DNA from: Xestospongia bergquistia
Taxonomy: Eukaryota; Porifera; Demospongiae; Haplosclerida; Petrosiidae
Assembly: GCA_963965975.1 (NCBI GenBank)
Contig: OZ014416.1
Span: 6,200,001 to 6,264,000, forward strand
Reading direction: 5' to 3'
DNA length: 64,000 bases
In this document: piece by piece, positions 1-64,000 of the stretch
Layout: each line of letters begins with the position of its first letter
Position numbering within the stretch: the stretch's first letter is position 1
Program-made: the position numbers and the translations under genes
The notes under the pieces: model-generated
Seen by the model: the letters and a program-made list of their open reading frames with translations, nothing else
The model's database searches: none
Told to the model about the DNA's origin: nothing

Positions 1-53
1 GGGACAATTTTATATTTTGTTAGACGAAACGGGATTAAACGAAATGGCTAAAA

Positions 54-200
54 ACTGACACTACACTCAATTTTACAGTTGCCACGACAACACTCCTATG
101 CATAGAATAGTTATAAAAATGACTATAACAGACAATTTCAAACCTTAACTTACCAGCAATAACTCTTTCTTTCTTCCAAATATTCAGGGTAAAGATACCC
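54..200. repeat. Isolated unit of the 61-64 kb satellite
   Basis: One copy with ACACTCCTATGCATAGAATA, ATAAAAATGACTAT and AATTTCAAACCTTAA matches the array at the other end of the window. Confidence 0.85.
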
Positions 201-494
201 CACCTAATTTTATGATTGTTTTCTATTATATTTTGTGTTACTTATTACATATTTGAACCATATTGCTTATGTTATCAGTTTTGTGTATATATATATATAT
301 ATATACTGAAGTATCTAAGTCTGTTGAAGAGTGCTCGATGTCGTTTAGACAGAGCGGGTTAGAACAGAATTAAAGGACAAAAGAACAGAGCTCTCGCTGT
401 GTTGCTGTTACTCCGAGTTTCACGCGTTATGCGATCGTCAGACAGCTGGATACTACTCTGTTTGCAGGCTGGTTATATAGCATCGAGGTGTTAA

Positions 495-1070
495 CTATGT
501 CTTATCCCTAGAGAAGTGTGCTAAATAGTACTTGTTTTCGTGTCGGCATTTTGAAACGAGTTCGGATCTTTTATTCAGGGTGGTGGTTATGTCGGCGTTG
601 ATGATAGAGAGCTTTTCCATTAGGCAAAGGTCGCACCGCTTTGTTGTGTTGGAGTAGGCTTGTGCCCTTCGGTTTATTGACCAGGTGATTTTGAATTCCT
701 CGCCTTCTTTCTTCAATTGCCAAACATACTTCGATAGTTCCGTGCTATTTCCATATTTCTCGTGCCTGATTGATTGCATGTGGTTGGAATATCTCTGCTT
801 GAAGGCGTTTTAGGTTAGGCCTATGTACACCTTTTTCTCATTTCTTCTCATGTTCTCGACTTCTGCATTGAAGATGATGTTATTGGACTGGCATTCGCCG
901 TTTAGTGGGCATAGGTCTTTTTTTCGGCAGTTGCAGGGTTTCTGCATGCGCGTGTTGGTGTCCTTTGAGACCTCATTATTGTGTGCCTTGATGATGTTGG
1001 CTAGGTTTGGCATGCAGCTGTAGCTGACCTTAACAGTGTTTTTGTTGAATATTTTGTGTAGCCTTGAGTC
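495..1070 (-). pseudogene. 3' part of a Penelope-like retroelement: GIY-YIG endonuclease with in-frame stop
   Basis: Two open stretches on the minus strand are in the same frame, separated by one TAA (810-812). The N-terminal part reads KIFNKNTVKVSYSCMPNLAN and then a Cys motif CNCRKKDLCPLNGEC. KKVYIGLT, the second half of the GIY-YIG signature, follows. After the stop come FKQRYSNH, STELSKYVWQLK and CLMEKLSI, then LNKRSELVSKCRH near the end. These are hallmarks of Penelope-like element endonucleases. The reverse transcriptase is absent: the frame begins directly next to a TA microsatellite (~1,070-1,100). The copy is 5'-truncated and inactive. Confidence 0.78.
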
Positions 1071-1475
1071 TTATATATATATATATAATTATATATATAT
1101 TGTAGACTTACTGTAGATTCTTATGAGAGTCATACTATGCTACTATGATCCTTTTAGTAAAGAAGTAATTGTTTAAAAAGCACTTAGAGCTATATAAAAT
1201 TGTCAATTCAAAATGAGATGTATCTCATTATATATATATACACATAGATATTATACTTATAGAGAGAAATATCATACTTACACAGTTTGGAATTACCTGA
1301 TATTATCTTCTCATCAATGTGACCTGCTTCATTGCTTTCTTAAGGTGATGATGGTGGATTTGAAATATCACGAAATTCTAACGTGTTATGTCTGCTAAAA
1401 GAAGATTATAATGATAATACTGATAATTAAGTCCTGTTTAATTTTAAATGTGTGACTTGACAATTAAATGTTTAG

Positions 1476-1727
1476 GCTTTGGAGTGGCGTTCGAAAGAGA
1501 AACTGTGCTATCACTATGACTATGAGAGCGAAAGACGAATACATCACTACGTGCAAACTGATAATGTTCGGCTTTCTCTACTGAGGAGAAGGAATAGGAT
1601 ATCTTTGTTTTCTGTATCCAAAGCTATTGGTAATGCTAGTATGTTAGAAGAAACAGACTCTCAATCAGACCTCTATACTAATGGTGTTCCAAGTCATCTA
1701 TCTCGGATGCATCCTCTGACGACATAA
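1476..1727 (+). CDS. Possible terminal exon, unidentified
   Basis: After a possible acceptor ATGTTTAG, a frame is open for 83 codons up to TAA at 1725-1727. It is rich in charged residues (EKLCYHYDYESERRIHHYV). The G+C is higher than around it and there are several CG dinucleotides, in a stretch otherwise almost free of them. No domain is recognised. It may be host exon or old transposon. Confidence 0.25.
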   Translation, partial: ALEWRSKEKLCYHYDYESERRIHHYVQTDNVRLSLLRRRNRISLFSVSKAIGNASMLEETDSQSDLYTNGVPSHLSRMHPLTT

Positions 1728-1739
1728 TGCAATACTGAG

Positions 1740-1825
1740 TGAACTCGATGTATGCATAATACATTGAGGCAGTGTACTTTCTCCTTGTGAAAAACAACTG
1801 ATCGTAGATCACCTTCATTTGAAGG

Positions 1826-1860
<35 letters not shown>

Positions 1861-4060
1861 AATATACTTATTGTGTAATTAAAGGTGGTGAATGAGCCTT
1901 GTTTATTTTCCTAAAGTTATTAAACCAGTGAGACTGATGTTGTAGTGATAATTACACAAAAGCAAATTTGTTATGAAGTTCAATCAACGAATATCTAGCA
2001 CAATATTGCTTACCTTCTAAATTCAACTGTTACTTGTAACACTTTACAGTTCAATAAACTTATAGTGACTACCCACAATATACAGTTTGCTTTATTATGA
2101 CCTTTAAGTAATTGAGGCAATTATAGTGAAATGATTCAATTTTCATTAAAATAAGATAGAATTACTACAGAAATTGCCATTATTTCAAGCTATGTGAAAT
2201 TGAGAACTTTATAAATGGTTTCAAGGACAAAAGGTTTAGGAAGAGACAATAGTTTCATCAGATGTTAAAGTAAGTAACTATAATAAGTTTATTTTAATTA
2301 TTAAATAATTATTGTCAAAGTACCATCAGAAGATTATATAAAATATTATAGACAACAAAGATTTTGAATGGACATTTGAGTATGTCATATTCTTTCATTT
2401 ATGTAGCTTTGCTTATTTTTCAAGTCATTTAATGATAAAGTGGACATTACAGTGACAGTTACTGCTGAAGTGAAATCCTTAGTACATGTTTTTATAATTG
2501 AAATGAAAAGTATGTTGTTATATTTTTCTGAACAACTGTATTATTTATATTTTAATTAATAGGAGCATATCATAATACTTTCAAAGTTAAAAAATGTCTT
2601 ACAAACAAAGATATAATGGAAAGTATGCACAAAAGAATGATATACAACAGAGAAGAAATAGACTTACAAAAGTAATCTTTGATATGCTTCATAAAAACAT
2701 TAATATAGACATCTATTAATATAGAACTACCTGTTTACTGGCTTCTATTAAAAGAACAGAAGAAATATTGGAAGTAGAGCCTTGTTGTGGAATTGATGAG
2801 TAGAAATGAAACTGAAAATGAAGTAAATGAAGTCAATTTTTAGCTACTCAGCCTCTTCCATGGAGATCAGAAATAGTCACATGACTATCTGTAGTCTAGA
2901 CAAAAGGGAATATTTGTTAAAATCTACTAGAGGAAGAAATGTGATGTTTAAAAGATGATAGCTTTGCCATTCAATTATCCATTAGAGTTGACATTGAAGT
3001 AAATAACTTAGCAACATTTGACAATTATGTTTTTTGTTTTTAAATTGATTTAACATGTTCATTTATCAAATTTATTGCTTTTTTCAACAAGTAAGTAGTA
3101 TTTCAATATTGGAAATACAATATATCCTAACAGAAGATTTCAATTGAAATGATGACTAATCCTAACAGAACCCTCAAATAGAATAACGATATATTATTAC
3201 ACAATCCTATATTGAAATAATGACATATTCAATACAATACTTTTACTGGAATATTGCTAATTCTTCATAAACTGTGAGAAATTTAGAAATATCCAGTACA
3301 AAGAAAGACGTGGAACTATGAGATACTATAATAAGCTGCCATTAGCAAAATACTTGTCTTTCAACACACTGCAAGATAGTAAAGATGACAATTGTATCAT
3401 CTCTACATAATAACACAAGTGACACAACAAGTAAGGATATACACTAACTATCTGAATCACTTAAAATAATATCAGTGATATATTATGGCATTCTTTGCCT
3501 GTGTTATTATGTAGGGATGATGTACTTACTATCCCTACTATCTTGGTTCCAATCTTTGTATTGGACTGATATTATCCATTCCTACTTCATTTTTGGAAAA
3601 TGTTTTTATTTACTTGCATACTATGAATATACACAGCCTGGATATCATTTAATTGTATAATCAGAAAACACTCAAAAGTCAAACATTTGTCATTAGTACT
3701 AGTTAACACTATGATAATTTAAATATTAACATGTTTCTTTAAAAAAATTCCATTAAATTAAAAGGAGAAACAAATAGAAAATCATATGAAATAATTTTAA
3801 TTTAATTAAATTGATTATATAAGAAATGAAACACTTTTTGCTTAATTGAAGATATCAAAGAAACTATAAAATGATTTTATTGTGCCTGCTAGATGTCAAA
3901 TATAGATACACATGTACATGTACAGGAACTATTAACATACATGCAAACTTTACTAGGTATTAAATAAAAGAATATAGTAATAAGAAAATAATGAAAACAA
4001 AATAAGACTAATGATATAAAATAATATAATAATAATATATATAAAATAAGACTAAAATAA
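1740..4060. other. AT-rich non-coding stretch
   Basis: I see no convincing exon or repeat family here, apart from the TA tract at 1,829 and AATATTAT-like simple sequence at ~4,010-4,060. Confidence 0.6.
1829..1857. repeat. (TA)n microsatellite
   Basis: Short TA run in non-coding sequence. Smaller ones occur at ~288-305 and ~1,072-1,100. Confidence 0.9.
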
Positions 4061-4239
4061 GACTAATATAAGTAGGTGGGGCTTCAGTGACAAAGGGGAA
4101 GCAACAATACATGTGACCTGATGAAGTTAGTTATTTACAAGTAAACAGATCAAAGTCAGTCATATTAAAAGGGGTGTGGCCTGATTGGGATGTTTTTAGA
4201 TGTCTGGTATACCAAAACTTTGAGAGCTTTCAGTTAGGA

Positions 4240-4620
4240 CACTCAGAGAAATATGTGTGCAATAACTCTCTCTTCCTAATATTCAGGGTAAATACACAAT
4301 ACCCAATTTTATAGTTGCTACAACAACACTCCTATGCATAGAATAGTTATAAAAATGACTATTACAGACAATTTCAAACCTTAAGTTACCAGCAATAACT
4401 CTTTCTTCCTAATATTCAGGGTAAAGACACAACATCCAATTTTACGGTTGCCACGACAACACTCCTATGCATAGAATAGTTATAGAATGATTATTATAGA
4501 CAATTTTAAATCTTACATTACCAGCAAAAACTGTCTCTATATTCTGCCATTTCTGGGAAGAGATACCACACTTACATTTATAATTGCCACAATTTGTATC
4601 ACTACATAATATAGACAGTT
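4240..4620. repeat. Two to three units of the 61-64 kb satellite
   Basis: Consecutive copies of the same unit (ACAACACTCCTATGCATAGA twice, about 125 bp apart; then a partial with CATTTCTGGGAAGAGATACC). Just before it, 4,070-4,200 is a G+C-richer stretch (TAGGTGGGGCTTCAGTGACA, GGGGTGTGGCC) that looks like the end of another dispersed repeat. Confidence 0.85.
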
Positions 4621-4890
4621 AAACTAAATAAAAGAGAAATGTATAAAATGTAATAATAGTAATAAACACAGTATAATGACATACTTTACATGATAATTAC
4701 ATACTTCATTAACATTAACTTAATCCAATGTTAAGTATGTTGTATGACTACTTGAAATAAACTACATTCACATTCAAACTGACATATCAGTTCAACATAT
4801 CACTCTAGACAGATTATACTAATAAAATGATTAGATCAAAATAACTTGTGACTACTTTTGATGTTCAATATTGTTTATATTACACTTACC

Positions 4891-5010
4891 TTAAAGTGTT
4901 CATTTGTATCAACTAAGTCTATACATTCTTTTCTCTTCAATGTCCCAGTATATGAGGTAAATATATAGATCAGAGAGACTGGGAGCACTATCACTAGTAG
5001 CTTTGTAGCT
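4891..5010 (-). CDS. Candidate exon of an unidentified minus-strand gene (c)
   Basis: Minus-strand frame open from ~5,010 to the donor TTAAG|GTAAGT at ~4,890, reading TKLLVIVLPVSLIYIFTSYT then GTLKRKECIDLVDTNEHFK: a hydrophobic helix followed by a polar tail. The acceptor is uncertain. The possible acceptors do not match the phase 2 end of the 7430-7523 exon, so at least one exon is missing between them or this is a separate gene. Confidence 0.35.
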
Positions 5011-7429
5011 ATGAGGCATGTTCAACTTTTAACCCTTCTGTGTCAATTTTAATAATACGATGTATATGTAAGATTTAAAATGTAAAATGAAAGTAAGAAT
5101 GATGGAAAGCCATTCCTTGTACTATTTTGAGTCATTATTTCCTCCTGGGATAACTATACAGTTACTATACTAGCAGTGTTATTCAATGTATTCTGAATTA
5201 TCTTGTTATTCAGTCAATGTTAGAAGAAATAAATTAAGAACACAGGATATGTGAACAATGTAGGAAGTCAGATAAAATAATATATATTATAATAACAACT
5301 GTACAATACAAAGAATATAAAACCAATACATTCAACAATGTCTTTAACATTTCACTTATTCTCATAATAATGATATCTTTATACATTATGTACTCAGTAC
5401 AAACACAACATTTCATCAACAGCTATATCCTCTGATTTCATTGTTCAAAACCTACAAAGTAAGATAATAAAATACACTAAATGTTATAATGTAATTAACT
5501 ACAACAGTGACTCATTAATCATTTTGTCCTAGTCAATATCAGGATACTCTGAGTATTTTGTTTATTTTGTGGATAAACTAACACAACTATCATCAAGATC
5601 AGTAACTTAACTATAGATATCACAATATTATTATATTACATTACATTATAATGATAGAATTACAACAGACTCACAAGAGTGGTCAATTATTTATCAGTTG
5701 GAAGGTATTATACATGTTTTATTAGTTCTAAACATAATCACACTCAATGGTTCTACATTAATAACAGTTTTGTATTTGTACTATCAATAATAGTCTCCAT
5801 AAAATATTGCTGCTACAATTTGAAGTGATTCTAGTACATGCAGTTATAGTCACATAACAAGACCCATTCATGATGTTTTTATAAATTATATGAAGGTATA
5901 CATGAGGAGAGGACTAACATAGTAATTAAACCATGGTCATTTCAATAGGTGAATCAACTACTGCATTACTTTGAAATATTTGATGTCTATCCATAGCAAT
6001 CTATCTTTTAGATGAGGTAATCAAGTATATATGTGTGAATAAGTTAATAACTAGTATTAAACATAAACATTTTAGGTGATACGTTCATATATGGATATTG
6101 TCTACTATGAAGCATCAAATGTATTATAAACTTATAATTTAAATTGAGGTTCCATATTTCTATATAAAAAGGAAAAAACCTTTAATTTAGGTTCCAAGTT
6201 TTTGGCAAAATTTTACCATTATCAAGCAGTGTCATTGTGGTATCATCAGGTTAATTGAAGACTTGTTATATAACAGATAAATATCACATTTAGGTCAATC
6301 TAATGGAGTATGATGTACTTATGTGTGTCATAAATCATAGAAACTGTCATTGGACATTACTGGTACTATCTGTTAGTTAGTATTCATATCTACAAAACGA
6401 TGTTATCATAAAGGCAACAGATCTTAATAAGAAACATGTAGAATACTTTGATTCATACAAAGGCTCAATTCAATCTTAGTGGACAAAATATAGAAAATAC
6501 AAATGAATTAATTCTACATGTGCAAACAGATCATTTATAGAGTCTTGTTGTGAAGACCAGAACTTGTCTGTGCTAAAATGCGACAGTGGTAATACATTCA
6601 TAGAACAGTGAGTAGTGAAGACCATATAATGGGTTAATTAATTCCTGCCAGTAATAATATGAAAGTTTTGCAATTTGACTTAAAAATGTTTGCCAATAAT
6701 TGAAAATTCAAACACTTGAAAATTCTCCCACTGTGTGATATAAAACAAAAACTTGTTTATACAGAACCTGTTTGAAATACTACCAACAAGTATATATATT
6801 TATTACAAAACAAGACATTTCACATCTTGTAGGGTAATATGTGAGTTATTATAAAAATACTGATAGAGGAGCTACTTAACAATCAATTAAGTACCATCTA
6901 CACTCGTAACTAATGATAAGTTCCTTAGACATTATAATGTGAGACAAAGGCTGCTAAACTCTCCAATCCTAGAAGGCTTTGGTTATCAAACAATTTGCTA
7001 AAAGTCTACATGTTCCCTCTACTACTGAAGATATAACATCCAAGTTATTAAACCAAAAACAATCTATTAATATCAATACATCAATTACAAACTCAGGTAT
7101 CATATTAGAAAAACAAATAAAATGATTAATGAATACTAATATAGGAAATAAAACTTTATCTCTACAAAAGAAGTCACTTTCATTGAAAAAAATATTACAA
7201 CTACAATAACTTCTGAAGTTATTTAAGTTGCAATTTTTTTCAGTAGCTGTCTCCACCCCTGCTTCAGGTTAGAATTCTTTCATTGACAGAACTGAGAGCA
7301 ACAACAACAAGTTGACTAGCCTTCACTTTCAGGTCAAAGTGCAATAATAACAATGACAGACAACAGTTAATCATGTAAACAATTAAAGCACCTCTCACTT
7401 ATAAGTAAATCAAATGTTAACAACCTTAC

Positions 7430-7523
7430 CTCTTTTTTATAGCAATACCTATGCACATAAGAGCACTCTGTCCAAACACATTCATGACAATCATGGTACT
7501 GATATCCAGACTGTTAGCATCAC
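7430..7523 (-). CDS. Candidate exon of an unidentified minus-strand gene (b)
   Basis: 94-nt open exon between CTACAG and AGAG|GTAAGG. It reads DANSLDISTMIVMNVFGQSA then LMCIGIAIKKR: a likely membrane helix closed by basic residues. The phase matches the preceding candidate exon (8676-8758). It ends in phase 2. Confidence 0.42.
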
Positions 7524-8056
7524 CTGTAGTAAATGTGATGAAAGGCAAAAAGTAATAGTCCACTTAAAATAACATTATTATTACATACTTTATGTGAAAA
7601 GGTTTACAACACTACAAAAATTATTTGCCATCTACAAGTCAGCCATCAGGTAAATATAGAGGTAAAAACTACTGAGTTTGATAACATGGAATCATACATG
7701 TAGCAGAAGGAGGACTTTGAAAGTCCACCTATTTAAATTATGCATTAAAAAGTGCATCGACAGTATCTAATGAAACAAAGGTTTGGTACTATTACTCGAA
7801 CAGAGCAGGTGTCTATAAACCTTATGGCCAAGGCAAGCATCAACTGAAGACACCAGGCTCAGCAAAAATTAGACATCAGAGCACAGCACATTTAACAGTA
7901 TCATATAATAATCTACTATTTATTCTGCACTTTACTTATGAAGTGTGAGGAGGATGTCTTTTATTCTTTATTGCAAGAATTCTTAACACAATTTACAACA
8001 ATCATGAGAGATTTTCCACTTATTTAAACACAAACTATTGCACAAGGTTACAATGT

Positions 8057-8326
8057 TGGGTTACTTGCTATAGAGTGGGATCTGCAGTAAATACAAACAT
8101 GTCTTTAGAAGCTTTTCATAGAGTTTTAAAAATAGGATACTTACATCATAAACAGAATAAATGTGCTGATAGTTTTCTTGTTGCCTTGATCAAGATATCC
8201 AGATATCCAGCTTTTCAAAGACTGAGGAAGTTAGAAATGGACAAAAACAAGATTTGTGAAATTATGAAACAGGATCATTCAGCCAAAAAATTAATTATCT
8301 CCAAGTTCAATTATATCTTTAAATAA
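8057..8326 (+). pseudogene. MULE-type transposase C-terminal fragment, inverted relative to the N-terminal half
   Basis: An open frame of ~88 codons on the plus strand: CYRVGSAVNTNMSLEAFHRV, LKIGYLHHKQNKCADSFL, ending in a Lys-rich tail. The NTNM-EAFHRVLK-YL-KQN pattern is what follows the catalytic core in animal MULE-like proteins whose N-terminal half contains the DGTYNVN motif found at 8,945-9,167. The two halves lie head to head about 0.6 kb apart, so either an inversion split one element or two copies were inserted. Confidence 0.62.
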
Positions 8327-8675
8327 TAACAAATAGAATGTAAGAGCTCATAATATACAAGACACACATTATGTAACAGAAAGTTACATGAAAGCTATGA
8401 TTATAAAATAATTATATGTGGTGACTGTGAAGTGTGTCTACATGTTTACACATGTAAATATACATCTAATACATATGGAAACTAGTGACAACTTAATTCA
8501 AGTTACTACACAATATGTGATATCGGTTTTGAACAATCAAAAATGCTACCATTTTATGTCAAGTATACCAGTATGTACTTAAATAGGTGTATATTTCTGG
8601 TGTGAAACCTCAAAGGAAATCATCAATGAACAAATTACACACTGATTGCTATAAGAGAATAATAAGTAAACTTAC

Positions 8676-8758
8676 ATGGTGATACAAATCTATTTGCAGG
8701 TACTATTGCAGTAAACATGACAAGTAGATAGTTGTAGTTTACGTATTTATTATTATTT
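8676..8758 (-). CDS. Candidate exon of an unidentified minus-strand gene (a)
   Basis: 83-nt open exon between ATACAG and T|GTAAGT on the minus strand, reading NYNYLLVMFTAIVPANRFVS. It ends in phase 1 and joins in phase with the exon at 7430-7523 (next residues P-C-D-A-N). The hydrophobic run suggests a membrane segment. I do not recognise the protein. Confidence 0.4.
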
Positions 8759-8871
8759 CTGTATCACTTCTTTTAGTTTTGTACCTTTCTAGTTAAGAAC
8801 CTCTTTTCTATTATATTTTGTCTAACTTATTACATGTTTGAACCATATTGCTTATGTTATCAGATTTGTAT

Positions 8872-8872
8872 G

Positions 8873-8922
<50 letters not shown>

Positions 8923-8925
8923 CAT
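8872..8925. repeat. (TA)n microsatellite with symmetric GTATA/TATAC borders
   Basis: TA run flanked by TGTATATG on one side and CATATACA on the other, so the whole is a long palindrome. The sequence before it (8,805-8,880) is nearly the same as 216-300, which also runs into a TA tract, suggesting a repeat that ends in TA. Confidence 0.9.
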
Positions 8926-8944
8926 GAAAACAGGCATCTTTCTT

Positions 8945-10040
8945 TTTTTGATTAAATACCCAGCACAAAAATTAAAGAAAATGGTGGATTAGTAAAGTTG
9001 TTGTTTTGGCCAAAACCACCCTCAACCATGAATGAATATAGAGGCATTCCAGTCTTGTTAACATTATATGTGCCATCAACTAGAATAATTTTTGGAAACT
9101 TGGTGAAAAGTATTGACATCAGGCCAGATTGGTAGTAAAGAATGGACAGATTGTCCTCATCATTCACAACAATTTTGCCTGTGAGTCTTTATGCAGGGTC
9201 TCGGAAAGCTTGTCCAAAAATATTTATGCATCCTTTCGACCAAACTGTTCATTTTTTTTAGCTTAATCACACAAGTATTGAATATCTTTAAGGGTAGTCA
9301 CTTTCCCAAACTTTTTTTGAATTTGTGGCATTATTAATTTCTTGTTTGCACCTAGTTTCAACACTCCTTCAATCTCCTTTGACTCAGAATTTGTTAATCT
9401 TTGGCTTGGATAGTGCATCATGATTTCCAACCCAATTCAATGGTTGTGCTTAAGGATACTCTCGTACAACCACTTTTCTGTCTAATGACACAGTAACTTT
9501 CGCAGGGCAATCAAGAGAAAAATGTCTCTGATTTGGACGAATGCTACGGGACCAATTCCGAGCACTTCCGTAATGGACACACCTATACAAAGTACAATAA
9601 ATGCTGCATCATTTAGAATGGATGTATGCACATGTAATTTACAAACAATGATCATAGAAAAATAACTGAGTTGCTCAATACTCATTTACAGATGCTAGTT
9701 CATGACATGCACTGTGTCACCTAACACTAGTGAAAAATTTCACTAAACCGAACTTCATAATAAAAGCTTTTTCACTTCATACACATAAATACACACAATC
9801 AGTACATCCTACAAACCTGTAGCTAAGGTAAGTATACCGCTACTTCTCATCTATTGGTCCCAGCAAACTATTAGACTTCTTGAATTTTCTATTCACATCA
9901 TCAAATGTTTGACTATTGAAAATTCTCAAAGGATGGTGAGAAACATTTTTAAGCTCATCAACAGCTGCTTTTAAGTCCTTAAAACTGCTTAATTCTTTTT
10001 ACATTCTCCAAAACTTTCCTGCTGGCTCATAACATGCCAC
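8945..10040 (-). pseudogene. MULE-type transposase, N-terminal and catalytic start, decayed
   Basis: Read on the minus strand with several frame changes. First comes an N-terminal piece (AAVDELKNVSHHPLRIFNSQ, ~9,860-9,990). A zinc-finger/FAR1-like part follows (HYGSARNWSRSIRPNQRHF, DCPAKVTVSLDRKVVVRE, LKHNH; ~9,430-9,590). A helical linker comes next (HYPSQRLTNSESKEIEGVLK), then the start of the catalytic domain: KIVVNDEDNLSILYYQSGLM and FPKIILVDGTYNVNKTGMPL (first Asp in VDGTYNVN). Stops at ~9,230, ~9,265 and ~9,440 disrupt it. The rest of the catalytic domain is not present downstream on this strand. Confidence 0.72.
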
Positions 10041-10049
10041 GTGACCTAT

Positions 10050-10155
10050 GGGTGTCAATAGCACTTGTGTGGCTCTAGTTACCACCTTTTCGGTGTCAAT
10101 ATATAGCTATTCGGTGGCTCTTAGCACGACCGCGTATCGGTGTCAATAGACACGA
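10050..10155. repeat. Short direct repeats with GGTGTCAATA
   Basis: GGTGTCAATA occurs three times about 44 bp apart, together with GTGGCTCT-AG-ACC/ACG motifs. This lies just upstream of the MULE transposase start on the minus strand, so these may be subterminal repeats of that element. CG-rich compared with the surroundings. Confidence 0.6.
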
Positions 10156-13100
10156 CCCAAAATAAATCATTACTTAAAATCAGCAGACTACTTTGACAAG
10201 TCAAGGATGAAGTAGTCGTTTACTCTTGTCTTGAAGAAAAGATATGAAAGATCAACTTGAATTGAAAGTTACATGGTATGTTGAGATAGAGTTATATAAT
10301 ATACAAGAACACATAGATAGTTGCTAAGATATATTTTGATTAATTATGTTGACTACTATGTGTTTATTTGCCTGTAGGAGTTAAAGCCTCTTAGATACCG
10401 AATATAACATAAGTCAAGTCATTTATGAAACGTATATTGTTAATATTGAGTCCTACTATTGTGACAAGTAGGTTACACAGAAGAGGATTTCAATTCATTC
10501 AGTGACTAAACCTGATAGACATTTATTGAAAACAAAAGGGAGTGAAGAGCAGCATCGTTAAAGAAACATTCGAATAAGTATGAAAGGTAAGTCTATTTAT
10601 AGTTGTAAGACTTTTAGTAACAGATTTAGCTGTTGAAATCATGAATCAGCAATATCTTCTGTTGTTTAAATCACTTACATATAGAAGCAAATGCTCCATA
10701 AAAAGATGGACTTCAACATCACATTGTATGAAAACGTAGGTGCATTCTGAAATATATCTACTTTACAATTATCATGTTTGTGTAATTTTGTCACATTTCA
10801 AGAGCTGTTGATTAGGCTAACATAACAATACATCTTTATTATAATATAACAACTATGAATATTATTAAGCCATAAAAGAGAGGAGGATGTTGTCACATTA
10901 TTTATCACTTGTTTACTTTTAAGGTTGTTATCTTCATCTGAAGTGTTTGTTTTTATTGCAGTATTTAATAGCAAATTAAGTGAAGTGAATTTTTGCTACC
11001 TAGTTAGTAGACAAAGAATCATATTTTCACTTTAGAAACTACAATATTAAAATATAATATGATTAATCTTTGAGCCTGCATTAGATTAAAATTTTAAATA
11101 CTAAACAATCACCTTATATATTTGATGTGACATAATCTAATGTACAGTATATTATGTCACCTCATCTACTGTATATCACACTGCTATACTGATGTGTATG
11201 GTAATAAGTACATCTCATGACTGGAATTAGATTTAATGATCAGCTAATAACAAACATAATACAACATAATTATAATTGTCCAATACTATTTTGCTATATG
11301 ATAAAGATTGTGAAGTATATCTATGTATCTAGGAACTTTGTTCATATGATCAATCTTCTAGATTTAGTACAAACAGAGATTTAAACAGAAAGAATAACTT
11401 GTTGACTCACATACCACATATAACTTTAGTATATGTTTTTATTGCTGTATTTGTTACTGAGACTAGCAAGCAACAATTTTGCCTAGCTTAGCAGTCATGA
11501 TTTATACTACTCTTGCCACATGTGATCATGATTCTGACATTTACATGTGTACTTCATATATAATCATTTTATAAGGACTAATTGTCACTTCATAGTTATT
11601 GAGATGTTTAGTGATCATTACAAGTACATGAAAACATGTTGAATAAAATTGGCAATAGAAGTTGTTTCAAAGTGATGTAATATAATAATAATATCTATGA
11701 AAATATGCTTGTAATAATGACAGCTATACCACAGATGTTACAATTGACAATAAAGTTTATTGACTATGGATGTGACCTAAATACTATTTGGTGGCCAGTA
11801 ACAGTTCTTTATAAGGATATTTGTTAAGTAAAGTCACTTGAAGTTGCAACAGAAAATAGTTCATAGTCAAATAACAAAGGGCAAGCAAATGATTATGAGA
11901 GTTGTTATTATCTGTAAAATGTACATGTGGATGCAAAAAACTTTTAGAACATGTAAGAATTAAAATTACTATAACTTCAGAACAAAATAATTTTTATTAG
12001 ACAGACTCAGAGCAAGTAATGTAACCTTTGCCCACAGAGAGTTGTTTGTTAGGAATAACAATGTTTCAAATTAGTACATGCAACTAAAAAGTGACAAAGA
12101 CAAGGTTATTCCAATGTAACATTATAGATGTCATAAAGTTAATGATAATGAAAGGTAACAACACTTAATTATAATATTGGTAACTTGTAACTATTGATAG
12201 TTGCTATTGTTAATCTTAATAAGAGTTTTAGTGATATTATATTTAGCTGTTGAAATCATGATCAGCAATGTCTCCTCTAGTTTAGATCATTGAAATATAG
12301 AAGCAAATGCTCCATAACAAGTTAGACTTCAACACTACAATGTATATGAAAATCTAGGTGTATTCTGAAACATATGTACTTTATAGTTATCATAAGCTAT
12401 CCCATTTGAGTAATTTTGTGTGGTCTTTAGCACCCAAGTGAAAACTTTTAATTTTTTCACTATGAATTTAAAATAACTCATTGTGTTTTGTGCCAATTGG
12501 GTACTAGTTCCACTTTGCACCCAACTGAGAAAATCGAATTTTTTGCTATAAATTTAGACAAGTTATTTCTAAATTCATAGCAATAAATTTAAAATCACTT
12601 TATAATACCAAAATGGTTCTAAATTCAAACAGGACCACACTCATAGCTGTAGGATGAATCATGTATACAGAGACATGTCATTGACGTTTTATCAAACTTA
12701 GTATTACATCATAATGTACTGACTAGTGTTGCTCTAGTTAACTAAAACTATAACTAAAACATATTATACGAAGATATATTTATTTTCAGTGAACCAGAAC
12801 TAGAATAAAAGTTCAAATCTTATTTTAACTAAAACTAAAACTATAATAGTATTTATGATAATAATGCAATAACAAAATATTGTGACAAATTATGGCAATA
12901 AGTACAACTAAATCTACTACTAAAAAATATTTTGGCTTTATGGCTTCTTAAGGAGGAAAATGTCATTTGCAATTGCATGTGCCTATTTTGTATGTAAGCT
13001 GAAGGCAGCCATCCATTTCTACTTCTTAATTTCATATCTTTCTTTGACATTTTCTGAAATATCCAATTCTACTTTCCAGATTCCAATTCTATTTTCTATC

Positions 13101-13352
13101 CTTCGATAGAATATTTAACAACTAAATCCCCCCACTCTAATTGGAAACATATCACTTCGCACCATTCTAAGAGACTGCTTGTGGTTCTATCGCTCCGTAC
13201 TTCAAAGTAGAATATGAAGTTATGAACTAGAATTGGATGTCCACCTTTAACTTCTGTAATTTTGACCTCAAACTTCCTTTAATTAGACCTTTTGAAAGAC
13301 ATGTTTCTGTTCTCGTAGTCATATCACAGTTTTGCTTTTCAAGAAGTGGAAA

Positions 13353-13470
13353 TGGAACAAGTTATTAATGTCCAGTCTGGTGAATTTCAGCCTGATTACT
13401 CTGATCAGTCTGCTGAAAAGCTAACAATAAAACAGGAAGTGTCTTGTGTTGATGATATGAACTGCCACTA
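13353..13470 (+). other. 39-codon ORF in duplicated block B
   Basis: ATG to TAA, beginning MEQVINVQSGEFQPDYSDQS, right after a plausible acceptor CACAG. The homologous stretch in block B' (15,292-15,409) keeps start, length and stop with no indels, though many of the substitutions change amino acids. Possibly a small exon; could also be chance. Confidence 0.25.
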
Positions 13471-15291
13471 AAGCTAATAATAAAACTAAAAACTACCTTC
13501 TGTTAATGGTGCAAACTATTACTAAAATGGTTCTAAGATGTACTAAAACTAAAACTAGATATGTCCTCAATAAACATGAAAAATACAACTAAAACTAATT
13601 TGCCATTTCGCTAACAAAAGAAAAAAAAATAACTGAAAGTTGTATGCCTTACTAGAACAACACTAGTACTGACAAATGCTAGAATGATGAGTGTTTCTGT
13701 GTCATGTGTCTAACAAATCATACATAGATTTATTATTATAAATATTGACTTAACAGCTAACCAGATGATTACTTTCTCTTCCTTTTTTCTCTCTCTCTCC
13801 CTCCCTCTCTCTCTCTCTTTCTCTCTAATTGATGACTACAACAGACTATATATAACCTATACTATGCACTGTTATAAATTTAGATATTTTTTGTAGTACA
13901 ACTTTACTATGAAAATTTAGTACAGTTATTGTTTGTGTTGCTAAGTATTAAGACAATACATAATATATCTCTCTTTTCTTTTTTTGTTTTACTGTCTTTT
14001 ATCTATAATAGTAACAAGCAAATATAAACATTTTCTAATCTTCTTAAATACCAAGTATAATATAAATCGAGTCACTTATGAATCATATCACTGCTACAAT
14101 GTTGATATTTGAGTCCTACTATTCTGTTGTTATTTGGCTATCGAAATCATGAATCCGCAATGTCTCCTCTAGTTTAGATCACTGAAATATAGAAGCAAAA
14201 TGCTCCATAATAAGGTAGACTTCATCACTACAATGTATATGAAAACCAAGGTGTATTCTGAAACATAAGTACTTTACAGTTATCATAAGCTATCCCATTT
14301 GAGTAGTTTTGTGTGGTCTTTAGCACCCAAGTGAAAACTTTTAATTTTTTCACTATGAATTTAAAATAACTCATTGTGTTTTGTGCCAATTGGGTACTAG
14401 TTCCACTTTGCACCCAACTAAGAAAATCAAATTTTTTGCTATAAATTTAGACAAGTTATTTCTAAATTCATAGCAATAAATTTAAAATCACTTTATAATA
14501 CCAAAATGGGTTCTAAATTTAAGCAGGACCATACTCATACCTGTAGGATGGAATGATGTATACAGAGACATGTCAATGACGTTTTGTCAAACTTAGTATC
14601 ACATCATAATGTACTGACTAGTGTTGTTCTAGTTAACTAAAACTAACATATTATAGTAAGATATATTTATTTTCAGTGAACCAAAACTAAGATAAAAGTT
14701 CAAATCCTATTTTAACTAAAACTAAAACTATAATAGTATTTATGAACTAATGCAATAACAAAATATTGTGACAAATTATGTCAATAAGTACAACTAAATC
14801 TACTACTAAAAAATATTTTGGCTTTATGGCTTCTTAAGGAGGAAAATGTCATTTGCAATTGCATGTGCCTATTTTGTATGTAAGCTGAAGGCAGCCATCT
14901 ATTTCTACTTCTTTATTTCATATTCTTCTTTGAAGTTTTTAAATTCTTCTTTGCAGACTCCCAAAAAATTCTAATTCTATTTTCAATCCTTCGATAGAAT
15001 ATTTAACAACTAAATCCCCCCACTCTAATTGGAAGCATATCACTTCGCACCATTCTAAGAGACGGCTCGTGGTTCTATCGCTCTGTGCTTCACTTCATTG
15101 AGCGATGGAAAATAGAATTGGAATTGCAATATTTTTTGGAAAACTTCAAAGCAGAATATGAAATTACGAACTAGAATTGGATGTCCGCCTTCAGCTTCCG
15201 TAATGTTGACCTAAAACTTCATTTTGACCTTTTGAAGAGCATGTTTCTGTTCTCTTAGTCATATCACAGTTTTGCTTTTCAAGAAGTAGAA

Positions 15292-15409
15292 ATGGAACAA
15301 GTTATTGAAGTCCAGTCTGGTGAATTTCAGGCTGATGGCTCTGATCAGTCTGCTGAAAAGGTAATATTAAAAATGGAAGCACCTTGTGTTGATGGTGTGA
15401 ACTGCCACT
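15292..15409 (+). other. 39-codon ORF in duplicated block B', paralogue
   Basis: Counterpart of the ORF at 13,353, beginning MEQVIEVQSGEFQADGSDQS, same length. Differences cluster in the second half (LTIKQEVS versus VILKMEAP). The reading frame is intact. Confidence 0.25.
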
Positions 15410-17734
15410 AAAGCTAATACTAAAACTAAAAACTACCTTCTGTTCATGGTGCAAACTATTACTAAAAGTAAAACAAGGTTCTAAGACGTACTAAAACTAA
15501 AACTAGGTATGTCTTCAGTAAAAACATGAAAACTACAACTAAACTAACAGAAGAAAAATCTATGAGTAAAAGTTGTATGCCTCACTAGAACAACACTAGT
15601 AATGACAAATGCTAGAATGATGAGTGTTTCTGTGTCATGTGTCTAACAAATCATACATAGATTTATAATTATAAATATTGACTTAACAGCTAACCAGATG
15701 ATTGCTTTCTCTCCCTTTTTTCTCTCTCTCTCTCTCTCTCTCCTCTCTCTCTTTCTCTCTAACTAATGGCTACAACAGACTATATATAACCAACACTATG
15801 TATGCACTGTTATAAATTTATATATTTTTTGTAGTACCACTTCACTATGAAAATTTAGTACAGTTATTTTTTTGTGTTGCTAAGTATTAAGTCAATACAT
15901 AATATCTCTCTCTTTTTTTGGTTATACTGCTTTATCTCTAATAGTAACAAGTAAATAAAATCATTTTCTAACCCTCTTAGATACCAAGTATAACATAAGT
16001 TAAGTCACTTATTGATATTTGAGTCCTACTATTTTGTTGTACATGTAGGCTACACAAAAGAGGATTTCTCTTCATACAGTGACTAAACCTGATAGAGATT
16101 TGATGAGAATAAAAGTAAAGACAAGAGTCCTTAAAGACACATTAGAACAAGATTAGAAGGTGGGTGTTTAATATCTACTGCTAGTCCTTCAACATTACAA
16201 TGTATATGAAAACATATCTACTTCTCAGATCTGTTGATTAGGCTAACATAACAAGATTTGTTAATTGGAATATAGCAGCTATGAATATCATTATCTATGT
16301 GAGAGGGAGCTGTTCATTATTTATTACTTAAGTTTGTTATCTTTATCTGGAGTACTTGCTTTCATTTCATTAGAATTCATTCTTTTAATAAAAACTAATT
16401 AGTAGTTGAAGAATTAAAACATTTTCACTATAACAATTATAATAATTTAGTGATTTACTACTAATGAATACAATACAGCATAATTATAGTTGTACTTTAC
16501 AATGCTTTAGTTGTATGATAAAGACTGTGAAGTATATCTATTTGTTTAGGAACTTTCATATAATCAATCTTCTAGATGTACGGCAAGAGAAATAGAGATT
16601 CATACAGATGAGAAAATTTTCCTATTTTACTATGGTACATACTGTATATAGCTTTAGCATACATTTTATTGTTCCTGACACTAGGAAGCAACAAATTTTT
16701 CGAGCTTAAAAAGGAGAAATCATGATTGATACTGCTCTTATATCATGTCATGATAAGCCTGACATTTACATGTGTTCTCCATATCCAATCATTGACTAAT
16801 TGTCACCTCATTGTTATTGAGATGTCATTGAAACTACATGAAAACATGACAAATAGAATTGGCAACAGAGGTTGTTTCAAACTGATGTAATATCATAACA
16901 TCTATGAAAATATGCAAGATATGAAGTTAGCTTGTTAGTAATGTTCTTTAAGGATATTTGTTAAGTTATTTGGTGTTGCAACAGAAAATAGCTCACAGTC
17001 AAATGACAAGGGCAAGCAAATGATTATGAGATGTTATTATCTGTACATGTGGATACAAAGACCTTTTTGAACACGTAAGAATTAAAATTACTAAAAACTA
17101 AAAACAATTTTATTAATAGACGGACAGACTCAGTGCTAATCTTTGCCCACACAGAGTTACATGTGAGGATTAACACTGTTTCAAATTGGTACATGTAACA
17201 AAAGTGACAAAGATATAGTTATTAAGGCTGTTAGAAAAATAAAAACACTTAATTAACTAATTGTATAGCTCATAGACCAATTTCTATATTAGCAATAGAA
17301 CTATCTTATTAAAATCAATGGTATATCCCAGTGCATCTTCTGGTGTGTGGTCTTTAGCACTCAAAGTGAAAAAATTTAATGTTATTGCTATGAATTTAAA
17401 AACAACTCATTATTTTATTGACAAGTGGTTTGTAGATCTGACCTGGCACCAAACTGAACCAACTGGATTTTAATTTAGATGAGTTCTTTGTAAATTTAAA
17501 GTAATAAAATTAATGTCACTTTGGTGGAAGTGGGTATTGAATTCAACCAGGACCAGACTCATAGTTGTAGGATAAATCATGTGCACTAAGACATGTCATT
17601 GATTTTTATGAACTTTAGCATCACATCATAATATACTGACAAACACTAGAATGGGATAATGTATGTGTGTGTGAGTGATCATGTATAGATTTATAATTAT
17701 AAATACAGCTAACTTAATTATTACTTCTCTCTCT

Positions 17735-17747
17735 GTCTCTTTTTCAG

Positions 17748-17816
<69 letters not shown>
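17735..17816. repeat. (CT)n microsatellite of block B''
   Basis: CT-rich tract, homologous to shorter ones at 13,785-13,830 and 15,715-15,765 in blocks B and B'. Confidence 0.95.
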
Positions 17817-17818
<2 letters not shown>

Positions 17819-18556
17819 AGGTTGTTACTCAGTTTTACATATCTCCATAGTAGTAAAGCAGAAATATATATAGAGTATAGAATGTATTTTAGCTGAAACA
17901 TATATTAGTAATACTAAACACTCAGTTGTAACAAAGTTTAAGCAAGACCATATACTTTTGTAAATTTAGAAGGTCTTAGTATGAATTATCTTTAGTATAG
18001 TTGATTGTGTGTGTTTTGTTAAGTATGAAGACCATAGATAATAAGCCTCTCTCTCCTTTTAATAATTTTGTTATACTGTCTTGTCTCTCTAATAAAGATG
18101 ATAAAAAGCTCAAATGTAATGAACTTATTATCATTGATTATTAATTTAGTCATTGCATTTTTTCATTTTCCTTTGCTCTTTTTGAGTTTATATTTTTGAG
18201 TATTACATTTTCATAAATAAATAAAACAAATCTCAGTAATTATTTTTATGTAATTTTTTATCCTAATCATTATCATTTTTAAAGTATCTCATATATTCAA
18301 AGACATCAATCATAAACTAGTAGTCTTGACATTATCTTTGATAACTGTAATACTATTAAGAATGTTTATAGACATATGTACTTGTAAAACCTCTGTTGGG
18401 GAGGGTAGTACTACCACGCAGTAATTTGTGCGTATAAATAAAACACCATAACATACCATTGATAAAAGCCATGAATATATTCACTTGTATTGTTGTGTAA
18501 ATGAAGTGAGGAAGACCCAGTATTTTGAGAACATCAAGTTCCACCCATTTCACATG

Positions 18557-18661
18557 ATGCTATCATGTGATAATAACTTATATAACATATACACGAAACA
18601 CTTTTGCGAAGACATTGACAAGGAAGGCTCCGAAACAAACAGTGTCTGTGACTTAGTTGAT
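18557..18661 (+). CDS. Possible first exon, unidentified
   Basis: ATG at 18557 opens 35 codons to a good donor GAT|GTAAGTAAAT. It is acidic and Cys-containing (MMLSCDNNLYNIYTKHFCED). A TATA-like TATAAATAAA lies ~120 bp upstream (~18,433). No partner exon could be linked. Confidence 0.25.
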
Positions 18662-18968
18662 GTAAGTAAATAAAGTGTTATTTGTTATTGTTAACTATGT
18701 TGCTACTTAGACAAAAATATAAATTAAAATATTATGTTATGTTTATATATATACCTCATGTGTCAGCATGCAGGTGCTTCTTGTGTAGTCAGCCCCTCTC
18801 CCAGTGGTAAATAATAGAGGGTTTGGTCAGTATGTAATTCTTGTTTAGAGAAATACTTTGGTGAGCAATCAGTGGCAATACATGACCCCTAACATCTTCA
18901 AAGTTGCTGACTCAACATAAAATTTGCAAAGCAATAACTAACAATTTATTGATGCAGCAGCTTTTTAT

Positions 18969-19265
18969 TTATAGGCTATACACCAAGATTGTGGTAGTAT
19001 ATTATTATTACATTGATTAATGCATGCGCAGATCAGAGCTGCATAAACTACACAAGCTTGTTGGAATGATCTGAGATCAGCATGTTTTGGCAAGCTATTA
19101 TCTAAATCTCGCTTTAAAATACGGACCTGAGGTGCTGCGTTTCCACCCTTCTGTCTGTTATAATTACGGCGCCCAATACATCTTGACTTGTCCCGCTTAT
19201 CTCCGTACGACGGTGGTTTCGTGTCGCCTGATGTTTCTGTCAGGAGTCTATCAATAGATCTATAA
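18969..19265 (-). CDS. Possible terminal exon, unidentified basic protein
   Basis: On the minus strand an acceptor TATTATAG leads into a 98-codon frame ending TAA near 18,969. The start is Thr/Ser/Lys-rich and basic (RDKSRCIGRRNYNRQKGG), then RILKRDLDNSLPKHADLRSF and a Cys-containing hydrophobic end. G+C and CG content are clearly above the surroundings, arguing for coding or recent transposon origin. I do not recognise the family. A donor-like GTGAGC 38 nt upstream would imply a very short intron. Confidence 0.35.
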
Positions 19266-19874
19266 TATAAAAGCAAAACGTGTTATTAAAGGCTCACCGT
19301 AATTTTGACTGTCCCACTGAGCTGCAGTACGACAGGACTATACGCTTTTTCAATGATGTTAGTCAGTAAATTAACAAAGAAAACAATGGGAAGTGTTCCC
19401 TAAACTCTAAAACTCTAAATGTATTCTTAGCGTAGGAATTAATATCGTCGTAAAAAAACATTATAAATATAGGAAAAATAGAGTAATGGCCGTATTAGCA
19501 ATCTTTTTCTCCAATCACAGCAGGTCCTTTATTACACCACTCAGAAATACGTTAATAAATATGTGTGGGTTTGTAATGATTTAACCCTTTGACTACTTCA
19601 TAGCGACACAATAGCACCCCATATTCATAATACATAATTATAATTCATGCATGGATTAATGATGATAGACACATGTGATAAGCGAAAAACATTAGATTTA
19701 TTTGTGATACAAAATCTGGAATATATATATAGTGTTTGAAAACGACCATTATGAATGAGTTTCAACAGAGTTCTTGGAAAATAGTATACTGTAGGAATCC
19801 TCCATCAGCTATGGCGTAAATCCTTTTGCCACAATGTTCAACTGTCAACAATGGTTAACTGTAGTGGTGATAGA

Positions 19875-20240
19875 AACTTCTTTGATGCTCTACTTTACAC
19901 TCTAAGGTGCTAGGAAGACTAAATCTATGACTTCAAAAAGGAGCAGATCTTGTCCGTTAAAACTGCACTTGATGGAAACGTACTCTGTGTGGTTAACCAA
20001 TCGGTTTTGAAAACACTTTGTGTTTCCTCCAAGTCCTTCCCATTCATGATGATTCACAAGCTAGGTCTTGTTGGCACTCAGAAGAACTGTTCTGTGTTGA
20101 TGATAAGTCCTTTAGTAGCTCTGATGATGAATCAAGCAGCTATTCGCGCCAATCACTTTGGACCACAATTGCGTGTATCACTGTTTTTACTTACACCAAA
20201 TCTCTGCACAAAGGACAATCTCGACGGTTTGATAGACTAG
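19875..20240 (+). pseudogene. RecQ-like helicase pseudogene fragment
   Basis: One frame reads NFFDALLYTLRC, then (after two stops) YDFKKEQILSVKTALDGN, matching helicase motif 0. The Walker A region is out of frame and damaged: in the next frame PIGFENTLCF stands where P-T-G-x-GK-(T/S) is expected. The first frame resumes with HKLGLVGTQKNCSVLMISPL then VALMMNQ, the motif Ia region. The DEAH box and everything after are missing. Such fragments usually come from mobile helicase copies. It cannot hydrolyse ATP. Confidence 0.6.
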
Positions 20241-20249
20241 CGTAATGAG

Positions 20250-21788
20250 GAAACGTCATCGTCTCCTGTTGGATTATGACGTCATTATTTGCAATAATAC
20301 GCGCATGAGCAAGCCGTAGTTACCTTTTCTTTCGCCGAATGCCTAATATGGGGCTAGTCTGTTTAGCAAATTAAAGATCAATAATACTGTTGATATTATT
20401 TTAAATATTATTAAAATGTATGCTGGCAACATTACCAAATACCCCTAAGCCAATGTGAATTAGCCTAGGTTTTTAGGAAAGTTTTAGCGTGGGGTAAGGA
20501 AACCTTTAACACAATAAACCCACTGTATTTTTTTCTGAAAAAAAATTATTCTGGAAAATGCTATTTTAGTAGTCAAGTATTGATTATTAGAGTCAAAATA
20601 TTTCCAAATGAGGACATTGACCCTGTACATGATATCAGCCCTACCCATATTTCATTAGCTTACATCTTAACATCATGTGATAAGAATTACCATATTAGGA
20701 GATATCTCTAGAAGTTACTTAATAAGTAGTATTATGTGTAGAAATATGTTACTTCCTATGACATTTGATTGGAGAGGAAGTACATCTCTAGGTATAATTG
20801 AGCATATTTTAGATAATCAGATTTACTCCTGTCCATAAACTACCACATTACACAGTGAAAGGTAGTCTATTTTCTTGATTCAAGAAAAGGATATGTGCAC
20901 TAGATTAAAATCTTTATACATAAAAATATTATTATTACCACTGTAACATTTATAACTATTTTAGACTTGGCAAGATATATGGGGGATGGTGTGTCATATT
21001 ATTTACATCCAATACAAGTAGAAACATGCAGTATAATCCTATTAGTGTATTGCTTGTCTATGTGTTAGATTTATGAACATTTTGTTTGGCATTTTATGCC
21101 AAAATAGGATGCAGCAGAATAAATGTTATAATTGCAAAAATAAGACTTACTGTCATCAAAAAATTACAATGGCATGCTATTTGTGTCAAAATTAGATATT
21201 GCAATAATAGAAATGGCTCATTACTACTAATCTATTACTATAGTATTCTAACTGTATAGTGTTTAGGTTTTTGGATAGGATCTAGCAACAGTATAAAAGT
21301 ATAGTATAATGCTGATGATACCACAAATAGCACAAGGTTCATCCCCAGAGTCCAACTTGCTAAACTCATTAGCGAGTGTGTGACTAGGGATGAGACCAAA
21401 ACAGCACACCATAAATTATAACTCATCAGATTACTTTCTGCCTAAAGGAGTGGTAATCTATAGACGTCTGATAGGATGATGACGTCAACAACAGTTACAA
21501 AGATAATGAAATTGACACTGTAAATCCAGGTCATAGATATTTACCCTTTTAAGTTTCAGTTTGAAATGATAAATGGTGTTGTCACGATCATAATATATAC
21601 CATTTTACAGTGGTCATAAATTGTGATCATATGATTTACTTTTTTTCTTATATAAAGAACTATATTACAAGACATTAATATATATAGTATAACTGATATA
21701 TGTACATTTATATCTATTGTTCTATATATTAGAGGATTAGATTGAGTTTAGTAGTATTACCAGCCAAGAGCAGCCAGCCCTCCTGGAA
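20250..21788. promoter_or_regulatory. Upstream region of the ANK-Roco gene
   Basis: 20,250-20,350 is CG-containing and holds one TGACGTCA (20,277-20,284); a second is at 21,480. The rest is AT-rich. The ~60 bp before the ATG (AGGATTAGATTGAGTTTAG...) may be 5' untranslated exon. No TATA box is placed with confidence. Confidence 0.35.
21480..21487. promoter_or_regulatory. Perfect CRE-type site (TGACGTCA) upstream of the ANK-Roco start
   Basis: TGACGTCA lies about 300 bp upstream of the start ATG at 21789. It is the full palindromic CREB/ATF consensus. Its position suits a proximal promoter, but no TATA box or mapped start site supports this. Confidence 0.35.
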
Positions 21789-24700
21789 ATGGCAACTGAA
21801 CTTTCAAAGGGAGAAGAGAAAGGAATTGTAAGTTTATTAGTAAACATATACATGTATTTAACATGTTAGTGTATAATCAAAACATTACATATTATTGTTA
21901 AGTATGTTAGTACTTAGTATGTCGATATAAGTACGACAAAATGGATGTAACATTCAATTACATTGTTAATTATATTATTGTCAAAAGTGATACCTGTTAA
22001 AGTTGTCTCGTTGGTTTATTTCAACACCTACATAAAATTATCTATTTTTTACAGCTAGTAAGTTTTGGATAATGTTATAAAGTATTACTAAAGTGGAGAA
22101 CTAGGAACTAGCTAAACAGTCAAATTGTTCCTTTTCTGTTCTTCTTTTTACATATTAGTACAATATTGTGTGAAGTTTTGGTATTTTGATAGGAAAGAGT
22201 TCTTGGGAACAGCTGACTATAAAGCTTCTTTAACACTCAAAGTGTTCATCATTTGAGAGTTACTTACAAATTGTAGCCTTTTATTTGAGTGACATTTATC
22301 TGATTATCTGTGATAATTTTCACACTATTAAGATTCATTAATTTATAACTTACATGTCATAATTAACCACATAACACTATTAATTGTGTAAACAATAGTT
22401 GTATCTACTGTCATTTTATTGATCTGTCTCTATGTGTTCCTAATACTCACATTATTAGTTGAATAATGACTTGTTATTACTATTACTTGTCATATCACAT
22501 GAGAAATAAACAGTAGCAATAAAAGTAGAAGAAAATGCTTAAACTGTTTATTGTTAGTCAGTGTAGTCTTGAATTTGTATAGTCTAATTGTCTTTGTTAG
22601 TTATGTACGTAATCCTAATTACATTCTTTTCTTGTTACATAAAATATTATTATATAAATATTATCACTTTGTGTCTCATATAATACATATAGTTGTGTAT
22701 ATTTACTAATTTGAAATGTAATGACTTTTCTTACTATATAGGATAAGGATAAAGAACTTTGGGAATCATCTAGAGATGGAAACTTAGACAAAGTGAAGCA
22801 GTTACTCCAAAATGGAGCAAACTTCAAATGTCGCTATCATGATGTAAGATCTTATTAGCTTATTATTTAGTCTGTTATTATTTGTGTCTTCTAATTTAAG
22901 TAATTAATTCAAAATATGTAGATTTAATTAGTATTAATTGTTCTTAGCAGCATTTGTATTGTGTATATACAGATATGTAATTGAATGTATTTCAAAATTG
23001 AAATATCTTTCTTCATCATATAGGATACAAGGACTAGACATGTTCCACCTCATATAACACCTCATACTATAGCTTATGTTAACGATCATAAAGTAATAGC
23101 AATTTTTCTTGAAAATGCAGGAGCTATTCCTGATTATGTAAGTGTGTACAAACAAGTATGTAGTTGATGTCAATATTTCTAATTACTAGAATACTCATTT
23201 GTTATATTGATATTATGTACATGTCCATACTTGTATACTACATGAAGATGTGTCCTAGTTATTATCAAGTCCTAATACACATATCAATACATATAATGTT
23301 TATGTCTAGTTTTCTTCATACTACCTTTGATATTCCTAGCTACTAACTATAGCATTAGTTTGAAACATATTATGGTACACTAATGTACAAAATACACATT
23401 AAGGTACAGTATAGAGTGTTAATAATTACCTTTATATAAAATTTATAAAAGAAGTTGTCACAGATTAACTAAACAATACGTGTCACAGTAGACCCACCCA
23501 CATTTATTCCTCAGAAGTATTGTAGTTTAAATTATAGCTATAATAGTACTAGCTTTAATGGTATATTGGAGTACACAGTAAACATACTTTGTTACCTTAT
23601 CTTACATCTTGTTAGAAGACTAAATTTATTTCACATCAATATCAGGAGCTGTTCATATAACAGACACAATATTCATTTTAATAGAGATCCTATCATTACA
23701 TCTACATTTACAATAATATGTAGTCATCTTATTTTGTACAAAGTATTCAGTAAAGCTAATAGACTTGTGTCAAACATTTATACAATAATTATTAGAAGAA
23801 TACATGTATATATAAAGAACTGGGAAATTAATTAGTGGTTTGTTGTACTAGTCACAATTATATGTAATTAAACCCAACACTTGTATATACTGCTGTATTT
23901 ATTATGATGTATATTATCTGTATTTACTTATTATGATTTATTAGAATGAAATTATGTTAGCAGCTGCTGAAAGAGGACTAGTAGATATCATAAAAGAAAC
24001 TATTCAAAAGAAGGCAAATGTACATTATCAGGACAAAGATGGAGTAAGTTATGATTAATTACTAGATAGTTTTGTTGTCATTTATTTGATGATTATTAGT
24101 TTGTGTATACAATATAATATTTTCATGGTAAGTCATATAATACTCAGTGTTATGTGAAGTGAAATATTTTGATTGTTATTAAAATCCTATAGAGCTATAC
24201 AGATATGATGTCGTGATATGATGACATTGTCATCTAGGAATTTTCATGAATAATGTAATAAAACAATAATTTGTGTAGATACTAGCAGTTTAATCCACAG
24301 AGTAATACTCAAAGCCACTGTACAATATACATTGTGTGCTAAATTTAAAATGTTATTAATATTTCAATGACCACATCTGTTTTATATAATACATCTCATG
24401 ATCATATACATTGTGTGTTGAAGAAAGTTCCTGGCTATTCTATATATAAAGAGTTGTTTTATCCATTTAGTCTTATATATGGTTAGCTTTATTGTGAAGA
24501 TTACTTGTTCTACAAGTGTTAGTTTTCCTTAGATAATAGCATTTTAGTATGATTTATGTAACAAAATAACTTGATCAACAACAACACAAAAACAAGTATT
24601 AAATATATATGAATAGAATGTTCTGCAGAGTAATTATAAGAAGTGTTGAATTGTCCATTGGCCATATGAATAGATGCCTGGTTCTGATTGTCTGATTATG

Positions 24701-27700
24701 TTCTAGAATGTTCTGTAGACTAATTATAATGAATGTCGATATATTACATTTTTTATTGAAGTTTTAGGTATAGCTATATATCTATCAAAAAGAAAAACAT
24801 TTTCTAAAATGTGATGTAAATTTAGGGATGGGTGACATCAGTCCAATACATAGAATGGGAACAAAACAGTAGGGATGACAATTAGATCATCCCCATAATA
24901 GCACAGACATAGAATGCAACAATATATCACTGATATTATTGGTGTAAATATAATTGGTGAAAGTACTAAATTGTTTCTACTACCTGTATAATTATATGGA
25001 AATGATATCATTGCCATCCTTACTATTCCTAGACTTTTAAAGATAATGGAGTTCTTGCAGAGAACATTCTATCAGCTTTATTGTTCATATTATAAAAGAT
25101 TCAGATGTTTCCATGCTGTGTAGTACAAAGAAATTGGGACACTAGTTTTTGACACATTGTCCACACAAACTACCATTGTGTCAGTATAGATTTCGTTATG
25201 TACTCTTAGTACTATTTTAAAGCTCACCTAACTGAGAGGTTACAGCCCACAAGCCAAAAAATCATTTAAAAAGTCATCAGTTATATACATATATGGCAAT
25301 TGATAATGGTGAATAACAGTTAATTATAAAGTTAGAAGCTCCTTCATGACTCTCATATACTTCTGACAGTACACAGAAATCATTCTCAATGTCATCCTCT
25401 ACTCTCTATTATTAAGATATGAATATTATCAGTCATAGTGATATTCCAAGTAATGTAAGGAGAGTTATTGGCTAATTGGATTAAGTTTTGAGGTAGATTG
25501 TCTATTATAATAACAACAATGTAAACAAAAGATGTACTTCTAGTAAAAATCAAAGCTATCATTACTGTAGCAAATAACTTGAAATGTTTCTAAGATATGA
25601 ATACTGTCACTAATGATGTAACTGATTGACTTTATATACATTTATCTACTGTAATATTAAACATTTATTAGTAATTAATTTGTAGCCACATTAATTACTG
25701 TTTATTCTTTCTGTAGGATCATCAGACTGCACTGCATTATGCTACAAGAGCAGGACACATTGAGATAGTTCAGTTACTATTAATAGCTAAAGCAGATCCC
25801 AATATTTGTGACAAGGTTTGTATTATGCATAGAGATGGTTCCTATTCCATGTACTTGTGTATTGTGTTCACTCCTTGTACATGTATATAATACTACTAGT
25901 ATGTATTATATCAGTAAAGGATATTATAATAGTATACATGTACAAACATGAACCAGCAACAACTTGCCCCCTGACTGTTGAAACTAAATTGTCATTTAGA
26001 TGTCTTTTATTTAGCCATTATGCTTTCTTAAAGAGTAAGTAAATATTCTATTAAGTTAATAAGCCAAAAGTTATTCTGCATTTGGTTAGTCCAAAACTAA
26101 CAAAATACAATTGTTGTAGTCTACAACCAAAAAATTAGCATATCTCAATTCTAATAAGTTGGACAAAATAAATGGAATGTTTCATTCAAAATCGCATTTT
26201 GGTAATATTAATTATGGAAATGTGTGTGCTTATTATTAAAACAAACAATTGTATATAATTATAGAAGTGTTGTCCATATTGACTTATTAAGGGGTGCTTA
26301 TATTTGAATGTAATGTCACCAATACTACTTACTATATGGTAGTTATTTATATACAGTACAGATGTCTTCTTTGTCTCTTATCTTTTATGAGCAAGGCTTT
26401 GGACTTTTTTGAAACTTTATTGTAGTATTAAACAGTTATTAGTAATTAATTTGTAGCCACATTTTTTACTGTTTATTCTTTCTATAGAAACTTTGGACTG
26501 CTTTGCATTATGCTTCAAATGCAGGACGGATTGAGATAGTTCAGTTACTATTAATAGCTAAAGTAGATCCCAATATTTGTGATGAGGTTTGTATTATATA
26601 TAGAGATGATTCATGTACTTGTGTGTTGCCATGTACATGTATGTAATACTACTAGTATGTATTATATCAGTACAGGACATTATAATAATATACATGTACA
26701 TGTACATCACTAAACAAGACACAGACAACATCAACCAGCAACAACTTATGCCCTGACTGTTGAAACTAAATTGTCATTGTGATGTCTTTTATTCACCTGC
26801 TATACTCTTAGATACTAAGAAGGTATTTTATTAAGTAAATAAGCCAGATCTCCATTATGTCAAGAGATTCTTCTTGATTTCATTAGTCCAAAACTGACAA
26901 AATACAATTGTTGTAGTCTACAACAGAAAGTTTAGCCTATCTAAATTCTTTTATTTGACACTGGTAACATTAACTATTGAGGTAGTGTGTGGCTATTATT
27001 GGAACAAACAACAGAAATGATGTGTACATTGGAGTGGTGCTTATATTAGAATATTAAAATATAATGTCATCTATACTACCTACTATATGGTAGTTATTTC
27101 TATACAATATAAATGTCTTCGTTGTCTGTTATTTTTTATTAGCAAGGCTTAGGAATTTTTTGAAACTTTATTGTAGTATTGAACCTTATTAGTAATTAAT
27201 TTGTAGCCACATTATTTACTGTTTATTCTTTCTATAGAAACATTGGACTGCTTTGCATTATGCTTCAAATGCTGGATGCATTGAGATAGTTCAGTTACTA
27301 TTAACAGCTAAAGCAGATCCCAATATTTTTGATAAGGTTTGTATTAAGTACAGAGATTTTTCTATTCCATGTACTTGTGTATTGTGTTCACTCCATGTAC
27401 ATGTATGTAATACTACTAGTATGTATTATATCAGTACAGGATATTATAATAATATACATGTACATGTACATCACTAAACATGACACAGACAACATAAACC
27501 AGCAACAACTTATGCCCTGACTGTTGAAACTAAATTGTCATTTTGATGTCTTTTATTTACCTGCTATACTCTTTTAGATAGTAAGAAGGTATTTTATTAA
27601 GTAAATAAGCCAGATTTTTTTATGTCAAGACATTCTCCTTGATTTCATTAGTCCAAAACTGACAAAATAACATTGTTGTAGTCTACAATCTAAATTCTGT

Positions 27701-30700
27701 TAAATTTGACACTAGTAAAAATAATTATGTGTGTCTTTGAAGAACAAACATATGTATTTACTATGTTTATATTGAAGAGGTGCTTATAATTATTAGAAAT
27801 GTTAAAATATAATGTCATCAATACAACCATGATGTAGTGGTTATGCATATACAGTACTGGAGATATATCCTTTGTTTATTAACTTAGCAAAGCTTGGCTA
27901 CTATTTAAATTTATTTCAGTATTAACAAGAGGAAGTAAGTGTCCTACTAGTTTAATGTTTGATCAATAGTATCAGGAACACATGAGCATTGTGAATGAGT
28001 GTTCAACTGCTGTTATTTTTGTGCTCTAATCATTATGGTCAGTGATTATTCCAAATAAGGAATATACACTAAGTCCCAGTCTTATCATAAGTACTGTTAT
28101 GTAATGAATATAATTACTATTAGCAAGAACATAATGTTCTATCACCTTTTATTTCCCATTACAAGTTTAATGAACTGACATTTGTGTGGTAAAGTGAAAT
28201 TGGAACACTAGCTTTGACATTGACACCTTGTCCACATAGTCTACCAGTATACCAGTATAGATTTCTCTACACACTCTTAGTACTCTTGTTAAAACACACT
28301 TAGCAAAAGGTTACAGCCCACAAACCTTAAAAATGTAAAAACAATTATCCATATATAGAAATAGATATAGTTATGGAAGTTGTCTTTATGACGCTCATGT
28401 GCCTCTGATAGTACACATTATTTTAGTAATGTGTGATTTTATGTACTATAAATAGGATCTATTGTTATTATTAAACAATTTATTTCATTTTATAGTGGGG
28501 TCATAGTCCACTTTATTTAGCACACTGGTATGAACATGATGACGTTGTTAAGCTCTTGTATTCTTTTGGAGCAAGAGATGTGGACCAAGTTAGAAATGTA
28601 AGTGATAAACATAATATTGTATTTATTGTATATGATAACCTGGATATAGTGATTTTACATGTTATAATAATTATACTATAAACATGACCTAATTATATTG
28701 TCACAGTTATATATAGTATTAATTTAACAGGATGACTTACTTTTGACTTCAGCTGAAAATGGTGATATACATAATGTAAATGTAGCACTTACATCAGGAG
28801 CTAATGTCAATGTTCACCATGGTGGTTTAAATAAGGTTAGTATACTGATTATAATAGATGATTTTTAGTAATAATTGTGATTTAGTAGTCTAAAGTCTGA
28901 AAATTGGAAGGTTCGAATTTTTATATTTTTGGGCAAAATTCTATTATTGTGGAATTGATTTTGTATTTAAAAATTTGAGATGGCAATAAAGTTAAAATAC
29001 TTAACAAACAATTTGATGAACATCCATTTTATTGCACATTAACTTAAAGGTTTATTGATACTAAACTACATATAATATAAACTAATGTAAGAAGTAATAG
29101 CAATGGGATATCTATTATTACTAATATTGAGTCATCATGTAATGAGATACAGGTATTCAGTGACTATCAATAACCTTATATTCTGTGATAATTGATTGAC
29201 ATGATTGAGGCAGTAAACACTGTAACAATCACTATCAACGTTACATGCTTATAATTAAGTAGTGTGATAAAGATCAATGTTTCTGAAAACTAGCACCATA
29301 TTACCTTTAATTACATACTCAGGTTTTATGTGGGAGGCAGATTTATTTATTTTCTTAGGCATAACAATTTATAACTAAGGAAAATTTCTACCTTATTGCT
29401 ATATTCTATGACTGGATAGGCATTTAACAGAAAGATGATACAATGATAAGGCCAAATGCCACAATTATCTAGTGGATAATGGACAATTGGAGTATTTTAA
29501 GTTTGCTAGGATGAATTCTGAAACAATCTGAGATGTTATAAAACACAATCATGTCATATTTGTATATACAAATCAATCACTATTTTTTAAGGATTTTTTT
29601 CCAAAATGTATCATTGACATGTGGAGTTATATTTGCAATAGTAAGCTCAAATCAGTTAAAAAACAATGTGAGAAGATTTGTTATAATAGATTGAACTAAG
29701 TAAATCAACGAAACAATTTTATCCATGACTGTCAAAAGTGGTGAGGCCATTTCCCTTCTAATCATATCATTTTTGATATCTCTGTATACAATATACAATA
29801 TTTAAAGATTGCATGTACTAAGATTTGTTAGTAGGTGTGGTTTATTTTCAGTAGTGTGATAAGCTTTATTAGGAAGAATTTATTACATGAATTAACATTC
29901 TCATTTGACTGCTATCATAACAGGTGATCCTAAATTGTCATTTCAATATCTTTTATTCAAGCTCTGTACTCTTTTAGAGAGTAGTAAGGTATTATAATCA
30001 ATTATTAAGCCCGAACGTATTAGTATCAAGAGTTTATGCTACCTTCTGCTGGTTCAGAACTGAAAATTATAAATTGTTGTAGTCTACAACATAACGTTGA
30101 ATGTATTTCTATTTTAATTAATAATTACTTGACACTAGTAATATGAATTTGAAGCCAGAGAGTACCTATTATTGAAACAAACCAATGTCTGTATTGACAG
30201 AAGTGATGTCAATTTTGGAGAGGGGCCTATATCATTAATGGTAAAATATAATGTCACCAATACTACCTACTATATGGTAGTTATTTATATATGGTACAGA
30301 TGTCTCCATTGTCTGTTATCTATCAGCAAAAAATGGCTTAGAAAATTTTTGAATATTTATTGTAGTATATTGAGTAATTAATTTGTACCCACATTATTTA
30401 CTGTTTATTATTTCTATAGTATCATCGGACTGCTTTACAGATTGCTTCAAGAGCAGGACATATTGAGATAGTCCAGTTACTCTTAACAGCTAAGGCAGAC
30501 CCTAATATTTGTGATGAGGTTTGTATTATGTATATAGATGGTTTGTATTCCATGTACTTATGTATTGTGTTCACTCCATGTACATGTATGTAATACTACT
30601 AGTATGTATTATATCAGTACAAGATATTATAATAATGTACATGTACATGTACATCACTAAACATGATACAGAAAACTCGAACAAGCAACAACTTGTGCCC

Positions 30701-33700
30701 TGACTGTTGAAAATAAATTGTCATTTTAATGTATTTTTTTATTCAACTGCTGTATTCTTTTAAAGAGTAAGAATTAAAAGGTCTTCAATTAAGTTAACAA
30801 AGCCAGATCTCCTTTATGTCAAGGGTTTCTCCTGCACTTTGTTAGTCCAAAACTGACAAAATACAATTGTTGTAGTCTATAACAGAATCTCAATTCTAAT
30901 AAATTTGACAATGGTAAAATTAATTGTGCAGCCAGTGTGTGCCTATTATTAAAACAAACAAATGTGCATATTGACAGAAGTGATGTCCATATATTGAGGA
31001 GGTGCTTATGTTAGCATGAGCATTGTGAATGAGTGTTTAACTGCTGTTATGTTTGTGCTCTAACCATTTTTGAAACATGGTCAGTGATTATTTGTATAGA
31101 AGGAATATATACTAAGTTCACAGTCTCAAGATAAATACTGTTAAGTAATGAATATAATTACAATTAGAAATGATGAGAAAAATGAAGAAACTAAGAAAGA
31201 AGTCTTGTACATTGAAAAGTGTTTAGAGAAATAGGACGTAGAATTTATGGACGTTTTTGTCATGAAAAAGATAAAAACAGTTAAATTACTTAACATTATT
31301 ATTTAACAATACAAGTTTTCTAGCAATAAATGAAAAGTATTGTTAGGCTTGGAAAGACACTGGAGTCTTTTTGAACATTAATGTTCTATCACCATTTTAT
31401 TTCCCATTACAAAGGTAATGAACAGACATTTCCTCACTGTGTGGTTTTGAGGTAGTTATTGTATATTATAATAACCACAGTGTAATAAAGAAATATGTAC
31501 TTCTGGTTATACTCAAAGCTGTCAATATTGTAGCAAATAACTTGTAATGTTGTTATGATATGAATACTGTCACTATGATGTAACAGATTGACTTTATACA
31601 TTTATCTACTGTAATATTGAACAGTTCATAGAATTAATTAGTAGTTACATTATTTCCTGTGTATTCTTTCTATAGAAACGTTGGACTGCTTTGCATTATG
31701 CTTCAAGTAAAGGACACATTGAGATAGTTCAGTTACTATTAATAGCTAAAGCAGAAACCAATATTTATGATGAGGTTTGTATTATGTATAGAGATGGTTT
31801 ATATTCCATGTACTTGTGTATTGTGTTCACTCCATGTACATGTATGTAATACTACTAGTATGTATTATGTCAGTACAGGATATTATAATAATATACATGT
31901 ACATGTACATCACTAAACATGATAAAAACAACGTTTACCAACAATCTTATATAACTCTTGTCCTAACTGTTGAAACTAGATTGTCATTTTGATGTCTTTT
32001 ATTTAGTACCTATACTCTTTAAGAGGGTAAGAAGGTATTCTAATAAGTTAACAAAGAAATATCTTTTATATCCAGAGTTTCTGATGCATTCTGTTAGTCT
32101 AGAACTGCTAAATACAATAACTGTACTGAAACTTTGGCGTATCTCAATTTTAATTAATTAGACAGCAGTAAAATTAATTATGAAGAAAGCGTGTGCTTAT
32201 TATTAGAACAGACAAATGTATGTATGGACAGAAATTTGTTTACATTGGAGAGGTGCTTATGTTAGAAATGTTGAAATAATAATGTTGCCAATAAAGCTAT
32301 GATTTTGTAATTATACATATTAGTATAGGAAATATCTCATTTCTCTTTTCTTTCATAGCAAAGCTTAGCTACTTTTTATAACTTTATTTTATTGTGAACA
32401 AGAGGAAATTGGGATACTGCTAGTTTAATATTTATTCAATAGTAACAAAAACACATAAGCATTGTGAATGATTGTTCAACATCTGTTATGTTTGTGTTAT
32501 TGAAACATGGTCAGTGATTATTCCATATAAGGAATATACATTTAAGTTCACAGTCATAGTGCTTAAGTATGTCACAGAATAAATGAATATAAGTACTGTT
32601 AGCAATGACGAGGAAAATGAAGAAACTATACAAAGAAGTCTTGTACATCAAAGATTGTTTAGAAGAATATGACTTAGAGGTTATGGAGTCTTTTGTAATC
32701 AAAGAGATAGAAACAGTTTAATAACCTACAATTTTATTACACAAGATGAGCTCTCTGGCAGTACATAAAAACTAATCTTAGGCTTGAAAGGATGCTAGAG
32801 TCTTGTTATGAACGTTCTATCACTCTTTTAGTTCCCATTACAGTAGTAATTAACAGACATTTCCTTGCTGTTCAAATATTTTACAAACAATTTAAAGAAC
32901 ATAGAGCACATTAACTTAAAGGTTTATTGATACTAAACTACATATAATACAAACTAATGTAAGAAGTAATAGCAATGGGATATCTATTATTACTAATATT
33001 GATTCATCATGTAATGAGATACAGGTAAACACAATATTCAGTGACTATTAACAAATCTATATTCTTTGACAATTGATTGACATGACTGAGCAGTAAACAC
33101 TCTAGCAGGTCAAACAATCATTATAAATGTTATGTGCTATAAGTAAGACTAGTGTGATAAAGATCAATGTTTCTGAAAAGTAACACATAGTCAACCATAT
33201 TAACTTTAATTACATGGCTTTTTTTACATGGGAAATAGATTTATATATTGTCTTGGGTACTGAGATCATAACAGTTCAAGTTTACCAGGATAAATTCTAA
33301 AGTTATCTGAGATGTTAAAAACCACATTTGTGAAATATCTGTATATTGAAATCAATCAAAATGATTTTAAGGATTTTTTTCAAAATATATCATGTGTGTG
33401 TGGAGTTCAAGTTGATCAAAAATGGAATGTGAGGATGTTTGTTACAACAGACTAACCTAAGTAAATCAAAGAAAGATTTTTCATCCATGGCTGTTGAAAG
33501 TGGTGAGGTCATTTCCTTTCCAGTCTTATCATTTCTGACATCTCTGGATAAGAGATAAAATATTTAACAAATTCCAAGTACCAAACGTCGATAGTAGGTG
33601 TGGTTAATTTTCAGTAACAACAGTATTAAAGAGCTTTATTTGGAGTATTTATTATTGTTTTTGTAGCTACATGTTATAGTAACACCTTAAAAATAATGTC

Positions 33701-36700
33701 ATAGTCAAGATGCATATTATTAGAGTAGAAAAATAAAATTTAGAAAAAAAGTGCACCTGAATTGGGGCTTCACCTATTCACATGATTAGACCTAATCATG
33801 TAAATTTGTAACATCCCAATTCAATCAAAATTTTTAAGTTAGCTATCAAGAAATTTCATATAGTCATAGGTTAGCATTTCTATAAAAGTATCACTTTTGT
33901 AGTTTCATCAGTGATACAGACAACATGAACAAGCATTCTTATTCGACTTCTACCAAAACTGGTGATTCTAAATTGTCATTTCAATGTCTTTCATTCAGGC
34001 TCAGTACTCTTTTAGAGAGAAGGAAGGTATTGTAATCAATTATTAAGCCAAAACTTCTTGGTATTAAGAGTTTCTTCTGCATTCTGCTGGTCCAGAACAG
34101 ACAGAACTGACAAAATATAAATTGTCATAGTTTTCAAAAGAAAGTTTAGTCTATTTCAATTCGAATGAATTAGATGCTTGTAAAATTAATTATGAAGCCA
34201 GAGGGTGCCTATTATTATGACAGACAAACGTATGTATTGACAGGAGTAATGTCTACATTGGAGAGGTGCCTATATTAGAAATGTTAAAATCTAAAGTCAT
34301 CAATACTACCTACTATATGGTAGTTACATATATACAGTACAGATGTCTCCTTTGTCTGTTTTCTTTCATCAGCAAGCGTTATGGAATCTTTGAAAATTTA
34401 TTGAGCATTGAACAGTTATTAGTAATGAATTTGTAGCCACATTATTTACTGTTTATTCTTTCTATAGGGTCATCAGACTGCTTTGTATTATGCTTCAAGT
34501 GATGGACACAATGAGATAGTTCAGTTACTCTTAACAGCTAATGCAGACCCCAATATTTGTGACAAGGTTTGTATTAAGTATAGAGATGATTTATATTTCA
34601 TGTACTTGTATATTGTGTTCACTCCATGTACATGTATGTAATACTACTAGTATGTATTATATCAGTACAGTGTATTATAATAATATACATGTACATGTAC
34701 ATCACTAAACATGATACTGACAATATGAACCAGAAATTTTATATAATTCTGCCTAACTGTTGAAACTAAATTGTCATTTTTCAATGTCTTGTATTCAGGG
34801 TCTGCATCCTTTTAGCTTTTAGATAGTGTCTACATTCTCTGCCAGCAACTCTGGTCTTGGTATGGCTACATTACCATCAGACTCAGCCATTACCCAGTTC
34901 AATGATGACATGCTTACTTACAACTCTAGCACCCTTCTGCAGACCAAACCTAGTTATCCACTCTGACATCTCTTTGCACTTTATAATCTTCAGAGCTTTT
35001 CTCCTAATACCTGGTAAACTGGTGGGAAAGATCAAGTCTCACAAAATTATGGATATGTAAAATCTACTTCCAGACAATATTTTCCTAATGGGACAGCTGT
35101 TAGACTCACATATAACCCTTTCAGAAGGATGTCACCTCTTTTATAACATGGGTATGTCTTTTTTGTTCCTATGTAGCTATAATGTCAGACATCAGACACA
35201 ATCTGACTATGAGCTGCCTAGTGTATCTTTTTAAAATAGTTCAGGTTGACAGGTTATACACTTGAAAACAGCAGCTGACCTCTTCTGAATTGGTTGTAAT
35301 TAAATCCTTCTCTATTAAATAATTTCATTTATTGGCCCCATTCCACCAAGCAACTTATTTCACCCATGTTCATTGTATCAGGAGGCCAATCACTCATGAA
35401 AGGCATGTGTAAACCTTAAACCCTAAACTTCCCTCCCTAGTGCAACATCATCCAAGATCCAACTCAACCCCGACGTAACTCAAATATGTATCTTATGGAA
35501 CCAGGGTGCTTATATGCTGCCTGGTACCTACTGTTATAAAAGCACCAGTGTAGTACCTTTAGAGGGGTTGACATTGCCAAAGACTGCCTCCTTTATTTAG
35601 ATGACTCTCACATATTAAAAGCCTCCAAACATGCTGCCAGAACTACCTACTGGTCTAGCTGGCCAGCCCTATCATTGTTTGGCCAGCACCAAAGCAATCT
35701 GATTTGTGTTTGTCAACCAGTTCTATGTTGTGTTCCTCAATATACTAGGTATTATCAGTCTTACTACCTATCATATATGTCAGTCTATTCAATTGCTCTT
35801 ATGATGTACCATAGTCATTGTGTGTGTATATTTATTTTCCAGCCAGACTCACAGCAAACTATTCTGTTGTTATTAATCAGTTATATTATCATAAATGAAG
35901 TACAGTTGAGTCCATAAGGGTTCATGCCTATAGCTCAGCCTTATAAGTTGCTTGCTATCTTACATAGCTCTGGCCTATCTTCCACAGGCCTTTCAAGCTA
36001 CAAGAAGGATCTGTTGGCTCTGGAAATGCACTGATTACTCCACAAACCAAGCATCATGCCTGTTCTGTTCTTAGTTCACATATACTCTTAATATTCAAAT
36101 GTGGGAGGCTTTTGGCTGACTGCCTGGACCACTGTCTTCAACTCCTACCTGCTATGATGTGTCAGGTACAGCTTCTACAATGGCTTTCATTACACTAAGT
36201 ATTGATTACTTAATGTTTACTTTAATGATAAATCATAATGAAACATCCTGTACAGTGTCTTGGCTAATAATCTTGGCTCCAATAATTTGGTCATTACTGT
36301 CTTGCCAAGTTTGTCTAACTCTATGCTGGTTTCAGTGTTCTGTCCAACAGAATTAATATTGTGTGGTAGTACTCATTATCTATTAGGCGTATACCATATA
36401 CCATATGGTATACCGTATACCATTTGTATGGCATACAAAAGGCTTTTTGGCACACTTTTACACCTGCTTTTTTTTCACTTCTTATCCAGTGCCCAAAGCT
36501 AAAAGCACATCTTTCAGCTGAAGGTCTGTCTTCCTAACCATTTTCCATTAGAAGTTAGAGTTGGGTTACTTTTGTAATTATGCCTACTAGATTAGTTTGT
36601 TTCATTACTGTAAAAGAAAACCATTTAAGCAAATATTTTGTTGCTCATAATGGAGTGGTCAAGCTCATTTCTTAGTCTGGGGAGGTGAGATTCCAGAATA

Positions 36701-39700
36701 GACTTTAGACATTGTTTCTTGCAACATTTTGAGTAAATGGAGACAGCAGTTCATGGTACATTCTTTCAATAGTCTAGAGTATTTACTATGTTTCAATTTG
36801 TCTACATTTTGGAGCCTTTTGTGTCCCTTCTGAGTTCCCTCATGACCTCTAGAACAGAATTAACTACAAAACGACACACATCCATAATTGTCCCTCTTAT
36901 GTTCTCTATGTTGATTTGTTTCCAAAGCATATGTATACCAAACATAATAACACAAATTACATCATGTGTTACTATATTAAAGATTTAGACTAACCTTCTA
37001 AGATTTAGGGTATAGAGATATGAAATTTGATGGATGCATAGGAAACAACCAAATATTAGGAGCTCCTAGTTATTTTATAACTTCAATTTTTAATCACAAA
37101 ATGCTAATGCTATATGTGAATCAGTGATATTAATGTTAAATACATAAGGATGTACTGCTTAACTGTTCTTCTAATTTCGGGTGAATACATAAAGAAATCA
37201 GAACTTGCTGAACATTCTGCTTCAGCAGAAGGACTTTTTGGATTCAGTCCCTTAGCCATTTTTTCGCCGATGGTAACACAGAAACACAGCAACATTGTCT
37301 AGACTGTATGAATTTCTAATTAAAACTTCTTGATATGTTACCTGGTAAAGACTTGTGGTGAAAATATTAGTAACTTATGAGCTGTCCGGGAAGTCATATT
37401 TATGCTTTCTTACATTAATCTCTCTCTTCACAATAGAGCACAGCAGCCAGTAATATTGTACACAGAATGCTTGTTAATGAGTAGTGTTGTTTTTCACATG
37501 TATATGCACATGTGTCGTGAGTTATGACTTACTATGGAAGAAAGGACAGTTTGTGTGTTTATATGTTTTTATCATTCTTATATATTACTAGTGATAAAGA
37601 CAGAGCATAGTGATGCAGGCATCAGATACGATGTACACAGAATAAGTGCATGACCCACACCCAACCTACGCGCCGTGTGCAACCATTCCTGGTACGTCAA
37701 TATGAACTACATCTACTCATGGGATGCCTACCAACAAAAAATAGACGCTAACCTTTGAACCTAGATTAGAGTATAAATAGGACTGTTTTTCATTCATGCA
37801 TTTATTATTATGTAGCCACAGATGATGACAGTTGAACTAACTATTGAAACGTTTGGCAAAAAAAAAGTTTTGTTTGATGAAAGATCAAAAAATGAACATT
37901 ACTATAAACTTACTCAAACATCCCGGTCTCTTTCGTGACATTATATTATATTTTTACAATATTTAACATTTAACCATACTCTGAGTATTGTTGACCAGGT
38001 GTTTGTATCTTTTTTCTTCAATATTGAACTTGTGTGTTTTAATGTGTTAGTTTCTTTAGTGACTCAAAAATAATGTCATATAGTGAAAACATGGAATGAG
38101 ATAAAGCTAATAAAGAGAATATGTTACTACTACAGTTTGATTGTCACAAATGTTAGCTGCTATTGGTAGTTTGTATTGAATATGTAGAGTATATTATTCA
38201 GTTACTTCTCATATTATACAATGTAATACAATCTTTTTTCTTCAATATTGAATTTGTGTGTCTTAATGTGTTAACTTGTTTAGTGACTCAATAATAATGT
38301 CTGTTTGACTTTACCTTTCATAACATTAAATTATACTCTTACAATATTTACCATTTGACCATACTCTTGAGTACTGTTGACCAGATGTTTAAAAAAAGCA
38401 ATTTTACACAAGTCAGATATTGTAGCTTAGATACAATATCAATGGACATTATAATAATATACAATTCTTTACAAAGGTAGTTGGGTGTGGTTTATGATGT
38501 GGGGTTCTTCATATGCTTTCATCTTTTTTCTTCAATATTGAATTTGTATGTGTTAATATGTTAACATGGTTAGTGACTCAATAATAATGTCATATAATGA
38601 CATCGTGGAATGAGATAGAGCTAATAAAGAGAATATGTTACTACTACAATTTGTTTGTCACAAATGTTAGCTGATATTGGTAATTTGTATTGAATATGTA
38701 GAGTATGTTGTGTAGTTACTTCTCATATTATACAATGTAATACAATTGTTATGATGATGTGTATTGATGACTGGTTACATTGACTAAATAGTTTACTGTC
38801 TAATAGTTTATGTTGTTTTGTAATTAAATAACTTTGTCTCTTTTGATGTTAGGATAGACGTACACCTGCACACTATGCAGCAATGAATGGTCATGCTGAC
38901 ACAGTAAAATTGTTAATAAAAGTGGGACTAGCTAATGTCAATACTAAAGATTCAGTAAGTCCTTGTAATTGTATTACAAGACATATCATAGTACCAAATT
39001 ATGACCCATCATGTAATTCAAATTACTCAATTTGAGGTTAATAAATCAATAAGACACAGACTTGAGGTGTATTACTTATTCATTTAGAGAAGTCTGCACT
39101 CTACAGTAACTGTTCTTTACCAGCTCTTGATTCTATTAATAAGTTTTTACAAAATATTTGAATAATAATACTAATGTTAATTATTGATGAGCTTAATTAA
39201 GTCATTATGTAAATGTACTAAAAATGGTACTTTCAGTATCTGACTTGTAACACACCTATACAGTACAAGAACTAACAAACAGTATTCAAGGTGTTTGTCT
39301 GGTAGCCACGATACCATTAATCAAGTCAGACATTGTAATTTAGAAATAATATGAATGGACATAATTATGATGTTATTTAATGAAAACCACACATTGCCCT
39401 AAGCAATTTAGAATGAATGGTTTATATGCATTTTCTACGCAATCATTTTGTTTAGGATGCATATCAAATATGGTATCTAGGATGACTAATCAATAAAGCA
39501 CTTGGATACCAAATTTGGTAAACATCCAGTACAAAATGGTAGTGTAGCAACTGCATATATGTAAATATTTAATCAAAATTTCCTCGCACAACATCTGTGG
39601 TTTTCCCAAATAAGTTCACATATAATGATATCACAATTCTTTATAAAGTTCAAACTGTCAAAGAGTGTGGTTTGTGATGTGGTTTTCTTCATGTGCTTGT

Positions 39701-40535
39701 ATCTTTTTTCTTCAATATTGAATTTGTTTGTTTAGTGTTTTAGCTTGTTTAGTGACTCAATAATAACATCATATAGTGACATCATGGAATGATATATAGC
39801 TAATAAAGAGAATATGTTATTTCTACAGTTTGTTTGTCATAAATGTTAGCTGCTATTGGTAGTTTGTATTGAATATGTAGAGTATGTTATGCAGTTACTT
39901 CTCATATTATACAATGTAATACAATTGTTATGATGATGTGTACTGATCACTTGTTACATTGAATGTATTGTTTACTGTATAATAGTTTATATTCTTCTGT
40001 AATTAAATAACTTTGTCTCTTTTGTTTCTAGACAGGATATAAACCTGTACATTATGCAGCAGAGAAAGGTCATGCTGACACAGTGGAATTGTTAATAAAA
40101 GTAGGGCAAGCTGATGTGAACACTAAAGATCCAGTAAGTCAGTAATGTAATACTAGACATAATTGTACCAAATTATGATTAATCAAGTAAAATTAGAATT
40201 ACTTCATTTGAGGTTAATAAATCAATAAGACACATGATTTGAAGTGTATTACTGATTTAATAAGAAACCTGCACTCTACAACAACTGTTCTTTACCAGTT
40301 CTTTATTTTGTTTAAATTTTGCAAAAAATTGAATGATAGTGCTAATGTTTATTAATGATGAAATTAATTAAGTTAGTGAGAGAACGTACAAAAAATATCA
40401 TTTTCATTATATGACTTCTAACAAGGCTATTCCAAATTTCTGAAACTATGTCCAAACTTACTAGATGTTCAATTGATATGTATTTCTCAATCTCATGAAA
40501 ATGTTTCAAATTTCCAACCTCATTTCCCTAGCAAA

Positions 40536-40602
<67 letters not shown>

Positions 40603-43600
40603 TAGTGTGTCAGTGTTACTTATAACACATGACCCAAATTTGTAGCATTATATTTTTAATTTTTTACATTTGCAAAACCTATAAAATACTAATTGATGAC
40701 CTATGTTTAATTTTCATGCAAGTTTTACCAAGAAACAATTTTCAACCAAAGAGTGGTTGATTTAGTCACTGTGGCTATTCTAAATTTGTCAAAAAAATAG
40801 CAAAACATACTAGATGTTCGATTAATATGTATTTAGCAGTCATCGTGAAAAATTAATGAATTTCAAAATCAATGATACCATGAAATCACAACATTCAAGG
40901 AGTCATTTTATCCATAGAAAAAAGTAACAACACATAGTTCACTATAGCAACAGTATGCATGTCACCATAGCAATTCACTATAGCATAAGCATTTATGTCA
41001 CCATAGCAACTGTTACTATAGCAAATAATATGCCATAGCCTTTTCTGATCATTTTTCATCAAAAACCCACAACCTGTGTAAGAATAACACATTAACAAGC
41101 CTTTTCTCACTATAGAGAGTGGAGAAAGACTTCTTGTCAACCATAGTAAATACAAACGTACAATAGAAATACACATGGACTGTATTATCCAATCAAGCAA
41201 CTTATTAAAATCACAGTTTCCTTGCAATAAGAATTCTCAGCACTATGTCCCTCATTGTTCTTATTAGTGAGTAAATACTAAGGATTCATTTATGTCTCAT
41301 TCTTGTATATACTACAATACTTATTTTTTGCATTACTATATATAGTAGTATACATAAGACATGTTGTAGTACGTACAATTGACTGTGAACCCACAAGCAT
41401 TGTCAATTGTTGCATGACATAAATATATCCTTGTTGGCTGGGAATGTACTCATGCAAACAATTTAGAAGCATATGTACGTTAGATGTTCCTAAGATATAC
41501 TGTGTTCCTTAGTTCACTATTACAGCCTTACAGGCATGGTATTTTGAAACAAAACATAACCATTACTACATGTTCTTGGTTGACATAATAATCATGTAAT
41601 GCTGCTTGAATAATAAACTATCCACACACTTCTCCTCTTTGTGTACCATCAAGCATTTGCATTACGAAATTGTAAGTGCAACTCATGAGTAGTAGACTAA
41701 GTAGCAAATATGCCACTCCTGATCACTGTAATCATGTTTGTCAACACTATAACATTGCACTTGCATTGCTTTATAAGTCTTCTTGTTGCTGTGCGTGGGG
41801 GCATAGCAAGGGTTACAGTAGTTTGTCAGTGTGTATATCTGTGTGTGTCTGTTGCCTGGGGAAATGACTTTGAACTGCTTTAACTCGGCAAACACGGCAC
41901 TGGTAGCCACCAAACTATAGTTGATGGTAGCAAAAATTCTGTACTTCTTAAAAATACTGCCAAAAGGAGCATCAAACGAACTAAAAGCTTTAAAAGTCTG
42001 AAAAACCTTTGAAAAAAAGCACAGCTTTCAGGGAAGACTTGAGAATTCGAATAAAAACCTCCTGCTAATGTTCTCATGAAGGTTCGAACATTCGAGAATG
42101 TTCGAACATTTTGGCCGGGTTCAATAGATTCGAAGAAACTTTCATGCCTTCGAATATTTAATAGTCGTGAACAATAATTAACTCCTCCACATTAATTGAT
42201 CACGTGATTAGTGTTTTAAGTTTTGTTAGTGTTGTTAGTTTTCATAGCGTTATGGCTAAAAACCTTAAAAGTGATGTCTGGCAATACTTTTCATAATGAA
42301 ATGCAAGTATCTCGTAGTATTAATCCATTAGCTTGGTGGAAAGAAAATGAACGATTTTATCCAAGTTTGTTAAAGTTTCAAGGAACATTCTAAGTATACC
42401 ATCCACTTCTACATCATCTGAAAGATTTTTTTGTCGCCGGATTAACCATAAGCAAGTTAAGATCAAATTTAAGCTCTGAAAATGTTAATGCATAGTTATT
42501 TTTGAATAAAAACTTGAAAGAGTTTTAACATTTTGTGGTTTTACAATTTATATTTATCCAAACATTTTTGTGGTATCATTCCACCAACGCACGATAGCGA
42601 GCAAACATTCGGTATATTTGAAGGTCAACGCAACAAACCTTCGAAGTGCTATATTCTACATTCATTAAAACTCTACCTCCTACATACAGCTTATGACATT
42701 TTCCAACTTTTTTAAGTGAGGAGTTTTGCAAAAATACTTCTTTGGAAAGTTATGACAGTTTTACTAACTTTTGACAGTTATCTTTGTTGATACATTGAGC
42801 GCGAACTAAAAATACTAGCACCATAGCTGTCATTGGAGAATCACAAACTATGTCTTGATGTTATATTGAATGAATGTACAAAAGAAGAAGGAAATTAAAT
42901 AGACCATTGAATTAATTTTAGTGTTACAATATTCACTTTTAGTGTCATTGTGGAATAGTTACACAGAGACATTTTATATACAAAGGTAGTAATATTTAAT
43001 AATATTTAATATTTGTATAAATACTGAACCACAATGTCATTATTCCACATCAATTACATCAAAATGTGAAGAAATTAAAAAAAATACATGTAACAACTTT
43101 TCCTTCTGTTCAGACTTAGTAAATACAATAATAAATGTTAGACATATAGTATTTCTTCTCCTAATAAACTACAATGACATTCTATAGCCATGTTTGACAT
43201 ATTGGTAGTCTTTATTAACTAGTTAAAGAGGGTAGTCTTTGATATGATCTCTAACATATGTTCATATGTTTGGCTTTGGATTTGCCATGTCAGTCTTCCT
43301 TGTCAGTGTATAATGTACAAGCTTTTTTTTTTAACTGAATCAGTCTTTATATCCTAAACATTCTTAAACTTATTGTAACCAAGTCAATCTGTTTTTTGTC
43401 ATCGTATTACAAATGTAATATATATTCTATTACTTTTTTACAATGCAGTTGTTATTTGTAATTTCTCTGTTTTCATTTTAGTATGGCAATAATCTACTAC
43501 ATTTAGCCTGTCGAAGTGGCAATGAAGACACCATACACTACCTTTTACATAATGTCCAGCTAGATCCAGATCATCGAGTAGCTCTAAACGATCATCAACG

Positions 43601-46600
43601 AATGCCATTAGATTGTATTCCACCATCTAATAGTAACAGATTTCAATTATTGAAATTGTTTCAACCATTTGAACACTGTCACAGAGACTATCTCACAGAT
43701 TCATATGCTAAAGTATTTCTTTGTGGAAAGACAGCAGCTGGTAAAAGCTCACTGGCTGGTATTATCTCTTATCGTGCTATGATGGGACGATATTATGACT
43801 ATGATCCAGAAGAATGCGTTAAAGGTGTTGTATTACAAACCACTGGAATTGACTACCACAGCATTTGTAGTTGGGAAATAGGAAATGTTGTAATTTTTGA
43901 TCTTGCAGGACATGAACAATATTACAGTAGCCATGCTGCAGTATTGGAAACACTTCTGTTGAGATCACCAGCTGTCTTTGCAATTTTAAGCAACCTTACA
44001 GATAAGGAGGAGACAATTAAGAAAGACCTGCTTTTCTGGTTTAACTTTGTTGAAAATGTGAGCATGAAGTTAATTAGCTCAAGTCAAATTCTTGTCATTG
44101 GAAGTCATGTTGATGAACTGCCCAGTGAAAAAGACTTTGAGCCTTTTGTAAATAATGTTGCAAATTCATCTGTTCGTTTTCAGAATTACATGGGGTTTTT
44201 GCCAATAGATTGTCATCGACCAGGAGGAAAAGGTGTCAATGAGGTTTTGAAAAAATTAAATGAGTGCTGTGAAGCTGTTGTAGACAAAAATGATAAAATG
44301 AGCTACCACTGCCACTGTCTAAATTCTTATCTTCAACAGTTGGAGGTTGTTGCTATTAGCCTAGATGAGCTATGTTCCAAATTAATGGAACTAAATGAGC
44401 CTTGTCTTTTGACAGATATATCCATAGTTTTGGAGTTTTTGACCATTCTTGGAAGCAAGGGTCTCATCTTGTTTCTGGCTAACTCATGGGTGATAATTGA
44501 CAAAAAAGCTCTCTTAACTGAAGTAAATGGTGTCTTATTCAATAAAAGCATTGATTGTCAGCGTAAACCAGTTGCCAGTAATACTGGTATAATGCCTATC
44601 TCTTCACTAGCGAACCTTTTCAAAAACCACAACACTGATATGTTGATTCGTTTTTTAACAAGTCTACAGTTTTGTCATCAAATAGACTTGTATGCAGTTT
44701 CTAGTATCATTAACACTGTACCATCTGATGACTTCCCTATTAGTAAAGATGAGAAATTTTTATTCTTTCCAGCACTTATTACAGAAGACAAGGCCACATC
44801 AATCTTTGAAAATACATATGGATTTGGTTGGTGCTTGTGGTGTCCTGACCCACAACAATTTCTCTCCATGCATTTTCTTCATATGCTTCTTCATCACTTA
44901 GCTTTTACTTCCTGTCTTCCTCCCCCCGAGGAAATTGATGTTACTTATAATGCAGCAATCAAGGAATTTGACCGAGTCTGTACTTTGTGGAAAAATGGTG
45001 TTTATTGGAAAGAGGAAAAGAATAATATTGAAGTGATTGTTGAGGTTACTGAAGCCAACCGATGTGTTACGGTTCTCATATCTCACAGCAGTTTAATTGA
45101 AAGTTATCACCTCCGTGCATCAATCATCAAAGAAATTCTTAATCTTAAAAATGAATTATGTCCATGTACTTCAAAACAGTTTGTTATTCCACCTGGTAAT
45201 GTTAAGGATATCATGGATAAGGAACAGAGATATCGTATTGTCTATGCACTAAGAGAAGTTGCTAAGGGAGTACTAGTGAAAGGAACTGCTACTTCCACTA
45301 ATGATGAAAGAGTTGCTGTCCAATTAGTTGTTGGTGAAAAGGAACCATACCTCTGTATTGCCCCTCTTGTAATCAAAGCTCTCTTTACTGACACCAACAA
45401 AGATCTGCCACTACCAGATCACTATGTCCAACATATAGAAGAAGTATGTAGGGAGATCATGGCCCTCTATCCATCATCAGATTTTACCCACCTCTCTGTA
45501 AGAGAACATCTCAACAAATTCAGTATTTTTGCTGGACGTAATCCTTTGGTAAGTTTACATTCATTTTCTCTTAACAGTTTGTCTATGGACTTGTTTATTT
45601 TCTCTACATAGAGTATACCTTCTCCACCAATAAAAGATGAAGTAATACGAAGATTATCAAAACATGTTAAGACAAGAACAACAAAAGGTTCTAATTATAT
45701 CAGTTCTCTCTTGTATTTGACTTAATTATTATTACAGATTTTAATATTCCTGTTGCCAGACCTGACAAAGAGATGTTGTCATCTAATAACAGAGGTATGT
45801 CTACTTGTCAAGAAAATTTCATGTTCCAATAATTATTTTATTTATTCTTTAATTTTCTTATTTTTATAGCTACTACTTTTATATTTGATTACTTAATTTA
45901 TTGTTATATATTGTTACATTGCAGGTAGTAATGATGAGCCAATGCTAGTAAAGAATAGTGGCCAAACATTTGAATTTAGTCATTTCCCAAAATTATGTAC
46001 GTTAGGCAAGTTTATATGACAGTTCTTTATCTTATTGCACTTACAGTTGAAAGGCCTACAAGACGTGAAGTTTTACGGCAATTAGCTTTTATCAATCATC
46101 AATGGCGTAACATTGGTAATGGCCTTGGAGTGAGTTACAGTCACCTTCAAGGTTTAGCTCAATGCAATGATTCAAATCAAACCAGACTTGATCATGTTAT
46201 TCAGAAGTGGTTGGACATGAATGGTCAAGGTGAAGGTGCTCCTGTCACATGGAACACAATCTTGGATGTTTTAAAGGAACCACCTGTTCAGAATGTAAGT
46301 CGAGGAATGAAGATATATGAGTACTTGAAACAAAGTTCTGTACAACAGGATACTCAAAGTAAGTGGCCACTATTAGCTAGAATATGATCTTAAGTTGTTA
46401 TTATTTAGACTGCTTGCATAATAATACAATTGTCAACTACATGTTGACCACATTGGAGGTCACTTTAATTTAAGAGAAATTTTATCCTACCTTTGTAAAA
46501 TTAATAGAGTGACTATTTCACTTGATGAGTGCTGTGACTAGTCCTGTGTAAATTCCTTTGTTTGCAGTATGGATTATCATACAGATAATATTTCAATTTG

Positions 46601-47454
46601 ATATCTAGTACAGTGTTGATATAATAAGATAACATATTGTCATACCACATACTTATTGTTATTAATTGCAAGTGGTCAAAAACTCACTGGTTGTTTAGTC
46701 CAAAATGTATTAAAGTTCACATTGTGTATTGAAATATAAAACTACAGCATCTTTATTTGTCATGTCATTGTATATTATGCATATCTTTTTATTATAGGTA
46801 GTAACAGCGAACTTGTAGGAGAACAGTCCTCTGGAGCTCATGATAATAATGGTAGATATATACACTAGTATATACTATGATCCTTGTTGTACTATGATTT
46901 TATTAGGAGGTGTGGTACATACAAACAAAAGCATAATTGATGATCCAACTGATGGTAAGTTACTTTATCCATATCATCTAACCTGTACATGATTACATAA
47001 TAATTACTAAAATGACTATTTGTTTTTTGCCCTTCACAAAATAGATGCTGATAAATATATTTGTGAGTCTATTACTGAAGACATTAACACTGTTAGTGGT
47101 AAGTCTGTACAGATGACGTCATTACATCATTGAATATATACAGGTAAATGTGATCCATCAAAAATCTTTCAAGCTCATTCTGCTACTCTTTGTGATATAA
47201 TTGTGGATGCTAATCCTCATCGTTTTGTTAACATACTTGTCTCAGCTGATCTGTTACCTCAAGATGTTAAGGAAATTATTAGGATTACAACTGATGTATA
47301 TGATAAAGCTGATAAAATTGTGGAGAAACTACAGAGACTGATAGATGATGATAAACACCCAATTGAGTTGCTGAAGAAAATTTGTGATTTTCTTTTAAAA
47401 CAAACTGACAAGACTTTAAAGGACATTGGTACTAAAATGATGAGTCAACTATAG
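21789..47454 (+). CDS. Ankyrin-repeat / Roc-COR / Death / CARD-like protein (DAPK-type Roco without kinase), 23 exons
   Basis: Exons read from splice sites: 21789-21827, 22742-22843, 23024-23137, 23945-24043, 25717-25815, 26488-26586, 27238-27336, 28496-28597, 28731-28835, 30420-30518, 31676-31774, 34468-34566, 38853-38954, 40032-40133, 43482-45548, 45612-45687, 45738-45794, 45925-45996, 46047-46358, 46798-46851, 46907-46954, 47045-47098, 47144-47454. All junctions are GT-AG. The first 15 exons are phase 0 and the later ones phase 1, giving 1,470 codons with no stop. The protein has about 14 ankyrin repeats (residues ~16-490), Roc with P-loop GKTAAGKS (~535-542), DLAG (593-596) and SHVD (661-664), a COR-like region, a Death domain (~1211-1310) and a C-terminal helical domain (~1367-1469). 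Known Roco proteins are GTPases, and DAPK has ANK-Roc-COR-Death behind a kinase; no kinase is seen here. The start ATG at 21789 opens a 13-codon exon. A role in Death-fold signalling is inferred. Alternative splicing is untested. Confidence 0.88.
22742..24043 (+). CDS. N-terminal ankyrin exons (3 diverged repeats)
   Basis: Three phase-0 exons (22742-22843, 23024-23137, 23945-24043) encode 34, 38 and 33 residues. The first reads as a clear ankyrin helix pair (ELWESSRDGNLDKVKQLL, then NGAN). The second (ITPHTIAYVNDHKV) and third (EIMLAAAERGLVDIIKE) are diverged but keep the helix-turn-helix spacing. Their introns do not resemble each other, unlike the later ankyrin units, so these are probably the older part of the array. 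The third repeat is followed by a 1.67-kb intron in which I see no further exon. Confidence 0.82.
25717..27336 (+). CDS. Three near-identical 33-residue ankyrin exons
   Basis: Exons 25717-25815, 26488-26586 and 27238-27336 are each exactly 99 nt, phase 0, one ankyrin repeat. The shared core is ALHYA, then G-x-IEIVQLLL, then A-K-x-DPNI. Upstream they share a polypyrimidine tract ending in TTCTTTCTATAG or CTGTAG. Downstream the donor is GTTTGT and about 200 nt of intron is nearly the same in each. Variable residues (KLWT/KHWT/DHQT at the start; N/T/R in the turn) fall where ankyrin ligand contacts usually vary. They arose by duplication of an exon together with its flanking intron. Confidence 0.9.
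28496..28835 (+). CDS. Two diverged ankyrin exons inside the array
   Basis: Exons 28496-28597 (34 codons; SPLYLAHWYEHDDVVKLLYS) and 28731-28835 (35 codons; DDLLLTSAENGDIHNVNVAL) are separated by a 133-nt intron. Both are phase 0 and carry ankyrin spacing, but they lack the IEIVQLLL core and the intron repeats of their neighbours. They interrupt the homogeneous series, so the duplicated exons were probably amplified on both sides of an older pair. Confidence 0.85.
29480..30400 (+). repeat. Dispersed ~0.9-kb intronic repeat, copy 1
   Basis: Contains TTTGCTAGGATGAATTCTGA, GTGGTGAGGCCATTTCC, TAAATTGTCATTTCAATATC and ATTGTTGTAGTCTACAAC. Similar sequence lies at ~33,260-34,430 and, in the other gene, at ~55,780-56,530. 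No ORF. Confidence 0.7.
30420..34566 (+). CDS. Three further near-identical ankyrin exons
   Basis: Exons 30420-30518, 31676-31774 and 34468-34566 are again 99 nt, phase 0, with the IEIVQLLL or NEIVQLLL core and donor GTTTGT. They belong to the same family as the exons at 25.7-27.3 kb. The 1.2-2.7 kb introns between them hold copies of the same downstream intron sequence, including an ACATGTACATGTACAT run. A further dispersed repeat lies just upstream of the first (29.5-30.4 kb) and third (33.3-34.4 kb) of these exons. Confidence 0.9.
33260..34430 (+). repeat. Dispersed ~0.9-kb intronic repeat, copy 2
   Basis: Same order of landmarks as copy 1 (GTGGTGAGGTCATTTCC, TAAATTGTCATTTCAATGTC, then AGTACTCTTTTAGAGAGA), with an extra ~200-nt stretch at 33,690-33,900. 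It ends just before the ankyrin exon at 34,468. Confidence 0.7.
34800..36990. other. G+C-richer block inside an intron, unidentified, probably old mobile element
   Basis: Composition changes at ~34,800 and back at ~37,000. Several short open frames occur (for example GLGMATLPSDSAITQFNDDM) but stops break all of them, and I recognise no domain on either strand. It accounts for the unusually long 4.3-kb intron between ankyrin exons at 34,566 and 38,853. Confidence 0.4.
37735..37915 (+). repeat. Dispersed element end, inverted copy at 51,895-52,075
   Basis: Contains AGTATAAATAGGACTGTTTT and GATGATGACAGTTGAACTAA followed by TTGAAACGTTTGGC. The reverse complement is at 51,895-52,075. Just upstream (37,590-37,735) the sequence is G+C-richer than its surroundings, consistent with the tail of a retroelement; the family is not identified. 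Confidence 0.6.
37990..38230 (+). repeat. Exonless copy of the intron unit preceding the ADTV-type ankyrin exons
   Basis: Matches ~38,500-38,750 and ~39,690-39,930 (ATCTTTTTTCTTCAATATTG; AGCTAATAAAGAGAATATGT; TACTTCTCATATTATACAAT) but breaks off before the acceptor and exon. Confidence 0.75.
38853..40133 (+). CDS. Pair of duplicated ankyrin exons (ADTVxLLIKVG type)
   Basis: Exons 38853-38954 and 40032-40133 are 102 nt each, phase 0, and encode very similar 34-residue repeats with HYAA, GHADTV and LLIKVG cores and NTKD at the end. Both are preceded by similar intron sequence of about 340 nt, distinct from that of the earlier ankyrin family. A third copy of this upstream intron at ~37990-38230 has no exon after it. 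They are the last regular repeats before the Roc exon. Confidence 0.88.
40541..40601. repeat. (TA)n microsatellite, ~60 bp
   Basis: Uninterrupted TA dinucleotides in the intron before the Roc exon. Confidence 0.97.
40997..41010 (+). promoter_or_regulatory. Perfect RFX X-box-like site
   Basis: GTCACCATAGCAAC fits GTNRCC-N2-RGYAAC. A one-mismatch copy lies at 40,961-40,974. Both are in a short repeat-rich stretch of the intron before the Roc exon; function is unknown. Confidence 0.3.
42082..42107. promoter_or_regulatory. Perfect 12-bp inverted repeat with heat-shock-element-like pattern
   Basis: Arms GTTCGAACATTC and GAATGTTCGAAC around GA. It contains alternating TTC/GAA blocks as in heat-shock elements, but it lies close to the hAT remnant and may instead be transposon end sequence. 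Confidence 0.4.
42252..42528 (+). pseudogene. Internally deleted hAT transposase remnant
   Basis: ATG at 42252 opens MAKNLKSDVWQYFS, typical of a BED-finger N-terminus. It continues within ~40 nt into the C-terminal hAT dimerisation region: NPLAWWKENERFYPSLLKF, then IPSTSTSSERFF, then LTISKLRSNLSSENVNA and LFLNKNLKEF. Stops and frame changes break it. The catalytic centre is gone, so the copy is an internal-deletion derivative inside the last large intron of the ANK-Roco gene. Confidence 0.75.
43482..45548 (+). CDS. Large exon: last ankyrin repeat, Roc GTPase and COR-like region
   Basis: This 2,067-nt exon (689 codons) starts after TTTTAG and ends at TTTG|GTAAGT. It begins with a final ankyrin-like repeat (NNLLHLACRSGNEDTIHYLL), then a short linker. 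The Roc domain follows: P-loop GKTAAGKSSL, switch II-type DLAGHEQYY, and SHVD where small GTPases have NKxD. The remaining ~470 residues have the size and position of a COR domain but no short motif I can name. Keeping Roc-COR in one exon while the ankyrins are spread over one exon each is striking. If the intron after it is retained, the frame stops at 45609-45611, which would give a form without the Death domain. Confidence 0.88.
45612..45996 (+). CDS. Linker exons between COR and Death domain
   Basis: Three short exons (45612-45687, 45738-45794, 45925-45996) join in phase 1 and encode a polar linker with no domain (starts SIPSPPIKDEVIRRLSKH). The introns are only 50, 130 and 50 nt. The first donor, AAAAG|GTTCTA, is weak. 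Without that splice the frame stops about 45 nt later, so this junction could be an alternative end. Confidence 0.7.
46047..46358 (+). CDS. Death-domain exon
   Basis: A 312-nt exon in phase 1 on both sides. The translation has the Death-fold pattern: REVLRQLA, then WRNIGNGLGVS, then LDHVIQKWLDMNG, VTWNTILDVLKEP and a final helix IYEYLKQ. These match the usual W-x-x-L-A/G-x-x-L-G and W-x-x-x-x-G-x-x-x-T-W-x-x-L spacing. It is clearly paralogous to the second Death domain of the downstream gene (59475-59781), which shares LDHV, VTWxTIL and the YxYLKQ end. Death domains bind other Death domains, so an oligomeric signalling complex is likely. Confidence 0.88.
46798..47098 (+). CDS. Short acidic linker exons
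   Basis: Three exons of 54, 48 and 54 nt (46798-46851, 46907-46954, 47045-47098), all phase 1 at both ends. They encode Ser/Asn/Asp-rich linker between the Death and C-terminal domains. Because every one is symmetric, any can be skipped without changing frame. The downstream gene uses similar phase-1 linker exons. Confidence 0.75.
47144..47454 (+). CDS. C-terminal helical domain, CARD-like, with stop codon
   Basis: Last coding exon, phase 1, ending TAG at 47452-47454. About 100 residues, all-helical in appearance: HSATLCDIIVDANPHRFVN, ADLLPQDVKEIIRI, KADKIVEKLQRLI, HPIELLKKICDFLLKQ, TLKDIGTKMMSQL. The length, hydrophobic spacing and LLPQ turn resemble CARD or another Death-fold subfamily, but no diagnostic residue settles which. 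A GTAAGT-like donor directly after the stop and an acceptor at ~47789 suggest an intron in the 3' untranslated region. Confidence 0.75.
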
Positions 47455-47637
47455 AGTGTAAGTTGAAAATATTACATGAACACATATAACATCTATAATG
47501 TTTGAAGTAGATTAAATAATTAAATTCATAATAATTACTTATTTGGTTATGTATTGAGTTAATAAGTCAAAAGAATATACTAGAAATAACTGACATGTGT
47601 TTTCTCTATTAATTGAATTAATTTATCACAATCTTGT

Positions 47638-47707
47638 AATAATACTAACAATACTAGTGTATTATTATATACAATAATACTAACAATACTAGTGTACTAT
47701 TATATAC
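47638..47707. repeat. 35-bp tandem duplication in the 3' flank of the ANK-Roco gene
   Basis: The unit containing AATACTAACAATACTAGTGT occurs twice in a row with one difference. The rest of 47,455-48,440 is AT-rich non-coding sequence with a possible 3'-UTR intron acceptor at ~47,789. Confidence 0.8.
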
Positions 47708-48444
47708 TCAAAGAGACAAAGACTATATAAATAACAAACTATTAATGTGTAATAAGTTGTAATAACTACATGTTCCTTTCTATTGTAGGTTACATGTTCT
47801 TTGGATATAGTCCTCCCTTTTACATTTTGTTGCATTTGTTGCTATCTAATACTTTATTGAGTAAACTGTATCAGTATTTGTTATTTGAACTAGTAAGTTA
47901 TAATATTATATTGGCTTTGTCTTGTAGATTTCCCTTAATTTGTATATTTTTGATGTAATGTATATATACAATGCATATATATATGCTACATATTACAATT
48001 CACATTTTTAATATTTCGATATTTGCTGCCTCTTAAATTCAATACGTTCTTTCAAGAAAACTTGTAAATTTTCAAAGAGTGCGTGTACTTTAAATATATA
48101 GCCAGATACAGTTAATAGGGAAATTGTAAAATACAAACTAACAATGTGATATTATCAAACATCCTATGCACACACATAATTAAACTCATTTGATATAGAC
48201 AAAAAATTAACTAAGAAGAAACAACTACACAGCTAGAAATCGTACAGTTTCCAATGTTCCCCAAACTTGTGCACTTGGAGTGTACAATATGGTTTCCTTA
48301 GTGATTGAAATACTTAGTGTTCAGCAGTGGAAAATTATTGTGCACCTTCTCTTAATCAATTGTGAATTAATTCATGTGCATTCATTACATTAATACAGTA
48401 GTTTGAAGATGCGATAACACAAAAAAATTCATCAATATTATACT

Positions 48445-49098
48445 TTAAAGCAATGGTGATATAATGTAGACTAAGTCCTGTCCAATTACACATCCAAAGT
48501 TAACTAAAGCTTTAGTATAAACAACTCGACACTTAATGTTAGACAATGGTATAATGCCATAGTTATCAAAAGAAACAGTACTCCATACTTTTGTTGGATA
48601 TCCATACCATACTTTGAACAGAGGATGGTCAAACAAAGACACTACTGCAAACCACTTTTTGTAATATTCTCTTTCCACTCTAGTAACAACTGTACATTCA
48701 AGAAAAAAATTGTACCTGTGGTAGTCTGGTTCAAGAGTAGAATCATATGAACCCAAAACAAATGAAGAGTGAGAATGTCGTCTATCATGACCAGCCAAAA
48801 TATAGTCACCAAACATTATAGCTTTTGTTTGCAAGTGTAAACGTAAGATGTCAAAATCTTTGAGTGGTAGCTCAGCTTTCATTTGCTTATTCAGTTTCTC
48901 AATTTGTGAACTTGAAAATACATGCTCTGTGATTGGTGGAAGGGGAACAAAAGTTGGCAACAAAGAACCAACTTTTAATGATCCTTTGCTAAAATTGAAC
49001 TTTTCAAGGAATGGTGAATACCCTTCAACAAATTCACTTGGCCAGTTATGGACAGCATAAAGTTTAAGAAAAGAAACCGTTGAGCAAGTTGGGTACAA
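48445..49098 (-). pseudogene. CACTA transposase C-terminal fragment
   Basis: 217 residues, intact frame, following the FERMNGILGSYHTNN region after a small frame shift. It reads LYAVHNWPSEFVEGYSPFLE and later KKWFAVVSLFDHPLFKVWYG. These fit the poorly conserved C-terminal tail of CACTA transposases in animals. The stop is just before 48,445; downstream is non-coding AT-rich sequence. Confidence 0.7.
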
Positions 49099-49414
49099 TT
49101 GTTTGTATGATAGGAACCTAAAATACCATTCATCCGTTCAAAAGCAAAACACCAGAATGAGTAAACAGGGCCATAATCTCAAATACATTCATGCAAATGA
49201 CCATGTAAATGCATATTAATAGTCAATGTTCTTTTCCATTAAGCTGTAAAAATTTACAACAAAATCAGTTTAAGAGATCGTCTGCCTCAGATAGCTGAGT
49301 AGCTGTAAGTGATCGATGACAGAGCAATGAACAAGACTTAACAAACAACAAAAAACAGTTGTAATGCTGTGGAGGAAGAATTTCTTGTAAAGAATATAGT
49401 GAAAACAATACTGT

Positions 49415-50185
49415 CTAGTTCTTCCACTGATCAGCTGGAAAACCAGAAAATGAAAATTGTATTTTACTTGGTATGCGACCAATATCATTTGGGCAGTTAA
49501 AACTGTTTACTTTTTCCTGAATTTCTTCAAAGTGTTTTGTTGTTATGATGCCAGTACTTTTCCATACTTCAATTGTGTGTTTTGCAGTACCAAGGAATAG
49601 GTTGTGCGTGGGATCTATAATGCACATATGAGGAGAATCAAAATATGGAAGTTGAAGTAGACAGCTGTACCTTACTCCATCTTCTTTCTCTATAGCTGAT
49701 TGTGATGCTTGAGTAATACATTCCTTATGCTTTTTGACTGCTGCTTTGTGACTATTACCATCCCTTATCTTCCAAAACCTACGATCAAAATTGCTGTAGT
49801 CTGGTTTGTCACCAAAATGTACTGTTGGAAAAGACATAAGGCATCTTGAACAACCCAAAGTTGCTCTGTGACCAAGAATTCCAGAAACGTTTCTAGCAGC
49901 TAGGATATCACATCCAACACATAAAAGTGCTGCACGAACAATTGTATGGCCATAAGTGGATGTTAACATCTCGACTCCCTTACATAACATTTTTAGTTCA
50001 TCTACTAAAGGCTGTAAAAATAAATTTATATGTAATTCTGGTTTCTTGGGTCCAGGAATAATGCCTACAAGAAGTATGTTATGTTGTAAAAAACGCTCTT
50101 TATGTGGGAGGTTAAAGATTGATAAATATACAACACCTTCAGAATGTTGTGTATGTTCAAAGGGTTGGAACCAATCAACATTCAA
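49415..50185 (-). pseudogene. CACTA transposase core fragment
   Basis: The longest intact piece of the element, 256 residues, holds WFQPFEH at the start and the family's LGHRATLGCSRCLMSFP cysteine block. Near the end are DSPHMCIIDPTHNLFLGTAK and FPADQWKN. Upstream, the same frame is recovered after the frame shift near 50,270 (DGQIWKDFLVWKGIPFSSA). Downstream, FWCFAFERMNGILGSYHTNN can be read at ~49,100-49,190 in another frame before the last ORF begins. Confidence 0.85.
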
Positions 50186-51419
50186 ATGAAGGGCATAATT
50201 AAATGAAGCTGATGAAAATGGAATACCTTTCCAAACAAGAAAATCTTTCCAAATTTGACCATCATAAACATGTATGCATCATTTGCTAGAGGGAGTTGAC
50301 GCCATTTTTCACACATTTCAACAAACCCAGGCCGTAACAGTATTTCCTTTAAAGATTCAATTAAACTATTATAACTGTAAATTTTGCGTGGACGTAGCAA
50401 CTGTTTACCTGAAGCAGACCGCACATTCTTCATGAGAACTGTTCCACAAGGAGCACGATCTTGAGATTGAGGATGAGAAGGAAATAGTTGAAAACAGCAT
50501 TCTTTTGACTGTAAAACATCATTGGAACAGTTTATAATACACTCAGCCATTAAGTACAGAAAATGACATGTTGGGTAACATACATATTGTATAAACGATT
50601 TTCTCAGCATTTGAAGTTGTTTTTGAAGCCAATATTTGAGCACTGCGTACATTGCGTGGGAGATTTGAAATGAAATAATACGGAATGACTTGTAAGGTCT
50701 GATTCATAGTTCGGAGGAAAGTAGCAAAGAACACAAGTAGTACTGACACAGCAGTGTCAGAAAGCTTGAATATAGTTGGAACATAAGTATAAATAATACG
50801 TACAATTTTAAAAGAGACGTGGCTGATTCTGGCTTAGTTTTCTTAGATATCCGATGTTCATGAATGTCATCCTCTGTTAGCCATATTTCAATCGCATTCT
50901 CTTCTCCATTCTATATTTAGAAACAAATATAGGTATGACTACACATAGCATATACATATATAGATGTTGCACTTTCGACTTCAATTACTGTTTCTTCGTT
51001 TTGAGCCTGCTTGGGCTCAGAGTGCACAGTTAGTTCACTAACTTGAGGTAATTCATCTAGAGTATGCATAATACACTTTAGTATCATTACAAGATATTCT
51101 AACCTTCATCTTCATCAGAAAAGTTGAAATCATTTTCGATATCTATTCGAGTGTCAGCAGGCTCACTGACGTCTAGCAGCGATGGCTGAGTACCTCGTCT
51201 CGAACTAGACTGACCATGTTGAGGATTAAGCGTAATTTTTGTTTTAAACCATTGCTTCGATTCTTGATTATAATATAGCCTTCGATGGCGATAATAGGAA
51301 CTTCTGCTTAATGCTTGATCACGATGACCACAGAAAAAACGTTTACTCATCGAATGATTTCAAATTTTTCTAATTAATTTCACTGTAAATAGGAATTGAG
51401 TGGATACGCCACAGTCCAC

Positions 51420-52075
51420 ATGTTTGTAGTGATGTTTACCTCTACTCCAAAATCTTCAAGAACTGGAAGAGTTCGCTCACAATCCTCAGAAGCTCGATCT
51501 GGAACTTCAATGCATGGAAATGTTTATCAGCCTAATGAAGAGCTTTTTGAGCGAGGGCGTCCAAATTCTTTTCAATTCAGTTAAGATGAAGATGATATAG
51601 GAAAAGATGGTCAGGAGGTAAATTGTTGTAGGTTTTGGTGTTATAAACTAACGCATTATCAGTCAAATATTATTATGAACGATGATTTATTATGATTCAC
51701 TTACTATCATGGTTATTCAAGCCTTACATTATGTTAATTAACCTTAACTTTTTTTATGTGATAGCACTTGAATCTAGTTGTAATGTTTCAACAGCAACAA
51801 AGCCTTTTGCAAAAGCTATTGACACAACGGGATGACATGTAGAAGGAATGGAAGGAAAAGCATACAGAACTGAGCCATTGACTGTCTATAATGGAAGATA
51901 TATCTTGATCTTTCACCAAACAAAACAAATTTTCTTTGCCGAACGTTTCAACAGTTAGTTCAACTGTCATCATCAGTGGCTACATAATAATAATTGCATG
52001 AATGAAAAACAGTCCTATTTATACTCTAAACTAGGTTCAAAAGGTGAGCGTCTTTTTCTTTGTTGGTAGTCATCC
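51420..52075 (+). pseudogene. Decayed two-exon coding fragment with coiled-coil, possibly transposon ORF1
   Basis: 51,420-51,615 reads TPKSSRTGRVRSQSSEARSG and NVYQPNEELFERGRP, has one stop, then a possible donor GAG|GTAAAT. At ~51,788-51,870 a second piece reads QQQQSLLQKLLTQRDDM then EWKEKHTELSH, again with stops, typical of a short coiled coil. From ~51,895 to 52,075 the sequence is the reverse complement of a repeat also present at 37,735-37,915, so another element seems to be inserted. I do not recognise the family; an ORF1-like protein is a guess. Confidence 0.35.
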
Positions 52076-52308
52076 CGTCAGTTGATGATCCCACCATTGC
52101 AGGTGCTTGTAAACGCAAAATTGGTAGTAACTCTAACTCAAGTGATCACACAAATTAGTTGTTATTTTAGCTAAACGATTTTGTTTCCTACGTACAAGCA
52201 TATAATTCTTCTGCATACCATTTAACTTGAGGTTTTTTATAATGATAACATTTTAAGTAACATGAACACACATTATGGTAGTTAGTGGTTGTCTACTTAG
52301 AAAGTTAA

Positions 52309-54709
52309 CCCTTAGAGACCGACGCCCATTATAATTAAATTTTAAATTAATTTGCATTGGGGAGTCACGTGAACACATTTCAAAAAATGCGACGTTTCTT
52401 AGTTAGCAGACTTGTTGTTCTAGTTGTTTTTCATCTCTTGTACTTGTATTAAGCGCTTTCTGAGTGCACTGAAGGTTGCTGCTTGTCTTGAAGAATGTAA
52501 TTAATCGTATAACGAAGACTCGCGTTTATGTAGGAGTTCTACGCATACGGTGAAAGACTCAGCCTATTGGCCCTGTGTAAAAGGTGAGATAAGAGTGACA
52601 AGTAACTCACTGTATAGTATTTTATAGTATATACTTATGTCTTTGATAGCATTTAGAAAGTTTGTAATATATGTTAGCCCTAATAGTCATGTTCCAGACT
52701 AATGGTAAATATGATAGCAATATTATGTGATGTGTACATATAACAAGTACGTTAACAGTAGGAGTTAACAGTCTCATAGTGATCCTAGTTATTTGTATCT
52801 TTTTCGAGTATGATAGCTTTTGAAGCAATCATCTGGGCATAGAGCTGGGTTGTCAGTACATGTAGAACAAACATACAAGGTTAAATGCCTTTCACCATTT
52901 TCTGAACGATCACTGTATACAACACAGTCGAAACTGCAGTCGAAACTGGTCGTGATGTCTGGACTGTATCTACTAACTGAGTAATCAGTTCTCTTCAAAA
53001 GCAAGGTGTGTCATATTGTTACCAGTGTCAGCCTATGTTTTTTGTGAATTATATAAGCATTGACAACAATCATCTCAACAATCCAGAAAAAAACTTTCCG
53101 CCACCACTTTATAGATTTGTGAAGGAAACTGTAGTAGCTCATCATTTGATCAAGCTTGTCGACACCTAACATGAAATTGTTATAGTCTATGATAACATCA
53201 GGTTTACGTTTGGTTGGTTCATTAGGTCTATTGGGAAAATTATGACAAACATAAGTAAACATGTTGCTAAGAAAATGTATTACCTTCTGGATTTAACATC
53301 ACTTGTACCATTAGAGTGCTTTGTTGATAGCATTATGATTTTTCTTTTATCTGTCCATAATAAAGCCATTTTTTTGCCACTTCTAAATGCTTTCACAGTT
53401 CCCCTTTTTTGTTTTGTTTTCTCTTTTAATGCCTTAGGTAGCCCTATCTTGTTTGCAATGATAGTACCAGTGATAGTAAAGCCAATTTGATCTAACTCAT
53501 CAGCTAAAGGTATACTAGTGTAGAACCTATCAGTGTACAAGTCATATTGTTTGTTTTTCAGATAGTCACAGAGTGTTAGAACTACTTTGCATGTATGAGA
53601 TAAGTCTGGTCTCTCAATAAGACAAGTATCTTTACCATAATATATAAGTAGGTTGTGCATATATCCAGACTTGCTGTCAGAAAATACATAAGCTTTTATA
53701 CCCCATGGGTTAGGTTTTCCTTTTATGTATTGCCTGAAGCTAACTCTACTTCGAAAGGTGATTATTGCTTTATGTCTAGGTCTTGCATCGATTTCACCTA
53801 CATGAAGCATTCCAAAGATTTGGAGAAAACAGTCTCGTGACATAATTTGGTGAAAGAAAGGAATATTACATGTAGCACTAGTAAACCAATAGTGACGGAT
53901 ACACTCTAACTGTATTATTCCCATATTGAGTATCATCCCAATGAAAGCTTTCATTTCCTCTATTGTAACTGCTTTCCAGATACTATAAACAGAACGTCTT
54001 CCTTTGCGCTTTTGTTGCTTGTGCAGAGCATATTCATTGGTTTTGTCGACTAGATATTGCCATACAGCAGAAGTAAAGAAGAGATTAAGACATTGTATCA
54101 GTGATAACCTGTCAGTAAGATTAGCTGTAGGAGCTGGTGTTTCATTGAATGGTAGTTGTACTGGTGGAATGTCAGTGTATGTGTCTAATAATTATGGATA
54201 TTAAATTTTTTTTTTAAATTGTACCTTTTATTTCTTTCCAATTATAACATGATTCTTTCTGACATCTAGTATTCTCACTATTTCCTCCTCCCCTCCTTCT
54301 CCCTCTACCTACTCCTCTACTTTGTCCCCTTCCTCTTGCTGTAGTCACAGCTGAAACAGCTTCATCTTCATCAATGTCTTCACTTGACTCATCACTACAC
54401 CCATTGCTACTCTCACTACTCACATCTACCTCTTCCATATCATCATATTCTTCATCACTTACATCTGTATCTAAGTCTGACAATCTGTCTATCACTTCCT
54501 GAGCGTTCATTTTACTTTGTTAATTGTATAAACAAATAAAACAATCAAAACGATGTGCTACAATAACTGTGGTTTTACAATTAACACCTGGTCACGAAAA
54601 TGTGACTCCCGGTTTTTATTTACATTTATCAGCTGTCACAATATTGTGACTTCCGTCTTTTTGACGTAATAATTGCTGTCACAAATTCGTGACATCCGGT
54701 CTCTAAGGG
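52309..54709 (-). mobile_element. piggyBac-type DNA transposon, 2,401 bp, TTAA-flanked
   Basis: The element is bounded by TTAA at 52305-52308 and 54710-54713, with 13-bp terminal inverted repeats CCCTTAGAGACCG. The minus strand carries a piggyBac transposase in pieces. The ~100-residue N-terminal part (54214-54510) is acidic, then Arg/Gly-rich. The DDE_Tnp_1_7-type core follows (53280-53954, 53011-53262), with a Cys-rich C-terminal zinc finger (52789-53004; CSTC, then DNPALCPDDCF). Frame breaks separate the pieces. An empty copy of the insertion site, GAAAGTTAA, is seen at ~55,464 in a duplicated intron, so this insertion came after that duplication. Confidence 0.92.
52789..54510 (-). pseudogene. 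piggyBac transposase, disrupted, first catalytic Asp region deleted
   Basis: In the core, LYTDRFYTSIPLADEL carries the second catalytic Asp of the piggyBac DDD triad, and GVDKLDQMMSYYS has the conserved VDxxDQ segment with the third. The segment that should hold the first Asp (usually an IDE-S-x-x-x-F-x-GR block) is missing: the reading passes directly from GEIDARPRHK to ITFRSRVSFRQYI. There is also a frame shift at ~53,265-53,280 and a gap between the N-terminal piece and the core. The enzyme cannot be active in this copy; it could at most be moved by another element. Confidence 0.85.
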
Positions 54710-55003
54710 TTAAAGAAGTTAATATGGTTTAAGTATGTTTATATGAAAGTGTCATGCAGGAATGCCTTAACATTTGTATGTGTTTGCAATCTAGTGTTTA
54801 ACATTATTTAAATACAAATCAATTATTTATCTAAGTTTACATAAATTGCCTAAAACTAAGAAGCTAAAGCAGTCATGTAACACAGATGATAATGAATTAG
54901 GTAGATTATTATAATTGCCATATATATTATATATAGTGCTTTCAATTTCAAACAACTTTTACATTTTATTTATTTGTAATTCATATTCATACTTCATACA
55001 CAG

Positions 55004-56809
55004 ACTTACCAGTTACTGCTGAAGAGTCAGAAAGTGTTGATTGGACAGAAAGCACTGACAATAGTCAGACCATTGAATACCAGGTATAATTTAAGTTTAT
55101 TTCACCAAGTATATTACTATGCCATGTCCGCAGGAAATAGATTGTCATGTAAAGGAACATAAACAAGTAACTGTTTCATTATTTCAAAGCAGCAGCACTA
55201 CACAACAAGGTACTGTATTTAGAGTTATGATATGTTATCTCCTTTGTTTTTATAGAGACCATTGTAGGTGCTTGTAAGGAAGTAAGTCTAACTCAGTTAT
55301 TCACATCAAATTAGTTGTTGTTTTAGCTTTAGAAATTTGTTTCTTATCCACATACATGTACTATATTGCATACAAAATAACCTGATGATATAACAATATC
55401 ATTAGGTTTTATAATTATAACATGATAAATCACATAACACACAATTTTATAATACATTCTTGGTTAGGAAAGTTAAAGGAGCTAATGTGGTTAATTATGT
55501 TAAGAACAGTATCAGAATGTCTTTGTATCTTTGATGTACATACTAATTATAGTTAAAGGCTATGCAACTATTTACATATAATGCCTGTGTTATGACTTTT
55601 TATGAGACGGTTAATATATAGCATGTCACATTTTTTCTTGATATCCTATAGAATATGCTAAGGAATTAGGTACCATTGATTCAACTGACAGCTCTACTAC
55701 TGACAACATATCCATAAAACATCAGGTATGATTTATAAAATTATATAATAGATCATGAGGGCAACTTGAACATTTTAAGTCTTTTAGGATGAGTTATGAA
55801 GCAATCTGACACATTAAAATCCTTATTTCTGTCATGTTTAAAATTTACGATCAAAATAATTAAAAGATTATCATAAATGTATTCGTACGTTTGTGGAGTT
55901 ATAATTACATTAATTGTTTGAAAGGGGAATGTGAGAAGATTTGGGTAAGCAATTAATGAAAAAAAAAATTATCCGCGGTTGTTGTACTAAGGCTATTTCC
56001 ACTCTAATGATATCATCTCTGACATCTCTTTATAAGAGATAAAATATTTAATAAATTCCATATACTGACACTAGGCAATATAGGTGTGATTTATTGCCAG
56101 TAATAATTGATGAGCTTTATTTAGATCTTAGAGCTTTCTTTGAATCTTATACAACTGCTATGATAACTGGTCATACTAAATTGTCATTTCAATATCTTTT
56201 ATTCATGCTATGTACTCAACAAGTTATTGTAATAAATTATCATGCCAGAACTACTTATATTAACAGTTTCTTCTGCATACTATTATTCCAGAGCTGACAA
56301 AATGTAATTGTTATTGTTTACAATAGAAAGTTTAGCCTATTTTCATTCTAATTAAATAGGCACAAGTAAAATTAATTATGAAGCCAGAGGTTGCCTATTA
56401 TGGATAACAGTGATATCTATATTAGAGGTGTCCATATAATAGAAATGTCAAAATAAACTGTTACCAACAGCACTTACTATTTGGTAGTTTTTTTTATATA
56501 CAGTACAGACATCTTCTCTTTTCTTGTTAAGCAAAGCTTGTTAAACTTCATTATATTTTTTTAGTTAAAGTTTGTTCATTACATGGAAAAAAAATTGGCT
56601 ATTGCCCACTATCAGAATTTCAATATTATCAGTCATACTTTTAATAATACAAATATAAAAATTATATGCATAATCACATGGAAGCTATAACTATAGATAT
56701 CGATTTTATGTTTTAGTTAACAGAAGACAAGACCAAAGTGCCTGATATACTAAGGGAAAAGAAGATTGTTATGGATTCCAGATCTGTAAAGCCATCATTG
56801 ACCAGCCAA
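55004..56809 (+). CDS. Acidic linker exons at the 5' side of the ZU5 gene
   Basis: Four exons (55004-55083, 55134-55209, 55652-55725, 56717-56809) give open frame in compatible phase. The first (LPVTAEESESVDWTESTDNS) and third (GTIDSTDSSTTDNISIKHQ) are similar to each other, matching a duplication of exon plus intron. No domain is visible; the composition is Ser/Thr/Glu/Asp-rich. An exon at ~54835-54899 (LPKTKKLKQS), ending in phase 1 at TTAG|GTAGAT, could precede them. Confidence 0.55.
55780..56530 (+). repeat. Dispersed intronic repeat, copy 3, in the ZU5 gene
   Basis: Shares the same landmark series (TCATTTCAATATCTTTTATT; GAAAGTTTAGCCTATTT; TTAATTATGAAGCCAGAGG) with the ANK-Roco introns. 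It sits in the intron between 55,725 and 56,717. Confidence 0.7.
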
Positions 56810-57326
56810 GTATGTATTTAATGTTTTATACACATAGAAGCTATAGAGACCATTTTATATTTTAGAATCAACCTACAGTTTGTGAAGACTTAAGTGACAT
56901 TACAAGTAGTTTTGTCTTAACTACCGTTTCATATCCAATCACTGTTCAAGATGATGAAAGTCTTTCACAGTATACAGACATCAGTTCATCAACAATCAAA
57001 GGTGAAATTGATATTAATTATAATTATAACCATGACAGCATTATCTTTGCCCCTGCATCTTCCTTAGCCAGTAAGATCGATTAAATATGGGTATTAATAA
57101 TTCATTGTTAAGTATAGTAATTAGCCATTATAGTTTCTGAAGGTACTAAACCATATAGATTTATGATTGATTTGTCTGCGCAATTTTTCCTCCCTCCACT
57201 CACCAATTTAGTTATGACTTTTCTGATAATCGCTAATAATAAAGATTTACCATCTTGTGTCTAATGACTTTAGATTAAAGATATACTATAATCAGTAGGT
57301 CAGTATTATGTATCACTTTTATACAG

Positions 57327-57766
57327 GTATCTTTGAAAACTTGACTACATTAACAGTCACTTGTACTGGTTTAGTACATCATTGTAATGAATATGGTGTT
57401 ACTCTTATTATACCTGAAGGAGCTATAGAACATACAGCTACACTCTGGTTTGGTGTCTGTTTGTTTAGTGAGAAGTTTAAATATGAAGAGGACTTTATCC
57501 CAATCTCTCTAATTGTATGGATGCATATCAACTCTCAAACCAGCTGCATTATATATACCACATCATGTTGATGTGTCTAATATGGAGGACACCATTAACC
57601 AACTACATCTACTAACAGCTGACGATAGATTTTTTAGAAGTGGTATATTTACGTTTAAACAAAACCTTGATTACCAAATGATAATTGAGCTGACAAAGTA
57701 TCAGATGATGGACACACCTTGTTTGTAGACTACTGTCTTTTATATCTGCAAAAAAAATGCAAAGAG
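57327..57766 (+). pseudogene. ZU5 exon with two compensating frame shifts and a GC donor
   Basis: The start is in frame and ZU5-like (TCTGLVHHCNEYGVTLIIPE, GAIEH, then a beta-rich stretch to PISLIVWMH). Around 57,510-57,530 the family-like reading moves by one base to KPAALYIPHHVDVSNMEDT. Around 57,690-57,715 it returns to the first frame (DGHTLFVDYCLLYLQKKCKE). The exon length, 440 nt, fits intact phase at both ends, so one base was gained and one lost. Translation as written stops at 57569-57571. The donor is GAG|GCAAGT, a GC-AG intron. Confidence 0.72.
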
Positions 57767-57816
57767 GCAAGTAATAAATTAATAAATATCAACTCATATA
57801 TTCTCTTTTTATGTAG

Positions 57817-58365
57817 ACTGTTAAAGAGCAATATCAAATGGAAGGCTATACTATAAAGCCATCACCTCCAACAGTAATATTTTCTAGTAAATCTGTTTCT
57901 ATTAAGTGTGAACCTGATGAGATCCCAGGTTGGTACAGATCAGAGGAAGGAATCTATACTTCTGTAAGGAGAGAGAGAGTGATATGGACATAATTATGAA
58001 TTTGTTTAATTTAGATTTCTGAAAAAAATATTGATTATTATGAAGTAATGTTTTGTAAACCAGGGGAAGTAACAGAGGAGAGCAAGGAGCACCAAGAAGA
58101 ATGTTGGTCATATCCTCCTCGCTTCAGATTTAAGTATGAATATATAGATGCTAAAGAAACAAGAGCTGAAACAGTAAATAACTTTGATGGTATAACTACT
58201 ACACATGATGGTAATCCTCACACTGACAAGATCATTTTAAAAAGGCCAGGTTAGTGATATAATGATGTTAATGTAATCATCAAAATGTTCGTTTTTCAGG
58301 AGATCAATCTTATCTGCCACCATCATCAAATTGCTCTACAACAAACATGAATGTTATTTCTAAAG
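57817..58365 (+). CDS. UPA-like region and linker exons
   Basis: Exons 57817-57963 and 58015-58249 are separated by a 51-nt intron; 58300-58365 follows after 50 nt. They encode ~150 residues (PGWYRSEEGIYTS; IDYYEVMFCKPGEV; PPRFRFKYEYIDAKE). Placement directly after ZU5 and before Death, and the length, fit a UPA domain as in PIDD, UNC5 and ankyrins, but I cannot name a diagnostic motif. All frames are intact. Confidence 0.6.
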
Positions 58366-58407
58366 GTAAGGAGAGTTAATGACGTTTTATTATTATTTAT
58401 TTGGCAG

Positions 58408-58790
58408 ATACTGATCCAATCATTGTTGAAATTATGTGTATGTTAGCAAGTAAACCTGATTCAATGGGTATTGGTAATCGATGGTTTGAGTTTGGTCTTA
58501 AACTAGGACTTACAGTTGGTGATCTTCATGACATAGAAATGAAATTTGGTGGACCTCTTGAATGTGGTAGAGAAGTAATGCTTTTATGGAGGTCACGTAA
58601 CATATCAGCTACTTGTGAGCCAATAGTAACTGCTCTTGATGCTATTGGTAGAACCAATTTAGCAGACCATATCGACAACTGTTTCTCTTCAACTCAACAA
58701 CAACCACGAGCTCAACCATCAAGTAACATAACAGAGTCTGTTCCTCACAGTGAGTTTAGTGGTTCATTTAAAGTTAGAAAAGATTACTAA
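58408..58790 (+). CDS. First Death domain, with optional terminal stop
   Basis: Enters in phase 1 after TTGGCAG. The sequence has Death-fold features: RWFEFGLKLGLTVGDLHDIE, then REVMLLWRSRN, then IVTALDAIGRTNLADHI. The frame stops with TAA at 58788-58790. A good donor, CACA|GTGAGT, at 58749/58750 would bypass the stop and join in phase to 59354, adding the second Death domain. AATAAA at ~59019 could end the short form. Two 3' ends are therefore likely. Confidence 0.8.
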
Positions 58791-59305
58791 TATATGTCAA
58801 GGAATACTTTTTTAGAGAAGAAATCAGTTGCTAAATATTTTATGTGATAGTTGATTGTAAGCACCTTAAATAGAAATAGTATATCTTATATATTTTAGGG
58901 CTTGGTCTTTTATTTTCAGTGGAATGTATTCAAATGAGTATAAAATCAATGTAATTATTATTGATTCTGTAATAGATGCAAATATAATATGAGGGACCTT
59001 ACTAGCAATGATATTACAATAAACATGTCTATATGTATATAAAGTTACAAAGGATCACTAATATATGTCAAAGATTACTTTTTTAGAGAGGACATCAGTT
59101 GCTAAATATTTTATGTGATAGTTGATTGTATGCACCTTAAATAGAAATAGTATATCTTATATATTTTAGAGCTTGGTCTTTTATTTTCAGTAGAATGTAT
59201 TCAAATGAGTATTATATCAATGTATTATTGATTCTGTAATAGATGCAAATATAATATGAGGGACCTTACTAGCAATGATATTACAATAAACATGTCTATA
59301 TGCCT
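58771..59305 (+). repeat. ~270-bp direct duplication covering the end of the Death exon
   Basis: Two copies start at ~58,771 and ~59,041. The first contains the last codons and stop (AAGTTAGAAAAGATTACTAA); the second has the matching AAGTTACAAAGGATCACTAA. Both end with AATAAACATGTCTATATG, so the stop and poly(A) region were duplicated together. Confidence 0.88.
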
Positions 59306-59474
59306 AGATTCAGTAAATTGTTAGGTTTGGTTTTATCTATTATGTATATATAGATCACGAAGAACTACCATTCACAGGAGATGACCACACAGAGGAAATG
59401 AATGACTTTCCTAAATTAAGTAAGTTATGACACTCTACAATAATAAGTATTCGTTATCTTAATAAAAATTATAG

Positions 59475-59781
59475 ATGAACAACCTACTAAATATGATGCT
59501 TTAATAAAACTAGCTGATCATGACGTATTAAGGCGTAGTATTGGTCTCGGTCTTGGAGTGAGTGACAATGAACTTGAAAAATTGGACAGATGTCCTCATC
59601 CTGAACAATACAAACTTGATCATGTGCTCCAGACATGGATAGATGGATGGGAAAGTTACTCCTGTCACTTGGAAGACCATTTTAGAGATTCTTAGGAGAC
59701 CACTTGTTAATAATATGGCCTTAGCTAAACAAATATATGACTACTTGAAACAAGAATCTACTAAACAACAGAATGTTACTA
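59475..59781 (+). pseudogene. Second Death domain with 4-nt duplication
   Basis: The open frame starts NEQPTKYDALIKLADHDVLR and SIGLGLGVS, through LDHVLQTWIDG. There a tandem GATG duplication near 59,640-59,650 shifts the frame. In the next frame the fold resumes (KVTPVTWKTILEILRRP, QIYDYLKQ) up to the donor ACTA|GTAAGT. The exon is 307 nt; removing the extra four restores the phase-1 exon expected from its neighbours. It is paralogous to the Death exon at 46047-46358. Confidence 0.78.
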
Positions 59782-59941
59782 GTAAGTGTATACAACATCA
59801 GTAGTATACAGTAAAACATATCTTTATAGAAACTGTAGTATAGACATGTTGCTAATAGAAATGATGAATAACACAATTTAGTATTAATACTGAACAGTAT
59901 AAGACTTTTCAATTTAGAACATGTCATTGTAATAATCACAG

Positions 59942-60539
59942 ACACTCAAGCAGACCAATGTCACAAAGAAGACATACATTTTGATGAAATGAATGAAAAT
60001 AACACTCTACAGAAAATTAGTCTAAGAACTATATTAAAATATATGCAGACATAACAGTTGAGTGAATTATTAAAAACATTATCAAATTTTTGTATTTGTA
60101 TTTATTTTATGATATATTACAGTAGAAGAAGAGACAGGAGTAAGTGATGATGAGAATATTAAAAAGAATCTGGAGGAAGACAATAATGTTATTGGTAAGT
60201 TAAGTGTGATTACATAAAAAGTGAATGAAAAGATTATAATTGAAAAAACATCTTATAATTATTTGGATATGATGTCACAATGTTAAAAAGAAAAAAAAGT
60301 GCTTTTTCCAGTGTATTCATTATAATGCCTAAGTAAGTGTTCAATAGAGCTTTCTGTATTTTCAGGAGAGTGGGTTCTTACGTTGTCATTTGCTGTCTAG
60401 TATATAGCATTATTTGAATAAAATTCATTTATTTTATTGAACTTTAGATGATTTGCCTAAAACTAACAAGTTTGCCCAAGACAAACAAGATGCTAACAGA
60501 CTTGCTGGAGTAAAAGGTATTAAGGAAGAATGCAAATAA
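59942..60539 (+). CDS. Alternative 3' linker exons of the ZU5 gene
   Basis: After the second Death exon, an acceptor at 59941 opens a frame that stops at ~60052-60054. Alternatively 60123-60194 and 60448-60539 join in phase 1 and end with TAA at 60537-60539 (LPKTNKFAQDKQDANRL, ending GIKEECK). The exons are acidic or polar with no domain. LPKTNK resembles LPKTKK at ~54,850, another sign of internal duplication. AATAAA at ~60,601 may serve as a poly(A) signal. Confidence 0.5.
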
Positions 60540-61399
60540 TGTACTTACACTATCAATGATGAGACAGTACTAGTTGTCACTCCATTAATTTTTTGATGGC
60601 AATAAATTGATCTTTCTTCCTTTAATAATTAATGATATTGCTTGAAAATAAGTTTTGAAGGTTACATGTATAATTATTTATCAAAGAAAACATTTGTTTC
60701 TAATCTTTGTAATTGTAGTATATTTTAATACTTTAAACATAATAGATACTACAAATTTCCAAAACAGAAATGTATGGAGAAACCTACTATATATGTTTCC
60801 TTCATATTTCTTTGAAGATATCATAGTGGAAACACGTGTTTAATTTTACAGTCTTGTGTTCAGTTATGTTCATGTAATATGTTTGATAATGTAACAGTGT
60901 TAAAACATTGGTCATAGAAACTGAGTTTTTAAAATATTGCTAAAATAAAGCTAGTGTATATAAAAAGATCATATATAGTATTTGATTTAAATATTTCTTA
61001 TGATGTCTTTATAATGGTATCACTACCTATAATTATCAATGTACTCTTAATAGAAGGAATTTATCTATTATAAATAAATAAAATGACTTACAGTGATGTG
61101 TGTTAGAGTTCATAATTTTTATATCATTATTGTTTTATGTTTATTCCAATAATGAATGATAACTTGATTATAATAATTTATAATTAGTTTATTATATTTA
61201 GAGAAAAAGTATATGATCATTAATGGACACAATCTACTTCATCTGACAGGAGTGATGGATAATGTAGGTCCTCTTACCTTTTGAAGCAATGAATGATGAC
61301 TTACTAGAATATTATCATGGATCACAATAAATTGGAATAGTATTCTTGTAATAAAATTACAATGAAATTAATATTATTAACATAATCAAATACATCCTT
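60540..61399. other. 3' flank of the ZU5 gene, non-coding
   Basis: AT-rich. AATAAA at ~60,601 and ~60,943. No exon or repeat unit until the satellite array starts at ~61,400. Confidence 0.5.
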
Positions 61400-64000
61400 A
61401 TATTACAAAAATGATTATTACAGACAAGTTTAAACCTTAAGTCACCAGCAATAACTGTTTCTTTAACATATTCTGCTATTTCTTGGAGAAGACACCACAT
61501 TCATTTTTAAATTGCCATGACAACATCTCTATGCATAGAGTAATCATAAAAATGACTATTATAAACTTCTAACCTTAGTAAAAATTCTAACATATTGACA
61601 TTTCTGAGAGGAGACACTGCACCCACTTTTATAATTGCTATGCCAACATTCCTATGCATAGAGAGTCATAAAAATGATTAGTAAAGACAATTTTAAACCT
61701 TATATTACCAGCAAAAACTGTTTCTTTAACATAATTATACTAACATTTCTGGGAGGAGACACCGCACTCACTTTTACAATTGCCAAGGCAATATTCCTTA
61801 GCATAGAGTAGTCATAAAATGACTATCACAGACAAATTCAAACCTTTACATTTTTGGTTACCAGCAAAGATGCTTCTGTAACATACTATGACATTCTGGG
61901 AAGAGACACTTTTACAATCACCATGACTATATTCCTTAGCATAGAGTAGTCATAAAATGACTATCACAGACAAATTCAAACCTTTAAATCTTAGGTTACC
62001 AACAAAAAATGCTTCTGTAACAAATTATGACATATCTGGGAAGAGACACCACACCCACTTTTATAATCACCATGACTACATTCCTTAGCATAAAAGAATC
62101 ATAAAAATGACAATTACAAAGAATTCATCTAAGTTAAAATCCAGTTGTCTCAGCTTGGTGCCAATTCAGATCTAGCACCCATTTGGCACTAAATGAATGA
62201 GCTATTTTAAAATTCATAGTAACAAATTAAATTTTTTCACTTTGAGTCCTAAAGACAACACAGCAGTAAGATACATTGGGATATATCATAGATGTTTATT
62301 CTGTTTGGTCTATAAGTTGTACAATTAGTTTTATTGTTTTTCAACTTGACACTCAGTGCATTGTTTCTTACAAGTCATGTTCATGTCACAATAGTAAGCA
62401 TTAACATTTATAAGTTACTATATATTATAATTAAGTGTTGTTATTTTTCTAACAGCCTTATCACTACCTTTATGACATCTATAATGATACAATGGAATAA
62501 ATTTCTACATGTATATATTAAGCTCATTAATACAAGCCTGGTTACTACACTACTCCATACCTGTTCTATAATTAATGGTAATCTATTCATAATTTATGGT
62601 GTTCTATATATGGTATTCTCATAATGAATAGTACCAACATTATCTATGTACTCTTAATAAAAGGACTTTGCAGTTGCCATGACAACAATCCTACATATAT
62701 AATTGTTATAAAATGACTTTTACAGTCAATTTCAAACCTTAACTTATCAGGAATAACTGTTTAAAATTTTTGTTATTTTAGGTGTAGACACCACACCTAC
62801 TTTTACAATTACCATGACAACATTCCTATTATAGAAGCTATAAAAATGACTATCACAGACAATTTCAAACCTTAAGTTACCAGCAATTACTATTCAACAT
62901 TTTGGATAGAGACACCACACCCACATTTATAATTACTGCAAAAACATTCTTATATATAAAATATGATATTACTGACAATTTCAAACCTTAAGATACCACC
63001 AGTAGCTGTCTAACATTTTTGTTGTTATGGATGGAGACACCACAGCCACTTTCACAGTTACCATGACAACATTCCTATCAATTGAATAGTTTTAAATTGA
63101 CTATTAGAGACTACTTCAAACCTTAACTTATCAGGGATTCCTACTTTTATAGTTGCCATGACAATATTTCTATGTCAATAATAATCATAAAATGACTATT
63201 ACAGACAATTTCACACCTTAAGTAACCAGCACAAAATCTTTCTTTAACATTATCTAATGTTCTGGATAAAATACCTCACCAAATTTAACAGTTGACATGA
63301 TAACACTCCTAAGTATTAAGTAGTTACAAAAAATGACTTTCACAGGCATCTTTAAATTTTAAGTGATCAAGAATAACTGTTTAATATTTTTGTTATTCTG
63401 GATGAAGACACCACACCTATATTATAATTGCCATGACAACATTCCTATGTATCGAATAGTTATATAATGACTATTACAGACAATTTTAAACCTTAAGTTA
63501 CCACCAATAACTTCTTCAATATTTTCTAATAGTCTGGGTAAAGACACCACACCCACTTTTACAGTTACCATGACAATACTCCTAACTATAGAATAGTTAT
63601 AAAATGACTTTTACTGACAACTTCAAATCGCTCACTTATCAGGAACACCCACTTTTGCAGTTGCCATGACAACATTCCTATTTTAGAATAGTTATAAAAA
63701 TGACTATTACAGACAATTTCAAACCTTAAGATACCAGAAATAACTGTTTAACATTATTGTTATTCTGTGTGGAGACATCACACTCACTTTTACAATTGCC
63801 ATGACAACAGTCCTATGTACAGAATAGTTATAAAAATGACTATTATAACTTCAAACCTTATCTTACCAGCAGAAAATATTTCTTTAACATATTCTAACAT
63901 TTCTGAGAAGAGACACCACACCAATTTTTACAATTGCCACTATTGTATCACTACATAATATAGACAGTTAAACTAAATAAAAGAGAAATATAGAAAATGT
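61400..64000. repeat. Satellite-like array of ~95-150 bp units
   Basis: About 15 diverged copies of a unit containing GACACCACACCCACTTTTA, then TTGCCATGACAACATTCCTA, then ATAGTTATAAAAATGACTAT and CAAACCTTAAGTTACCAGCA. The GCCATGACAAC anchor is seen near 61514, 61636, 61781, 61920, 62068, 62666, 62810, 62935, 63060, 63156, 63292, 63430, 63568, 63662 and 63798. A gap at ~62,100-62,640 holds another repeat. The array continues past the window end. No coding. Confidence 0.9.
62120..62290 (-). repeat. Inverted copy of the block-B repeat
   Basis: 62,150-62,290 is, on the minus strand, similar to ~12,400-12,480 and ~17,310-17,400 (GTGTGGTCTTTAGCACCCAA region). It interrupts the satellite array, so it is a dispersed element rather than part of the array. 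Confidence 0.65.

Follow-up and report, generated by a model that had tools for sequence, protein, structure and literature searches.

The question raised by this locus is whether a sponge gene that joins ankyrin repeats, a GTPase and Death-fold domains encodes a relative of the DAPK proteins or an intracellular receptor of another kind. Proteins of the DAPK family, which belong to the Roco class, carry ankyrin repeats, Roc, COR and Death domains in this order behind a kinase. The window analyzed here is the whole 64,000-nucleotide stretch of DNA (G000:C6:6200001-6264000), and family searches were performed in the 146-Mb genome, which consists of 21 contigs.

Gene model and splice boundaries

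The gene was rebuilt by hand from the sequence as 23 exons in one frame, extending from 21789 to 47454 and encoding 1,469 amino acids followed by a stop codon (Table 1). All 22 introns have GT-AG ends, exons 1-15 end in phase 0, and exons 16-22 end in phase 1. Some introns are 50-60 bases long, and the G+C content of the window is low (0.28-0.35 in 4-kb windows), traits that, together with a rich set of Death-fold genes, would fit a sponge. Since the junctions were chosen by hand for continuity of the frame, and the donor of exon 16 is weak (GTTCTA), the open frame alone is not an independent proof of the gene. An alternative acceptor for exon 16 at 45614 was rejected because it breaks the frame, which is kept by 45612.

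Independent support for the model comes from the paralogues, in which the splice boundaries are kept. Both ends of exon 15 were found at the matching codon in all three paralogues compared, and the acceptor of exon 19 was found at the matching codon in all eight distinct loci (nine Death rows, with L012 and L034 counted as a single gene). For exon 23, 16 loci with the C-terminal domain (CTD) were checked, a set that leaves out L019, L020, L023 and L028, among others; the acceptor was at the matching codon in every one of them, and a stop codon directly followed the domain in 14. The gene is confirmed as real and not a chance open frame, and its exon number and limits agree with the phase-consistent 23-exon model of the original prediction. 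The architecture, ankyrin-Roc-COR-like-Death-CARD-like, is well supported, and from it we infer the function discussed below.

Table 1. Features of the Roco gene in the window.
Feature	Position	Strand	Basis
Exon 1, proposed start codon MATELSKGEEKGI	21789..21827	+	Stop upstream, model
Exons 2-4, degenerate ankyrin units, phase 0	22742-22843, 23024-23137, 23945-24043	+	Pfam Ank together, L035 homologues
Exons 5-7, closely similar duplicated ankyrin exons	25717-25815, 26488-26586, 27238-27336	+	
Exons 8-9, ankyrin units	28496-28597, 28731-28835	+	Pfam Ank together
Exons 10-12, more copies of the exon 5 type	30420-30518, 31676-31774, 34468-34566	+	
Exons 13-14, ankyrin units	38853-38954, 40032-40133	+	
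Exon 15, last ankyrin unit, predicted Roc GTPase and COR-like region	43482..45548	+	
Predicted Roc GTPase within exon 15	about 43710-44114	+	Motifs GKTAAGKS, DLAG, SHVD
Exons 16-18, linker, phase 1	45612-45687, 45738-45794, 45925-45996	+	Similar pieces in several paralogues
Exon 19, Death domain	46047..46358	+	Pfam Death in homologues, conserved acceptor
Exons 20-22, linker, phase 1, least well supported	46798-46851, 46907-46954, 47045-47098	+	Some paralogues resemble it in exon 20
Exon 23, C-terminal CARD-like domain (CTD) and stop	47144..47454	+	CARD profile, conserved acceptor

Search for an upstream kinase

An in-frame TAG is located at 21738-21740, 48 bases 5′ of the ATG, which makes a coding exon further upstream unlikely, although AG dinucleotides lie in between. 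In the three forward frames from position 1 to 21.9 kb no Pfam family was matched at E<=0.1, in a scan that small split exons can escape. There was no Pfam match in the 6.1 kb 5′ of exon 2 in the paralogue L035, and 3.9 kb from the 5′ part of the paralogue L034 contained just ankyrin repeats and a weak transposase match, its first exon lying perhaps further upstream. The absence of a kinase had been predicted originally, and none was detected in the 21.8 kb 5′ of the gene. That kinase exons were overlooked, and that the gene is a regular DAPK plus one extra domain, seems extremely improbable: small kinase exons could have slipped through a frame-by-frame scan that covered 21.8 kb upstream in the forward frames, and exon 1 could be spliced to something upstream, but the stop codon just 5′ of the ATG, the lack of any Pfam family at that threshold, and the 5′ regions of L035 and L034 (the latter with its proviso about the first exon) all argue against it. 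The label "DAPK-like" given to the gene originally holds for the order ankyrin-Roc-COR-Death, and is limited to that domain order, not implying a special kinship with DAPK over other Roco proteins.

Ankyrin array

The spliced N-terminus matched Pfam Ank with 272 bits and 10 significant stretches. Against a cut-off of 21.1 bits, exons 2-4 jointly scored 23.9 and exons 8-9 jointly scored 26.3, and exons 2-4 are 55-61% identical to the homologous exons of the compact paralogue L035. When single repeats were scanned, exons 2, 4, 8 and 9 scored 4-6 bits, which is the level of the best chance matches, and no match was reported for exon 3. The total of 14 units therefore counts degenerate ones; the array of about 14 repeats proposed from the sequence is recovered in this sense, with 10 repeats reaching Pfam significance.

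Exons 5, 6, 7, 10, 11 and 12 are recent duplicates, with 80-92% DNA identity among one another. Their flanks are similar as well (67-95% identity over the 60 bases upstream and 43-95% over the 60 bases downstream, ungapped), which indicates that the adjoining intron was copied along with the exon. Exon 9 resembles exon 4 (none of 1000 shuffles was as good). Exon 8 shows no significant resemblance to exon 3 (107 of 1000 shuffles were as good), and for this reason a block duplication of exons 3-5 to give exons 8-10 is not claimed.

Within these six copies, the variation is concentrated at the ligand-contact positions, which we take to be the sites that are randomised in designed ankyrin proteins to obtain binding: the mean number of residue types per position was 2.71 at contact positions versus 1.54 at the others (permutation p = 0.0023, for a test picked once the sequences had been viewed). 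The dN/dS values ranged from 0.17 to 6.7 with a median of 0.94, over 15 non-independent pairs with approximately 21 synonymous sites each. The variation at contact positions would fit a diversifying binding face, and would also fit relaxed constraint, with which a dN/dS near 1 is likewise compatible.

Roc GTPase and COR-like region

Pfam searches with the window copy alone are too weak to decide on the Roc, COR, Death and last domains, and the assignments were made from homologues and profile comparisons. The Roc region of the window copy matched Pfam Roc with E 0.0011 and 19.6 bits, under the cut-off of 27, and L081, a member with 47% identity, passes this cut-off at 31.5 bits. When compared as a profile with seven sequences matching Pfam Roc (mostly Rab-like by look), the region scored 66.8, versus 22.4 for the best of 40 column shuffles, and the comparison with the LRRK-like set L073-L075 gave E 1.5e-8. 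Residues G82, G87-K88-S89, D140, G143, S208 and D211 of exon 15 were invariant in 12 of 12 sequences. A PDB search with exon 15 found the Roc domain of LRRK2 at E 0.09, and a PDB profile search with the Roc-COR alignment A3 gave no match. The region is thus a predicted Roc GTPase with P-loop, DxxG and SHxD-type motifs, which places the protein in the Roco class, as the motifs GKTAAGKS, DLAG and SHVD had first suggested; the score far above the shuffles and the homologue over the Pfam cut-off bear this out.

In terms of the COR-like region, the results were mixed. The local comparison scored 19.5 (maximum of the null 19.9) and, after realignment, 21.1 (maximum 19.3), while the end-to-end comparison scored 14.9, above all 60 shuffles (mean 3.6, maximum 11.2). 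Neither exon 15 of the window nor three paralogues showed a Pfam COR-A match. A COR-like region downstream of Roc, as proposed originally, is predicted with weak to moderate support: the end-to-end comparison was above the null, and the local comparison was negative or barely above it.

The genes L073-L075 of the comparison set lie at G000:C8 7.28-7.30 Mb and are about 95% identical mutually. L073, the sole one of the three scanned with Pfam, contains LRR, Roc, COR and kinase domains.

Death domain and C-terminal CARD-like domain

The Death exon of the window copy matched Pfam Death with E 5e-4 and 20.5 bits in one scan and with E 3.2e-4 and 21.2 bits in another, just under the cut-off of 22.6. 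In an alignment of 16 sequences that includes the window copy (A2), Pfam Death was matched at E<=0.1 by 14 of the 16, with a best value of 1.8e-8, and the Death domain proposed for this exon is upheld.

Exon 23 of the window copy had no significant Pfam match. Among the 26 CTDs of alignment A1 (the window and 25 of 43 distinct CTDs), Pfam CARD was matched at E<=1 by four, not including the window copy, with a best value of 0.0025; other Pfam families matched at most three. The CTD was compared by hhalign with a CARD profile made from 15 exons of the same genome, each over the Pfam CARD cut-off, and this gave a probability of 96.9% and a score of 56.3 over 86 columns. As controls, the CTD against Death scored 14.4, the reversed CTD scored 12.8, and the best of 60 shuffles scored 15.5. 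By inspection, the 22 CARD places located in the genome and the 150 CTD matches listed have no position in common. Single-sequence AlphaFold2 modelling of exon 23 yielded four helices with pLDDT 66.9, and a Foldseek search with this low-confidence model found no Death fold and nothing at E<=0.001. The Death exon, modelled as a control, was also poor (pLDDT 54.8), so the exon 23 model does not discriminate. PDB searches with exon 23 and with the CTD profile A1 gave nothing meaningful. The last domain is best described as CARD-like, a predicted divergent CARD by profile comparison with no confident fold model. The second Death-fold-like domain of the original prediction is thereby supported at the level of the CARD profile; structure prediction, a check proposed originally, did not show a six-helix fold, in a model of low confidence for which the Death control was poor too.

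In L048, Death and CTD are within one open frame. A CTD was also found 3′ of a frame whose ZU5 match is weak (L040:77-811; 0.0016, below the cut-off), which suggests that the CTD may serve outside Roco genes too. In the window itself, a neighbouring gene at 57299-59695 (+) has a ZU5-like exon (E 0.0093, below the cut-off) and a Death domain (1.6e-5), and its exon at 59447 is Death-like by eye, without a Pfam match. Two transposase-like frames are present on the reverse strand, at 53280-54191 (DDE_Tnp_1_7, 7e-54) and at 49415-50278 (Transposase_21, 2.4e-18).

Gene family and selection

The window gene is a member of a large, recently expanded and partly clustered family. The Roc-COR exon 15 query found at least 61 full-length places, the window included, in the best 65 of 245 candidates; 47 of them have 60-100% identity and 14 have 47-49%. 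An in-frame stop was present in five of the 61, and eight further rows of this search are pieces of broken C13 copies. The CTD query gave at least 150 matches, with 23 besides the window being full-length at 68-82% identity (two with a stop), and the Death exon query also gave at least 150. A genome search with Pfam COR-A gave at least 150 matches, many of them within open frames some 700 codons long and LRRK-type genes included, and by inspection none of those listed overlaps the 61 Roc-COR places.

The domain order is kept among the close members. For the 47 close Roc-COR exons (window included), a Death exon was found within 3 kb downstream in at least 38, a CTD within 5 kb downstream in at least 43, and both in at least 35, with Death first in 35 of 35. 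Among the matches listed, Death and CTD were both close by in just one of the 14 members with 47-49% identity. The paralogues L034, L035 and L036 contain ankyrin, Roc, COR region, Death and CTD in the same order as the window gene; the identity to them is 77-81% for exon 15 and 64-80% for Death, and the CTD of the window gene is 79-80% identical to those of L034 and L035 and 46% identical to that of L036. The compact gene L035 has about six units of the ankyrin type (that of exon 15 included) versus 14 in the window gene.

On C11, a cluster contains seven CTDs that are 73-79% identical to the window CTD, with Death exons that are 32-35% identical. The Roc-COR exon of L037, the sole one examined there, has no recognisable BLAST similarity to that of the window (E 0.55). 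Since the CTDs are close while this Roc-COR exon is dissimilar, one Roco subfamily may have passed the CTD module to another. The COR-A genes at G000:C11 6.37-6.47 Mb form a cluster, and several of them carry Death and a window-like CTD, a possible case of module exchange. On C13, four near-identical Roco genes (G000:C13 3411457, 3632913, 3822671 and 4032953) are spaced by about 0.2 Mb, and close to each of them is a broken copy on the opposite strand, an arrangement that may reflect segmental duplication or an assembly artefact.

The Roc-COR exon, the Death domain and the CTD are under purifying selection, with dN/dS values of 0.255-0.408 for exon 15 (five relatives), 0.369-0.469 for Death (three relatives) and 0.344-0.489 for the CTD (three relatives). 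These values bear on the possibility that the paralogue in the window is decaying and the functional members are elsewhere. Decay does occur within the family, as indicated by the stops in five of 61 full-length Roc-COR matches and by the four broken C13 copies, and in the window copy the donor of exon 16 is weak. However, the window copy has no internal stop, its 22 introns are all GT-AG, and its Roc-COR dN/dS is 0.26-0.41 against five relatives, so that its decay appears very improbable.

Proposed function

With slightly better than even confidence, we propose that the protein is an intracellular sensor of the Roco type with an ankyrin recognition arm, a Roc-COR switch and a Death plus CARD output. 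The variable ankyrin array would bind a target, the Roc GTPase and COR-like region would act as a nucleotide-controlled switch, and activation would expose the tandem Death and CARD-like output, which could recruit Death-fold adaptors or caspases. Across the family, the switch and output would be kept and the ankyrin array would be varied through exon duplication. Ligand binding, switching and recruitment of death or immune partners are the activities to be expected by analogy with DAPK, LRRK2 and NLRs, and the family may act as internal danger sensors.

The same domains could belong to a DAPK-like scaffold or cell-death regulator with a role in housekeeping signalling, in a family that grew for dosage or development and not for recognition. 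The domain order, which is that of DAPK behind its kinase, and the purifying selection on switch and outputs are consistent with such a role, but a large and partly clustered expansion and variation at ankyrin contact positions are atypical of a housekeeping gene, and we regard this explanation as rather unlikely. A recognition role could also concern self and non-self instead of microbes. The length of the ankyrin array varies among paralogues (14 units in the window gene, about six in L035), and one report (PMC8195603) counts sponges among the animals in which allo-incompatibility involves cell death. Against this, the model showed no membrane segment by eye, and an allorecognition receptor family seems improbable.

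Comparison with known systems

Like DAPK, the window protein has an ankyrin array, Roc, a COR-like region and Death in this order (with weak to moderate support for COR); unlike DAPK, it has no detected kinase, it has an extra C-terminal CARD-like domain, and it exists in many copies. The predicted Roc-COR switch, with a Roc that matches by profile, is shared with LRRK-type Roco proteins such as L073. In contrast to the window protein with its ankyrin, Death and CARD-like domains, L073 has LRRs, COR-A and COR-B recognised by Pfam, and a kinase. NLR receptors with CARD or Death domains combine a repeat array, an NTPase switch, a Death-fold output and lineage-specific expansion. The window family has these four traits too, but its switch is a predicted Roc-class GTPase and not NACHT or NB-ARC, and its output is C-terminal.

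In the sponge Amphimedon, the available portion of one report (PMC8195603) describes 357 TRADD-N proteins; for the majority of architectures, Death-like domains and ankyrin repeats belong to the most frequent C-terminal domains, and bacterial AP-GTPase/COR conflict systems are described there as well. Like the window family, the Amphimedon expansion is a large one that joins Death-fold domains to ankyrin repeats, but it is built on TRADD-N, and a Roc-COR protein that has both Death and CARD is not described in that portion. The accessible part of another report (PMC5094078) presents Roc/COR proteins of the sea anemone that contain TIR; one of them, NG3, has Death and a kinase in addition. NG3 resembles the window protein in joining Roc/COR to Death, and differs, as far as that part describes it, in having a kinase, TIR and SH3 and no ankyrin array or CARD. 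TLR-like and MyD88-like proteins with Roc/COR are found in Aplysia (PMC9334734). From these sponge-, anemone- and Aplysia-related reports it follows that immune-like proteins of invertebrates are already known to include Roco domains. The ankyrin-Roc-COR-Death-CARD architecture was absent from the available portions of PMC12408332 and PMC2575513, and no description of it was found in a search confined to the open full-text literature. Within that literature, the domain combination and the scale of the family appear to be new.

Tentatively, the family may represent a class of intracellular receptors that has so far not been described in animals. In this class Roc-COR would take the place of the NACHT or NB-ARC of NLRs, the ankyrin arm would be diversified by duplication of single-repeat exons, and the output would be a Death-CARD pair; in this one genome the close members would number in the tens and the distant ones possibly in the hundreds. 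If this is true, animals own a further version of the broad repeat-switch-death sensor design, built on a Roco GTPase, and the family would also inform how ankyrin exon duplication yields new specificities. The family would then also provide a natural test bed of many members for how Roc-COR drives Death-fold signalling, a question still pending for DAPK that bears on LRRK2 as well.
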